From the NCBI GenBank assembly GCA_018398815.1, contig CM031614.1:44134882-44198881 (forward strand): a stretch of DNA of 64,000 nt, in the 5' to 3' direction. A program made the position numbers and the translations under genes. Source of the DNA: Conus ventricosus. Taxonomy: Eukaryota > Mollusca > Gastropoda > Neogastropoda > Conidae. The notes under the pieces are model-generated. The model ran no database searches. It was not told the DNA's origin and saw only the letters and a program-made list of their open reading frames with translations. The stretch's first letter is position 1. The number at the start of each line of letters is the position of its first letter. Of this stretch, positions 1-64,000 are shown in pieces.

Positions 1-806
1 GGTAAATGAACAGTACTCCTCGAGTCACATTTACATGCCAGATTGCACCATTTTGCTTCTTTGATTTAAAGATTTTTTTGGGGGGGGAGGGGGGGGGGGG
101 GCGGACCCCCCTAGTAGACTCGGCGCTTTGTGCCTTCGATGGATTAGCCCTCCCCCTTACAAACTGTGGTCCGGCCCTGTGCATGATGATGTGTGCGTGT
201 GTGTGCTTGCATGAAATTTGGCCTGTGTATGTGTGAGTGAGAGAGAGGAGAGAGAGAGACGGAGAGAGAGAGTGCGTGGTGTGTGTGTGTGTTTGTGCTA
301 AATGTGTGTGTGTGTGTGTGTGTATGCGCACTGTGTGTGGGGGAGAGGGTGGTATGGGTGAATGTAAGTTCGGAAAGGGTGTGTGTGGTGGAGTATAGGA
401 GTGCAAGAGTTGATACACTTCAATAACCATATAATTATTTTTGTAGTTGATAAAATGTTCTTTCCCAGAATCTGGTCTTTTCAATTTCAACAGATATGTA
501 GAAAACGGAAATTTGAGTCAAAAACATGTTCATCCTCACAAATGCCAGTCTATAAAGTTTTCTGTTCCATTATATCGTTGTAGTTGTTACTATTATTGCT
601 GTTGTTTTTGTTGTTGATGAGGATGATGTTGATCATGATATCTGTTGTTACTATTCTTATTGTTTTTGACATAATGCCGGCCCATAAAGTATGTACGTGT
701 GTGCGTTGCGAACGAAAGCGCGTTTGTACGTGCGTGCGTGCGTGTGTGTGTATGCGTGCTTGCATGTGATAGCGTGTGCACACACGTATGTTTGGGGGGG
801 GGGGGG
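1..806. repeat. GT/GA-rich low-complexity DNA with poly-G tracts
   Basis: The stretch is dominated by (GT)n, (GA)n and G runs (for example 78-102 and 794-806). A short more complex segment lies at about 400-660. I see no gene in it; the open frames here are products of the repeats. Confidence 0.7.
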
Positions 807-807
807 A

Positions 808-1480
808 GTTTAACCCTCATACTCTCACATACGTGTTACGTGTTATAGTTTCATCTTTTTTTTAAAAATCCGGCTTTGGTCGTTGGGATGGGGGGTGGGT
901 GGGGTTAGGGGGTAGGGTTGTGTGGCAGCGGGGAGGACAAGAATGATGCAGGGGACCGGGGGGAAGTGGGGGGGGGGGGGATAAAGAGGGCAGGGTGGTC
1001 GGGGGAAGGGCATGTAAGCTAGGATGTGGGTGGGTGCGGGTGTGGCTGTGTGGGTTTTAACCATTATTACCGTCGCATACGTTTTATAGTTTCATCTTTT
1101 TTTTTTAAATCCAGCTTTGGTCCTTGTGATGGGAGGGGGGGGGGGGGGTAGGGGTTAGAGTGTGTGGCAGAATGATGCAGGGGACCGGGGTAAGTGGGGG
1201 GAGATAAAGGGCAGGGTGGTCGGGGGAAGGGCATGTAAGCTAGGATGTGTGGGTGGGTGGGTGTAAGTTTTAACCCTCATACTCACATACGTTTTTTTAG
1301 TTTATCTTTTTTTTTTTTTAATCCGGCTTTGGTCCTGGGATGGGAGTGGGGGGGGGGGGGGGGATTAGGGGGTAGGCTGTGTGGGCAGCGGGAGGACAAG
1401 AATGATGCAGGGTAGTGGGGGATGGGGGGAGACAAAGAGGGCAGGGTGGTCAGGGAAGGGCATGCAAGCTAGGATGTGTG
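808..1480. repeat. Tandem repeat, three copies of a 210-250 bp unit
   Basis: Three successive copies start near 808, 1054 and 1266. Each opens with a TTTAACC[CA]-like motif and a CACATACG/CGCATACG block, then a T run, then ATCC[GA]GCTTTGGTC, a G-rich tract, GAATGATGCAGGG, and GGGCATG[TC]AAGCTAGGATGTG. Copy lengths differ mainly in the G and T homopolymers. No coding content is apparent. Confidence 0.75.
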
Positions 1481-2027
1481 TCTGTGTGTGTTGCGCACGC
1501 ACGCCCATGCATGCGTACATGTATGTGTGTGTGTGTTTGAATGAAAGACAGTAATAGCGGACAGAAGCTACTGGCTTGAAAACACACTCATTCATAAAAG
1601 ACCTCAGACTAAACATCACAAGGAAGAGAGATGTATTTATCATCCGGAGAATATGTCCGAAAACACGTCAACCATTTAATACAATATACAGACTACCATC
1701 ACACTAATCGTTGGAGCGTCTTTGCACATGTGTTCAACAAAAAAGGGGCCTGTTCAATGAGTTAATTGCGTCGACTTATTCTGTGTAGTCAATACTCTCG
1801 ATTTATTGTAACTGTATTTGGGGGGATGCTGAAAGTTTGTAGTTTTAAAATACCAACCTGCAAGGTTTCAAGATGGGGAAGTTAGCATGGACAGAATTTT
1901 GTTATCGATTTTCTCAGTCACATGTGCACAGGTGTGTACGTTTGTGTGTGTGTGGTTACACGCATGTGTGTACAGTCCATACATGTGCGTATTGTACATG
2001 TGTATGCAAGACGTGTTTGTGTGTGCA

Positions 2028-2063
<36 letters not shown>

Positions 2064-2140
2064 GTGTGTGTGTGTGGTGTGTTGTGTGTGTGACGCATGC
2101 AAACGGTTGTAATGTATGTGTGTGTAAAAGGCAAATGAAA
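1481..2140. other. No gene seen; contains a GT microsatellite
   Basis: About 1480-1870 is unremarkable unique DNA. From about 1920 to 2112 it is an interrupted (GT)n tract with TG-rich flanks. Cys/Val-rich and Thr/His-rich frames here are shadows of the dinucleotide repeat. Confidence 0.6.
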
Positions 2141-2256
2141 CAAACTCCCAGCGTTACTGGAAACGACAAAAAAGAAGAAGAGCACACAAAACAAAGTTTT
2201 GAAGTAATCCCAGTTTTAATGCACGACACAAAAACGGACAAGAAATTTTCGGCAAT

Positions 2257-2481
2257 ATGGCTTCCTCAGCGACAAAAAAAATAAAAACAGTACAGACACC
2301 CAACATCATGCACAATACCCCCTTTGAAGCCAAAGTGGTGAAGGAATGGATGCTTTCTGAGAGTTGCTCAAATTTGCTGACCAAGACTGCAGGTGCCTGT
2401 ATCTCTCGGGCTGCTTTGATGCCGGGATATATTAATGAAAGGAAGCGTAGAGTACAGCCCTGTCATGTAGTCCCAGACTGA
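2257..2481 (+). other. Small ORF of unknown status
   Basis: A 74-codon frame begins MASSATKKIK and ends RRVQPCHVVPD before a TGA. Its composition is less repetitive than that of its neighbours, and an AATAAA follows at about 2607, so it could be the tail of a transcript or an old retrocopy. I recognise no domain and there is no clear splice site or upstream partner. It may equally be chance. Confidence 0.15.
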
Positions 2482-3533
2482 AATGGAAATCCGTTAGCAT
2501 CACCTTAATCATCCTCATTCTCATCGATCAGCATTAAAAAAAAACAATGGCTTCACAAGGGGAGTATTGTGCATGTTGATGTCTGTCTGTCAGCATTTGT
2601 CCATGGAATAAACTCCCTTTCGCCCTCCCCCATTCTCTTCTCAATCTCTCTCTCTCTCTTATGATATGAATCATTAAAGTTGTGTTAACCATCTATATTG
2701 TATGATTAGAGTTAATGTGGTTAACATCCTTAGTCCTTGAAGGAACAAGGGCCAGATGATAAAAAAAAAGCATCTTTTACCTTGGAAACAAGATTCTCTC
2801 TGTCTCTTCTTCTTCTTTTTGTCTGATTTTACACACACACACACACACTCGTGCAAAGATATGTGTCAGTAAGATGATAGCTTTTATTATCATATCTCAG
2901 CAGCCATATACAGTGCCTTTTCATGGCTGTCAAACTCATGCAACGGGGAAAAAAAAAAATGATCACGTCCTGAAAAAGATGGCTCCATCATGGAAAAAAA
3001 CAAAACAACAAATAACAACGCACATTAATGATCTGACAGCCAGTTACTGCATTTTAATGTTGGACAGAACTACGCCATGCTGACACTGCAGTCATTTCAG
3101 TTCATTTACTGGTTCCAGACACAAAAAAGGTTAAAAAAAAAAAAAAAAAAAAAGTATTCATGTTTAAAACATTTGCATGTACCAAAATATGAATTTTTTT
3201 TTTAAACCTGTGTGAGCAAAATGCTACAAAATGGGTTAAGCTAACGTTCATGCTGGACACTGTATAATTGTCACTGCAATGTCGCCAAATTTGCCATATA
3301 AACTATGTCCAGATACCAAAAAAAAAGTGAGAAAAAGTTTCCACAATGAACACTGGAGAATTGCTCCACAATGCATAAAAACAGTTGATGATATGAAAGA
3401 AATAATCATAAGGGCACATTTTAATTTTTTTTTTTTAAATTACAATGAATCCGCCAGATAAAAGGGACAAACAAATTTTACAAGGACAAAACATGACAAC
3501 AACAACAAAATTATTAAAAAAGGGGGGGGGGTG

Positions 3534-3567
<34 letters not shown>

Positions 3568-4558
3568 AACAAGAGGGAGGCAGGGCAGACCAGAGTCAAA
3601 GACAGCGATAGAAAAGAGGAAATAACTGGCACAGAACTTTCTTCAGGTGGGGGAGCTGTTTGTACCAAAGAGTCCCTGGCATCCCCCACACACTCGCATA
3701 ATAAATGCAAAATTACATTTCGCTTCCACACTTGTGTGTGTTAGTATGTATGCCAGTGACATGTCGGAGTTACATCAGCAAGATATACTTCAAATATGGT
3801 TAGAGAAAAACACTGAAATGCAGACATGATACATATATATGCACTCGAGGATGATAACTGGAAATTTGAAAGCATTTACGCAAGATATACTTGACCATGA
3901 AAAGTACGACCTTTGAAACAAACATACTATAAAAGTGGTTCTAAAACTGTCTTTTTTAACCTAGACTCACTGTTACTATGATATAAGAATCAGAATACAG
4001 AACATAGACCTAACAAAAAAAAAGGAAATAAACGACGAATAATGTGTCAATGTTGACGGTGGAAAAATGGACCAAAAGATGCAGAATTTCATTTTAAAGC
4101 ATACGCTTCAATCTCATCAAAATACTTGGCAGGCATTTTTTCTCTCTGTCTTTCTTTCATTTCCTCACTTTTTCTCCCAATACAAACAGCACCAGTATTT
4201 GTTCTTTTTTTCTTTTCAATTTTTTAAAAAAAAGCACCAATCAAATTGTTAATGAGAAAAAAACATCAGATGTATCAGTTAACACAAAAACACCACTGAT
4301 ATATGTTTGTGTCAGTGTTAACATAGCCTAGCCAATCACACATGCTACTTGCATGGTGCTAAGGTAAGGTAATGTTGCGTTTAAAACCCAGCCAACTGCA
4401 ACGGACCATATCAGGGCTGTCAGTGCGTTCTTGCATGGTCATTATCAGACAACAAAAACAAACAAACAAAAAAAAATAACACCAAAAACATCTTGTATGG
4501 TGGTTATCAGACATAGCAAAAACAAACAAACATTATTTAAAAAATCTTGTGTAAACCT

Positions 4559-4633
<75 letters not shown>

Positions 4634-5660
4634 CTTGTAGGCAAGACAAGACAGCAAAAGAAAAAGAAAAAAAAAAAACAAAGAAAATATCCTGTCAAAG
4701 AGACCAACAACCAAAGTCACATATATAACATGGCAGCAAAAGTATCGACATCATCTGGTGCCTATGACAAGGCATCCCCCTTGATTTCTCACTTACACAT
4801 AATATACTGTGCACAAAAAGAAACGCATAGGCCACAGACACACACACACACAAAAGATGCCCCCCCCCCCCCCCCCCCATTTTTTTTTTCAAGTCGAGCA
4901 GAAAATGAAGTTACTAGCACAGAACTTCCAAAAGATGAGAGAGCTGGTCGTACTGACAGACCACTAAACATCAACATGGGGACCTGGAAAAAAAAACCCA
5001 AAAAAACACACACAACAGAACCATCTACAATAACCTGTAATATAACAGTTAACCACGACATCTTTAAAGTGGATAAAACTAGGTCATGGTGGTTACAACC
5101 ACCTGTAATATAACGGTTAAACCACAGACATCTTTAAAGCAGATAAAACTAGGTCATGATGATGGCGTCATTCTTTTCATTCAAGTTTTCACTTCAAGAG
5201 GTCGAAACATATCATGTTTTGCGACTTGTAATTTGTTTGCCCCTTCTGTCTGGCGGAAGAAGAACTAGAATGTCTCTTCTGAATGTGTTTCAATTTCCGC
5301 CTGCAGTCACCTCACTCTGAAACCAACTCAAGGTTTTCAAGATAAACCTTATCCAAAACCAGTGAAATATAACTTCCCAAAAAAATAAAATAAAGATAAA
5401 ATAGAAGTCATATGCAGAGGGGGCAAGCAGACACTTCAGAATAGACAGCTCGTGTCCACTTTAGACAGTGTGTACAATTGTCACAGCATCACAACACAGT
5501 GGAAGTGGACCAAAAGTAACCACCTTCTCTTGGAAATTCACCCACAAACAATGGTCATAGACCAGTACAAACATGCCCGTCATTCTATGCATTTTTCTTC
5601 TTATGCTGGTTTGGAGGTCTTAGCATGAAAAACAAAAACATTTGAAAGAAGAGTGGTGAA
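2482..5660. other. Gene-poor stretch with poly-G/poly-C and A-rich tracts
   Basis: No gene is supported. It holds A runs, a G-rich tract at about 3523-3562, an unbroken run of 75 G at 4559-4633, a C run at 4861-4878, and a roughly 80-bp imperfect direct duplication at about 5028-5165 (shared ACATCTTTAAAG and AAAACTAGGTCATG). Poly-Gly and poly-Pro frames come from the homopolymers. Confidence 0.6.
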
Positions 5661-5689
5661 TGTATGTGGAAAGACTACTGGCAAAAACA

Positions 5690-6078
5690 AGGACACTTAG
5701 ATAAACTGTATGAATGTTGTGTCACACAAAAAGCTGTGAACATTGCTGCCAACAGTTCCCATCTTCTTTCAAAAAACTACAATGTTCTCCACTCTGGACG
5801 AAGATTCCAAATTCCAAAACAAATAGAACTAAAAACAGTTTCGTTCCCAGTTCATCAAACTCCTGAATCAAAACTGAACTTTTAATAAGATCCGGTTTCA
5901 GAAAGCTTGTTTGTATATATACATGTGTGTATGTGTGTGCAAGTGTGTGTGTGTGTGTGTGTGTATTATATTATTCTGTGTGGGTGTGATTCGTGATTAG
6001 TTGTTTCTATGGCCACTCTTATTTCTCTTTGGAGATAATAAAGTGTTCTGGACTTGACTTGACTTGACTTTCTTAACA
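5690..6078 (+). mobile_element. 3' end of a non-LTR retrotransposon (LINE), 5'-truncated
   Basis: The frame at 5690-5885 ends with SGRRFQIPK followed by a degenerate SF-P segment. This resembles the C terminus of LINE ORF2 proteins (SGRRY-x-P ... SFIP). It is followed by about 190 bp of 3' UTR with a GT microsatellite and the tail GGAGATAATAAAG followed by repeated TTGAC units ending at 6078. The ordered pair, ORF2 C terminus then short repeat tail, is characteristic of a 5'-truncated LINE. No target duplication was identified. Confidence 0.6.
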
Positions 6079-6584
6079 AATCTCACAAAAATTTAAGAAT
6101 ATACCCACCAACTTCTTAAGTGCAAAAAAAAAAATCAATAATGTTAAAAAAAAAAAGGGGTGGGGGGGGGGAGCTTCCAGGACAAATAACATCATATAAC
6201 GGAAAACTCATGCCCATGCTCGTGTCCTGTAGCTTACAGTTTCATTCTGATTCACTGCTTATCAAGAAAACTTCACCAGGATTTCCAATGACAGATTCAT
6301 CAGCGGGACCAAAACACAAAGTGAAAGGCTGGCCAATGCACAGGCCATCAATAAGAAAATGAGGGGAAAAAAAAAAAATAACAGAATGATAAGAAAAGAT
6401 GAAGTTCTGAATGTTGGGGTGGAGGTACAGTGAAAACACTGTCCGGCAAAGGCACAGGGGAAGCGAGCAAAACAGAGAAAGTTACCAAGGCAGTCCTGAA
6501 ATTTTGTACCCGAGAGGTTGCCTACTTCTCATCCTTCTGAAATTAAAAAAAATTCATGACACGCAGTATAATGTGTGAGGAAGT
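6079..6584. other. No gene seen
   Basis: A-rich stretches and a short G run; no splice-bounded or homologous coding segment was recognised. Confidence 0.5.
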
Positions 6585-6730
6585 TTGGCTTTTGATTGAC
6601 AATACAGAACCTGTTCTGTGAAAATCATGTTTCTTTTTTGATTGACGATACAGAACTGTTCTGTGAAAATCATGTTCTTTTTTGATTGACGATACAGAAC
6701 CTGTTCTGTGAAAATCATGTTCTTCTTTAG
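6585..6730. repeat. Tandem repeat, three copies of about 50 bp
   Basis: Three copies of a unit containing GATTGAC[AG]ATACAGAAC and TTCTGTGAAAATCATG follow head to tail. A frame reads through on the minus strand (HDFHRTGSV-like units), but nothing suggests it is translated. Confidence 0.8.
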
Positions 6731-6834
6731 AGAGAGTGTGGCTCACGACATGCGAGTCTCACTATTCATGTTTTAATTACCACATTTTTTTTTGTCTTGT
6801 GTCACCACCCTCTCCCTCTCTCCTCTCTTCCAGA

Positions 6835-6875
6835 CCTCCAGCCCTCCTTCGCCTTCTGGCCCTGTCAACACCAGG
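6835..6875 (+). CDS. Candidate small exon (Ser/Pro-rich), plus strand
   Basis: A very strong acceptor (a ~25-nt pyrimidine tract ending TCTTCCAG) is followed by 41 bases open in one frame as TSSPPSPSGPVNT, and then ACCAG|GTGACA as a donor. It could be an internal exon of a plus-strand gene, perhaps the one ending near 14.1 kb, but no neighbouring exon was found. Splice-signal quality is the only support; chance is the alternative. Confidence 0.25.
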
Positions 6876-7335
6876 TGACATGAAGACCCCACTGTGGACA
6901 ACTAATTTTTCTCTTTACTCCCCCTGTCAACAGCTATCAACAAGGAGGCTTCTTAGTCAACAACATTTAACCCTTCGCCTCCTCGACTTGATTGTGATTT
7001 TCAAAAAACCTTTCAGTTTGACATTCGTCTATTCATAATGTGCAATACTTAAAGTTTTGATTTGGGTTTACTGAATTCTCAGTTCAATTCTCAAAAAAAG
7101 AAAAAAAAAATTCATACATTAAAAAAATCATTACCAACATGCATGTGCTTCCTGTTTCGCATCTTCTCCCCATGATCCTTGTACAGCGGATATATCTGCG
7201 ATTGGGAATGGCAGGATTAACTGGCTTCCCCTGTCAACACTCGCTGACAAGATGTCCGTATCGTGAACTACTAACACCTCTAAACCCCACCCGCCACCCC
7301 TGTCAACATCTGGTTCTGTTGAGCACTGATGTGTG
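6876..7335. other. No gene seen; scattered CCCTGTCAACA motifs
   Basis: The heptamer-like block CCTGTCAACA recurs about four times between 6865 and 7310 at irregular spacing, suggesting an old degraded repeat. Nothing else was recognised. Confidence 0.4.
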
Positions 7336-8345
7336 AAGGCATCCTTCAGTCTCGGAAGACTATGGAGTTGCGCTCTAGGTGTCTATTCTGGTACAGCAGC
7401 GGGTGTGGCTGGTCAGTCCGACGCGGGGAATGACAGTCCCTGTGGCAGAGGGCACAGACGAAGTCTGACGCTAGTTTGTCTGCCTGGGCTGCAGCCTTTC
7501 TTCTCATTCTCTTTTCCCCGTGCTGCTGAGCGAGTGTCTCTTCGAACTTGGAGAGACCTTTCTGCACAGTCTGTCTCCAGGCTGACCGTTCGAGGGCTGT
7601 TGCTTCCCAGTTGTTCTGGTTGATGTTCAAGGCCTTTAGGTCCCTCTTGCACACGTCTTTGAATCGCAGCTGTGGTCTGCCTGTGGGACGTTTTCCCTGC
7701 ACAAGTTCTCCACAGAGGAGGTCTTCAGGGATCCGTCCGTCATCCATGCGCACGACATGGCCGAGCCAGCGCATAGTCTCTGTTTCAGCAGCGTGTACGT
7801 GCTGGTGCATCCGGCTCTTTCCAGGACAGTGATGTTTGGGACCTTGTCCTGCCAGGTGATGTTCAGAATGCGTCATAGGCTACGCATATGAAAAGCATTG
7901 AGCTTTCGCTCTTGTCGGGCACGCAGAGTCCAAGACTCGCTGCCATACAGGAGGGTGCTCACAACGCAGGCTCTGTAGATCTGGATCTTTGTGTGCTCGG
8001 TCAGCTTGCTGCTGTTCCATGCTTTCTTTTGTCAGTCTGGTCATGGTGGTGGCTGCCTTGCCGATGCGCCTGTTGAGCTCTGCGTCAAGTGAGAGGGTGT
8101 CTGAGATAGTTGAGCCCAGTTAAACAAAGTCATGGACGACTTCCAGTTCATGGTCATTGATGCTGATGACTGGGGGAGAGTCAACATCCTGCCCCATGAC
8201 CTGTGTTTTCTTCAAGCCAATGGTAAGCCCGAAGTCTTGGCAGGCATCGCTGAAGCGAGTCATGAGCTGCTGTAGATCCTCGGCTGAGTGGGCGGTTACT
8301 GCTGCATCATCCGCAAAGAGGAGTCACGCAGGCACCTCAGCCTGA
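7336..8345 (-). pseudogene. LINE reverse transcriptase, 3' half (split element)
   Basis: Read on the minus strand, this begins at the reverse transcriptase active-site block LLFADDAAVTAHS (FADD codons at 8308-8319). It continues through GLKKTQVMGQ, LGSTISDTLSLDAEL and MRWLGHVVRMDDGRIPEDLL, then GKRPTGRPQLR, and ends in a Cys-rich tail CALCHRDC. This is the familiar C-terminal layout of invertebrate LINE ORF2. In-frame stops and several frameshifts show that it is dead. Its upstream half lies at 12322-12850. A 3.96-kb insertion separates them at the sequence encoding AKTK|VRL. Confidence 0.85.
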
Positions 8346-8352
8346 CTTTAGT
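8346..8352 (+). repeat. Left copy of 7-bp target-site duplication (CTTTAGT)
   Basis: CTTTAGT here and at 12315-12321 bracket the 3.96-kb insertion. Removing the insert and one copy rejoins the LINE reading AKTKVRLRCLRD. Confidence 0.7.
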
Positions 8353-8667
8353 AGGGGTGTAATTTTCCGGCCTTGAGCCGGAATTCCGGTTTCCGATTTC
8401 GTTCAAAAATATTTTTCCGGTTTTGAAATAATTTCGGGAGAATGTTTCCGGTTTCCGATTTCGTTCAAAGTATATTTTGCGGTAGAATAATTTCGGAGAA
8501 TTTCACCGGTTTTCAACATTGTTTCCGAAAGAAACATCGCATCGGCAGTGAAGAGAAGTGGTCTGCTTCGTGACCTCGAAAGAGACGTACATTGTTCGCT
8601 GGAGTGACGTCCCTTGTTATCAAGCGGCATGGTCGAAATCGCCATTTTAAGGCCAAAGGAAGTGAAA

Positions 8668-9061
8668 AATGAAAGAACTGACTTTGGACAGTGACGTTTC
8701 TTTCCTTGAAAAATGGTGTAAAAAACAAACAGATGGAGGTGGGTGTGGCTGCAGGAAAAAAACAACGATGGTGTGTACTTCGAAAGTTGGTGCAGGAAGA
8801 TTGACTCGCCCGGTGTTTGCTTTTGTGTTCCCTGCAACCGGACGGTAACTTACGGTTCTAGTGGAAAAAAAAGCCTTGTCGGCTCATGCAATTGATACTG
8901 AGCACAAGCACATTCTAGGCACGTTGCAACAGACTGCTAAGCTTGATGGGGCTGCTAAAACTACTGTGACCCGAGAAGGAATTGGTGATCGAACTGCCGA
9001 GTTGAAAACTGTTCTGTGTGCGTTCATAGCTGAACATTGTTTGCGTTTTCAATTGGATTAG
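8668..9061 (+). pseudogene. Zinc-finger/BED-like N-terminal transposon ORF remnant
   Basis: After an ATG (MKELTLDSDVSFLEKWC) and one frameshift, the frame reads ESWCRKIDSPGVCFCVPC, then a Y-G-S-S-GKK segment and SAHAIDTEHKHIL. The C-x2-C plus H-x(5)-H spacing is that of the BED-like finger of hAT-type transposases. The segment AELKTVLCAFIAEHC matches the helix that often follows that finger in hAT-like proteins. The frame breaks again after FQLD. I infer a transposon-encoded protein rather than a host gene because it sits inside the insertion at 8353-12314. Confidence 0.5.
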
Positions 9062-9113
9062 ATTTCGTTGAACTGGGAAAGCAGTTGAAGTTATCCTTTG
9101 ACAATTTAAAAGG

Positions 9114-9760
9114 GACAATTTTGCTGATAACTTTCAGCAAGATCAGCATGCATCAGATCTGTATCCAGAAGATGGTCCCGCACTTACACCCGTATGCATT
9201 TATGGAGACGGTAACTGTCTCACAAGAAGAGCCTCACTATTAGCCTGTGGCAGTGAAGATTTGTACTTAGAAATGTGTGCCAGATTTGTTATGGAACTGG
9301 CACTGAATGAAGACCACTACCTATCCAATTCTAACCTGTCATCAGACATCCCTGAAGTCACAAAGGTGTATGCTCAGTACTCTGACTTTTATAACATGGA
9401 TGATCTGACCACTGAAGAAATTAACCGTGTTTTTCAAGAGGAAGTAAAGGCTGCAACTGTGATGAACTCGTACTTGGGCATTTGGCAAGTGCATTACTGT
9501 TGCCAGTGTCTTACAGACTGTGGTCTTCTCCATATACCCTACATTTGGGGGTAACAACGTCCGCTGCCACCTTCATCAACCACTTCTTCCGAGAAAACTT
9601 GCTTCTCAGGAAACAGATGTACCAGGAGCAAGAGTCGGTATAGTGTGGTCACGGATAAATGGGAAGGACCTTCCTTAGGTTGTGTGGAGACCGAACCACT
9701 TCGTTGCCTGTCTCCCAACAAGAAAATCTGACAAAGTTGCCAAGCTTAAAAGGCCAGCCA
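9114..9760 (+). pseudogene. OTU-like cysteine protease domain of a transposon-borne protein
   Basis: The frame contains YGDGNCLTRRASLLACGSED, an OTU-type motif with the candidate catalytic Cys codon at 9216-9218. About 160 residues on, after a frameshift following GIWQVH, come FSIYPTFGGNNVR and RVGIVWSRI. After a second frameshift comes WRPNHFVACL, with the candidate catalytic His at 9697-9699. This Cys/His arrangement resembles the OTU-like fold also seen in vertnin-like proteins (family knowledge from memory). OTU enzymes cleave ubiquitin linkages; whether this copy ever did is unknown. The two breaks are each consistent with single-base indels. Confidence 0.5.
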
Positions 9761-10468
9761 AAATGACATACGTGCTTTTTTTTCTCAAAAATACCCAAAA
9801 CAGATTAGGAATCATGTTTTGCTGTTAGATGGATGGGATTGCAGATGCCAAGTGGCATTCATGTCTTGCGTGTTGGCTACATCAGTATATTAATTACTTG
9901 CTCAGTAGTCATTCTTCTGCAATTTTGGACTTTGTAAGGGTAATCTCCACAAGATGACATAATCAAATATTTCTTTTTTTGTATGTTTATTTTTGTTAGG
10001 CATTGAGATGTGTGTGATTGAAAACAAATGATTAAAATTAAAAAAAAACTGTTGATTTGACTTTAAAAATTGAGAGAAAAGAAGCTTACAAAATATTTTT
10101 GAAAATTACACACAACTTTGAAACTTCCAGCACTGACACATCTTTGACCTTATTGTTTCAAACATCAGTAATGAAACTTCTGTTAAAAAAAAAAAAAAAA
10201 AGGAACTAGGGAATGATGATTATTTTTATTATTTATGTGATGAACTGAAACGTGTGCAATGTCACACAGATGCTGGTTTGTTTCTGATCAAACTGATGCA
10301 AATTAACTAGAAAGACTTGGGTCACATGGGGAGTAACAATTTCAGGTCAATAAAAACGTATCTGCATGTTGTTTGTGTCAGAACAAAACTAATATACAAG
10401 TTTGATATTAGATACTTTATATTTGGCAGGTTTTTATATTCTAGTGTCTAATGTAATACAGGTTACTT
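9761..10468. other. AT-rich non-coding part of the insertion
   Basis: No open frame of note and no recognised repeat. Confidence 0.5.
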
Positions 10469-10479
10469 CTTCACAATAC

Positions 10480-10752
10480 TAAAAGGTAAGGTAAAGGTAG
10501 TCAAGTAGCCATTTCGGCCGTAGGGGAGCAGAACGCTAGTTTCCACTACTCTAGGGTCGTCATAATAAGGGCAGGGCCCAATACTCTCCCTCGCTGCATT
10601 CACCTTCCCCAACCCTGAATAGGGCCAGTTACCCATTTTCAGCTGGATGGACTGAGAGCATATGGAAAATTTTCTTCTTCTGAGAGTTGTCTTGATCACA
10701 GGTCTCCTGCGCGGCAGGTAAGCACTCTAACCACTCAGCAAAACGGGCTCTC
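10480..10752 (-). mobile_element. tRNA-derived SINE (minus orientation)
   Basis: On the minus strand the element starts with a tRNA-like head, AGCCCGTTTTGCTGAGTGG then TTAGAG (A-box-like), followed by GGAGACCTGTGATCAAG at the B-box position. It ends in a (TTACC)n tail. Imperfect 11-bp flanking duplications, CTTCACAATAC at 10469-10479 and CTTCACAGTAC at 10753-10763, support retrotransposition into the larger insertion, so it is younger than that insertion. Confidence 0.7.
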
Positions 10753-11777
10753 CTTCACAGTACCATCAATCTATAAATGATTTTAACAATGGTTTAATTG
10801 GTTATATTGATATTTAAAATCGTACATGCCACTGATTTTAAAACTTTCTTCAAAAATGTGTTCTCTATTTACATTGAGATTTGGAAGTGAATCTCCGTCA
10901 CCGAAGAATTACAGACTCGTAGTGCATTATGTTAAATGTCTGATTCAGTATTTTCTTCACTTGTAGGACTCGGTCTTACAAATTGGCTTCTGACCTTCGT
11001 TTGGTTGTGTTTTACATTCTTAATTTTTTTTTTGATTAAAAAATCAATTTGATTTTTTTTAATGTTTTCTTCACTATCTTTTAATGGAACATCACTCACA
11101 TCCTATCTAATGGTTAGCAAGTTGAATCTCCCATAAATCACTTTATGAAATAACTTAAAATCCACTGGCCTGTGAAAAATACATGTTTAAAAACTAGTTA
11201 AAATGTTTCCTTATTTAAATGTATACCAATGCCTTGAGAATACCGATGCCTTGAGAAATAAGCTCAGGTTCTTTGTATAGTTTTGGATATTTTCTAGTCA
11301 GTATTGTAATGCTGTTGCACTTGAACAGTGATGAAAAAATTCATCATACAATGGAATAACGTATTCTGTTATGTAATTTATACTGTTAGTGTAACAGTGT
11401 GTCTTCTTTACTTTGACTTTAGCAAGGCAAGTCGTAGTTAGGAAACAGTCGGAATTATTTCCTGTTCACTTTCTTTTCTTAAATACATTCATACGAATTA
11501 TAAGAAACAGCTAATATGTATAACACGTACAAATCTTGTCTGTAATATACAAGTGGTTTATGTTTGTACTGTTTTTGGCAGCAATGTCCATTAACAGAAA
11601 TGGGCTCATAAAGATATGGTTTGCCAAGTCACAATTCAAAGTTGTGTTTGTTCATGTATTACACCTGAAGGGAAACACTTACATATAAATCTGATATAAA
11701 AGAAATGCTATTCATATTGTGCCACTGCATGCAGCTGTCTGAATTTTTCATGTGAAATACTATTTCGTTCGATTAAA

Positions 11778-11828
<51 letters not shown>

Positions 11829-12006
11829 ATGTGTGAGAGAGAGAGAGAGAGAGTAAGGAACTGATTGACAAAGGTAGACAATATTATTGTGAAAGGACTT
11901 TAATGTTGAATTTTTAAAGCTTCTACAAAGAGAGAGCATCAAACACGTTTGTAAACAAGAAACATTTTGTGGGAAAAGGGGGATTGCTCCATTACCCCCC
12001 CCCCCC

Positions 12007-12053
<47 letters not shown>

Positions 12054-12314
12054 ACACACACACACCTATTAGGGCACTATCCCCTATCCCTGTATACCTA
12101 CATAAGTCAATGGGCCCACTTCAGCACAACATTGTCCTCTCACCCCCACACCTCCAAAGCGGCTGTCTATGCCTGACTTGTGTTAGCATTGCAGTATTAC
12201 TGACTAGGCACAGCTGTTTTGTTTCAACATTTTCTTATATATGGGATTTCAGGTTTACGGCTCTCAGGATTTTTTAGTTTCAGGTTTGGCAACAGGGTAG
12301 TCCTAGCACCCATG
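10753..12314. other. AT-rich DNA, GT/GA microsatellite and C run; no gene
   Basis: Unique AT-rich DNA, then (GT)n at about 11780-11830 followed by (GA)n, and a C-rich tract at about 11994-12052. This is part of the insertion that begins at 8353. Confidence 0.55.
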
Positions 12315-12321
12315 CTTTAGT

Positions 12322-12850
12322 CTTGGCTCTTAGTCTGGGAGAGACGAAGAGCTTCCTGTCTGTCCTGGTTCGGAGGTAGATACCTTCAGCTGCAGGACCA
12401 AATGCTTGTTTCAGCATCACAGCAAAGAAGATTCCAAACAGGGTGGGAGTCAGGACGCAACCCTGTTCACTCCGCTCCGTATGTTGAAGGCAGCTGATGT
12501 TGAGCCGCCAAAGACAACGGTGCCTTTCATGTCTTCGTGGAAGGGTTCTAATGATGCTGAGAAGTTTGGGTGGACATCCAATCTTGGGGAGGATCTTGAA
12601 GAGGTCATCCCTACTGACCAGATTGAAAGCCTTTGTGAGATCTATAAAGGCATTGAAGAGTGGCTGCCTTTACTCCCTACATTTCTCCTGAAGTTGTTTA
12701 AGGGAGAAGATCATATCTATAGTGATCTGTTGGCACGGAAACCGCACTGTGATTCAGGATAAACTTGCTCTGCAAGTACTTGGAGCCTCTTCAGTGCTAC
12801 TCATGCAAAGACTTTCCCAACAATACTAAGGAGGATATGGAGAGATGATG
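12322..12850 (-). pseudogene. LINE reverse transcriptase, 5' half (split element)
   Basis: On the minus strand this reads the reverse transcriptase segment upstream of the FADD block: a stretch ending EDMKGTVVFGGST, then RSGVNRVAS, then IYLRTRTDRKLF and PRLRAKTK at the break. Stops and frameshifts are present. It joins in sequence to the 7336-8345 segment, showing one LINE copy that was later split. Confidence 0.8.
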
Positions 12851-12889
12851 TATGTATACTATTCAATTAAAACGTCACATTTTGGACAA

Positions 12890-13090
12890 GCAGATCCAAG
12901 CACACTAGCAGCGATCATGAGACATAATGAACAACATAAATACAATTCAAATCATAACTAGGCATACATGAAAGATCTTGCAAATACAATTCAAATCACT
13001 ACACAAAAATGAAAGATACTGCAAATACAATTCAAATCACAACTACACATAACTGAGAGATTTTGCTAACACAATTCAAATCATTACTAA
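12890..13090. repeat. Degenerate tandem repeat, about 57-bp unit, four copies
   Basis: Copies share the block AATACAATTCAAATCA and a GAAAGAT[CA][TC]TGCAAA or GAGATTTTGCTAA variant. Confidence 0.65.
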
Positions 13091-13380
13091 TTTGGCGTAA
13101 AGCATTCAAACACAGATTTCTATCTTTTCTTTTCTGTTCTCATTTTCTATGCCAATTCCCCTCTCCCTCCTCCAGCCCTTCCCAACTCCCTCTTCTCAGT
13201 AACATAGCAATATAACACATACACAACTACCCCCAGCTGACCTATCACAGCTCCAGCACTACAGCCACAAGGAGCATCCACTCAGGTTGCCACGAGGACA
13301 CCCACTACAGAAGACACTGCACTGCTGGCGATCACTTCCGCAGTGTTGCGTGGCACACATTCTAATTCAACACACACATG
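13091..13380. other. No gene seen
   Basis: Pyrimidine-rich unique DNA without recognised coding or repeat content. Confidence 0.4.
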
Positions 13381-13393
13381 ACTCCATCTACTA

Positions 13394-13672
13394 TGGTCCT
13401 TCGAATGAGACTATAAACCGAGTTCCGTGTGTGAACGCACGCTAACATCTTGCACACACGTAAAATCCCATCACCAACTTTCGGAAGAGAAAGGCCAGTT
13501 TGGCGTTGGTATGGATGACACGTGACACATAGCATGCACCTTCCCCGAAGATGGAGTATGCTGCCTTAATGGCGGGATAAAAAAGGTTCATACACACAAA
13601 ACTCCACTGCCTGGCTATACAGGGAGTGTCCGCAGGAGTATCAGCCTGCGTACGCAGAAAGAAAAAGAAAGA
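13394..13672 (+). mobile_element. 5'-truncated SINE with 13-bp target duplication
   Basis: A 13-bp direct repeat ACTCCATCTACTA (13381-13393 and 13673-13685) brackets the element. The body includes TCCTTCGAATGAGACTATAA and CCCATCACCAACTTTCGGAA, shared with the SINE at 49968-50497. The 3' part (GGGATAAAAAAGGTTCATAC ... TCAGCCTGCGTACGCAGAAA) ends in an A/GAAA tail. The tRNA-like head is missing. Confidence 0.8.
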
Positions 13673-13784
13673 ACTCCATCTACTACACCTCCATACTGAT
13701 AACAGCAACTCCTTAAGACGCCAGGCCAGAGAGTGAGTGAGTATCACCCTCTGTAGGCAGCACAACGTGCATCCATTGACAGTC

Positions 13785-14043
13785 CCTACAACTCTGCTAA
13801 TACTGGCTGCTTTAACATGAATCCCCCACACCCATAACTCTGCTAATACTGGCTGCTTTAACATGAATCCCCCACAGGCATCGACATGGAGAGGAATTCG
13901 GAAGAGAGGTTGCCACAAAACAAAGGATCGAAGGTCACTGCACCCTCGACCTTTTTTCCCCCCACAGGCATCGACATGGAGAGGAAATCGGAAGTGAGGT
14001 TACCACAAAACAAGGAGTCAAAGGTCACTGCACCCTCCACCTT
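13785..14043 (+). repeat. Nested tandem duplications ending at acceptor-like CCCCCACAG
   Basis: A roughly 50-bp unit (ATAACTCTGCTAATACTGGC ... CCCCCACA) is present twice at about 13788-13876. It is followed by a 90-bp unit starting GCATCGACATGGAGAGGAA, also present twice (about 13877-13966 and 13967-14043). Both copies of the 90-bp unit stay open in the frame G-I-D-M-E-R, with about equal numbers of silent and replacement differences. This could be a duplicated small exon or just intronic duplication upstream of the exon at 14051. Confidence 0.55.
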
Positions 14044-14050
14044 TTTTCAG

Positions 14051-14121
14051 TGCTGATCAATGACAACGAGGATGGTGAAGATGATGCTATGGTGTTCTCT
14101 TCTGATCTACGACCTATGTAA
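14051..14121 (+). CDS. Candidate terminal exon of an unidentified plus-strand gene
   Basis: A strong acceptor (CCACCTTTTTTCAG) precedes a frame entered in phase 1 that reads LINDNEDGEDDAMVFSSDL then RPM and TAA at 14119-14121. The acidic, non-repetitive composition looks like a protein C terminus. I do not recognise the protein. If real, the gene runs toward the FAAH-like gene and its 3' UTR could extend to an AATAAA near 16.10 kb. Upstream exons were not found, apart from a weak candidate at 6835. Confidence 0.35.
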
Positions 14122-15099
14122 ATATTGTGGTGCTCTTCATGAAACAGAAAGCCACAACACTGTATGATGCTTTTGTAACAGAGATCATTCAGCACAAAAA
14201 TCATCTTAGGAGCTCACAAGTACTGTCCCATACACAGCATTCAAATAGCACAATGATACCAAAGATATAAATACTACAAAATACAACAAACCTACCCACA
14301 ATCCAAGTTATAAAATAACACGTGCATAAATATACACAAACAAAACCTCACTCTGGCACACTGAATGTAGATAGATACAGATATAGATAGATATATCAAT
14401 AGATTATCTATCTATCTATATATGTATACAGGAGAGGAAGACAGACTTTGGAATGTGCTAATCTTGGCAGACATGCTTACCATAAAACTGCTATTGGTGT
14501 ACGGTACTACAGAAAACAAAAATGAGAACAATTTCAACAAGTGTATTCAAATCTTCAAAATTTTTATAAAAGTGGCGTGGGCAGGGAAAGAGAAAATGGA
14601 AGGGAAAAGGAAAGAGGGAGAGGGGGGGGGAGGTGTTTCATCTTCCTCTTTTTGTAAAAGCAAAGGGGGATGGTGGGAGGGGGGGGGGACCTGCCATAAC
14701 ACTGAAGAGTTTAGCAATACCAAGCAGTAACTACTACACTTTAAAATCATTTTCTACCGACACAAACTACAATCAAAACTTTTTTAAATCAGCACACTTT
14801 GGCACAAATTCATGCTTTCTCACCAGTTTTTTTCCTGATGTTTTGGTGTTCCTACAAATCGGCAGATGCAGCTAGAGAGATAGCGAGATTTGTCATTCTT
14901 TGGTCAAAACTCCCAATTTGGCACACCATGACAATACCATGGTTACCCTCTACATGTGCAATTACTGCACTAGTACTTTGTCTCTAGATTTCTTTTTTGT
15001 CTCTAGATTTCTTTTTGGACTCTTTCTTTTTCAACGTTTATCATATTTTTGAGAAACGTGTGTTAAAGAAGTGTTAAAGAAAAAAAAGAGGGCAAAATC
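14122..15099. other. No gene seen; GATA/TCTA tract and G-rich tracts
   Basis: A (GATA)n/(TATC)n tract lies at about 14367-14420 and purine/G-rich tracts at about 14590-14690. It may be 3' UTR of the candidate exon at 14051; otherwise nothing was recognised. Confidence 0.4.
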
Positions 15100-15111
15100 A
15101 TTAGGGTGAAC

Positions 15112-15797
15112 CCGGGACCAGGCTGCTTCAATTCAGTAGTGGGACGACCATCCCCAACCCGGCAGTCCCCGGGTGGCGGATAGGGGAACGGCCCTCAGAA
15201 ATGGGGTTAGCTGCGATATAAGTCAGGCTTGCCTGGCAGAATAAGCAGTCCCGGACCAACTGGCGATGTTTTCCTACCAGGACGGGGTGGGTCAACAGGT
15301 GGCACTGCTGTCCTCACCGAAATAACCCCATGTGTCCTAAAACGGGTTCATCATGCGGTCAAGAGGCGCGTTACAACCTCTAGCCATGGGGTGGGATCCC
15401 GGAGAAACAACCCCCCCTGTGCTCACAGGTAGGACGTATGGGCCACGAGCTAAGGGTGAGCACCCCAAAAGAAAACTCCAGCTGAAGGCGGAGGTATCGG
15501 GCCACTGGCGCAACTAAAACCACAATACCACGCATCTACGCTTTCATGATGATGCAGTCCACAGAAATTCAATGTGGCGCTCGACCTTCGGAGACCTGCC
15601 GGGGAGGTCGGGAGCCGGGCCCTACGCCTCAAAGGGGCCCACCCCAAGCGGTCGGACAAGGAAAGGAAGTACTGGCCAACACCGACAGCAGTGGAAGCCA
15701 AGTTGTACGGTACCCTGGAGGAGCTGCAGTGGACGGCAGCCTTCATCGAGGACACCGGGCTTCTCATCTAATGGGAAGCGAATGAGGAAGAAGAAGA
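15112..15797 (+). mobile_element. 686-bp non-LTR retrotransposon derivative (5' end joined to 3' end)
   Basis: A perfect 12-bp target duplication ATTAGGGTGAAC (15100-15111 and 15798-15809) flanks the element. The 5' part is GC-rich and structured-looking (CCGGGACCAGG ... CCCCGGGTGGCGGATAGGGG). The 3' part has a frame ending TLEELQWTAAFIEDTGLLI and a stop, which resembles a LINE ORF C terminus, followed by a GAA-rich tail. I infer an internally deleted, non-autonomous partner of a LINE. The LINE clade is not assignable by eye. Confidence 0.7.
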
Positions 15798-15809
15798 ATT
15801 AGGGTGAAC

Positions 15810-16888
15810 AGGTGTGTTTCTGGCGTAAGCATCCTTGAAGACGATACCCACTGAAACAGCTTCTGAGGTCACAACCACCTCAAACCCTCTCCCCCCTCCC
15901 CCTCTTTCTTTTTTTCAAAAACACAAAAATATTAACAGCCCTGAGGAAAAAGCTTAAATGCTGATGACACTGACAGTAACACACATCGACAGATAAACTG
16001 ATCACCAGATGAGAAGATGGAAAGGGAAGTCCTGCCAGGACCTACATCCAACAATCCAAAGACTTCCTTCTCGTCCACTTTACTTGTTCCTAAAAAGGGA
16101 TAATAAACTCTTCTTCCTTTCTTCTTTGGTGAAGGAAAAAGGCTAAGAGAATTTCAATGGAAGTAGCTGGGGAGGGTTGTCTGGTATGCTTTTCGTTTCT
16201 TGAAAAGTTTGTAAGTTAAAGGAAGCTCTCTTTAAAACGAATCAACTGTTAAATTAATACCTCATGAACAAAAAAAAAATCACATATCAATTTTAACATT
16301 TATTATATGAAACAAAAACAAAGCAACATAAAATGTCGAATATAACAAAGCAACTAGGTGAATACAAATAGAAATATGCATACACACACTCGCCCAAAAA
16401 TCAATCAACAGAGCAGAATAAAACACACATAAGTAGAGTGAATACAAAAGTTGAAAAGGAGTAAACAGGATCTTGTAAAATATAACCTAATTAACAAAGT
16501 ATTGCTTCCAGTTTGTTTCATGTTATTTTCCTTTTAAGGCATTAAATAATGCATTTCTTTCAGAGAAATTTCTAGGAAAAAAATCAAAGAAATCGGTTCA
16601 TAGCCTGGTCTGATTATGCACATGGCAGAAAGGACATTCATAGAATTACAGGGCCAATAACTCCCAGCGATTTGCTGAGGGCTCTCCCTGGCAACCGGCG
16701 CCATGGTAGTTCTTTGCCTATGGAACGCAATGTTTGTGTCTTCTTGCCTCTCCTCATGCTGCTGGGTTATTACTGGGAAAATCATGCCATAATCATAATA
16801 AATATTTGTCATGTATTTTTCCTCTCACTTGGAGGTATAAAAACATTTCAATTTACACACATAGACACGTACACATGTACACACGCGT
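15810..16888. other. Intergenic DNA between convergent transcription units; no gene seen
   Basis: AT-rich with a few T and A runs and an AATAAA at about 16104 on the plus strand. No coding similarity was recognised. Confidence 0.45.
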
Positions 16889-16889
16889 A

Positions 16890-17202
16890 CACGCACACAC
16901 ACACCACATTTATTCAGAGAGACACGCTCTCATATCTAACCATCATTTTCCTTCCATGATCTGTTTAGATTCCATTGTACAATGACGTCCAGCATTCTTA
17001 AGCTTTTACTTCCACTATCATCTAATTCATCACAAGAAAATGATGGCTGACCATACACTCTACTCCTAGATTAGCGTCCGAGTTCTACGTAACTTTCAGA
17101 CCTTGCTGACTACGGGTATCAAGGCCGACTGCACGTTACTTTCTGCCAGTCTTTCTGAACACTGAAAACTTGCCGACCGTACGTCTCAAGGCTGAACAGA
17201 CG
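16890..17202 (-). other. FAAH: Predicted 3' UTR and poly(A) signal of the FAAH-like gene
   Basis: Downstream of the stop codon on the minus strand, the first canonical AATAAA lies at 16914-16909 (TTTATT on the plus strand). This gives a 3' UTR of about 300 bp followed by a GT-rich stretch, as is usual after a cleavage site. Transcript data would be needed to fix the end. Confidence 0.5.
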
Positions 17203-17307
17203 TTAGGCGGTGTCGATGTCTTTCATGACTCGCAGAACCACTTCCTCCTGGAAGGGAAGCGCAACGCACTGAACGGACACAGGAAGCCCCACAGAGCCGT
17301 CCGAGTC
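17203..17307 (-). CDS. FAAH: FAAH-like terminal exon with stop codon
   Basis: The acceptor CCTTCTGTCGCAG precedes a phase-0 frame reading GSVGLPVSVQCVALPFQEEV, then VLRVMKDIDTA and TAA (17205-17203). This is the conserved FAAH C-terminal block (VGLPVAVQCVALP...QEE in vertebrates). The C-terminal tail is shorter than in human, which continues about 10 residues past this point. The acceptor and the first ~10 exon bases are repeated many times in the array immediately upstream. Confidence 0.93.
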   Translation of the reverse strand, partial: DSDGSVGLPVSVQCVALPFQEEVVLRVMKDIDTA

Positions 17308-18325
17308 CTGCGACAGAAGGCACCAAAGTATGTACATACACGCTATCATGTTAGGCACCAAGTATGCACACACACACACTATCCCTCTGAGTCTTGTGCA
17401 CACACACACACACTACCCCTCTGAGTCTTGTGCACACACACACACACTATCCCTCCGAGTCCTGCGACACAAGGCACCACGTATGCACACACACATTATC
17501 CCTCCGAATCCTCCGACACAAAGCACCAAGTATGTACACACACACTTTCCCTCCTAGTCCTGCGACAGAAGGTACCAAGTATGTACACACACACTATCCC
17601 TCCAAGTCCTGCGACAGAAGGTACCAAGTATGTACACACACACTATCTCTCCGAGTCCTGCGACAGAAGGTACCAAGTATGTACACACACACACACTATC
17701 CCTCCAAGTCCTGCGACAGAAGGTACCAAGTATGTACACACACACACTATCCCTCCGAGTCCTGCGGCAGAAGGTACCAAGTATGTACACACACACTATC
17801 CCTCCGAGTCCTGCGACACAAGGCACCACGTATGCACACACACATTATCCCTCTGAGTCCTCCGACACAAAGCACCACATATGCACACACACATTATCCC
17901 TCTTGAGTCCTCAGACACAAAGCACCAAGTATGTACACACACACACACACACACACTATCCCTCTGAGTCCTGCGCCACAAGGTACCAAGTATGTCACAC
18001 ACCCCCATCATGTTAGGCACCAAGTATGCACACACACACACACTATCCCTCTGAGTCCTGCGACAGAAGGCACCAAGTAAGTACACACACACTCACGTTA
18101 GGCACCAAGTATGTACACACACACTATCATGTCAGGAACCAAGTATATACACACAACTATCCCTATGAGTCATGCGACACAAGACACCAAATAAGTACAC
18201 ACACACTATCATGTTAGACACCAAGTATGTACACACAAACTATCATGTTGGGCACCAAGTATGTACACGCACACTATCCCTCCGAGTCCTGCGACACAAG
18301 GCACCAAGTATGTACACACACACTA

Positions 18326-18358
<33 letters not shown>

Positions 18359-21353
18359 AGTCCTGCGACACAAAGCACCAAGTATGTACACACACACTAT
18401 CATGTTAGGCACCAAGTATGTACATACACACTATCATGTTGGGCACCAAATATGTACACACACACTGCCCCTCTGAGTCCTGCGACACATGTCACCAAGT
18501 ATGTACACACACTAATCATGTTCATGCTACATTGATGCAGTAACAATATATAGCACACTATGTCAGGAACAAAACAACATGCCATAGTACTGACATGTCA
18601 CACAGCACATGTGTCCTTGCCAAACTTGCAGTTGCTGTTGTCACGAGTTTTGTCACGAGGCCTACGACGATTGACCCCTCTAGGGTGTGGAATTGTTCAT
18701 TGGTTGTCGTCGTTTATTGTCGTATATCCGTCCCTTAATGTGGTTTGTGGTGTGGTTGCAACCTTTGGTGTAGTTCAGCTCAGGTTAGGTTTTACTTCTC
18801 TCTCTCTCTCTCTAATTCCACTGCCCGTGCAATTCATCCTGCAGGTTCACGGGGGCTGGTATCTTTTTCTTGTACTGGCTGTCTCTATCGGCCTCTCACC
18901 TGTCTTTTCACCTGCCGCACGTGCAAGGTTCCTCTTAGGCTTGAGGTATTCTCACCGTGACGTAGCGTGGCATGTTGGCCGCCATCGTTTAGGCAGGTTT
19001 TCTCTTCACTCGACGGAAGATGTCTCTGGGAGCGCCTGCTCCGGTCTTGGTTCTTCACCTTATCGTCGAAGTACAGTCGGTACCTTCATTTCCTACAGTC
19101 GGCCTGTAGAGAGAGACATCACTTCATCTTTTTCCGCATCTGCGCTGTCTCGACCGGACAGAGGCAGAGAGAGTCATTTGACCCGCCTCTTCTGGGTCAC
19201 CCACGGTAGCTGGTAAGCATCAGTTTCGTGGTTTATTTGTTGTGTTTTTTTTTTTGATGTTAGCCGCTAATTCTTCTCTTTTGCGCAATTTGTTTTTGGT
19301 TTCAAAATTATAAAAGAAATATTGTTTGAGACCACTTTTCTGTTAATTCAATCTTTAACCTGCCAGTCAAAATATATCTAAAAGTCTTTCTCCTTTTTAT
19401 GCATTTGGTGATGCGGTATCGGCGGGAAGGGAGAGAACCTGTGATTCAGGTTGTACTTGCTTGGTCTCGCTCGTCCGCCCCTGTCACAATTGCCGGCTCA
19501 CATTTTTTCGCCACCGTCTGTTTTGTGTTGCAAGGAGAACGAGTTTTATGTTCGCGAGCGTGCGTACGCATGATTAGTCGTTTGGATGCGTGGTGGAAAT
19601 TTGTGTTATTTTGAAATGTTGCCATAAAATGTGGGGATAATTGTGCCATTGAATTATTATTATTTGCAAATGTGGTGGCAGATGTAAAGCCATGGTTGCT
19701 TTATTAGTTCAATTCCTAAGAAAGGAAAATGTTAAACGTGAGTGAGAGAAGGATGAAGATAATTCATATTGTGTTTTATAGCCTGTTAATTTAATGCAGT
19801 CTCTTACCTGCTTCGTATGAGAAGACTTTAAACGAACATTCCTGATTGGTTGGTTTTGCCCGCGTTATGCTCAGGTCTTGTTGACTGATGTTGTGGTGTA
19901 TTTAGTAGACCCTCCCTCGCCCATCATGCGAGTGGCTGTTAAGGTTTAACAGCATGTTCAGACAGTACTGACTGCGGGTTCCAGTGCCCGTCTTTCTACT
20001 TTCCCCAGTTACCTTTTCCCTCCTCCCGGGGACATCACCCGAGCACGCACTGGTTGGGCCACGCACTGGTTGGACTGCCCACTGGTTGGTAACGCACGCT
20101 GGTTGGGACCGCGCACTGGTTGGTAACGCGCACTGGTTGGGCCACGCACTGGTTGGGACTGCCCACTGGTTGGTAACGCACGCTGGTTGGGACCGCGCAC
20201 TGGTTGGTAACGCGCACTGGTTGGGGCCACGCACTGGTTGAGGCCACGTACTGGTGGAAAAGCCCGTGGACTTGGCTGGAGGTCCTGATCCCCGTCTGGG
20301 ACCTCCGGCGACGGCGCCCCGTCCCCCGGGACGCGCTCTCCAACCGTCTGTTTGTGCGTGTCAAGGGTGTCGGCCTTGAACAACTCTCTCAGAACCGAAC
20401 CGGTTTGGGGCACCCAGTGCGACAGGGTGTTCCCATAGACTTGAAGAGGCAGGAGTGTGAGGGCACTGCATGACAGGGAAAGGGATGGGTGCTGGAATTA
20501 TTTATTTATGATTATGATTGTGTATGCCATGTATTGAGATGTTTGATTGTGATTGTGCATGTTGTGCGGTTCGAATGCTTGATTGTGATTGTGCATGTGC
20601 GTGCGTTGAAATATTTATTTGTGATTGCGTGTGTTGATGTGAATAAATGGGGTGTTTGTATCGTAATCCTTCTGTGTGGTCTCTTGCGAGGCGTGTGAGG
20701 TCAGTCACTCCCTTCGCTCCCACCAAAAACCGATCCTGTCAGGGCTGACCTCCAGGGGTCGCTCGTGACATTTGTGGGGCTCGTCCGGGATGTGAAGGGC
20801 TCTGACTGTCTCTCTCGTTCGCGAGTACCTGTTCAGTTCTGTCTGTTTTGTATATGTTTAGTCAGTTTGTCGTGTTTGTTTCGTGGGTGGTTGGCTGGGT
20901 GACTCTAGCGTGTAGGGAGTCTTGGTGGCCTGAAGGAACATCCAGTGTGACCGGGAGTTCGAAGTGAGACCAGGGGAGTCGACCGCGTCCAGACCTCCTT
21001 CCGCCGGGTGCCTCACGCAGATTCGGCCGTAAGTCTTTCCTTTCTGTTGCCGCTCAGTCTTCCATTCCTGTTTGTAGTTAGCCAGTTTTTTTTTACCGGT
21101 GATTATTGAGTATAGGTGGGTGTATCGGACGTTAGTGTCACTTTTCTCTCTCCGGATTCCGTCTGCCAGTTTGTTTGGGTTTTTTTTTCGGCCAGCCCCA
21201 CCGCACTGTTGCTCGTGCTGTGGAGCGCGGTGTTTGCCAGAGTGGGGCAGCCGGACATAGTTTTTTTTTTTTTTTTTTCGGTGAGCCCCACCGCACTGTT
21301 GCTCGTGCGTGGAGCCGCGTGTTTGCCAGAGTGGGAGCAGCCGAACTTGTCCC

Positions 21354-21390
<37 letters not shown>

Positions 21391-24300
21391 CCCTAAAATA
21401 TCTTTTTTCAAGTGGAATTGTCTTTCCCCTGTATTTGAGAACCGTAGATATTGTTGTCATGGCGACGTCCGGCGCTGGTGGTATGGCGACGCGTGCGTCA
21501 AAGAAGAAGGTTTTCAAAATGTAGTCCCTACTATTAGTACCAGCACTTCGACTACAGTGACTTCTACTTATTCCAGTGCTGTAACCGATAGTCCAGCGAG
21601 TACTTTCACTTCTCTTCGCTAGGGATTTTCCTGCTGAGACCCCGACTGGCACTTCCGCTCGGAAGCGTCAGAGTATAGCGAAGCAACTGTGGGCTTCTGT
21701 TGATCGCAGAAACCAAAGCCCTCTCTTCCATCCATGCTTCCCCTCGTAAGGAGTATGCCCCGGGGACTTTCCTCATGGGAAGGTCGAGACCCAAGGACGG
21801 TCAGACGGGTCATCCTCCCGTGTCGGGAGTGGTGAACCCCGCCCAGGACATCACCTCCGTCCTGATGTTTCTGGAGCGGCAGCGTAGGAAGAGGCTGCTA
21901 GGCAGGAAGCTTTCGTAGGGAAGAGGCAACCCTTCGTAGGGAAGAGCTTCCAGGCAGGAAGCCCTGCGAGGGAAGAGCTAGATAGGATGGAGGCTCTGCG
22001 CAGAGAGGAGACTGACAGACAGAGATTCTGCGTAGGAAGAGGCTATGCTCCGTAAGAGGAGTTAGGTCAGCGTAGGAAGAGAAACTCGGCGTAGGGAAAG
22101 GCTCCAGACAGGAAGCTCTGCGTAGGGAAGAGATGGAACAACTTTTGCGGACTCCCACGTCTGTAAACCAGGGGTTGATCGACAGGCAAGCGATAGAGTT
22201 CGAGGCCCAAAATTAAAGCTTCCAGAGTTCAGACCTAGTGAGGACATTGATATGTTTCTTAGAGCATTTTGACAAGGTTGCTAGTTCATACCATTTGTCT
22301 GAGGAACAAAAGGCCATGCACCTTTTTTCTGATTATCTGGTGCTGCAAGGAGTGTGTGCTCACTCTAAATGAAGGCGCGTCTTATGCAGACATGCAGTTG
22401 GCTCTGCGTAAGCGTTTCCACCTTACACCAGAAACGTACAGGAGGAAGTTTAGATCCATGAAAAAGAACAACGATGAGACCTTCGTGCATTTGGAGATAG
22501 GCTGCGCAAAACGCTAGGGTACTGGCGTCAGTTGGCTAAGCTGGAGCTGAGGATCTGATTCTCATCGAACAGCTTACCAACACCGTGTCCCCCAGAGTTG
22601 AGGATCCGTATAGGCGAGACAGCACCTCAGATTTCGCGCTGCGATTCAAACCGCTGAGTGTTTGCTGAGGCTCGTAGAGCTTATGGGCATCGCCCAGAAT
22701 ACGGACAGGAAGCCCTCCACAGGATTTAGCGGCAATAAGGCGCCGACGACTGCTAGCGGGTGAACAAGGCATGCAGTTCATCGGGGACCTCAGCACCCCG
22801 ACTGTGTTTTCTTTGTGGTCGTCCCGGCCACATAGGAAAGATGTCCTAAAGCCGCCGGTAGTCATGGGGCTAGTCCTTCCCAGCGTCCTCGTGCCTCGGC
22901 TAACGTGGGGTCCATCCCAGCTTCTAGTGGTACAGAGTGCCCGTGTTCCTTTCTGTTGTTGTTCTTCCTTGGTCGACACCATCAGGGATTCGGGAGCATC
23001 AACGATCTTTGTGGATAAGGATTTGGTTTCTCCTGAGGCCCGACGGGGCGCATAGTTATGAATGTGTGCGGTTGGAGGCGGTTTTACCTCCACCCGTCCT
23101 TCTGTACTCATTCTATCTCCACCCCCAACTTCTGTGGCGAAGTATGGGCCATCGCGGTGGAGCGACCTCTGTATTCCCTTCTTATAGGAATACTAATCAC
23201 CTTTGCGGACGGACGCAGTCAGTCCGTGTCTACGGATCTGCCCGTACAGGCGTGTGTGGGAGTTACCACACGCGCCAAAGCTAAGAAGCAGGAGCAGGAA
23301 TTGCGTCCCGTTCTTCAGCCGATCTCTGACGAGTTCTGGCCAGGCTGATCCTGCTACCATGATCCGTCTTCAGGCCAGGGACTTGGATGTCCAACGCCTG
23401 CGACAACTGGTGGGTCGTCCCGCTCAGTCGCCCGACACCCAAGGTGAGCTTTAAGCTCCACAGGGGATCCTCTTTAGGTTTTCACTCAGGCAGATAGGGT
23501 GCCAAGCAGCTGGTCGTTCCCCAAAGCTTGAGAGAATCTGTTCTCCGGCAGGCCCATGATTCACCCATGGCAGGCCATATGGGCTCAAAGCGGACTCTCG
23601 AGCGGGTGAGACAAGACTTCTTCTGGCCGGGGATGAATTCTCAGGTTAGGCAGTACTGCCGCAGTTGCGATGTCTGCCAACGGACAACGCCTAAGGTCGC
23701 TTGAAGCGTGTTCCCCTAGGGTCAGTGCCACTGGTTGGGAGCCATTCAGCAAGGTTGGGTTGACCTGGTGGACCCATTAATCCACCATCCGATCGCGGTC
23801 ACCGCTACATCTTGGTAGTGGTGGACTACGCGATCGGTACCCAGAGGCTGTCCCGCCTAGGACATCGATGCCCCTACTGTGGCTGAGGCCCACTGGCAGA
23901 TTTGGACGCGCACTGGCGTACCCAGGAAGAATGTACGGCCGGAAGTTTGTACTGGAGAGCGATCATCATCCTCTCCAGTGCCTGGACCGGATCCGGCCAG
24001 TCAGTCGTCGACTCATGAGCTAGGCAGTGAACTGCAGTCATATCAAGGGTTCCAGCAATACGGAACGCTGACTATCTCAGCCGAGCTCCGTAGTCACACC
24101 CTTTGGGGAAATCAGTCAGGACAATTCCCCTCAGCCAGGTATGTCCCCTTTTGGTCTCTGTATCAGGTGTAGTGACAGCTTTCACTTCAGTGATGTTAAC
24201 GGTAGTGAATCACCAATGGTTCGGATTTGTTATTTTCATTGTGGAAGGTTTGCTTAGTTGTTTGATAAATGTATATTATGTATTTCCCTGTGGAATTCTA

Positions 24301-27300
24301 TCGTGGAATGTTTGTATTGGAGTTGTCGTACTCTGTCGGTCACAGAGGGTTGGTTCGGGTCCCATTGTTGTGAATTTGCACATGCGTCAAGGTTCAAAGG
24401 AGCACTGTATCTCAGAGAAACAGATGCTTTTAGAAGGGGGTTTGTCACGAGTTTGTCACGAGGCCTACGACGATTGACCCATCTAGGGTGGTGGAATTGT
24501 TCATTTGGTTGTTGTCGTCGTTATTGTCGTATATCCTCCCTTAATGTGGTTGTGTGTGGTTTGCACCTTTGGTGTAGTTCAGCTCAGGTTAGGTTTACTT
24601 TCTCTCTCTCTCTAATTCCACTGCCCGTGCAATTCATCCTGCAGGTTCACGGGAGGCTGGTATCTTTTTCTTGTACTGGCTGTCTCTATCGGCCTCTCAC
24701 CTGTCTTTTCACCTGCCGCACGTGCAAGGTTCCTCTTAGGCTTGAGGTATTCTCACCGTGACGTAGCGTGCATGTTGGCCGCCATCGTTTAGGCAGGTTT
24801 TCTCTTCACTCGAGCGGAAGATGTTCTCTGGAGCGCCTGCTCCGGTCTTGGTTCTTCACCTTATCGTCGAAGGTACAGTCGGTACCTTCATTTCCTACAG
24901 TCGGCCTGTAGGAGAGAGACATCACTTCATCTTTTTCCGCATCTGCGCTGCTGTCCTTTCAACCGGACAGAGGGCAGAGAGAGTCATTTGACCCGCCTCT
25001 TCTGGTCACCCACGGTAGCTGTAGCATCAGTTTCGTGGTTTATTTGTTGTTGTGTTTTTTTTTTATGTTAGCCGGCTAATTCTTCTCTTTTGCGCAATTT
25101 GTTTTTGGTTTTCAAAATTATAAAAGAAATATTGTTTGAGACCACTTTTTCTGGTTAATTCAATCTTTAACCTGGCCAGTCAAAATTATATCTTAAAAGT
25201 CTTCTCCTTTTTATGCATTTGGTGATGCGGTAGTCGGCGGGGATGGAGAGAACCTGGTGATTCAGGGTTGGTACTGCTTGGTCTCGCTCGTCCGCCCCTG
25301 TCACAATTGCCGGCTCACATTCTTCGGCCACCGTCTTTTGTGTGTGCAAGGAGAACGAGTTTTTATGTTCGCGAGCGTGCGTACGCATGATTAGTCGTTG
25401 GATGCGTGGTGGGAAATTTGTGTTATTTTGAAATGTTGCCATAAAATGTGGGGATAATTGTGCCATTGAATTATTATTATTTGCAAATGTGTGGCAGATG
25501 TAAAGCCATGGTTGCTTTATTAGTTCAATTCCTAAGAAAGAAAATGTTAAACGCGAGTGAGAGAAGGATGAAGATAATTCATATTTGTTTTATAGCCTGT
25601 TAATTTAATGCAGTCTCTTACCTGCTTCGTATGAGAAGACTTTAAACGAACATTCCTGATTTGGTTATTTTGCCGCGTTATGCTCAGGTCTGTGTTGAGC
25701 TGATGTTGTGGTGTATTTAGTAGACCTCCCCCTCGCCCATCATGCGAGTGGCTGTTAAGGTTTAACAGCATGTGTCAGACAGTACTGACTGCGGGGTCCA
25801 GTGCCCGTCTTTCTACTTTCCTCCCAGTTACCTTTCCCTCCTCCCGGGGACTTCACCCGAGCACGCACTGGTTGGGCCACGCACTGGTTGGGACTGCCCA
25901 CTGGTTGGTAACGCACGCTGGTTGGGACCGCGCACATGGTTGGTAACGCGCACTGGTTGGGGCCACGCACTGGTTGGGACTGCCCACTGGTTGTAACGCA
26001 CGCTGGTTGGGACCGCGCACTGGCTGGTAACGCGCACTGGTTGGGGCCACGCACTGGTTGAGGCCACGTACTGGTGGAAAAGCCCGTGGACTTGGCTGGA
26101 CGGTCCTGATCCCCGTCTGGGACCTTCCGGCGACGGCGCCCCCGTCCCCCGGGACGCGCTCTCCACCGTCTGTTTGTGCTGTCAAGGGTGTCGCCTTGAA
26201 CAACTCTCTTCAAGAACCGAACCGTTTGGGGCACCCAGTGCGACAGGGTGTTCCCAGTAGACTTTGAAGAGGCAGGAGTGTGAGGGCACTGCATGACAGG
26301 AAGGATGGTGCTGGAATTATTTATTTATGATTATGATTGTGTATGCCATGTATTGAGATGCTTGATTGTGATTGTGCATGTTGTGCGTGTTCGAATGCTT
26401 GATTGTGATTGTGCATAGTGCGTGCGTTGAAATATTTATTGTGATTGCGTGTGTTGAATGTGAATAAATGGGGTGTTGTATCGTAATCCTTCTGTGTGTC
26501 TCTTGCGAGGCGTGTGAGGTCAGTCACTCCCTTCGCTCCCACCTAAACCGATCCTGTCAGGGCTGACCTCCAGGGTCGGTCGTGACAGCTGTTCTTGGTT
26601 TCTTGCAAAATACAGAACTTCTGAAAATCGGTTGCTTTTTAAAAAAATTTTAAGAGGTTTTTTTTTTCTTTCTTTTTCAGATTTCTGACCATTTTAGAAG
26701 TTTAGTATCTACTCTCCTGTTTATAATACAATTGGTTTTGAGGTATACCAACAAAATGAAAAATCTTTCGAGAGTACAGTTCCTTGATGCAAGCATGCAC
26801 AAAAATCGTGTCAAGTTTGAACGCTTAGAGCGCTGCCAGTGATGAAAAGGAAGGTTCTGCCTCATCCGCACGACTCTTTTCCGTGCGCATGTGCGTTTGA
26901 ATTGTGGCAAGCACGCACAACTTTTTTTGTGGACTGGTTGTGCATGCGTGCGTGACGTTGAACACTTTCTACTCTGTAAGTGAAAATGAGAAGGGAGTGC
27001 TGTACTGCACGATTTTTGTCTGTCCGTGCAACTGACAGGGTGCTATGAACATACCCTTACAGTTTGTTCAACAGGAACCCAAAATTGCTGCCAGTATTCA
27101 TCGTGACAACTTTTTTTTTTCATGCCGGGAGCTTTTTTCGCTGTGTGACATGTCAATCTTCAGATCAGCTTTGTCTTTTTCCAGCTCAATAGAGGTTACT
27201 ACGCACTGTTCAGAATGCTTGTGTATAAATTTATTTCACTAGAATTAGAGAGAGAGAGACTGACAGAAGAGGAGACAGACAGACAGACAGAGAGAGAGAG

Positions 27301-27826
27301 AACTGACGCAGAGTAGAGAAAGAGGAAGAGACAGAGACAGAAAGGGAGGGACAGAGAGAAGGAAAACAAATGTTCGTTCAACATGGGTAGTGCATTAAGC
27401 ATAACTATTACGCCTTTTTTTCTCCCTATATCACACTGCCTTGGACTGGAAGAAAGGCAAAGACTGCTAAACAGAAACAGAGAGACAAAACACAGACAGA
27501 CAGACAGAACATTGCTGAGAAACTGGGGACAGAGAAACAAAGAGACAGAGAGAAGGCAAGATGGAGCTTCAGCCTCAGAGAAAGCCCCACTTGATAAGAA
27601 ATTTCTCAAAGGCCCGTGTGGGAGGATACACGGCAGGGTCCCTCAGACTTTTGGACGTCTGCTCAAGACTGTGCTCACCGGCATCATGCCAGCAGGGTAG
27701 TTCACAGATTGTACAGAAGGGGGTTCCCCTGTCCCGCTGTAGGACACACACACACACACACACACACACCACCACCATTATTACCCGATTCGTGATGTGG
27801 AGAAAGCTCAAGGCATGGAAGCTGGT

Positions 27827-27863
<37 letters not shown>

Positions 27864-30800
27864 CTAGAGGCGGGGAGAGGGGGAAGTAAGCGGGCAGGAA
27901 AGAGGGGAGGGAGGGGACAGCTAAAGAGGGGGAGAGAGAAGATGTCTGGTTTTGGTTGTGTACCCGTTTGTGCTAGGTGGTGTCTTGTGTATTGGTTTTG
28001 GCGTGACATGGTGTGGTGTTACGTTGACCAGTTGTGTCAACTGCAATTCACTAAACGTTGTTTTACAGTACATGTTTAGAGTCGTATTTGTCTGAGCACT
28101 CTAATATCTACGGGTTTATGGGACCAAAGTGAAAAAAGATAAGCTCAGAACTTTTTGGTTTAGTCGGATCGAAAAGAGCTCGCTTCCTTTCCATAGTTCT
28201 TCATGAAGCCAACTGTTTCAAAACACATTCTGCACGATATCCTGAATGAGAAGATTCCCAACGCTATCACTATGGCTGCTTTTAAAACATGAAATGCCTG
28301 AAAGTCCAGATTATACGACCTCAAACACAAACGGTGCAGGGCAGGAAAACAGATTCATTACTCCCATCCTTTTTTTTTTTTCTGCAATGGTTGCCTGAAC
28401 CTCTGTGAGTGGAATTCAAATTTTGCTGTTCTTTGCTGTACAATATTCTGGCTCTACACTTGTCCAGTCATGGGAGGTTCAGTTGGTTTGCATCCAAACC
28501 GCCATCCACACGATGACAACCGCCATAGAAGAGTTAGGTCCCCGATGTTTTGGTGGAATGCCCTGTGCATGCCTGCACATTATATTTATCAACACAGCTT
28601 ACTACAGAAAAGTCAGGGACTGCATACCCCTTTTTTATTCTGGCTCAGTCATCTGGAATGAACTCCCTTCTTTTTTTCCGCCCATATGCAGTCTCTGTCA
28701 TAGCTGAAGGTGCTCTTGAACCAATCTTTTCCATGGCTACTGAAATCACTTTTTTCCCACGCCCTTAGCATCTGTTTACTTTCTTTCTCTTTGTGTTGCT
28801 CCGGCATGTTTATGCGTACGTTTTCGTGAGTATGGGTATGTGGTACCTGTCCTGATGTATGCCTTTGTGAATGTACTATCTTTTGCAACCCGGCAGCTTT
28901 TTTATGAATAACGTCAAGTGTGTTTTTTCACCTATCAATTAATTCCTTATAACTGATCGAGATGTTTGAAACAGACTGCAAATATTTCCCCAAATATTAT
29001 CATCATTACTATTAAAATTCTATTATTAGTATCAAGCATACACAATCAAGCAACTTTAATTTGAATCTGGAAGGACTAAATTTTTTTTTAGTTGCAAAAT
29101 GAGGTGACTGCAGGTGGAAATCTAAACAAATTTTAAATGAAATTAATAACGTACCGCAAGAAAAACGTAGACAAAAGAATCACAAACAAAACACCATGTG
29201 TTTCAACCTCTTAGGTCTTCTTCAGGCAAAATACAAAAATCTCAGGACAACGAAAATGAATGAGCAATTACTTATCTTCATTCACTTCAGCGCCCATCTT
29301 GTGTGATGTGTGTGTGTTTATCTGACTGTCTGTGGGGGGGGGGGGGGGGGGGTTAGGGGGGGAGGAAGGGGGGAGAGGGGCCTGTGCATGCACAAGTATC
29401 CCTTACACAACGTATTATCTTCCAAGCCAGCAGTGACAGCGGGGAACGGCAACCCCGGACAGATCAATGCATCCAGCTTCTGCTTCTTCCATGCTTCCAA
29501 AAACTCCGCCTTGTACGCTGAGGAAAAAAAAAAGTCACTAAAAAAAGGTCTGTCCATGATTAAGATTATACAACTGGGTAGTAAAAAACAACCTACACTG
29601 TGTTATTGCAAATTTTCGGTTTATTTCAAACCTTCCTCAAACTAGAATGCAGAAGACCTGCCAATTGCAGTGAACAGCCTTTTAAAGCTAAGATTACAAT
29701 AAAAGTAATGTTCATATTCCATATTTCACTGAAAAACTTCAGTATACCCAGGAAGCGTTGAGCATCCCATCCATAAAGGGAGCTCACTGCTCCTCAAGGT
29801 AAGGTCTAGAGGATAACTTGGATTGGCATATATTTTTGCCACTTGCTTTGACACATCTGTTACTTCCAAAACCAAAAATTCTACTTCATATATTACAACA
29901 AAAAAGATTACATCAGAGGGGTTGAGAGACAGTAGCTATCATCAACGCACAGCAGAGGCGTGTGACGGTACAAAGTGTCCGCAGAAACAAAGTGTCCGCG
30001 TGCGGACACTTTGTTCCCTGCAGACACTTTATACCTTGAACTGACATTCAAAGTGTCCGCAGAAATCCTGCAGACACTTGTTTCCGCAAGGTGACATATA
30101 ACTTACAAAAGTGGAACAAAGTGTTCGCAGCCGTTTCAGCCTCAGTGTGAGTGGGTGAATGTGCATGTACACTCCCATGAACATGCGTGCGTGCGTACGC
30201 ATGCGCGCGCACGTGTACATGTGTGTGTGCATCTAAATTTTAAAAAATTGTTTAAATTTGTTGACTACTACGCGCACGGGAGTGTACGTGCACATTCACC
30301 CACTCACCACCGAGGCTGAAACGGCTGCGGAAACTTTGTTCCATTTTGTAAGTTATATGTCACCTCATGGAACAAAGTGTCCGCAGGATTTCTGCGGACA
30401 CTTTGAATGTCATTTTTCACGGTATAAAGTGTCTGCAGAGGACAAAGTGTCCGCATGCGGACACTTTGTTTCTGCGGACACTTTGTACCGTCACAGGCGG
30501 TCTCACCTTAATCTCACATCCAAAAGTTATTCTCAGTTTTAAACGTTTCAAAAGCACTCATTGCACCTTCCTGACACAGATGATGTGTTTTCATCATGAT
30601 ATCATAGCACTCGCATATAACAAAGCACATATTAAACATTCACCAGAACACACACTTGGGGGCTTTACATTTGGACGATACATGTTCACACACCCCACGT
30701 ACGTACACACACACGCACGCACGCACGTACACATACTCAAACGTGTACACACATGTGTATGTGCATGCATATGGCATTCTCTCTCTCCTCTCTCCTCTCT

Positions 30801-33800
30801 CTCCTCTCTCTCACAGCCCTGATGTGGCCCTCTGCGGTCGGCTGGGCTATAAGCAACATTATCTTATCTTTCTCTCTCTCTCCACACACACACACACATG
30901 CGCGCGCACACATGCACACACACACACACCTTAGAAAATTTGGTCAAACCTAACCCTTCCCCCACCCTTCTCAATCCCTCCATCCAAAATGACCAACCTT
31001 AATCTTGTCTTCCAAATGCCACCAGTCTACAATCTTCCTGGTGACAGAGACAGACAAATGAATTTACTTCAACGCACCAATACATCATTATCATTACTAT
31101 CAAAAGACGATTTTATAGAACTGTGCCCACATCACTGTTCAATAACAAAACAAACAGACGCAGTTTTTCTGAACATCACATGAAGTTAAACAGGGAAATA
31201 TGTTGAACTAAAATGGCACTATTTCAGAACAGCAAATGAGCCAGATTTACACATAAGAAGTATTGTTAACAGATACCCGCACTGTCAGGAACATATTTAG
31301 AAAAGGGTTTACATAGTGAAGAATTGTGAAATAAATCTTTTTCTTGACGAATGACATATTACAGATTACACGACAAAGTTCAGATTTGATATATCGGGTG
31401 TACTAGCTCATTGTCAACAGTGTTATATAGTTTCTGACAGATGTTTTAATATGTCCAGTCCGCAAGAAAGCACACGACAATCAATTCACTTTATCCTTGT
31501 ATGTAGTCAGTATATGAGTAAAAAAACTGTACGTTTTGGATGAGTGTACCGTGTGTCTTTACCATACAATGTTCTGAACGTATGACACCCCCTCCCTGCC
31601 CCCTTCCTCACTTCTCTCCCCCCCCCCCCCCCCCCCCCCCCCCCCAACGCCACCCCACCCACTCTCCCCTTCAGAACAGGCTGTGGCCTATCCTGAATAA
31701 ATTTCATTTCAAATTCATCTCACTCTCTTTCCCTAATCTCTCTCTCTCTCATCTAATTTATCTCCCCCCCCCCCCCCCCCCCCCCCCTCCTTTCTCATCC
31801 CTCTCTCGCTCTTCTGCATACATGTGGCTCTTATATTTACAAAGGATTTGCATTCTACTAATGTATTTGCATTGCATTTTGTCTCACTTGTGGTTTCTCG
31901 TCTTCCCTGGAGGTGTACAGATCATGTGACATATTAGTAATATGATCAAATGTGTTGTACATCATACTTCATGATAGAGATGATTGTTTTCTTTCTGTAC
32001 ACTGGAAAAGTGTGTGTGTGAGGGTGGGTGTTTGTGTGTGTTCTGTTTGTGTGTGCGCATGTGTGTGTGTGTGTGTGTGACCGTGCATGCATGTGTGTAA
32101 GTGTGAGTGTGTGCGTGGGGGGGGGGGGGGGAGGGGGGGGGGACAAACTGATTAAAAAAAAGTGCTATACCAGCAAACCATACGTTTACTTTGTGGACTT
32201 CCATGCAAACAGTAGCTATGGAGGGAGCTCTCAGTTGACACAGTACACTGTATTCATTAGTGGTTCATTGTCTGTGTACACCGAGAGTTCACTGCACATC
32301 GGCTGTTTGTACAGAAGTGCACGTGAAAAACAATGATTTGCTTGTATTCTGAGTTCACTTTTTTTTTTTTTTTTTTTTAAAGCCTTGAACATCACTCTTT
32401 AATACACACACACCAATAAACTGACAAAACTAAACATTTTCAACATATCTTTTTTTTCTTTTTTTTTGCTGGAAGTCTAGGACTCACTCCAAAAAGGCTG
32501 TCAGTGATATGAAACTTTGAACATGATTTTCACAACGCTTTCTCACGTCAAATACTGTTACAGAGATGTTCTTCAACATCATATTTTACTGCGCAGAGCA
32601 TCTGAAGATAAATAAAACAACAGAAGTCATGTAAAAGACGCTGTTTAGCACTGCACCCTCAACTAGTGAGGGGTAATTCATAATATAGAAGGTTTTGCTA
32701 CAGACCATCCCAATGAACCTAGTTATCAATTTAAAGTTTCAGCTGCATGCAATAGTTGATGTCCTATTCCTGAGCCCTGTATGTACACTGTACATCCATT
32801 TTTGCCCTGGCACGATACTATTTGGATGTGTACTTAACGTCCCAAATGTGCAATGTTTCACTTTCACACAGCATTATAGGGAAGCAGTTTCTGGGCCATC
32901 AAAAGCGATTTTTGTTATTCCCCTTCCAGCTGTCTTTTTTTTTCTTTCTTTTTTTTAGTGAATCATATGGTTAATGGATGTTGAAGAAGATAATCTTCAG
33001 CTTTTCTGCCAAGAAAGATCTGGAATTTTTTTTTTTTCTTCTCCTTCAGTTTTTATCCCAGCATTAAGAAAGGGAAAGACTGACAAAAAGCAGCCTCACT
33101 GAAATAAAACTTTTAAGCAAAAGCGAACAAACAAAACTACAAGCTGATCAGATCTTACCTGGGTAACTGGCATAACACAAGCCCCATCCTGCCCAGAGGT
33201 GGATCCTGGGAAACCAGCACACCTGTGTCAGTGACGTGGATCACACAAGTCGTTCACAGCCGTAAAGTTAAGAGGTTCTAGACTCGCACAAGCCTATCCT
33301 GCAGCTGCCAGGCACACAATCTCACCAATCCCACCCCCCACCACACCCTGCCCTTTCTCCCCAACCTTTTTTTTTGGCAAGTCTGGTCCCCATGTTCTTT
33401 TAGACAATGTATTTGATGAACACAAATACTGTTTAATGTGTGTGTGCTTGTGTGTGTCCTGCATATATTCTTAGATGTTGAATTGTTAAAACCTGTAAAG
33501 CACCCTGTAGCCTAAGTTGTTAGGATGGACGCAAAAGAAATTGTCCTCGTCAGTATTATTGTTAATCAGACGCCAGGCACTGAGAAACAAAACTGTTTAG
33601 CTGCTGAGCGATCACGACTGATCGTCCCCCTCTACTGATCTCCCACCACTGAAGATTTGGCTCCAGTCCACCACAGTCATGGATGTTGAGGGGAATCCAA
33701 TTTCAGGATTCCTAGAAATCACAGAACAAAGGGTCAGAAGACGAGCAGCTGACACATTTCTTTTGCATAAAGGAGATGTGGACGATCATGATTGTGTTAT

Positions 33801-36670
33801 AGAATGACATCTTTGTCTAGAACTCCATGATACAGCTTTTTCATGATACTTTTTTTCATATAACACATGCTGGTATCAGCCAAGTCCTTCAGATACTGAT
33901 GTTGGCAGAGCTGGTCATGAAAGTCAAGCTACCTTCTCCCACATGAAAAATGAAACTTGACTGTCGGTCCCATTTTTTTGTTTGTTTGTTTAGCTTGAAG
34001 TGTAGTTCACAAAACAACATCAGCAGCTGCATTCAGTTCAATGTCTAAATTCACCAAAAGGGGTACAAAACACAAGGATAACCACCCCAGACCAGTTGAG
34101 AAGAGGGCTTATCAAGCCTGAGACCGGCGAAACCAGAACAACAACACATCACTGAAACAATAACCTTATGCTTGATGGTAGCAAGATGCGAACTCACAAC
34201 ATCTGACTATCAGTCAGTACTCTTATCACTGAGCCACCGGATAGGAAACGTCTAGGTTTGACGAAGCACACAACAATAATGGTTCTGATAGGGAATGAGT
34301 CCACAACTCCAACCAACATGCCATGGTAGCTGTCTCTAAAATATAACAAACAACCAGCACACTGTCCATTTCTGTATGTTCAACTCTAACACTGGATTTC
34401 TGCTGTCTCTGAAATATAACAAACAACCAGTACACTGTCCATTTCTGTATGTTCAACTCTAACACTCTATTTCTACTGTCTCTGAAATATAACAAACACC
34501 CGGTACACTGTCCATTTCTGTGTGTTCAACTCTAACATTGGATTTCTGCTGTCTCTGAAATATAACAAACAACCAGTACACTGTCCATTTCTGTATGTTC
34601 AACTCTAACACTGGATTTCTGCTGTCTCTGAAATATAACAAACAACCAGTACACTGTCCATTTCTGTATGTTCAACTCTAACACTGGATTTCTGTGAGAA
34701 GAGAACGACCTAAGGCTGAATGATACACATAAAATATTCAAACAAAAGCAGAAAACAAAAGTGTATACACTCACCAGAAGTCCTATCAGTTTAGCCATGA
34801 CGTACTTCATAAACAGAGGCAGCTTTCCCATGTAGTATGAAAAGGACACACAATCGTCCAACACGTCGTCCTTCCTGCAGATGTAAGAATTCGTCAATGA
34901 AGTATGCATCATATAATTTCATTCAATTGTCAACTTCCATGCAACTAAATTCAGCTCAGGGTCTACAATTACATCATGGCAGATATATAATTCTTAATGT
35001 CACGGTAATGCTGGCAAAGCTCAACATTTATAGATGCAAGATTGAAACACATGCATCAAAGGTAGCCTATATGCCTTCCAGAAACAGCTGAACAATACCT
35101 ACTAAGATCAATTACACAGCATCAAGATTAAAGCAACCAAAACGGCTACAATATTGGATGGAACCATTGTAAACCACAACTGCAATACACAGAGAGCAGA
35201 AATCTTTCAACTGTATCCATGTACATCATGAATACATGCACTACGCCCTAATTCCTGTATGAATCGCAAGTTCCGGTGCAGCTTAGCTTTATCAGGCAAC
35301 AAAATGGATGGAGTTGAAATTGTCCTATCACGGCTGATGTTTGCCAATCTCTGGCCCAAAGCTGTGTCGTGACTGCGAAGAATCTTCAGTGTGTGAGTCA
35401 TAGCCCAACACAGGCCAGTACAAGAAAAGTCTACAGTGTCTCGTCATTGCAAGCCAAGGTTCGTGCCTGGTAGAACAGGTTCCAGCTTGCTGTCTCACAC
35501 AGTTTGGCGTTCCACATGTTCCCAATGGGAGATGTGAAGGAGCTGTCGAAGAACTTTCAGACAACCCAGCACATTAAAGATATAAATAATCCGGTAGGCT
35601 GAAAAATGTCAATAACTTCATAACATGCACAATGCATAAAGACTTTAAATACAACAACAAAAATACAAATTCACACACAACCCAGCACATTAAAGATATA
35701 AATAATTTAGTATGCTGAAAAATGTCAATAACTTCATTACTTGCACAACGCATACAGACTTTAAATACAATAACAAAAATTCAAATAGAAAACAAGGGCG
35801 AAATAGACTGACATTGATAAATGACTTTTTCAAACAACATTTATAAAGTCTGTTTATGATAGAGAGAGAGAGAGAGAAAACAAACAGAGAGAGTAGAAAG
35901 AGAGCGAGAAAAGAAAGAAAAAGACAGTGAGGGAAAAACAGAGAGACAGACAGAGAGAAGACTAACATGTACTGATCGCTGTCCTCTCCATCATCTCCAA
36001 AGCAAGCCTGAATGAACAGATCGTAGACAGCATCATGGACTCTTGGTGGCTCAAAAGGCATGACCTGTCACAAAAACAGCAGAACATCCTGTTTTCTATG
36101 GGGAGCACAATGCTGTGTGATATACCCAAGTGTAACAGGCACCACAGCTAAGTGTATCAGAATAGTGGCTTCTCAATCTATTTAGATCCCTGGCAGTGGC
36201 TAGAAGATGAAATCTACCCTTTTTCTCCAGGTCAACAAAATATCGTCCCATGAACATCCGACAATGCAGCAAAAATAGCTTTGCAATGATTGGCCATGTG
36301 TCTGAAGAATCAACTCCAAAGTACATACCACTAAAGAATTCATTTTCATTCAAACATGAAGACTGTTGCCAAACTGTTGTCATCATCACAGCCAACAAGA
36401 ATGGAGCTGATCTTCAAGGAGAGAATAAAACAAAATAAAATGCTAAAAGTGAAAGTGCAATACTTATCGCCAATTTGCTCAGGGTAGTAAAGACACAGAT
36501 TGAAAATATCACTAGAGATAAAAAAATCGATTTCAGATAGATCAGATGGCAGAAAGAATGGGGGCATTGAAGTTAACCAGAACACACACGCACACGCACA
36601 CGCACGCACACTCACTCACTCACTCACTCACTCACTCACTCACTCCTCACACACACACACACACACACAC

Positions 36671-36711
<41 letters not shown>

Positions 36712-39700
36712 GAAAGTGGTATGTGGAACCAATAACAATAGTTTTTCGTTTTGCTGTAACAACACACAAACTTGATTGGAGCGTTTTATACTGCACATGC
36801 ACAGCGTGTAAAAAAGAAAAAAACAATTACATTCTGACAGTTTGATCTGCTGCATAGATACTTTGGGACGACTGGAAATGAACTGAAGTATCATCCAGCT
36901 GATAAGACCTGACTGTAGCTGATTTTTCAAAGTCACATTAGAGTTTCCATCGAGTCATTGTATCTGTAAACTGAGGACATGTGCACATGTCAGTCCACTT
37001 TGGCTCATCAGCCATAGATCTGATTTGATCCACCTGCCAAAGGTCAGTCTACTTTCCATTACAGTACTGGTTATTTGGTAAGAGTTTAACATTAATGCAC
37101 AACATTTCAAGAGAATAAGCCAGCTTTTCTGCAGCAGCCATTTGCATTGCATTTAACATGTTTTTTTTGTTACCTTTTTTTTTCACCTGGCTTTACTTGT
37201 GACTGACAAGAAGTGACAGTGATAGTACATTTAACATGACTATGAGTAATTTAGAAGCCCAAGCATATAATTTTGATGATGACAACTCTGGCATTAATGT
37301 AGACTAAATGACTATGACCAACATCAACTTGAATAATGTTGATGGCAACCATCATTTCGGTGAACACAGTTGCAATGAGTTGTCATGTGTGAATGTAGCA
37401 AGGGTTTTTTTATTTTAATTTCCAAACAGTCTCCCATTCATCAATCCCTATGAAGAAAAAAAACTCTTAAAAAAGCCTTGAAATGTTTACAGCATTTGGC
37501 TGTAAGGCGACAGTCACGGGTTCAAACCACACATGGGTTGGATTTCAACAACTTGAAAACCCTCTCTGTCCACCCAACAGTAAATTGGTACCCAGTTTGG
37601 CTCAGGGAAGGTAGAGATGGCAGTAGAATAGGAATGGGCTCTGCCGTCCATTAACCTTTCCCGTACTCCGTGGGTGTGAAATCACCCAGACACGTGTTTT
37701 TTGCTCTGTAACTCTAGTAATTTTGAAGCCACTTCCACTTAATTTCATGACTTTGTCCCTAATATATTATACTACATATCAACTGAAAATTATTTTGTTT
37801 TATACATAAACAAAGAAATAATTAAACAACGTCCCAGTACGTCGTGGGTGTGAGAACACCCATACTACCAAAGAATAAACCTTGCACGCCGTGGGTGTGG
37901 GGCCACCCATACTTACAAAGCTTGCGCGCCACACGCTATGGATGTGACGTCACGCGTGCTTGCTACAGAGAGATGAGAGTCGCGTTGGTAAGAAATTCCT
38001 TGCGGCTTTCTTCCTGAGCGGGGCGCGTACTGCCAAGTGTGAGCAATGTACATCATAATGAAAATGATGCAAAGTAACATTACGTATTTAAAAAAAACAA
38101 AAAAAACCCCGTAGGCCTTGGTATGTTGCACATTCTAGGAAACGTCATACTGACAGAGGATCAAGTATTTCTAATGTTTTACCAATACACACACACACGC
38201 GCGGGCCCGTGCGCGTGTACTATATAGCATAGCTCATATATATATATATATAATATATGTCTTTCCATGCATGCACACACACGCACACACACTTTCTCTC
38301 TCTCTCTCTCTGTTTCTCTTTCTCTCTCGCACAAACATCAGGGATGAAAACTCTTCCGCCGTCTCCGCCGTTATTTTTTCGCATCTCCGCCGAAAGAAAA
38401 AGTCTCCACGAAAAATTATTCGAAGAATGATGCTCAGAAACGATCTCAACTTGTCTGCACAGCGAATTTCTTCTCTGTCGGTAATGTTCTCAAACGGCGT
38501 AGTTCTCATTCTGTTTCCTTCCAGTATCATTTATCATCATGGCGTCGATTCACAGTGAGAGTTTGCCGCTAGTGAGTGCAAACAAAACGAAAAAAAAAAA
38601 AAAGAAAGAAGTATGTGAACCACTAGAAGACCGAGTGGCAGCAGAAGGACGTGTGTGACCGCAGAGTCGCGGATGCAATAAAAAAACATGACAAAGATGG
38701 CGAATTTGAATTGTTTTGCGAGCCTTGCCAAAAACGTGTCTACTTTGGTAGTCGTGGCTTTGTGGCAATCAGAGATCACATCGAGCGCCCCAGTCACCAA
38801 CAGAAAATGTGTGTGTTTCCCACACCATTACAGCATGTTTTCAGATCATTGGGTATGCAACAATCTACGTTTAATTTCCAAAGATAGTTTGACTCCTACT
38901 CTAAGTACTTCCACTCGTAGAGTCTTCAAAGCAAGGGAAAAAACGTCAAAGTGACGAAAAGAATATAAAAGAACAAATGACATCAAAATAAACTGATGTC
39001 ACAACAGTATTGTGTAACACTTTTCCCCTGGTATAATGCAAACGTTTGCTACATTTGTTAGGTGTCTGCTAACAGCCCCCTATGAAATCCTTTTCCACCA
39101 GCCCACTCCCCCCACTACCATACTTCCTCTACTCCTCCTCCTTCTCCCCCAACCCCCACCCTCACCCCACAACACACATACCCCACACACTTCGCCCTCC
39201 CCCCCCCCATCCCCACCTCACACATACACACACAAACAACCCCCCCACACACACACACAATCACCCCCCCCCCACACACACACACACACACACACACACT
39301 TGTCAAGAGGGGGGGGGGGGATATGATTAGTTGTAAGAGGGGGGGGGGGGGGTGTACTGTTGTGACATCAGTTTGTTTTTATGTCATTTGTTCTTTTATG
39401 TTTTTTTGTGTTTAGTGTTTCCTGACGAAGGGTCTAAGGCCCAAAAGCTTCAGTTTTTTTTTTAAAGGACTTCAAAGTAATCATTTTTCATATTGTGTTT
39501 ATTGAAGTCCAGCAGTCGTTTTCATACGTCTGATTTACTTAGTTTGATTTCCCACTCTGATTTACTTATCTACAGGCCTTATTCTTTATGTCCTGAAAGC
39601 ACTGTTTGTCAAATTTTCTTTAGCTAGAGTTCGAGGATTCATCATACTAAATGTTTGTCTCAATTGACAGTTTCTTTCCACATCAGTCTCAGTCTTCATG

Positions 39701-42700
39701 GTGTTGAAAGCTGATCTATAGAATGAGTTGTTTAGAAGCAAGAAAGTGATTTCTAAAGATTTTTATGCCATATTTAATACAAAATATGCTTCAGCTTCAG
39801 GGGGCGCAGCCCCCTGACCCCCGCTGGGCTGTTGCCCATGTACCCCACTGGGGGCCATGGTGAACCCCCAGATCCCCGCCAATCTCCTCTTTTTTTTTTA
39901 AAAACTGTTTTCATCCCTGAAACATGCAATAATGCTCCCATGCACACACACAGATAAACGCACATTCATGCGGCCGCCTGTGCACAGTTATTCACCGAAA
40001 ACAACAACAACGAACAACCGTTTGACGCAAGTAGCAAGACTCTCATCTCATAGAAGTCAAATTTGCATGACGTCGGCAAGGTCTTACTTCCTCGAGAAAA
40101 AACCATGGGTTACTGTACACCCACGGCGTACGGCGAGGGGTTAGTTCCTACACAAAAACCATGGGTTACTGTACACCCACGGCGTACGGCGAGGGGTTAG
40201 TTCCTACACAAAAACCATGGGTTACTGTACACCCACGGCGTACGGCGAGGGGTTAGCTCCTATACAAAAACCATGGGTTACTGTACACCCACGGCGTACG
40301 GCGAGGGGTTATTCCTTCTTAGAAAGCATGCAGACCTGCCAACCCCCTAAGAGAACAATGAGTAAGAATTGAAGCTCAGTGAGGCAGAAATGTGTAATTT
40401 CTGAGAGCTAAGAGTAATCGAGCGCGACATTTACCTTTTTTCAAACAAACACGATGTGATGAAATTGTTCACAATTTTTGTGAACTTTACTTTTCTTCAA
40501 AAACAAGCTTTTCTTTTAAGTGTCACAAGAAAATCTCTACAAATTATGAAAATGTAGAATACACTGGAAACACACACAAATCCCCTAAACCATCATGGCA
40601 TGGCACACCAAGGCTTAATAGTGCGCCATAAACAACCTAAAAAATTGGAAATGAAATGAGGCAGGGAACAGTAAACAATAAACAGTAAACAAGTGGGGTA
40701 ACGTTTGCTCCCATTTTATAAGGAAACCTAACACAAAGTAACTTTTATTCAAGACTGGCACAACCTTTTAAACTTGAATAAGGTCAGACAAATGCACATA
40801 GACGAACAATCTTATCTAATAGTGGGGGAAAAAACAAGCGCAGGCCAACAACTCAACTGACTTGATAGTAATGACTTGGCAAATATTTGGACTTGAGGGG
40901 GGGGGGGGGGGGGGGGGGAGGGGGGAGTTTGAAGATGGAGAAACTGGGAACATGAAAATTAAGAAAATACAGAACCTAAAAAATGTTCTCCCTGTTGCTG
41001 ATTCTGTGCATGTGGGGGTGGCCATCAGCTCTGTGGGGATTGTGTCATTTTTTAAGTATCGCACCGCCCCAGGAAAGAATTTGTCCCCCCCCCCCCCCCC
41101 CTCCTTCCTGACTTCCATCAGTCCCCAACACAAACGGTCCATTCTGCAGTCGAGATGCACATGCAGTTTAGGCTTCCATGAGAAGGGTCCTTACAATGTG
41201 TGTTGTCTTTGTTCGACCGCTCTTCAACTGTTTGGCGATCTCCGAATCTGAGAACGCTTCTGTAAAAAGCTGGGATGCATGGTTGGCTGCGCTAAGAGCG
41301 ATGTTGTGCTCGACGAAAAATCCGGCCACCAATGCTTCAGCCCCAATTACCCTTTTCCTAATTTCATCCTCTTTTGAGGTGTCTACAGTCTGAAAAAAAG
41401 TGTTGATGCTGGAAGAATTCGGCCGTTAGAGGAATCGATGTGCTTGCGTGACTCAAGGTGACGCTTCACATCCACCATCCCGCGATTGGAAATTGTAAAG
41501 TCCGACTCGCAAGTGGTACACCGTGCACAATTTACACCTTTAGCCGAAGGTCGTATGCAGGGGAACTTTTCTGAGTATTCTTTTCGGAACTTTTGACCAA
41601 GTTTTTTCTTTTTCGCATCTTGTCCAAAACTTTCTACTCCACGTTTCGACATTTTCGTAGCTAAAACTTCAAAAAGACGCCAACTACGCTGAATGGTAAA
41701 GATGGTGAAACGAACTGCGCATGACCGGAAACGCTTCTTGAAGATTACTGGTTATACGCACGGCGCCGTGCGTGTCTGTACATAAGCCGATTTTTTTCGT
41801 CCGTTTTTTTTTGTTGGTTGTTGAAAACTTTCAATGCGTAATTTTTTGGCTAAATGCGTAAGGGCGTAAGAATTATCACTTGGGCGTAATAAATTACGCG
41901 AAATGCAGTAATGGTTGGCAGGTCTGAGCATGGGTTTCTGGCAACCCACGAAGTACAGCGCGCAAAATTTTAGGCGACGTACGGGAAAGGTTAAGCCATC
42001 CCCAGAACACAAACAGCCACTAACAGTTCACAGCCCCTATGGCCATTAGCCCATGGTACTTTAACCCTCTTATACTCACAACGGGACAATCCGGGACTTA
42101 ACGTCGGGCACCTGTTCTTCCCGTTCCGGGACGTACCGGGACCTCTCCGTGGGAGTTTTCCATCACGCAGTGATCATGTGTGTAGACACGCACAGTCGCA
42201 GACAGTAACTAGTAAGACTCAGGCATGGCCCAATCATGTGTTGGCACTATTTTGGGGTGATGGAACCGTGTGTGTTCATTGAGAATAGGCACAGAACACA
42301 GCGAGTAACTTTGTGAATGGAAACTGACCGACTTTCACAATGGCGGCTTTCGCGTCTGCTACGAACAACGACGAGATGGTCGACTACTCGCAAGAGGAGT
42401 TAGATCAAATTATTGTAGAAGTGGAGACGTTTGAAAGAAAGATGGATAATGAAAGTGATATAGAAGTAGGTAGTGGTGCTGAAGAAGACGGTGAAGTGCA
42501 AAGCGACCTGGAATACAATGTTCCACTGGCAGCGCTTCAGACAAAATGGCGGCACGCGACACATGGCACGGCAATGGTACGTCAGTTTCAGGAACCCACT
42601 GGGCTGGCTCACTCGTTACCTGACACTGCTACACCACTTGTTTTTTTCGTTTTGATTGTTCCTCTTTGTTTTTTAAGACTGCTGATGATGAAACAAACAG

Positions 42701-45700
42701 GTATGCAAGACAAAAACAAGCTGCAAAGGGCGCATCTGACCCCTTTTATAGTATTGTGTGTGACATGTGACAAGTTTTGTATGACATTGGTGGGACAACC
42801 AGTGGGACCTGTACTGCCAGGCAGCAGATGGATCACGTCAGGTAGGCCTCAGATTTCATCTTACACTGACAACTTGCATCAGCATGGTGATTGCACATGC
42901 TTGCATGCTGTAAACTTGATTGTCATCATAAAACGTCACGTGTCTGGTGACAATTTGGTGACAGTGACACGACCTATATCTCTAAGACAGACAAAATACA
43001 GTTCAAAGTGAAGTGCATGCTCTTATGAAACTGCCAATTTTCTTTCTCCTAGAGGTTCACATACATTCCCCATAAGTTAATAATCACGCATACCCATTTT
43101 TAGGCTGAAACCTGTCGAAGAATCTAAAATCTAGGGGAAGTTTGCAGTCAGAGAAACGGAGATACAAGAGGGTTAACCTTCGTAGAAAATCAATCTGATA
43201 GTGAAAGGAACATTTTGCTAAAAAAAAAAAAAAAAGGAACGTTTTACTAAAAAAGTCAAATATCACATAACCCTATGCCAATATTCAGCATGCATCGAGA
43301 AACCTGGAGAGGAGACGGGCCTGCAAAGTCTTTCCACTCTGACCATGTGGCAACATCTACCTTGTTACCCATGACTTGGAACAGCATCTGTCCTGAAAAC
43401 CCAAAGACGAGCTAATCATGGAAAGATAGGACATCTTACATCCTGACGCTATCAATCTGTGCCAAGGGAGTAAATACAAAATTCTTATGTTGATCCGTTT
43501 GTTTTATATTTTGCACAGTGAAAGCACCCATCATGTTTGTCCTGATGACAGTCAGCGTGAGTCATACAACATTCTTTCTTTCTTTCTTTTAAATGATGGC
43601 AAATCTGACATGCAGGCCAACAGTTTAAAATACCAGGGATATCAGTAAGGGTATTCAAATAACATTCTCTGACTTCTAGAATTATGAGACTTCAGTGTGT
43701 GAGCTTAAATGCCAAACATGCTGTAAGGGAAGGGGGATAATTTCTATTTCCTTTCCAGGATGAGAAAACTGAATAGCTGACAGCCAAGTCTAGTAGAACT
43801 AAGAGCTTACTGGTTTCGAAAATGCTTGGCACCATTTGATACAGGACATGATCAGAACTGTGTTAAACCAGAGAAGTCTGTCTGTGGTTTGAAAATTCAG
43901 TTCCATTCAGTAATTTTGATTGTTAAGACTAAATTTTTCACCCGGGTCAAAGAGATAAGTGACTGTTCGTCCTATGCTTTTATTGTTTTGAATGCTTTTT
44001 GTCCAGACTGAAACAACAACAAAAATGGTCAAAACGCACTGTGTTTGTTTTGTAATTTGTTTGTTCCTTTGTCTGGTGGTCCAGAAATTATGTTTTTGCT
44101 CTTGTTTTAACCTGCAATCAGCCCACACAGAAACAAACTTGAAAATGCTGTGGTGCTATTTGATATCAAACGGTATTTCTGGGAGATTGTTCAATATTCC
44201 CAACACAAAAATGGTTGTTCAATATTCCAAACACAAAAGTGGTCAGAGTTAAATTACTTGTTCAGTTTATATCCAAATCCATTAAGTAGCTAGGCCTGTT
44301 TCACAAAAGGCAGAAATGAGAATTTCACTTTACTACACAGCAAATTATCAATATCAGCTCAAGTGGTCTCCATACAAATGGAGCACTGTAAACCAGTCAA
44401 CAACAAAAAACCCTACCTAAACTAGTCTGCCTAAACAGAATAAAAATGCATAATGAGACTCTCAAACCGATGGAAGGAACAACTTGGGTGTTGGGTCTTC
44501 TACAGACAAGACACCACAGTGACATACAAAACCATCACAAAAGAACAAAGGTTTGGCTTAGCCAAGCTGAAGGCCTCCTTGTTCTCCTTCTCTAGCTTCA
44601 GCTTTCTCACACAGTCACTCTATTTTCAACCTGGTCTATCTCCCAAAGAACCACAGGTACAGCTCCCAAACAATTCATTTACCAAAATTCTCAAGGCTGT
44701 AACTTTAGTCTATAGTCTCACTCCACTTTCAGCCTGGTCTATCTCCCAAAGAACCACTGGTACAGCTCCCAAACAATTCATTTACCAAAATTCTCAAGGC
44801 TGTAACTTTAGTCTATAGTCTCACTCCACTTTCAACTGGTCTATCTCCAAAAGAACCTCTGGTACAACTCCAGAACAATTCTTTTATCTAAGTTCTAAAG
44901 GCTGTTAACAGTCTACTGTCTTCCAGAGAGCACACTAACCAGCCACAGCCCCACAAGAAACCAAGCAGCCAGATCTGATCATGGGTTCGATCTGACCATA
45001 GTGGCTGGTGTGGATCTAACTTTTTTTTTCTCCTCTCTGGATGTTTACCTGAATTTTTTGATCTGGTGTCCAGTCTTCTCAGCACTCTAAGATAGTTGTA
45101 GCAAAATGGGTCGGTAAAGTTTGCAGTGCGATGACTGGCAAAGTATGTAGTGCAATCACTGGTTTACTATTTCAGGGTTCATACAGGAAATGCAACTAAA
45201 AATTCCAGACTTTTTCCAGGCCAAGACCTGCATTTTCAACACCACTTTCAAGACTTTGTTGACAATGCAATGTCTTAAAGTGATGTTATAAACACAAATG
45301 CGCAAGAGATGAAATATGTTGAAGGGCACAGAATTTTTTTTTTTTTTTTTTGCATTATAATCGCTAAATGATGCTGAAAATTAAAGCAACCATGCATAAT
45401 ATCAAGCAATTGTGCTTGATTCTTTAATTTCCAAGCTATTCCAGGACATAGTGTGATTTTCCAGGGCCTGGAAAATGGACGTCAAATTTCCAGACATTTT
45501 AAGACCTGTATGAACCCTGTATTTCTTTATTGTGTCCAGACTGGTTCCACGTCATCCAACTGAGGACCAGGAACAAAAGGAAAATGTCCTCACCCATTCA
45601 CTTTGCTTCACTTTTGTTTAATCAAGGATACATCACTATCTGCACATGGGATAAAGCGCACCTTGGCGTTCAAGGTATCTGTCACACCTGATGTTGTGTG

Positions 45701-48700
45701 TTGGATGGGTGGATTGGGAGGAGGTGTGTGTGTGTGTGTGGTGTGCGAGTTTTGTGTGTGTGTGTGTGTGAGTTGTGTGTGTGTGTGTGTGTGTTCTCTA
45801 AAATAGCTGGCCAGATCCCAACTGAGCAAATTTGTTTCTCTTACCAGGTAGACACCGAATGAGACCAAAAAAAAGCAACAAACATACATTCAACAATGAT
45901 GCAGCTGCCCTTCTGTCATGTGGAACTGGGTAGCACTAAAAAATCTGTGGACGCCAACGTTCATCAATATATGCTGTCCCTAAATGGTGAACTTCTCAGT
46001 GGGGTTCATGTGATCAGCACAACACACACACACCACACACACACACAATGATGAAAATACAATGTCTGACAACACTGAAAATTTGTCATATTAATTTTTT
46101 TGTAACACTGAACACCAGACAATTCACACTAGAATCACAATTTTGGAATGAGGTTTGAATTTGTGGTCAAATGCCTGCATACTGTGCTAACTCTGATTTT
46201 ATTCTGATGGTTAGTGTTTGAAGATTTTTTTTTCTTAAAAGCAGGAAATGTAAAAAAATCTGTACTTACATCCTCTCAAAGAACATATTTCTTTTGTAAG
46301 TGTCAAACACAGACTGACAGACCGAACACACACACACACACACACACACACAACCGGCTCTGTTGGAGCTATACAGACTATTCCCTGTTTCTGTGCAGAA
46401 AGTTATTTAAAAGTGTGAGCTGCGATTTGCAACAAGACAAGGGAGACAATTGACTTTCCAGTTTGTCATTCAGAGCAAGGCTCAAGAAAAACAGCTTCCT
46501 TTTCATTCATCCAACTTAGTCAGTTTGTATAAAATACGTCACAACATTGCCAATGTTTCATGATGACAACGATGAAACAGGCTTGCTACCGGTGATTTAA
46601 CTTTGAGTTCCCTGGAGCAGCAATGAAAATGTGCCAGAGGGAAAAATAAAAAGTTTGCATACAAGTAAAATTGTTCTGATGTGAAGCCAACACTGACCAA
46701 CTAGTCAAGAAGGATAAACTGTCTATAATAATTCATTTACTGCATGTTTGGATCCTTGTTGGTTCAGTAACATATGAAGCATGTGCTACTAAGAAAACTA
46801 AGAGCGTTAAGTCTGGCATCCCTTGCTTCTCACTGGTTCCACATTTTATACTACCAACAAACCAAAAGTAGTGTAACTGATTGCTTTACGGTGACAACCA
46901 GCTTTCCTTGTTTTGGTTTGGGTTTGTTTGTTTGGTTGGTTTGGTTTGGATCAGTTTGATTCGCTCTGTTTTGTTTTTTTAAAGCTGGGGAGGGGTAGGG
47001 AAGGGGGAAGGGACGGCAAGGGAAGGGGGAAGTGGAGGGGGGTAGGGGGGGAGGGGCTGACTGGCTTTCACAAATTTCTGCCTTTTTTTTTTTAAACTTT
47101 GGTTATAAACTGTTACCTGTCACTGAAAGGTTGACCACTCTCTACGGCATATCTGTCCACTGTTTTACAGTTAAATTGTTAGTCGAGTGTACTCAATAAA
47201 ATGACTTCAGTCAACACCTTATAGTACACAAGTATTGTGTCATCGATCAATCTTCTGACAACTCCTCTGATGACCTTTTCCAGCGTACACGCTCATCATG
47301 TTATGAACGGTTTGATGATCGTCAACCTTGACAATATATGTGTTTGACGTATCGTCAAAGGGGAGAGTACTCTTTATCAAAAGGCAAGGGCAGAACTCGT
47401 CCCTTCACGCTGGCTGCAGAGGCTTTACCTTGTGACCTTTGCGCTCCAGAGTGGCCTTGGCCTCCAGGACGGCACGCACACAGGCAGGGTGAGGGGTCAC
47501 CCCTTCGATGGCTGTGTAGAAACCCACTCGCAGGGGCCCTTTCTTCTCAAACAACTGTACACACAAACACAGCTCAAGATGAACCATATTTTGTACCATG
47601 TATTTTCAAACAACTGTACACACAAACACCGCACAAGATGAACCTATTTTGTACCATATATTTTCAAACAACTGTACACACAAAACACAACACAAGATGA
47701 ACCATATTTTGTACCATATATTTTCAAACAACTGTACACACAAACACAACACAAGATGAACCATATTTTGTACCATATATTTTCAAAACAACTGTACCCA
47801 CAAACACAGCACAGATAAACCATATTTCATTCCATGTCTATGAGACATTAAACTAAATCTATGGCATCATCTTCATCATCCTCGCGTATCATTTCTTGTC
47901 GTCGTTGTTGTTGTTAAAAGTGAAATCCTGTCGAATTTCATGCCCTGCTTTCTAAAGATGACCTCACTGTTCATTTCCTCTCCACATCGATTGATTCCTG
48001 TGAGTTCATGTCAAGTCAGATTCCTGTGAATTCATGTCAAAGTCAGATTCCTGTGAGTTCATGTCAAAGTCAGATTCCTGTGAGTTCATGTCAAAGTCAG
48101 ATTCCTGTGAGTTCATGTCAAAGTCAGATTCCTGTGAGTTCATGTCAAAGTCAGATTCCTGCGAGTTCAAGTCAAGTCAGATTCCTGTGAATTCATGTCA
48201 AAGTCAGATTCCTGTGAGTTCATGTCAAAGTCAGATTCCTGTGAGTTCATGTCAAAGTCAGATTCCTGTGAATTCATGTCAAAGTCAGATACTACCAGTT
48301 CAAGTCAAACTCAGATTCCTGTGAGTTCAAGTCAAAGTCAGATTCCTGTGAGTTCAAGTCAGATTCCTGTGAGTTCAAGTCAAAGTCCTTCACAACGGCA
48401 AGTTCATGGGAACTGTCACTGAATACACATGGTGGCGCCTTCAATAAGGAGAAAAATTGACTGGTCCCTATGAACTGCCAGTGATGAGACTCTGACAGGT
48501 CAAGCCTGGGTGTAGCTGTGTATATCATGAGCAGGATGGGTTCAACACCACTGAGACGGCGTGGAAGGAGAGACAGACAGGAGACAAACAACCTTGATTT
48601 TTTTAATAATAATAATAACCATAAAAACGTTAATTCATATTGCACCTATTCTCTAAAAATTAGGGCTCTAAGCACTTTACATAGGCAACACATAATAAAG

Positions 48701-48817
48701 TTATACAATAAGACATGACAAGCTAGAAACAAGACAGGAACTTACTTTACACAAAAAAATTACAAGGAACATAGTGCAAATATGCCACATTAATGTATAA
48801 GCATAATTTACGCAAGC

Positions 48818-48853
<36 letters not shown>

Positions 48854-50780
48854 AACTGAAAAGAAATAATATCTGCCAGCAACTGTGGAGACTTCATACC
48901 AGCACAGTACATTCATTCCAATTGTCCCTGGTCATGACAGATATTGCCCCCCCCCCCCCTCCCTCCCCCTTGACTCCCTCATATCCTTCCAAACCAAACC
49001 CACCCACCCACCTCAATATCCCTTTTATTTTCTGCCCATATTCTGAGGTCCTTGCGGCTCAGAGGTCAGTTCATCATATCACACCTAAAGCTGAGACAGA
49101 CTCAACCAGGGCAATACAGCAGTTACAGAAAACCAGCAGGGATTTATTTACAGAAGTACCTTTCACTTACAAGATTCCTGGAAAACCAGCAGGGATTTAT
49201 TTACAGAAGTACCTTTCACTTACAAGATTCCTGGAAAACACAGCAGGGATTTATTTACAGAAGTACCTTTCACTTACAAGATTCCTGGAAAACCAGCAGG
49301 GATTTATTTACAGAAGTACCTTTCACTTACAAGATTCCTGGAAAACCAGCAGGGATTTATTTACAGAAGTACCTTTCACTTACAAGATTCCTGGAAAACC
49401 AGCAGGGATTTATTTACAGAAGTACCTTTCATTTACAAGATTCCTGGAAAACCAGCAGGGATTTATTTACAGAAGTACCTTTCATTTACAAGATTCCTGG
49501 AAAACCAGCAGGGATCTATTTACAAGACGGACCTTTCACTAACACTGTTTCCAGAAAACCAGCAGGGATCTATTTACAAGACGGACCATTCACTTACAGT
49601 GTTTCCAGAAAACCAGCAGGGATCTATTTACAAGATGGACCTTTCACTTAGTGTTTCCAGAAAACCAGCAGGGATCTATTTACAAGACGGACCTTTCACT
49701 TACAGTATTTCCAGAAAACCGGCAGGGATGGTTATTTCACTTACAGTATTTCCAAAAAACCAACAGGGATTTATTTACAAGAAGTACCTTTCATTTACAA
49801 TATTTCCTGAAAACCACGAAAAATCTGTTTACAGGAGGTACCTTTAACTTAAAATGAAGAGTAGGACACCCCGTATAAGAGCTGAGGTGTATGTGTTTAC
49901 AAAAAAATAAATATTCATCAGATTAGCTACGATAACAGGGCAGACACAAAACGAAAGGACACTGACAGCCGGTATAGCCCAGTGGTAGAGCGCCCGACTC
50001 GTAATCTTGGTGATCCTGGGGTTGCGGGTTCGAACCTCCGCCGGGGCGTTTCAGTACAGGGGGATTTTTCCCTCGGAGTTAACATTGGTTCTGACTCCAT
50101 TTCCCATACAGTCCTTCGAATGAGACTATAAACCGAGGTTCTGTGTGTGAACGCACGCATAACATCTTGCACACACATAAAATCCCATCACCAACTTTCG
50201 GAAGAAAAGGCCAGTTTGGCTGTTGGTATGGATGACACGTTACACATAGCATGCACCGTGCGTGAGAAATGGAAAGAATGAAGGAAGTAAGGAAAATGAG
50301 TGATCAATATTGAACGATACTGACTGGATGACACGGGAAACGACTGAATGAAGCGTCAGCTGGCAGCTCTTCAGTCGGCACTACCCAGGTAGGCAGCCCG
50401 TTGTGTAAACGAGTGTTGATTGTAAAGCGCTTAGAGCTTGGCCTCTAGCCGAGAATAGGCGCTATATAAGTATTCATTATTATTATTATTATTATTAAAA
50501 GGTTTATGTGACTGCAGGAACATTAGAGTATTCCCCCTTTACTTTGCTGCGCCAGTCATCAAAGGATGAGAAACAGCACACACACACACACACATATACA
50601 CACACATGCAAACACACACACACACATATGTACACACACACACATATGTACACGCACACACACGCACGCATGCACACACACACACACACCAACACACACA
50701 CCAACACACGCACACACACCACAGCACACACACACACCACAACAAACACATACACAAACACCAACACACACACACACCAC

Positions 50781-50819
<39 letters not shown>

Positions 50820-50933
50820 CACAACACACACACACACACAACACACACACACACACACACACACACACCACACAAAAACACACACACACACAAACACAAC
50901 ACACACACACACCACCACACAAACACACACACA

Positions 50934-50974
<41 letters not shown>

Positions 50975-51701
50975 GACAGAAAAACCAACGTGCACACGAC
51001 CTCATCCCTGAAGAACAGCGGAGCAACCGTGGGGTCCAGGAGGTGCATCCTTGGAGTGAAGAGTTCCTGCGTTAGCTGTATCAGGCTGTCCATGTCCCTC
51101 GCCATAGGCCCACCGTCACACGAACTGCGCATTAATTCACTGATGTACAATTCAAAGCATGACACCATCATGTACATGGAAAACAGCAACACCGGTGTTC
51201 AAAACTTGACAGTCACACAAACACAGCAGATGCTGATGTACAAATGCATAGCACAGTTACATACAGACTGCAAAAATAAACACTGATGCACAAAGAATGC
51301 AAACTGGCAACGTCCTACTAACACACACATAAACTCTGCAGCCATAAGTGTTAATGTACAGAGCATTGCATCATCTCTCTCTCTCTGTGTCTGTCTCTCA
51401 CACACAGACACAGACATACACACAGACACACACACTTATTCACACACACACAAATACACACACACACACATACACATACTAAGGCACACATTGATATACA
51501 GAACATCATGACCGTCTCAAACACACACACACACACACACACAACACACACACACTAAAGTAGACTCTGACATACAAAATGTGATTGTTACACACACATA
51601 CATACTAAAGTAGACTTTGACATACAAATGTGATTGTTACACACACACACACACACACATACACACGCACTAAAGTAGACTTTGACATATAAATGTGATT
51701 G

Positions 51702-51737
<36 letters not shown>

Positions 51738-52625
51738 GTAGACTTTGACATACAAATGTGATCGTTACATACATACACACTAAAGTAGACTTTGACATAC
51801 AAAACATGATCGTTACACCCCCACCCCCACCCCCACACGCTCGCGCGTGCACGCGCGCACACACACACACACACCTGAGCAGTGTGCTGACTTTGATACT
51901 GATGTGTGAAATATTGACCATCTGTCACACAGATACACATAACACACACACTTGTGATGATATGCACTCAAGTATAAAGCATGACACTCATGTATATACT
52001 GCAGAAATTCACACTGATATACAAAACATGTCACAGTCTCACAAAGATGCAGTAAATACACAAGGCATAGTATTGTCACATACACAAGAATGATACCCAA
52101 AAAAAAAAACCACATAATTTTTTCTTCTATATTTTTTTCTAAGATTTGAACCTTAAGACATTAAAATGTGACACTTGCACCCACGCATTACTGTCCACTG
52201 TGAAGTGTATAGTGGCTTTTTTTCCTTTTTTTTTTTATTGAGCAACTCTTATAACAATGCTTGAAGGAATTTTTCAGAAAATGGTCACTAGTTGGTTGGC
52301 TTAAAATCAAAAGTCAATTCTCTTTCACTTATAGTTCACATCATGAACAAAACCATGGTATCACCAGAAAGGCCAAAGTCTCAGGCAATCTTAAACAAAT
52401 CCATAATTTCATGCATGTCTCTAATCTCAACTGGAAGCTTAAATATGTCGTTAATTTTTCTTATTTTTCGATGAGCCTCACAATGTTGAATGTCTTATGA
52501 GAATATATTGCAGCTGTACTAATTTATTACTACACAGCCACTACAGGTAGTAAAAGAAAGCAACAAAACTAACATCATTAGGACATTAAAAAAGGGTCAG
52601 GCATGGCAAAAAATAAGTACTGAGC

Positions 52626-52669
<44 letters not shown>

Positions 52670-55600
52670 TGCACACTGTTTCAGCAAAATTAGGTATAAC
52701 AAACACACAAAAAAGACAGAAAGAAAGAAAGAAAAATCGTAAGCATTGGCAAGTGCCTTAAAACTTTTAAGAAGCAGGATGTTGTGGACATGCACAACAT
52801 CAAGCAGTTGATCCATGAGGGAGTGACGAACACAACACAATACATCCAAACAGACACTGCCAAGGGAATAGGCACAGCCTACGGACCTCTATAAGGGAGC
52901 TTTCACTCTGTACAATATTTTCTTGCGGGATAAACCAGGGATGCTTGAACAAGTGCAAGATTGTCTTACCTAGATTCTGACCAGTTCCTAAGGGGCAAAA
53001 TCCTCTATTTCTGAAAGCAGAAAAGCCAAGCAGGGTAACAGAAACTTATGGAATACATACATCCATCCAACTCAGATAGGAACATCAGTTGGACGAGTAA
53101 TAAACGAGAAAATGGAAGACAAATGCAGTCTTGACCAGCATGAAGCAAGCAGAGGTTGGTATTAAGTCACATGGGAGCAGAGGTGAGCATTAAAATATTT
53201 TGGGCGACCTTGAGGAAAGGATCAGAGATCATGAAGAAAGATCCACTGACCACAGGGAAAAGTCCTGGTGCCAGAGGGAACAGACTGCAACACAGGATCC
53301 TCTTCAGAGGGCACGAAAGATCCTGCGGTGAAAGTTTGGCCGTTTGTGAAGTTGTACTGGTGTCACCTGTCACTGGAACAGCCATGAGTGGGCTTTGGAA
53401 CATGTGCAGCAGTTGCTTAAAAAATGGCGGCGTTTTTCATTGGCGGGCTCTGTTGTCATGAAATAAGGGCTGGTGCACCCATGGGGATGCTTCCATGGAG
53501 GTTCTGTTGTGTCCCATTCAGTGGCCATCTTGCAATGGCATCTGCAGGGGGCAGTTATGTCCTTGACATCTCAACAGAAAGCCCTGTGTATAAGTGCACC
53601 CTATGTCAGCACAGCGCAGCCTTCCAAGGGTAGTGCAGGACTGCTCCCAGCTGACTGATTCAGCAGTTAAGTCCAGTACTTCTCTGGGTCCCACTGGCAC
53701 CTTTGGGTGTACCTTTTTCGTTTCTTTTTATTAAGGGAGAAGAGGCGAACGTTAAAATGCAATAAACAACAAACCTGATATTCATCCACAGAAAAACCGA
53801 CGGGAGGGAGCAGGACAAGGGGAAGAATGAGAAGTGAGAACTGAAAAAAGACACAAATCCTGCCACAACCTGACAAATAAGATGAAGACAAACAGGGGTG
53901 GGATCACTGCTGGCTTAACTACAGGGCAGCGCTGCAGACAGCAACAGACAGAACGGGCAGAAGGCGGAGAGTGAAGTTATGCTGGTAGGTGAATGTAGAG
54001 TATAAATGAATGTATCCCTCTTCTCACCTTCAAATACCATGTTGTAAAGGCAGACTCTTCGAAAACTGACATAACAACTTTGCCAGATAAAAAAAAGAAA
54101 CAACCTTGCAAAAGACCTACTTCTGCTTGCCATTAATTTTCAATCCAATTTCAAATGCACTTTGCATCATTATACTGTAAAAGTTTTTTTTCCTCCAACA
54201 GTTTTTGTTTGTCATTTTTCAAATTGAGTGTCAAAATAATGTTAGGTACATCTAAAAATAATAAAAACTGACTGCTGCGGCTGAATCCAGCAAAGAATGA
54301 GCCCGGACGTGGCTGAATACCAGAAAGCCGGAATAAATGGCATGAAGCAACACCACTGTGAGAGCACAGAAAATGAAAACACCAAACAGCACAATATAAA
54401 AATTTTAAAAAAGGAAACACTGGCAGAAAACCGCTGAACAGCAGAAAACCGGCTCAGCTGGGCATAAACCACACAAACATTTCCACTCATTTCTTACCCA
54501 GGGTTTGTCCCATAGCAAGAGGCACTTGTCCCTTGTTTCTGAAAGGACAAAGCAGTGTCAGCTATTTCAACGCACACCACAGGACAGAGACACTCCACTC
54601 TGGGTCTGCTGCTGCTCTGTCAGCCACTGCCCCAACTGCCTGGCAGTGTTTCAAGAAATGCTCCCTGAAAGCACCAGCAGACACTGACGCAGGACACTTC
54701 ATAAAGAAACTTACGACACAGAAGATACCCTGATTATCACAATGACCTTCATTCATCACCCTCTGACATACTTCTTTTCCTTGACTTGATAATGACCTTC
54801 ATTCATCACCCTCTGACATACTTCTTTTCCTAGACTTGACTGCTTTCTTGTACTTAGGCAAACCATGACAAGCGAGAAATACGGGAGATTTACTGATACT
54901 GAAAAAAAGAAGGGAGGAAGTGATGGCACTGGGGACATGGAAAGGGGAGGAAGGGGGGTCAGAGGGGAAAGGTTGTGGAGTAGAACATAAGGGGAAGGAG
55001 GGACGGGGTTAGGTTGACGGAAGGGGGAGGAGGATGGTAAGATACGGGAGGGGGAAGGGAGGACTGAGGGGACAGATGGGGGGAGGAGGATGGTAAGATA
55101 CGGGAAGGGAGGAATGAGATGGGGGGAGGGTGCAGAGGGGTGACTGAGGGGCTGAGGACTGGGGGAAGAGGGACAGGGGAGCACAGAGGGGGAGGGGGAA
55201 GGCGAGTTCACATTAAATCAATGACATAATATCTAACGTATTGATTTCCTTTAGGCTTATAAACTTAAAAACTTAGCTTTGCTGAGGCCACCAGGCATTC
55301 CCCTTACGTTATTGCCCCAGATGTTTGTTTTTGAATGCTACAATATTAGCAATAAGCAGTGCCCCCAAACAAAACATAAAAGGCCATATAGCCAAATAAA
55401 CACTGAAAATAAATTGACACCTACCATCCACTCGGACAGCGTGAACAGTTTCATTACCCATTCACCCCATTACACCGAAAAAGCTGGCATGTTACATATT
55501 CCTCAAGAGAAAAACTCTTAAATATCTTCTTGAACAAAGATAGTAGAAAGGACCACAAAGGCTGAACGACAGTGAACAACGCTAAATCAAACACAAAACA

Positions 55601-58600
55601 AAAACAAAAAAAACAAAAAGTGGAAGAAAATGACAAGCACAGAATTTCCAGAAAGCAAGAATACAATTTATTCTGCAAGATCCGCCATAGTCCCTAAGGG
55701 AGACAAACGCCAACGAGCACAGATGGTAGAGATGGGGAGATGAAGAACTCACAAGAGTTGCCACATGATGAGGATTTTACTGTCAATCATTAACCAGCAT
55801 ACTCATCAATAGCCATGAAAGGGTTAACAGAAGGAGAAACTAATCATGAATTAAAACCAAGGCTGACAACTTCCTTCTACATCTTCCATGGACGCTTTTC
55901 TTCAACACAGGCCCCATACATATGTTGTAATATCAAACAGCGAAACCACAACAACAACGAAAAAAAAGTGAAAGCTTGCCTTCATTTACACTATGCCTAC
56001 ATCAGTCGTGAGGTTAGATTAGATGTTTTGACCATATCAGTCATACAAGCTCTTCAAATCTTGCAGCTGGTAGTACCTATGCAAATTCGTTTTTAACATC
56101 ATGGCATGAATCACAAGCCCAACCTTCACTTTGCTTCGATCCTTTCTTGTCTCGCTCAAAACCTTCGACAATCTATATATGTGCATGGTGGTTGATTCAG
56201 TAACATTCGGGTCCTTACAACAGTTTTGTTAGTCTCAGTCACCAGTGACAGTCAGCCAATGTACATCTGCTTTCAGATTTTTTTCCCCTTTGCAAGAAAT
56301 AGAAAAGTGGATTCTGGGAACACACTACCCTTTTCCATAGCCTCTAAGGATAAAGATGGATGCCAGCTCTACAAAAGACCTGCATGTACACATCTATGAT
56401 ACCAGCGCAGTGCATGCAGCACTTACAGGATTCTGTCCACGGTGGGCTTCAAACCATACACCCCACACATCTGACATGGGATGCGGATGCTGCCGCCGAT
56501 GTCAGACCCAATGCCGATGATGGAGCCACCCCCTCCGATCAATGCCCCCTCACCGCCAGACGACCCCCCTGGTCCACGAAGTGGGTTATGGGGGTTGCAT
56601 GTTCGGCCATAAATGGGGTTGGAGCATGCGTACCTGGAAACAGTCCAGACATATGTGGTAATGCATGTACGAGTTATCTTTTCTTCAAAAAACAATACAA
56701 TTATAAATACTCAATGCACACCTGTCAACAGAAACATTTTTTCACCTTCTTTAAACTTTTACGTCATCAGTTACTAAATTGAATGCATCTAAACTCTTTT
56801 TCACTTTAATTCTTTTTTTTTTCAAACAGTGTAAAGAAATCCTTGCATAAGAATTCGTACTAATCTGAGATGAGGAAAACATTTGAAGAGATAAGTGTTA
56901 AATATCTACATTTTTCATGGGAACAGTCACTGGATAGATTGGTTTCACTTCAAACAGACTGAACTTGCCGACCATATTCGTCAGTTATTGAGTAGGGCTC
57001 TGTGACCTCAGTGTGTGTTCAGCTGACAGCGTCGAACGAGCTAGCCTAGTGTGTACTCTGCACCGCGTGCTGGTGTCCAGTGATGTGAAAGTGAGCACGA
57101 GAGAGAAGCGTGGCCTGCTCGCGGCGTGACACGGTGCAGACGGAAAGGTAGGGGAAGATGAGGGGTGAAATAGAGGGTTGCAGTCCAGCAGGGGGCGTGG
57201 TGGGGAGAGGGGGCGCGTGGTCGTGGACTGGTCAGTCTGCATCGAGTGTGAGCGTCTTGATAGACTTCCAAACTGTTTTACTTTCATTTACAGGTGTAGT
57301 GTGACAATACAAACTTTATTTTCAACTTTTTTGGTGTGTGTTCTTGTTTGGATGTGAAGATGTCGTGGTAAATACATATGTTTTTGATCGTGCAAAAAAA
57401 TCTATCCAAATCTAAAAGCCTAAATACTTTTTTATTATCAAAATTAAAACAAAAGAAGCCCAGATTCAAATTCTTCATTCAATTTCCTTCAAAAATTATA
57501 TAGATTTCATTTTTCTATCTTTTGTAGTTTCTGAGCTAGAATTTTTTGTTAATTATGACCCCCAAATCATGAGATGTCCCTGGTACCTGGGAACACCTTT
57601 GTTTGTACTATTTGTAGGCACTGAACGGGTTAAATATCTACATTTTTCATGGGAACAGTCACTGGATAGATTGGTTTCACTTCAAACACACTGAACCACA
57701 TATATGTGTGTATGGACAGTCACTGGATAGATTGGTTTTACTTCAAGAACATTCAACCACATATTCATGTGTACAGTTTCTTCGATGACACAAACATAGT
57801 GGATGATTTAAGGAAGGAAGAAAAATGACAGTGAGGCTTACGTCATCAAGCCCTGAGGAAAATTGGTGCGGACAAACGGCACAGATCCCAGACTCTTCAA
57901 AAGCTGGACAGAAAGCCATCAACAGACTTTCAGTATGAACAAAAGCTGTACACAAAGCCATCAACAGACTTTCAGCTATGAACAAAAGCTGTACACAAAG
58001 CCATCAACAGACTGTCAGCTATGAACAAAAGCTGTACACAAAGCCATCAACAGACTGTCAGCTATGAACAAAAGCTGTACACAAAGCCATCAACAGACTG
58101 TCAGCTATGAACAAAAGCTGTACACAAAGCCATCAACAGACTGTCAGCTATGAACAAAAGCTGGACAAAAATCCATCAACAGATTGTCATCAATGAACAA
58201 AAGCTGTACACAAAGCCATCAACAGACTTTCAGCTATGAACAAAAGCTGGACACAAAGCCATCAACAGACTGTCATCAATGAACAAAAGCTGCAGCACGG
58301 CTGTTCAGAGCAAGCCACTTAGTTCTGAGAGGCAGGGGAGTTTACAGCTCTCCCACAGCTGCAGAGGCCAAGCCGTGAATGCAGGTCAAGGAAAGGGGTG
58401 TTTTCTGCAGGCTGTTCCCCACCAGCCAGCTAACCGTGCTGTACTCGATCAACTGAATGTCATCTGTGTACAGCTGGTCTGGCAGCAATGTGTTCGGCAT
58501 TGATGAGCGGCCATTACAAATGGGGCTCTTAGTTTGATAATCAGTGGTTGTCATGAAAAATGTAATATATCTGTGCTCTTGAGATGACTGAATAGGCGAA

Positions 58601-59239
58601 TTCCCGACAATTCTTTTAATACCAAACTCGACTAGGTTTATTTTCCTGTAGATAATGTAGATACGGCATGAAAGCTTGTACACAAGAGGTCAGGCGATAT
58701 TCAAACAATGACAACACACACACACACACAATTGTGCAAGAATGACGTCATCACTTTCTGGGAACTTAATTTTCCCTAGTTAACTAGTACACAAGTTTGC
58801 TACATGCCTCTGCTTGGACTACAACAACAAAAATGTTGGGTCAGAAATGTGTAAGGCTTGTTTGTTTGGCCCTATAACTAAGTGTCTCGAATGGGACAGA
58901 AAATAAAGCTGTGGCTGGACAGAAAGCCATCAACAGACTGTCAGCTATGAACAAAAGCTGTACACAAAGCCATCAACAGACTGTCAGCTATGAACAAAAG
59001 CTGTACACAAAGCCATCAACAGACTGTCAGCTATGAACAAAAGCTGTACACAAAGCCATCAACAGACTGTCAGTTATGAACAAAAGCTGGACACAAAGCC
59101 ATCAACAGACTGTCAGCTATGAACAAAAGCTGGACAAAAAATCCATCCATAAATTGTATAGACAAAAGCAAAGGTAGACACACTGCATTTATTACAATAA
59201 TATGACATTATATTTGATCAGAAGTATTCTCAATACAAT

Positions 59240-59284
<45 letters not shown>

Positions 59285-59433
59285 GCACACACACGAGCGC
59301 ACACACACACACACACACACACAATCACACACACTGGAATATAATGTCTTATATCTAAACTCTGGAAAAGTTATAATCAACAACCAAATACATGTGCACA
59401 TACATAGCAAGTGCATACACAAAACACAAACAT

Positions 59434-59480
<47 letters not shown>

Positions 59481-62400
59481 AAGGTAAAACACTTCATATT
59501 ACATTAATTTTCATACTCAAATCTTTAAGGTCAATTAAAACCAGTTTGTGCGAGCACTCTAGCCATTCTACTTAGTTTTACGCAATCAGACTAAAAAATG
59601 TTTATGTATATATATAAATGAAGAACATTTCAATATGACAACAAATAAATGCATGAAAAAGGATATTAACCCTAAATGTGTGTCAGGCCGATTAGATCGG
59701 CCCTTTTCCACTTCTGTGATTGCACGGGCCGATCAGGTCGGCCCTTTATTTGGACACCTACTACGTCATCACACTTTCAGCTTCGGCTTTGAGACGCCTT
59801 CTGTGATTGGTCAGATGGTTGATCTTTCATTGTGCAGAGCCAAATGCTAGCTCCAGTGAGAATTTTTGTACTGAGTATGGTTCGTTTGCACCACTTTATG
59901 CAAATCACCAAGATGGCGGAACGAGGTGCTCGACCTGGGCTTTTGACATGTTTGCGGCAAATATTGGCGGAGAAGAACCTTTGGAGGAGGAAGAAGAACA
60001 TGGAAATGAAAGAGACGAACAGCTAGTGATAATGACAGTGATTTTGACATAGGAAACGAATCAGAAAGTGACAGCGACTCAAGTGAAGTGAACGAATCGG
60101 ACCACGTGGATGAAGGTGAGGGTGAGGGTGGTGCTGTAAACATTGCTGTGCCGATGCAACCCGACTGGATTATTGTTGAACCACCCGAAAATGAAGCAAG
60201 GGATATTCCACAATTTAGAGTTAGAATCCAGGACCTCGAAATGCACCTGAAAACGGAGATCCAATTGACTATTTCAGTTTGTTTTTTGATGACGCAATGT
60301 TCCTACATTTGGTGAGGGAAACAAACGCTTACGCTCGTTTGTTTCTTGACAGTCCTGAACTTGTTCATTGGTTGGGACAGCACCCAAAGTCTAGGTTCAG
60401 GCACGGCCAGAGAATGGAATGACTGTTGTTGACATGAAAAAATTCCTTGGTTTGTGTCTGAACATGGACTGATTAGAAAGACCAAGTTGCAAAGTTACTG
60501 GATAACTAAACCGTCACAGCAGACCCCTTTTTTCAATGCCACAATGTCTCAGAGATTTTTCCTACTGATCTCAAGGATGTTCCATGTGAATGATGTACAT
60601 CAAATACCAAGGGGACAGGAAGGGTTTGATCCATGGCACAAGGTACGCCCTGTACTTGACAGATTGAATGATGCTTTCAAGCAATTTTACATTCCAGGTC
60701 GGGAAATTGCAATTGATGAAAGCATGATAGGAATGAAAAATCGATGTGCATACATTCAGTACATGCCAACAAGCGTCATGCAAGATTTGGAATAAAGAAA
60801 TTTCAGCTTTCTGATAGTGGCAATGGGTATGTGTGCCATGTGGAGTTGTATGGGGGCAGAGACTTTGACATTGAGCGTGATGAAGGACAACCCACGCTGT
60901 CGTCATGAGACTCATGCAAGCCTGCAATGTGCTCAACAGAGGCTATCATCTGTACACAGACAATTTCTATACAAAACCAAGGCTTGCAGACACTCTGTTT
61001 GAACAAGGTACTCTCCTCACAGGCACAGTCAGGGCAAATTCAAGGGGTTTGAGTGCGGAGATCAAGCAAGCCAGACCACGTGTTGGAACAATGGTGTATG
61101 CCAGGCAGGGGCAAAAGCTGTGTGTGGTATTCAGAGAGAAGAGAAGCCAGAGAAATCCTGTACTTGTTCTCAGCACATGCCACACTGCAAGAAATGAGGA
61201 CAGAGAAATCAGAGGAAGAGTGAAAACAAAGCCTGTGATGATTTTTGATTACAATGCCCACATGGGTGGAGTTGACATGAGTGACAAAAAAGTGTGCCAC
61301 ATTGCAGCAGAGAGACCAACTCATCGCTACTGGGTCAAGATTTTCAGGAACCTGTTAGACATTTCTGTGCTCAATGCCTATGAGATATATGCAATGAGCA
61401 CTGAAGAAAACAGGAGGCTGAGCAAGTATGACTTTGTAGTGTCCATTGTGGAGAGTCTGTGTGGTGCCGGTGAACATCAGCAACAAGATCCTCTGAGGCC
61501 GCCTGTTCCTCTTCATCGACTTGTTCTCCTGCCAGGGAGGAGAGAGAGAGACTGTGTGGTGTGCAGTGACAGGCATGGCAGGGGGGGGCAGAAGGAGATC
61601 CAGGCACTGGTGTCCTGGCTGTGAAGTTGGCTGTCATGAACTTTGTGAGCCACAGCTGCAGCACTACAGACGGATGGTGCAGAGAGGCCGTCGCCGACCT
61701 CATCCTCCAGATGGAGGAGATGCTGACAACTAATTCAGACTTATTAGTTGGCAGTGGGGCTGTATCTTTTTACCAGTTGACTGAATGTAAGTGCCTGAGA
61801 GGCATGATTTTGTTTCATAATTTGGTGTTTGTAATGATCAATAGCTGAGGCAGACGCAGAGACAGCCAAAAAAGACAAGCGAAAAATTCTCCAATAATCC
61901 TTTATTGCAATTTATACAGTAAAAACAGTGAAAATTTCAAAGCCAGACTTATTTTTTTCTAAAAGTTTATATATTTTTTCTAATACTTAGTATGATTTAT
62001 TTGTCCATAATGATTTTTTTCTTTCAGGAAATGAGGTGGTCTCCACATATTTATAGAAAATCACTGGTAAAGTTGGCAGCCATCTTGGGTCACATGACCA
62101 CCATATTGACAAAAACAACCTGATATATATCACAATCCATAGAGAATTCAATAAGCTTCAAGAAAATATATATCATGCTTATGTTTTGCAAATTACTTCT
62201 GTCAAAAAATCAGGCTTTCCAGTAGTTACTGAATACAGTGAAATACACTGTGCCAATATGGCAGTTTACACTGCCATGCATAGGGTTAAGAAACAATACT
62301 GAAGAAAAGACTCCCAGCGACTGTTCAAATGACTTAACTCCCATTATCTAGTTACCAGAATAAAACACAAAAATTAGCAAGGAATAGACCCTTTGAAAGA

Positions 62401-63560
62401 TAAAGTTAAGGCTTTTAGGTACAAAGACAGATGAAGGGGCCACAAAGGAAAAAAAAAAAAACCCATGCATGACAGTTAGGCAAAAGGATAAGAGTAAAAC
62501 GAAAATGACCAAAAAACAAAACACTACCAGCACAAAATTTACAGAAAACAGAAACACACACACCCAAACCACGGTATATAACTACTGGGAAACACACAAA
62601 CACAGGCAAAAAACATCACACTCACATAAATGCTCGCTCATGTTCACTCATTTATTCACGCGCATTTTCACACAAAGCACCGACCTGTACAATGTCAGCG
62701 TCTTTGTCCGCCGGCTTGTCCACAAAGTGCGTGAATCCAGCATGACAGTCGTAGCCCTGAAAATGACTCTCACTTCCAGCTTCCAAAACATGCAGCAATC
62801 CTTTCCTTGTGACAAACTCCCCCGCCACCCTTGTCCAGTATTGAACTACCCTCCCTGTGCTGGCAAAAACAGTAAGTGACAATGACAGAGCACAGCCATT
62901 TAACGTACTCTGAACAAGTCAGAGACCCAGGTGCCACTAAACTGAAAACAACGACTCAGACGTTGAAGTACACCATGTGAGCAGTTTTGAAATCAATTCA
63001 AATTGAAGTGACTATGATTTAGATGACTAAGATGTAGTGGATCAGCACTGTCAATGTTTAAATCAATTGTCTGGTCATCCAAGAGAAGGCAAGTGACTGA
63101 CATTGGCCAATCATAGTCTAACATGTCAAAAAATATATGCATATCAAGCTACATCCACTATCAGATTACCTTACAAACTTTGGGGATTTCATGTTTACGG
63201 GTTATTTTTCAGAACAATATCCCAGTTTCGTTAATTTCTCGAATGTTCTAAAAACTGAAAGTATGAGTTTGGTGAAGCTTACCAAAAAACAAGAAAAAGG
63301 AAGAAAAGAAACGTTATGTTAAAACGTAACATTTTGTCTGTGTCTATATAATGTAATATCTGTCTTTATCTGTACTGTCAAAATCTTTTTAAAAAAACTG
63401 TCAACAAAGACAAACTTGTTCTGAGACACTTCCTTTGGTTGTCTATCCTAAAGTAAACTGCACTCACATCTAAAAGCAGACTGTCCTTTATGCTGACTGG
63501 AATGCCATGCAGAGGTCCACGCTGATTCGGCTTCAGCAAATCCAGCTCTACAGCCATCGC
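17203..63560 (-). CDS. FAAH: Fatty-acid amide hydrolase-like gene (14 exons found; 5' end outside the window)
   Basis: This membrane-associated serine hydrolase family breaks down fatty-acid amides such as anandamide, using a Ser-Ser-Lys triad. Visible here are the Lys in GIPVSIKD (exon at 63468), the amidase signature with GGSSGGEGALIGGGGS, and the nucleophile Ser in SDIGGSIR (exon at 56427). The fourteen exons run 63.56 to 17.20 kb in the order of vertebrate FAAH and total about 430 codons, against 579 in human FAAH. The missing parts are the first ~120 residues, including the N-terminal membrane helix (beyond the right edge), and one C-terminal exon of about 31 residues. Codon phases match at every junction once two single-base losses, at about 51110 and 27704, are allowed for. 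Introns carry an LTR retrotransposon, piggyBac-type elements and several minisatellites. It could be a pseudogene, but a live gene with assembly errors is more likely. Confidence 0.9.
17308..18510 (-). repeat. Minisatellite of copied FAAH terminal-exon acceptors
   Basis: The array starts exactly at the intron side of the terminal exon and extends about 1.2 kb. On the minus strand most units read (GT)n, a TACTTGGT[GA]CC block, TTCTGTCGCAG, GACTCGGAGGGATAG, then (GT)n. The real exon has TTCTGTCGCAG|GACTCGGACGG. Unit length varies from about 30 to 60 bp with the CA tract. Some units lose the CAG (for example a TCGGAGGA variant near 17508), and some are an alternative type ending CCTAACATGATAG. 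A C run of about 31 bases lies at 18327-18357. Confidence 0.9.
18639..20770 (+). repeat. 5' LTR (2132 bp)
   Basis: It has TG...CA ends and matches 24443-26587 throughout. It contains a (TC)n tract near 18800, an internal minisatellite at about 20040-20260 and an AATAAA at about 20642. Differences from the 3' LTR are mostly single-base indels, with few substitutions. Confidence 0.92.
20040..20260 (+). repeat. Minisatellite inside the 5' LTR (CACTGGTTGG units)
   Basis: Sub-units of about 17 bp built on CACTGGTTGG or CGCTGGTTGG are organised in a higher-order unit of about 85 bp present about 2.5 times. The same array occurs in the 3' LTR at about 25860-26080. Confidence 0.85.
20772..20790 (+). 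promoter_or_regulatory. Primer-binding site, tRNA-Pro type
   Basis: Directly after the 5' LTR comes TTGTGGGGCTCGTCCGGGAT. It matches the complement of the 3' end of tRNA-Pro as used by many retroelements, with one G fewer in the G run. Confidence 0.8.
21181..21345 (+). repeat. Two tandem copies of a ~100-bp unit in the LTR-element leader
   Basis: Both copies contain CCCCACCGCACTGTTGCTCG and GTTTGCCAGAGTGGG, separated by a long T run, and are followed by a (CA)n tract at about 21355-21380. Confidence 0.75.
21457..22850 (+). pseudogene. Gag-like region with zinc knuckle
   Basis: From MATSGAGGMATRASKKK at 21457 the frame is broken repeatedly. A coiled-coil-like stretch (repeated EALRREE-type units) spans about 21870-22140. 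Then come KLPEFRPSEDIDMF and a segment with YADMQLALRKRFHLTPETYR, the usual Gag core of Gypsy-like elements. A zinc knuckle CFLCGRPGHIGK lies near 22805-22845, with its last Cys disturbed by a local indel or substitution. This would form the particle shell and bind RNA. Confidence 0.75.
22960..23290 (+). pseudogene. Retropepsin-like protease region
   Basis: The segment RDSGASTIFVDKDLV carries the D-S/T-G-A active-site motif of retroviral-type aspartic proteases. Downstream GVTTRAKAKKQEQE resembles the linker after protease in Gypsy polyproteins. The frame is interrupted several times between them. Confidence 0.7.
23540..23960 (+). pseudogene. Integrase zinc-binding domain and start of catalytic core
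   Basis: The frame has HDSPMAGHMGSKRTLERVRQ, then FFWPGMNSQVRQYCRSCDVC, the H-H-C-C zinc-binding module of integrases. Next come YILVVVDYA (first catalytic Asp) and, after frame breaks, VAEAHWQIWTRTGVP. The later catalytic residues are not recognisable. Confidence 0.75.
24443..26587 (+). repeat. 3' LTR (2145 bp)
   Basis: It matches the 5' LTR from TGTCACGAG to CGTGACA, is preceded by a polypurine tract and is followed by the GCTGT target duplication. Confidence 0.92.
26593..27678 (-). other. FAAH-like intron; GA-rich tract; weak exon candidate
   Basis: This is mostly unique intron DNA, with a (GA)n-rich tract at about 27248-27560. A minus-strand stretch at about 27100-27225 reads VVTSIELEKDKADLKID after a weak acceptor (CTGAACAG). 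It sits where the missing FAAH exon (human VTTVTAEDE...) should be, but the match is poor and there is no good donor. Confidence 0.3.
27679..27736 (-). CDS. FAAH: FAAH-like exon (NYPAGMMP) with a one-base loss
   Basis: The acceptor GTCCTACAG is followed by a frame giving GQGNPLLYNL; one base is then missing at about 27703-27706, and the other frame continues NYPAGMMP to a donor CCG|GTGAGC. Vertebrate FAAH has LYNCLDFPAGVVP here, so both halves align. A different acceptor 7 bases downstream would give an open frame without the loss, but it destroys the LLYN match. With the base counted, exon phase fits both neighbours (phase 1 in, phase 0 out). Confidence 0.8.
27737..28130. other. CA microsatellite and poly-G tract within intron
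   Basis: (CA)n lies at about 27744-27770 and a G run at 27827-27862, followed by purine-rich DNA. No gene was seen. Confidence 0.6.
28440..28880 (+). pseudogene. LINE ORF2 C-terminal remnant
   Basis: The frame reads YYRKVRDCIPLFYSGSVIWN then ELPSFFPP, resembling the common LINE C-terminal motif (R...F...G..lWN-x-LP). Another frame continues with LEPIFSMATEITFF as the usual K-x-hLF tail would. It is highly degraded, and its limits are approximate. Confidence 0.45.
28881..29406. other. FAAH-like intron, no gene seen
   Basis: AT-rich DNA with a G-rich tract at 29333-29380. A block near 29195 (TTTCAACCTCTTAGGTCTTC then TTCAGGC) resembles termini of some retroelements, but nothing else supports one. 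Confidence 0.4.
29407..29517 (-). CDS. FAAH: FAAH-like exon (EAWKKQKLDALICPG)
   Basis: The acceptor TTTTTTTTCCTCAG is followed by YKAEFLEAWKKQKLDALICP then GLPFPAVTAGLEDNTL and the donor GTAAGG. It aligns with the human YRKTVIAQWRALDLDVVLTP block. It is entered needing one base from the preceding exon and leaves with one base (phase 1), which fits the 27.7-kb exon. Confidence 0.92.
29518..29956. other. FAAH-like intron, no gene seen
   Basis: Unique AT-rich DNA without recognised features. Confidence 0.4.
29961..30495. mobile_element. 535-bp foldback element with ~230-bp inverted arms
   Basis: The ends are TGTGACGGTACAAAGTGTCC and its inverse, with a possible 4-bp target duplication GGCG (29957-29960, 30496-30499). 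The two arms pair over roughly 230 bp each around a short AT-rich centre near 30240. Inside each arm the word AAAGTGTCCGCAG and its inverse alternate several times, so each arm can also fold on itself. No coding capacity, so it must be moved by another transposase. Confidence 0.8.
30500..30993. other. FAAH-like intron with CA and CT microsatellites
   Basis: ACGC/ACAC tracts at about 30705-30760, (CTCT)n at about 30777-30815 and (CA)n at about 30880-30930. No gene was seen. Confidence 0.55.
30994..31037 (-). CDS. FAAH: FAAH-like small exon (KIVDWWHLEDKIK)
   Basis: The acceptor CTCTGTCACCAG opens a frame completed by the previous exon's AG (Arg), then KIVDWWHLEDKIK. Human has ...KLWELQHEIE at this position. 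Phase matching needs the donor GTT G|GTCATT at 30994, adding V; a GTTGGT donor 4 bases earlier would leave the next exon out of frame. The exon is 44 bp. Confidence 0.75.
31038..33158. other. FAAH-like intron; poly-C, poly-G and GT tracts, no gene
   Basis: C runs lie at about 31619-31645 and 31764-31786, (GT)n at about 32010-32115 and a G-rich tract at 32117-32142. The rest is AT-rich unique DNA with T runs. Confidence 0.55.
33159..33205 (-). CDS. FAAH: FAAH-like small exon (DPPLGRMGLVLCQLP)
   Basis: The 47-bp exon lies between GTGCTGGTTTCCCAG and CCCAG|GTAAGATC. Phase 0 in and phase 2 out fit both neighbours. It aligns with the human segment KPLLPRLSAFLSNM. Homology is modest, but splice signals, phase and position agree. 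Confidence 0.75.
33206..34080. other. FAAH-like intron, no gene seen
   Basis: Unique DNA with a short GT tract near 33440. Nothing was recognised. Confidence 0.4.
34085..34243 (-). mobile_element. tRNA-derived SINE fragment (minus orientation)
   Basis: On the minus strand the head reads CCGGTGGCTCAGTGATAAGA (A-box-like), followed about 30 bp later by TGTGAGTTCGCATCTTGC (B-box-like). This spacing is that of a tRNA promoter. The body continues past GGCGAAACC. The 3' limit is uncertain. Confidence 0.6.
34330..34700 (-). repeat. Minisatellite with acceptor-like units (~80 bp, five copies)
   Basis: On the minus strand each unit reads AGACAGCAGAAATCCAGTGT ... GTACTGGTTGTTTGTTATAT then TTCAG. The pyrimidine-rich TTTGTTATATTTCAG is a good acceptor consensus. 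It lies in the intron downstream of the exon at 34775. I could not match the unit to any exon in the window. Confidence 0.8.
34775..34874 (-). CDS. FAAH: FAAH-like exon (SYYMGKLPLFMKYVM)
   Basis: The acceptor TTACATCTGCAG begins with a G completing ATG (Met). The exon continues KDDVLDDCVSFSYYMGKLPL and FMKYVMAKLIGLL to CTG|GTGAGT. It matches the human GDLVSILKLPQWLKGLLAF region. The 100-bp length and phases fit both neighbours. Confidence 0.93.
34875..35563. other. FAAH-like intron; minus-strand ORF-rich patch of unknown origin
   Basis: At 35200-35560 two minus-strand frames are open for 64-78 codons, with non-repetitive composition (for example ILRSHDTALGQRLANISRDR). It may be a decayed mobile-element ORF. 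I recognise no family. Confidence 0.3.
35564..35790. repeat. Tandem duplication, two copies of about 113 bp
   Basis: The copies share ACCCAGCACATTAAAGATAT, GCTGAAAAATGTCAATAAC and GACTTTAAATACAA. Confidence 0.8.
35967..36064 (-). CDS. FAAH: FAAH-like exon (VMPFEPPRVHDAVYDLF)
   Basis: The acceptor TTTTTGTGACAG starts GTC ATG CCT, giving VMPFEPPRVHDAVYDLFIQA then CFGDDGEDSDQY and AT|GTTAGT. It joins the 47.4-kb exon's ...GHK in register with human GHTLVPFLPSNIPHA. The 98-bp length and phases match. Confidence 0.93.
36065..37477. other. FAAH-like intron with CACTC/CA microsatellite; no gene seen
   Basis: A (CACG)n/(CACT)n/(CA)n compound microsatellite spans about 36583-36710. The remainder is unique intron DNA. 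Confidence 0.5.
37480..37650 (+). mobile_element. SINE, left part, split by a TTAA element
   Basis: This carries a tRNA-like stretch with B-box-like GGGTTCAAACCACACATGGG and the SINE body TTGGTACCCAGTTTGGCTCA. It stops at CTGCCGTCCA before TTAA. The continuation GCCATCCCCAGAACAC is found at 41995. Confidence 0.6.
38339..39919 (+). mobile_element. Nested hAT-like element B (1581 bp, 6-bp target duplication AAACAT)
   Basis: Inverted ends CAGGGATGAAAAC are flanked by AAACAT (38333-38338 and 39920-39925). It carries a small plus-strand zinc-finger ORF, T/C-rich and CA-rich low-complexity DNA at about 39100-39310, and two G runs. Confidence 0.8.
38539..38886 (+). pseudogene. Zinc-finger N-terminal ORF of a transposon
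   Basis: MASIHSESLPLVSANKTKK starts at 38539. After a one-base break near 38645-38655 the frame reads VADAIKKHDKDGEFELFC then EPCQKRV and HIERPSHQQK, a C-x2-C ... H-x(5)-H finger like those at the start of hAT-type transposases. It ends at a stop at 38884-38886 with no catalytic domain, so it is at most a DNA-binding fragment. Confidence 0.55.
40103..40320. repeat. 56-bp tandem repeat, four near-identical copies
   Basis: Units start at 40103, 40159, 40215 and 40271, each beginning CCATGGGTTACTGTACACCC and containing ACGGCGTACGGCGAGGGGTT. They lie in the host TTAA element and share ACCCACGGCGTAC-type words with its subterminal palindromes, so they are probable transposase- or host-factor-binding repeats (inference). 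Confidence 0.9.
40331..41926 (-). mobile_element. Nested hAT-like element C (1596 bp, 6-bp target duplication AGCATG)
   Basis: Inverted ends CAGACCTGCCAACC are flanked by AGCATG (40325-40330 and 41927-41932). The minus strand encodes the N-terminal part of a hAT-type transposase. Confidence 0.85.
40985..41652 (-). pseudogene. hAT-type transposase, N-terminal part only
   Basis: The minus-strand frame starts MSKRGVESFGQDAKKKKLG and runs through FPCIRPSAKGVNCARC, C-E-S-D-F and a DVKRHLESRKH finger. Then come EALVAGFFVEHNIALSAANH, a SDSEIAKQLKSGRTKT segment and, past one stop near 41160, FVLGTDGSQE (first acidic catalytic position of hAT enzymes) and a FFPGAVRYLKNDTIPTELM stretch. It then runs into a G tract and the element end. 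The rest of the RNase-H-like core and the dimerisation region are missing, so this copy cannot be autonomous. Confidence 0.8.
41995..42060 (+). mobile_element. SINE, right part, after the TTAA element
   Basis: It begins GCCATCCCCAGAACACAAAC and ends at the TTAA of the next element, so the same SINE hosts two TTAA insertions 66 bp apart. Confidence 0.55.
42061..43176 (+). mobile_element. TTAA-flanked piggyBac derivative, internally deleted (1.1 kb)
   Basis: TTAA at 42061-42064 and 43173-43176, with inverted ends CCCTCTT[AG]TA. It contains only the N-terminal part of a piggyBac-like ORF, so it is non-autonomous. Confidence 0.85.
42340..42870 (+). pseudogene. piggyBac transposase N-terminal fragment
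   Basis: It starts MAAFASATNNDEMVDYSQEE with an acidic stretch (DNESDIEVGSGAEEDGEVQ) and continues VPLAALQTKWRHATHG, then a FQEPTGLAHSLPDTATPLVF segment. After a frameshift, DETNRYARQKQ matches the T-N-x-Y-A block seen upstream of the catalytic core. No DDD catalytic residues are present. Confidence 0.7.
43304..43392 (-). CDS. Orphan exon-like segment in a FAAH intron
   Basis: It is bounded by the acceptor CGTCTTTGGGTTTTCAG and a modest donor CCAG|GTTTCT. The 89 bases are open as QMLFQVMGNKVDVATWSEWK then DFAGPSPLQ. It is not part of FAAH, since flanking FAAH exons join directly. The pattern weakly recalls the start of Rap-GAP-type domains (FLG-x(6)-GW-x(3)-GGLD). It could be a pseudo-exon or an exon from another gene. 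Confidence 0.25.
43393..44590. other. FAAH-like intron, no gene seen
   Basis: Unique AT-rich intron DNA. Confidence 0.4.
44600..44890. repeat. Tandem repeat, ~112-bp unit, about 2.6 copies
   Basis: Units share CTGGTCTATCTCCCAAAGAA, CAATTCATTTACCAAAATTC and AACTTTAGTCTATAGTCTCA. The third copy is more diverged. Confidence 0.85.
45173..45519. mobile_element. MITE with CAGGGTTCATACAGG inverted ends (347 bp)
   Basis: The 15-bp terminal inverted repeat CAGGGTTCATACAGG is exact at both ends, flanked by the 5-bp direct repeat TATTT. It has no coding capacity. CAGGG-type ends suggest hAT mobilisation, although hAT duplications are normally 8 bp. Confidence 0.82.
45520..47428. other. FAAH-like intron; GT and CA microsatellites; G-rich tract
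   Basis: (GT)n at about 45723-45795, (CA)n at about 46020-46048 and 46326-46352, and a purine/G-rich tract at about 46985-47055. No gene was seen. Confidence 0.5.
47429..47554 (-). CDS. FAAH: FAAH-like exon (GPLRVGFYTAIEGVTPHPA)
   Basis: The acceptor TTTGTGTGTACAG starts TTG TTT GAG. The exon reads LFEKKGPLRVGFYTAIEGV then TPHPACVRAVLEAKATLERK and GHK to AAG|GTAAAG. It matches human QPLRVGYYETDNYTMPSPAMRR and following residues. It is 126 bp, phase 0 at both ends. Confidence 0.95.
47555..47825 (-). repeat. Minisatellite of copied acceptors of the 47.4-kb exon
   Basis: About five units of roughly 59 bp. On the minus strand each reads TTTGTGTGTACAG|TTGTTTGAAAATAT then ATGGTACAAAATATGGTTCA. 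The real junction is TTTGTGTGTACAG|TTGTTTGAGAAG, so the acceptor and nine exon bases are repeated. The last unit is degraded. Confidence 0.92.
48000..48395 (-). repeat. 27-bp minisatellite (about 14 copies)
   Basis: Plus-strand unit AGTCAGATTCCTGTGAGTTC plus ATGTCAA, with later units using AAGTCAA. On the minus strand each unit contains GAACTCACAG|GAATCTGAC, acceptor-like but with a weak pyrimidine tract. It is open as S-Q-I-P-V-S-S-C-Q repeats on the plus strand, with no evidence of translation. Confidence 0.9.
48396..49125. other. FAAH-like intron; CA microsatellite, C run
   Basis: (CA)n lies at about 48821-48850 and a C-rich tract at about 48947-48970. No gene was seen. Confidence 0.5.
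49127..49855 (-). repeat. 53-bp minisatellite with paired acceptor- and donor-like sites
   Basis: About eight regular 53-bp units, then six diverged ones. On the minus strand a unit reads CTGCTGGTTTTCCAG|GAATC then TT|GTAAGTGAAAGG: an acceptor-like site, 7 bases, then a near-consensus donor. Plus-strand unit CCAGCAGGGATTTATTTACA. No exon source was identified in the window. Confidence 0.9.
49968..50497 (+). mobile_element. tRNA-derived SINE with (ATT)n tail
   Basis: The head carries the A box TAGCCCAGTGGTAGAGCG and the B box GGGTTCGAACCT at tRNA-like spacing, then the body shared with 13394-13672. The 3' end has TGTAAAGCGCTTAGAGCTTG ... GGCGCTATATAAG and then (ATT)n. The insert between boxes and the lack of a full cloverleaf argue against a functional tRNA gene. 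It lies in a FAAH intron, opposite in orientation. Confidence 0.85.
50574..50975. repeat. 400-bp (CA)n microsatellite next to a splice donor
   Basis: An interrupted (CA)n tract; on the minus (gene) strand it is (GT)n beginning about 27 bp after the donor of the exon at 51001-51124. The long His/Thr and Cys/Val frames in it are artefacts. Confidence 0.95.
51001..51124 (-). CDS. FAAH: FAAH-like exon (PMARDMDSL) with a one-base loss
   Basis: It begins TT after GCGCAG, completing GTT from the 41-bp exon, and reads VRVTVG. One G is then missing in the run at 51109-51111, and the frame resumes PMARDMDSLIQLTQELFTPR then MHLLDPTVAPLFFRDE. Human has EAVRLSVGPMARDVESL and FRLDPTVPPLPFREE, so both parts align. 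The donor is GAG|GTCGTG. Confidence 0.88.
51130..52090. repeat. Degenerate minisatellite of ~45-60 bp units with CA tracts
   Basis: Recurring blocks such as CACTGATGTACAA, GACTTTGACATACAAATGTG and CATGACA(CC), separated by (CA)n, extend from 6 bp beyond the 51.1-kb exon to about 52.09 kb. The acceptor itself is not visibly copied. Confidence 0.65.
52091..52969. other. FAAH-like intron; CA microsatellite; plus-strand open patch
   Basis: (CA)n lies at about 52629-52668. At about 52745-52890 a plus-strand frame (KKQDVVDMHNIKQLIHEG) is open and non-repetitive. I recognise no family for it. Confidence 0.35.
52970..53010 (-). CDS. FAAH: FAAH-like 41-bp exon (NRGFCPLGTGQNL)
   Basis: An excellent acceptor (TTTTCTGCTTTCAG) and donor (CTAG|GTAAGAC) bound 41 bases. 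With CT from the previous exon it reads L-NRGFCPLGTGQNL, ending in one base that the next exon completes to give VRVTVG. Human has SGLKGCVYGQEAVRLSVG. The G-Q then V-R alignment and phase agreement make this convincing despite its size. Confidence 0.85.
53011..54735. other. FAAH-like intron, no gene seen
   Basis: Several 60-100 codon frames occur at 53.15-53.65 kb, but none has recognisable motifs or clear splice boundaries. Confidence 0.4.
54738..54840. repeat. Direct tandem duplication, two copies of 50 bp
   Basis: AATGACCTTCATTCATCACC followed by CTCTGACATACTTCTTTTCC is present twice with one or two differences. Confidence 0.85.
54841..56426. other. FAAH-like intron; G-rich GGAGGATGGTAAGATACGGG repeats; no gene
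   Basis: At 54900-55200 the DNA is G/A-rich with short internal repeats. The remainder is unique intron DNA. Confidence 0.5.
56427..56633 (-). CDS. FAAH: FAAH-like exon with the amidase signature and catalytic serines
   Basis: The acceptor GGACTGTTTCCAG completes ACG and then reads YACSNPIYGRTCNPHNPLRG, PGGSSGGEGALIGGGGSI and IGIGSDIGGSIRIPCQM, then CGVYGLKPTVDRI and CT|GTAAGT. In FAAH the second Ser of GGSSGG and the Ser of GGSIR act with the upstream Lys as the catalytic triad; all are conserved. It is 207 bp, the longest exon in the window. Confidence 0.97.
56634..57841. other. FAAH-like intron; 65-bp block repeated 733 bp apart
   Basis: TTAAATATCTACATTTTTCA and the following ~45 bp occur at 56897 and again at 57630; a shorter copy (ACAGTCACTGGATAGATTGG) follows at 57717. 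The DNA between the first two is unrelated, so an old tandem repeat was probably split by an insertion. No gene was seen. Confidence 0.5.
57842..57903 (-). CDS. FAAH: FAAH-like small exon (LLKSLGSVPFVRTNFPQ)
   Basis: The acceptor GGCTTTCTGTCCAG opens CTT TTG AAG, giving LLKSLGSVPFVRTNFPQGLM and AC|GTAAGC. Human has VLKLQGAVPFVHTNVPQSMF. The 62-bp length and phases fit both sides. Confidence 0.95.
57904..58290 (-). repeat. 43-bp minisatellite of copied acceptors of the 57.9-kb exon
   Basis: About nine units. On the minus strand each reads GGCTTTGTGTACAG|CTTTTG then TTCATAGCTGACAGTCTGTT. The real junction is GGCTTTCTGTCCAG|CTTTTGAAG. The array is contiguous with the exon and extends only upstream. 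Plus-strand unit word: GCCATCAACAGACTGTCAGC. Confidence 0.93.
58291..58914. other. Unique intron DNA between two blocks of the same minisatellite
   Basis: A short CA tract lies at about 58713-58730. No gene was seen. Confidence 0.45.
58915..59150 (-). repeat. Second block of the 43-bp acceptor minisatellite
   Basis: Five to six more units of the 57904-58290 array, separated from it by about 620 bp of unique DNA. Confidence 0.9.
59151..59660. repeat. CA microsatellites
   Basis: (CA)n at about 59241-59330 (with CG interruptions) and 59438-59477; the remainder is AT-rich intron. Confidence 0.85.
59666..62289 (+). mobile_element. piggyBac-type transposon (2.6 kb between TTAA sites)
   Basis: TTAA at 59666-59669 and 62286-62289 bracket inverted ends CCCTA. 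The left end has two palindromic blocks (GGCCGATTAGATCGGCC and GGGCCGATCAGGTCGGCCC); the right end has different ones (GGCAGTGTAAACTGCC and TGCCATGCATGGCA). The interior encodes a piggyBac transposase with several frame breaks. It lies in a FAAH intron in opposite orientation. Confidence 0.93.
59914..61735 (+). pseudogene. piggyBac transposase with frameshifts
   Basis: It opens MAERGARPG, then an acidic N terminus (GGEEPLEEEEEHGNE, DSDSSEVNESDHVDEGEG). The core has FFLLISRMFHVNDVHQIP, then REIAIDESMIGMKNR (first catalytic Asp), GYHLYTDNFYTKP (second) and NAHMGGVDMSDKK (third). It ends with a Cys-rich region (RDCVVCSDRHG ... HWCPGCEVGCHELC) typical of piggyBac C termini. Frame breaks occur at about 59950, 60040, 60240, 60420, 60785, 60900 and 61590. 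All catalytic Asp are kept, so the copy is either recent and mis-assembled or recently dead. Confidence 0.9.
62290..62684. other. FAAH-like intron, no gene seen
   Basis: A-rich intron DNA. Confidence 0.4.
62685..62756 (-). CDS. FAAH: FAAH-like exon (GYDCHAGFTHFVDKPADKDA)
   Basis: The acceptor GACTCTCATTTTCAG starts GGC TAC GAC and reads GYDCHAGFTHFVDKPADKDA then DIVQ to CAG|GTCGGT. It matches human GHDSTLGLSLNEGVPAECDS. It is 72 bp, phase 0 at both ends. The donor GTCGGT is non-consensus at +3. Confidence 0.93.
62757..63467. other. FAAH-like intron, no gene seen
   Basis: Unique AT-rich DNA. Confidence 0.45.
63468..63560 (-). CDS. FAAH: FAAH-like exon with the catalytic lysine (HGIPVSIKD)
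   Basis: The acceptor CTTACTGCAG starts GCG ATG GCT: AMAVELDLLKPNQRGPLHGI then PVSIKDSLLLD to GAT|GTGAGT. In human, YGVPVSLKE contains catalytic Lys142; the same Lys is residue 25 of this exon. It is 93 bp, phase 0 at both ends. Earlier exons lie beyond the right edge. Confidence 0.95.
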
Positions 63561-64000
63561 CTGCAGTAAGACACACAAACAGTGACCTAAACAAATCCAA
63601 CTCTACAGCCATCGCATGCAGTAAGACACACACACAGTGACCTAAACAAATCCAACTCTACAGCCATCGCCTGCAGTAAGACACACAAACAGTGACCTAA
63701 ACAAATCCAACTCTACACCCATCGCCTGCAGTAAGACACACAGTGACCTAAACAAATCCAACTCTACAGCCATCGCCTGCAGTAAGACACACAAACAGTG
63801 ACCTAAACAAATCCAACTCTACAGCCATCGCCTGCAGTAAGACACACAAACAGTGACCTAAACAAATCCAACTCTACAGCCATCGCCTGCAGTAAGACAC
63901 ACAGTGACCTAAACAAATCCAACTCTACAGCCATTGCCTGCTGTATGACACACAGTGACCTAAACAAATCCAACTCTGCAGCCATTGCCTGCAGTATGAC
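63561..64000 (-). repeat. 51/55-bp minisatellite of copied acceptors plus exon start
   Basis: Eight further copies of the junction follow at intervals of 55, 55, 55, 51, 55, 55, 51 and 51 bp and continue past the window edge. On the minus strand each reads CTTACTGCAG|GCGATGGCTG then TAGAGTTGGATTTG. The real exon has TAGAGCTGGATTTG, so about 24 exon bases are copied. The 4-bp length class is a CA-tract difference (AAAC present or absent). Translated, units read AMAVELDLFRSL. Confidence 0.95.

Follow-up and report, generated by a model that had tools for sequence, protein, structure and literature searches.

Tandem arrays of 3′ splice-site segments in a FAAH-1-like gene of a cone snail resemble the mirage minisatellites of amphioxus

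Minisatellite-like tandem duplications that join the 3′ end of an intron to the 5′ part of the next exon were described as "mirages" in a 2010 paper on amphioxus globin genes (PMC3087553). They were found in the globins BflGb6 and BflGb9, and the same paper cites Adh3 (Canestro et al. 2002) and other amphioxus genes. AG/GT signals occur in many, not all, of the repeats, the arrays show length instability, and RT-PCR suggested that splicing is regular. By that account, mirages lie at both intron-exon boundaries, undergo concerted evolution within a cluster from which the edge copy is excluded, and were proposed as a source of new introns (PMC3087553). Repeats also coincide with splice sites in lancelet PGBD5, where troponin C is cited too (PMC3902484).

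Repeats have been tied to intron change in other settings as well. Intron gain through tandem genomic duplication of exonic AGGT segments has been reviewed (PMC3443670), and tandem repeats within human segmental duplications have been associated with repeat-driven intron changes (PMC2812944). In abalone, intron 3 of a TSSK1-like gene carries a 27-bp minisatellite whose repeat number varies among individuals (PMC6905558).

The window analyzed here is a 64,000-nt stretch of Conus ventricosus DNA (contig CM031614.1). Its minus strand holds, at 17206-64000, a FAAH-1-like (fatty-acid amide hydrolase) amidase gene, of which fourteen coding exons could be placed in the window, the same number as in an earlier reading of the letters by themselves (the sequence-only reading). 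The N-terminal part of the gene lies beyond the window end, and the first exon present aligns from Babylonia residue 143. Exons were placed by tblastn with three gastropod proteins and one further protein, and their edges were fixed by AG/GT and reading phase, two 3′ edges (30996 and 27590) not being clean. In gene order, the exons are as follows.

63468..63560, minus strand: FAAH exon (AMAVELDLLKPNQRGPLHGIPVSIKDSLLLD), acceptor adjoining array 1 (tblastn with FAAH proteins; AG and GT edges)
62685..62756, minus strand: FAAH exon without array (tblastn; AG/GT edges)
57842..57903, minus strand: FAAH exon (LLKSLGSVPFVRTNFPQGLMT), acceptor adjoining array 2 (tblastn; AG/GT edges)
56427..56633, minus strand: FAAH exon without array, containing GGSSGGEGALIG (tblastn; AG/GT edges)
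54498..54538, minus strand: FAAH exon without array (tblastn; AG/GT edges)
51001..51124, minus strand: FAAH exon without array, one apparent 1-bp deletion (tblastn; AG/GT edges)
47429..47554, minus strand: FAAH exon (beginning LFEKKGPLRVGFYTAIEGV), acceptor adjoining array 3 (tblastn; AG/GT edges)
35967..36064, minus strand: FAAH exon without array (tblastn; AG/GT edges)
34775..34874, minus strand: FAAH exon without array (tblastn; AG/GT edges)
33159..33205, minus strand: FAAH exon without array (tblastn; AG/GT edges)
30996..31037, minus strand: FAAH exon without array, 3′ end probably 2 nt too far, with a GT donor at 30997 (tblastn)
29407..29517, minus strand: FAAH exon without array (tblastn; AG/GT edges)
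27590..27736, minus strand: FAAH exon without array, two apparent 1-bp deletions, 3′ end lacking a GT in the present reading (tblastn)
17206..17307, minus strand: last FAAH exon (DSDGSVGLPVSVQCVALPFQEEVVLRVMKDIDTA, then stop), acceptor adjoining array 4 (tblastn; AG edge)

Four exon translations, joined into a 128-residue query, hit FAAH chains in the PDB (best E 1.7e-18). With a 362-residue query of exon pieces, the best named matches were proteins of Nucella lapillus (60%) and Babylonia areolata (57%), among the best 120 of 3936 matches (7998 candidates scored). The predicted product is a FAAH-1-like protein closest to sea-snail proteins, among the matches listed.

Frames seem to change within the exons starting at 51124 and 27736, the frame does not fit at the 29517 acceptor, and the 3′ end at 27590 reads AAG/TGGGG with the GT missing, defects that would suggest a decayed pseudogene. 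Against this, identity to Nucella is 73% over 460 aligned positions, as high as the 69% between Nucella and Babylonia. Sequencing or assembly error is a likelier source of the defects than decay, because the identity to Nucella is as high as that of Babylonia and because most of the defects would be accounted for if a G or C run had been shortened (assessed by eye). As far as its predicted protein tells, the FAAH gene is under normal constraint.

Among the 95 TRF rows in the window, four arrays abut exon starts: 63537-64000 (55-bp unit), 57898-58292 (43 bp), 47547-47827 (59 bp), and 17367-18512 (34 and 49 bp plus longer periods). TRF and a reading of the copies on the minus strand both bear out the central claim of the sequence-only reading, that four of the fourteen exons are preceded by arrays built from their own 3′ splice site. 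The units, 43-59 bp long, consist of the last 31-51 intron bases and the first 6-24 exon bases at the acceptors 63560, 57903, 47554, and 17307. With a slash at the exon start, the minus-strand copies of arrays 1 to 4 read CTTACTGCAG/GCGATGGCTGTAGAG, GTGTACAG/CTTTTG, GTGTACAG/TTGTTTGA, and CTGTCGCAG/GACTCGGA, with 24, 6, 8, and 11 exon bases per unit; the copies of array 4 match the exon at 7-10 of its 11 bases. The arrays and the segment that interrupts one of them are listed here.

63561..64000, minus strand: array 1, ~55-bp unit of 31 intron and 24 exon nt, 8 upstream copies with the AG in 7/8, running off the window end
57904..58292, minus strand: array 2, proximal block, 43-bp unit of 37 intron nt and CTTTTG of the exon, 9 upstream copies
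58293..58913, minus strand: segment of ~620 bp unrelated to array 2 and interrupting it, break at the acceptor CAG/C with CAGC on both sides
58914..59140, minus strand: array 2, distal block, 5.3 copies of the same 43-bp unit, away from the exon
47555..47827, minus strand: array 3, ~59-bp unit of 51 intron nt and TTGTTTGA of the exon (8 nt), 4 upstream acceptor copies
17308..18512, minus strand: array 4, ~49-bp unit of 38 intron and 11 exon nt, 15 upstream AG-bearing copies

The arrays had been said to begin flush with the exon; this needs correcting at 17307, where TRF ends array 4 60 bp short of the exon and the exon-adjacent copy is divergent. Array 4 is also interspersed with 34-bp sub-units lacking the acceptor. 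The ~620-bp segment within array 2 contains no inverted repeats of at least 14 nt and is possibly an insertion, perhaps a mobile element. No short direct repeats could be demonstrated at the breakpoints of the arrays, except for CTTTTG at the upper end of array 2 (by eye).

Identity of the modules to the true exon edge ranged from 0.72 to 0.98 over 35 scored copies, a count that leaves out one further array 1 copy cut by the window end. By array, the values were 0.85-0.98 (n = 7), 0.72-0.93 (n = 9), 0.81-0.95 (n = 4), and 0.78-0.90 (n = 15). In array 1, a C of the exon appears as T in the copies read, and 22-23 of the 24 exon-derived bases match in the seven scored copies. These 24 bases encode AMAVELDL in the exon, corresponding to ALAVELDL in Nucella, and all four exon starts encode residues conserved in the FAAH proteins of Nucella and Babylonia. 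Since the exon is held by its protein, the intron copies probably derive from the exon and not the reverse. The sequence-only reading had likewise traced the units to the exon edge, with growth on the intron side only, and this agrees with the near copies found upstream at four of the 14 acceptors and downstream at none.

The likeness to amphioxus mirages is close, as far as these are described: tandem units span the intron-exon boundary, several genes or introns are affected, and many copies carry splice signals (PMC3087553). The 10-72 bp unit of amphioxus Adh3, as given in that paper, is similar in length to the 43-59 bp units of the snail. As in amphioxus, not all copies retain the signal, the AG being absent from one array 1 copy and from the 34-bp sub-units of array 4. 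The two cases differ in that mirages are reported at both boundaries, whereas the snail arrays, known from one assembled sequence, occur at acceptors only (4/14, against 0/13 donors, where 0.33 arrays are expected). In three of the four arrays, mean copy-to-copy identity is not above copy-to-edge identity. This does not favor strong homogenization, and concerted evolution of the amphioxus type is therefore not clear here.

Intron gain by tandem duplication, as reviewed, also involves duplicated DNA that includes a splice signal, but there the new intron forms inside an exon, whereas the FAAH copies are intronic and are not taken to have produced a new intron (PMC3443670). The abalone TSSK1-like minisatellite is, like the FAAH arrays, a repeat array in a gastropod intron; its description does not mention an exon edge in the unit, unlike the FAAH units (PMC6905558). 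Its 27-bp consensus contains the acceptor-like CTCGCAG. No mollusc case of mirage-type arrays was recognized in the openly licensed papers searched. The claim that no described system forms such arrays does not survive the amphioxus work (PMC3087553; PMC3902484): judged by unit structure, the snail gene adds an instance to an already described class of structure and does not establish a new one. Mirage-type structures are thereby apparently extended from lancelets to molluscs, and would be a wider property of minisatellite-rich animal genomes.

The sequence-only reading also held that the arrays fill introns with competing acceptors, and such decoys are indeed present in the sequence. An AG precedes the exon-start motif in 40 upstream copies (7, 14, 4, and 15 in arrays 1 to 4, the 14 covering both blocks of array 2), and splicing at any one of the 40 would bring either a frameshift or, ahead of the exon end, an in-frame stop. 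The normal protein therefore needs the exon-proximal acceptor, and we infer that normal splicing uses it. The true acceptor has the highest pyrimidine content in array 2 (0.67 versus at most 0.60). In arrays 1, 3, and 4, some upstream copies are as pyrimidine-rich as the true acceptor, and because some copies thus equal the true tract in three of the four arrays, some mis-splicing would be expected. The four array-flanked exons are 93, 62, 126, and 102 nt long and most introns are long; with short exons and mostly long introns, cross-exon pairing of splice sites would be a natural guess for how the acceptor is chosen. Because they line up 4 to 15 near-identical acceptors, these introns are natural test cases for the spliceosome's choice of the right one.

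Exon edges were compared with their surroundings using a 40-nt window over each of 14 acceptors and 13 donors, the donor of the exon starting at 31037 entering 2 nt off its likely place. Within 2500 nt and at 30/40 matches, near copies lay upstream of 4/14 acceptors, downstream of 0/14, and on any side of 0/13 donors; some near copy was found at 11% of 400 random intron points. Three or more copies upstream with none downstream occurred at 1.5% of these points versus 2/14 acceptors. Within 600 nt, upstream-only copies were present at 4/14 acceptors at 28/40 and at 3/14 at both 30/40 and 32/40, with 0/13 donors each time. The corresponding frequency among 6137 control points was 3.1% at 28/40 (binomial P 7.5e-4), and P was 0.007 at 30/40 and 0.006 at 32/40. 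When near copies on either side within 600 nt were counted, the difference was not significant at 28/40 (4/14 acceptors versus 13.3% of the 6137 control intron points, P 0.11), at 30/40 (3/14, P 0.23), or at 32/40 (3/14, P 0.19).

A random-birth model was also applied, in which each of 25 merged arrays (period at least 20, 46.8 kb) starts as one randomly dropped unit. It predicts 0.35 arrays across an acceptor versus the four seen (P 3.7e-4; P 0.005 counting only the three that TRF itself places across one). Restricted to the 15 arrays with at least 2.8 copies, the expectation is 0.20 (P 3.5e-5 for four, 9e-4 for the three placed by TRF). Array 2 entered the count twice, once per block, and two period-17 TRF arrays (20044-20255 and 25864-26075), neither of which touches an exon edge, were left out. 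Acceptors and donors differed with a one-sided Fisher P of 0.057; the absence at donors says little, because there are 13 donors and 0.33 arrays are expected at them. All P values are post hoc and come from one gene chosen as a striking case, so they are flattering, and the array excess at acceptors is suggestive.

We consider it highly probable that the arrays are mirage-type minisatellites, formed when acceptor-spanning segments of the snail FAAH-1-like gene were tandemly duplicated, diverged, and were tolerated on the intron side. At each of four exons, a short segment across the 3′ splice site (the last 31-51 nt of the intron and the first 6-24 nt of the exon) would have been duplicated in tandem, and the duplicates would have multiplied and diverged like ordinary minisatellites, presumably by slippage or unequal exchange. 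Most copies would carry the acceptor AG and its upstream tract, and would do no harm provided that splicing uses the exon-proximal acceptor, the sole frame-preserving one. An intron-side duplicate would be spliced out, whereas an exon-side one would alter the protein, and growth would therefore proceed into the intron and not the exon. The sequence itself shows the four arrays, the origin of their units in the exon edge, growth to one side only, and the price in coding of using any of the 40 AG-bearing copies. Local tandem duplication with minisatellite turnover suffices to produce such arrays. Tandem duplication alone leaves the bias toward acceptors over donors unexplained. Two further readings address why acceptors were affected and are compatible with tandem duplication. 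One is chance: in minisatellite-rich introns a few arrays would start over acceptors, and only those harmless to the exon would survive. The density of arrays fits this, with 21-22 of the 25 merged arrays touching no exon edge, as does the lack of a significant excess of matches on either side (P 0.11). The random-birth expectation of 0.35 and the upstream-only excess over controls (P 7.5e-4 at 28/40, 0.007 at 30/40) count against it, and we regard chance as a doubtful though possible answer.

The other is a process preferring 3′ splice sites, such as a lesion arising during transcription, an R-loop, or repair stalled by spliceosome-bound RNA, that would seed the duplications and leave the genome full of such arrays. 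The sequence-only reading had proposed that one process, seeded at the exon's edge, lies behind all four arrays, and this gains something from the random-birth results, from the 0/13 donors, and from a unit size close to a complete 3′ splice-site module. Against it stand the any-match comparison and a Fisher P of 0.057 with 0.33 donor arrays expected; the case is a single gene seen post hoc, TRF itself places three of the four arrays, amphioxus mirages are reported at both boundaries (PMC3087553), and the units carry no hairpin signal. Such a process seems unlikely to us. Were acceptors the preferred seeding sites genome-wide, this would suggest mutation coupled to splicing or transcription. 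The still broader proposition, that in gastropods, and in lancelets by convergence or a shared mechanism, minisatellites arise preferentially at the complete 3′ splice-site module, with runs of decoys for the spliceosome to skip in thousands of introns and copy-number variation acting on splicing fidelity between individuals, we think improbable. Apart from the question of seeding, false tandem copies at exon edges might have come from long-read assembly. The apparent single-base deletions in coding exons and the 75-G run at 4559 indicate that base quality is perhaps imperfect, but the copies differ by substitutions and indels, the units differ from array to array, sub-units are intermingled, and an unrelated segment divides array 2, patterns that an assembler is unlikely to make; an artefact is very improbable. 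Least credible is a regulatory role, in which use of the decoy acceptors would lead to nonsense-mediated decay and tune FAAH output. That an open in-frame product would come from 0/40 of the upstream AG-bearing copies is consistent with it, but a similar outcome would be expected from random intron sequence, and unit length varies among the arrays.

Seeding by hairpins was considered and set aside, as single-strand DNA folds of the four array modules were not specially stable (z -1.72, -1.27, 0.51, and 1.85) compared with 6 of the 10 array-free acceptors (z -0.40, -1.57, -0.23, -0.94, 1.16, and -0.17). A TG microsatellite directly precedes the array-free acceptor at 27736, and GTGT within 20 nt of the AG is also found in the units of arrays 1-3; short TG runs might aid the seeding of duplications.

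A candidate fifth case at 34329-34694 has five 73-bp copies with an acceptor-like TTATATTTCAG and starts 80 bp past an exon end. Its copies gave no exon match (30-nt flanks) at E ≤ 0.05, and it is taken as a probable ordinary intron array. At 49128-49855, about 11 copies of a 53-bp unit, together with diverged ones, carry a donor-like CTTGTAAGT on the minus strand, with GTAAGT in the unit; no placed exon adjoins them, and the only listed exon-edge match is 16 nt at E 0.027.

An uninterrupted run of 75 G occupies 4559-4633, and further long C or G runs lie at 11995-12053, 18327-18357, and 27827-27862. Plus-strand reading frames at 60433-61624, within a FAAH intron, look by eye like a piggyBac-type transposase, and a frame at 42328 looks, also by eye, like the start of a similar one.
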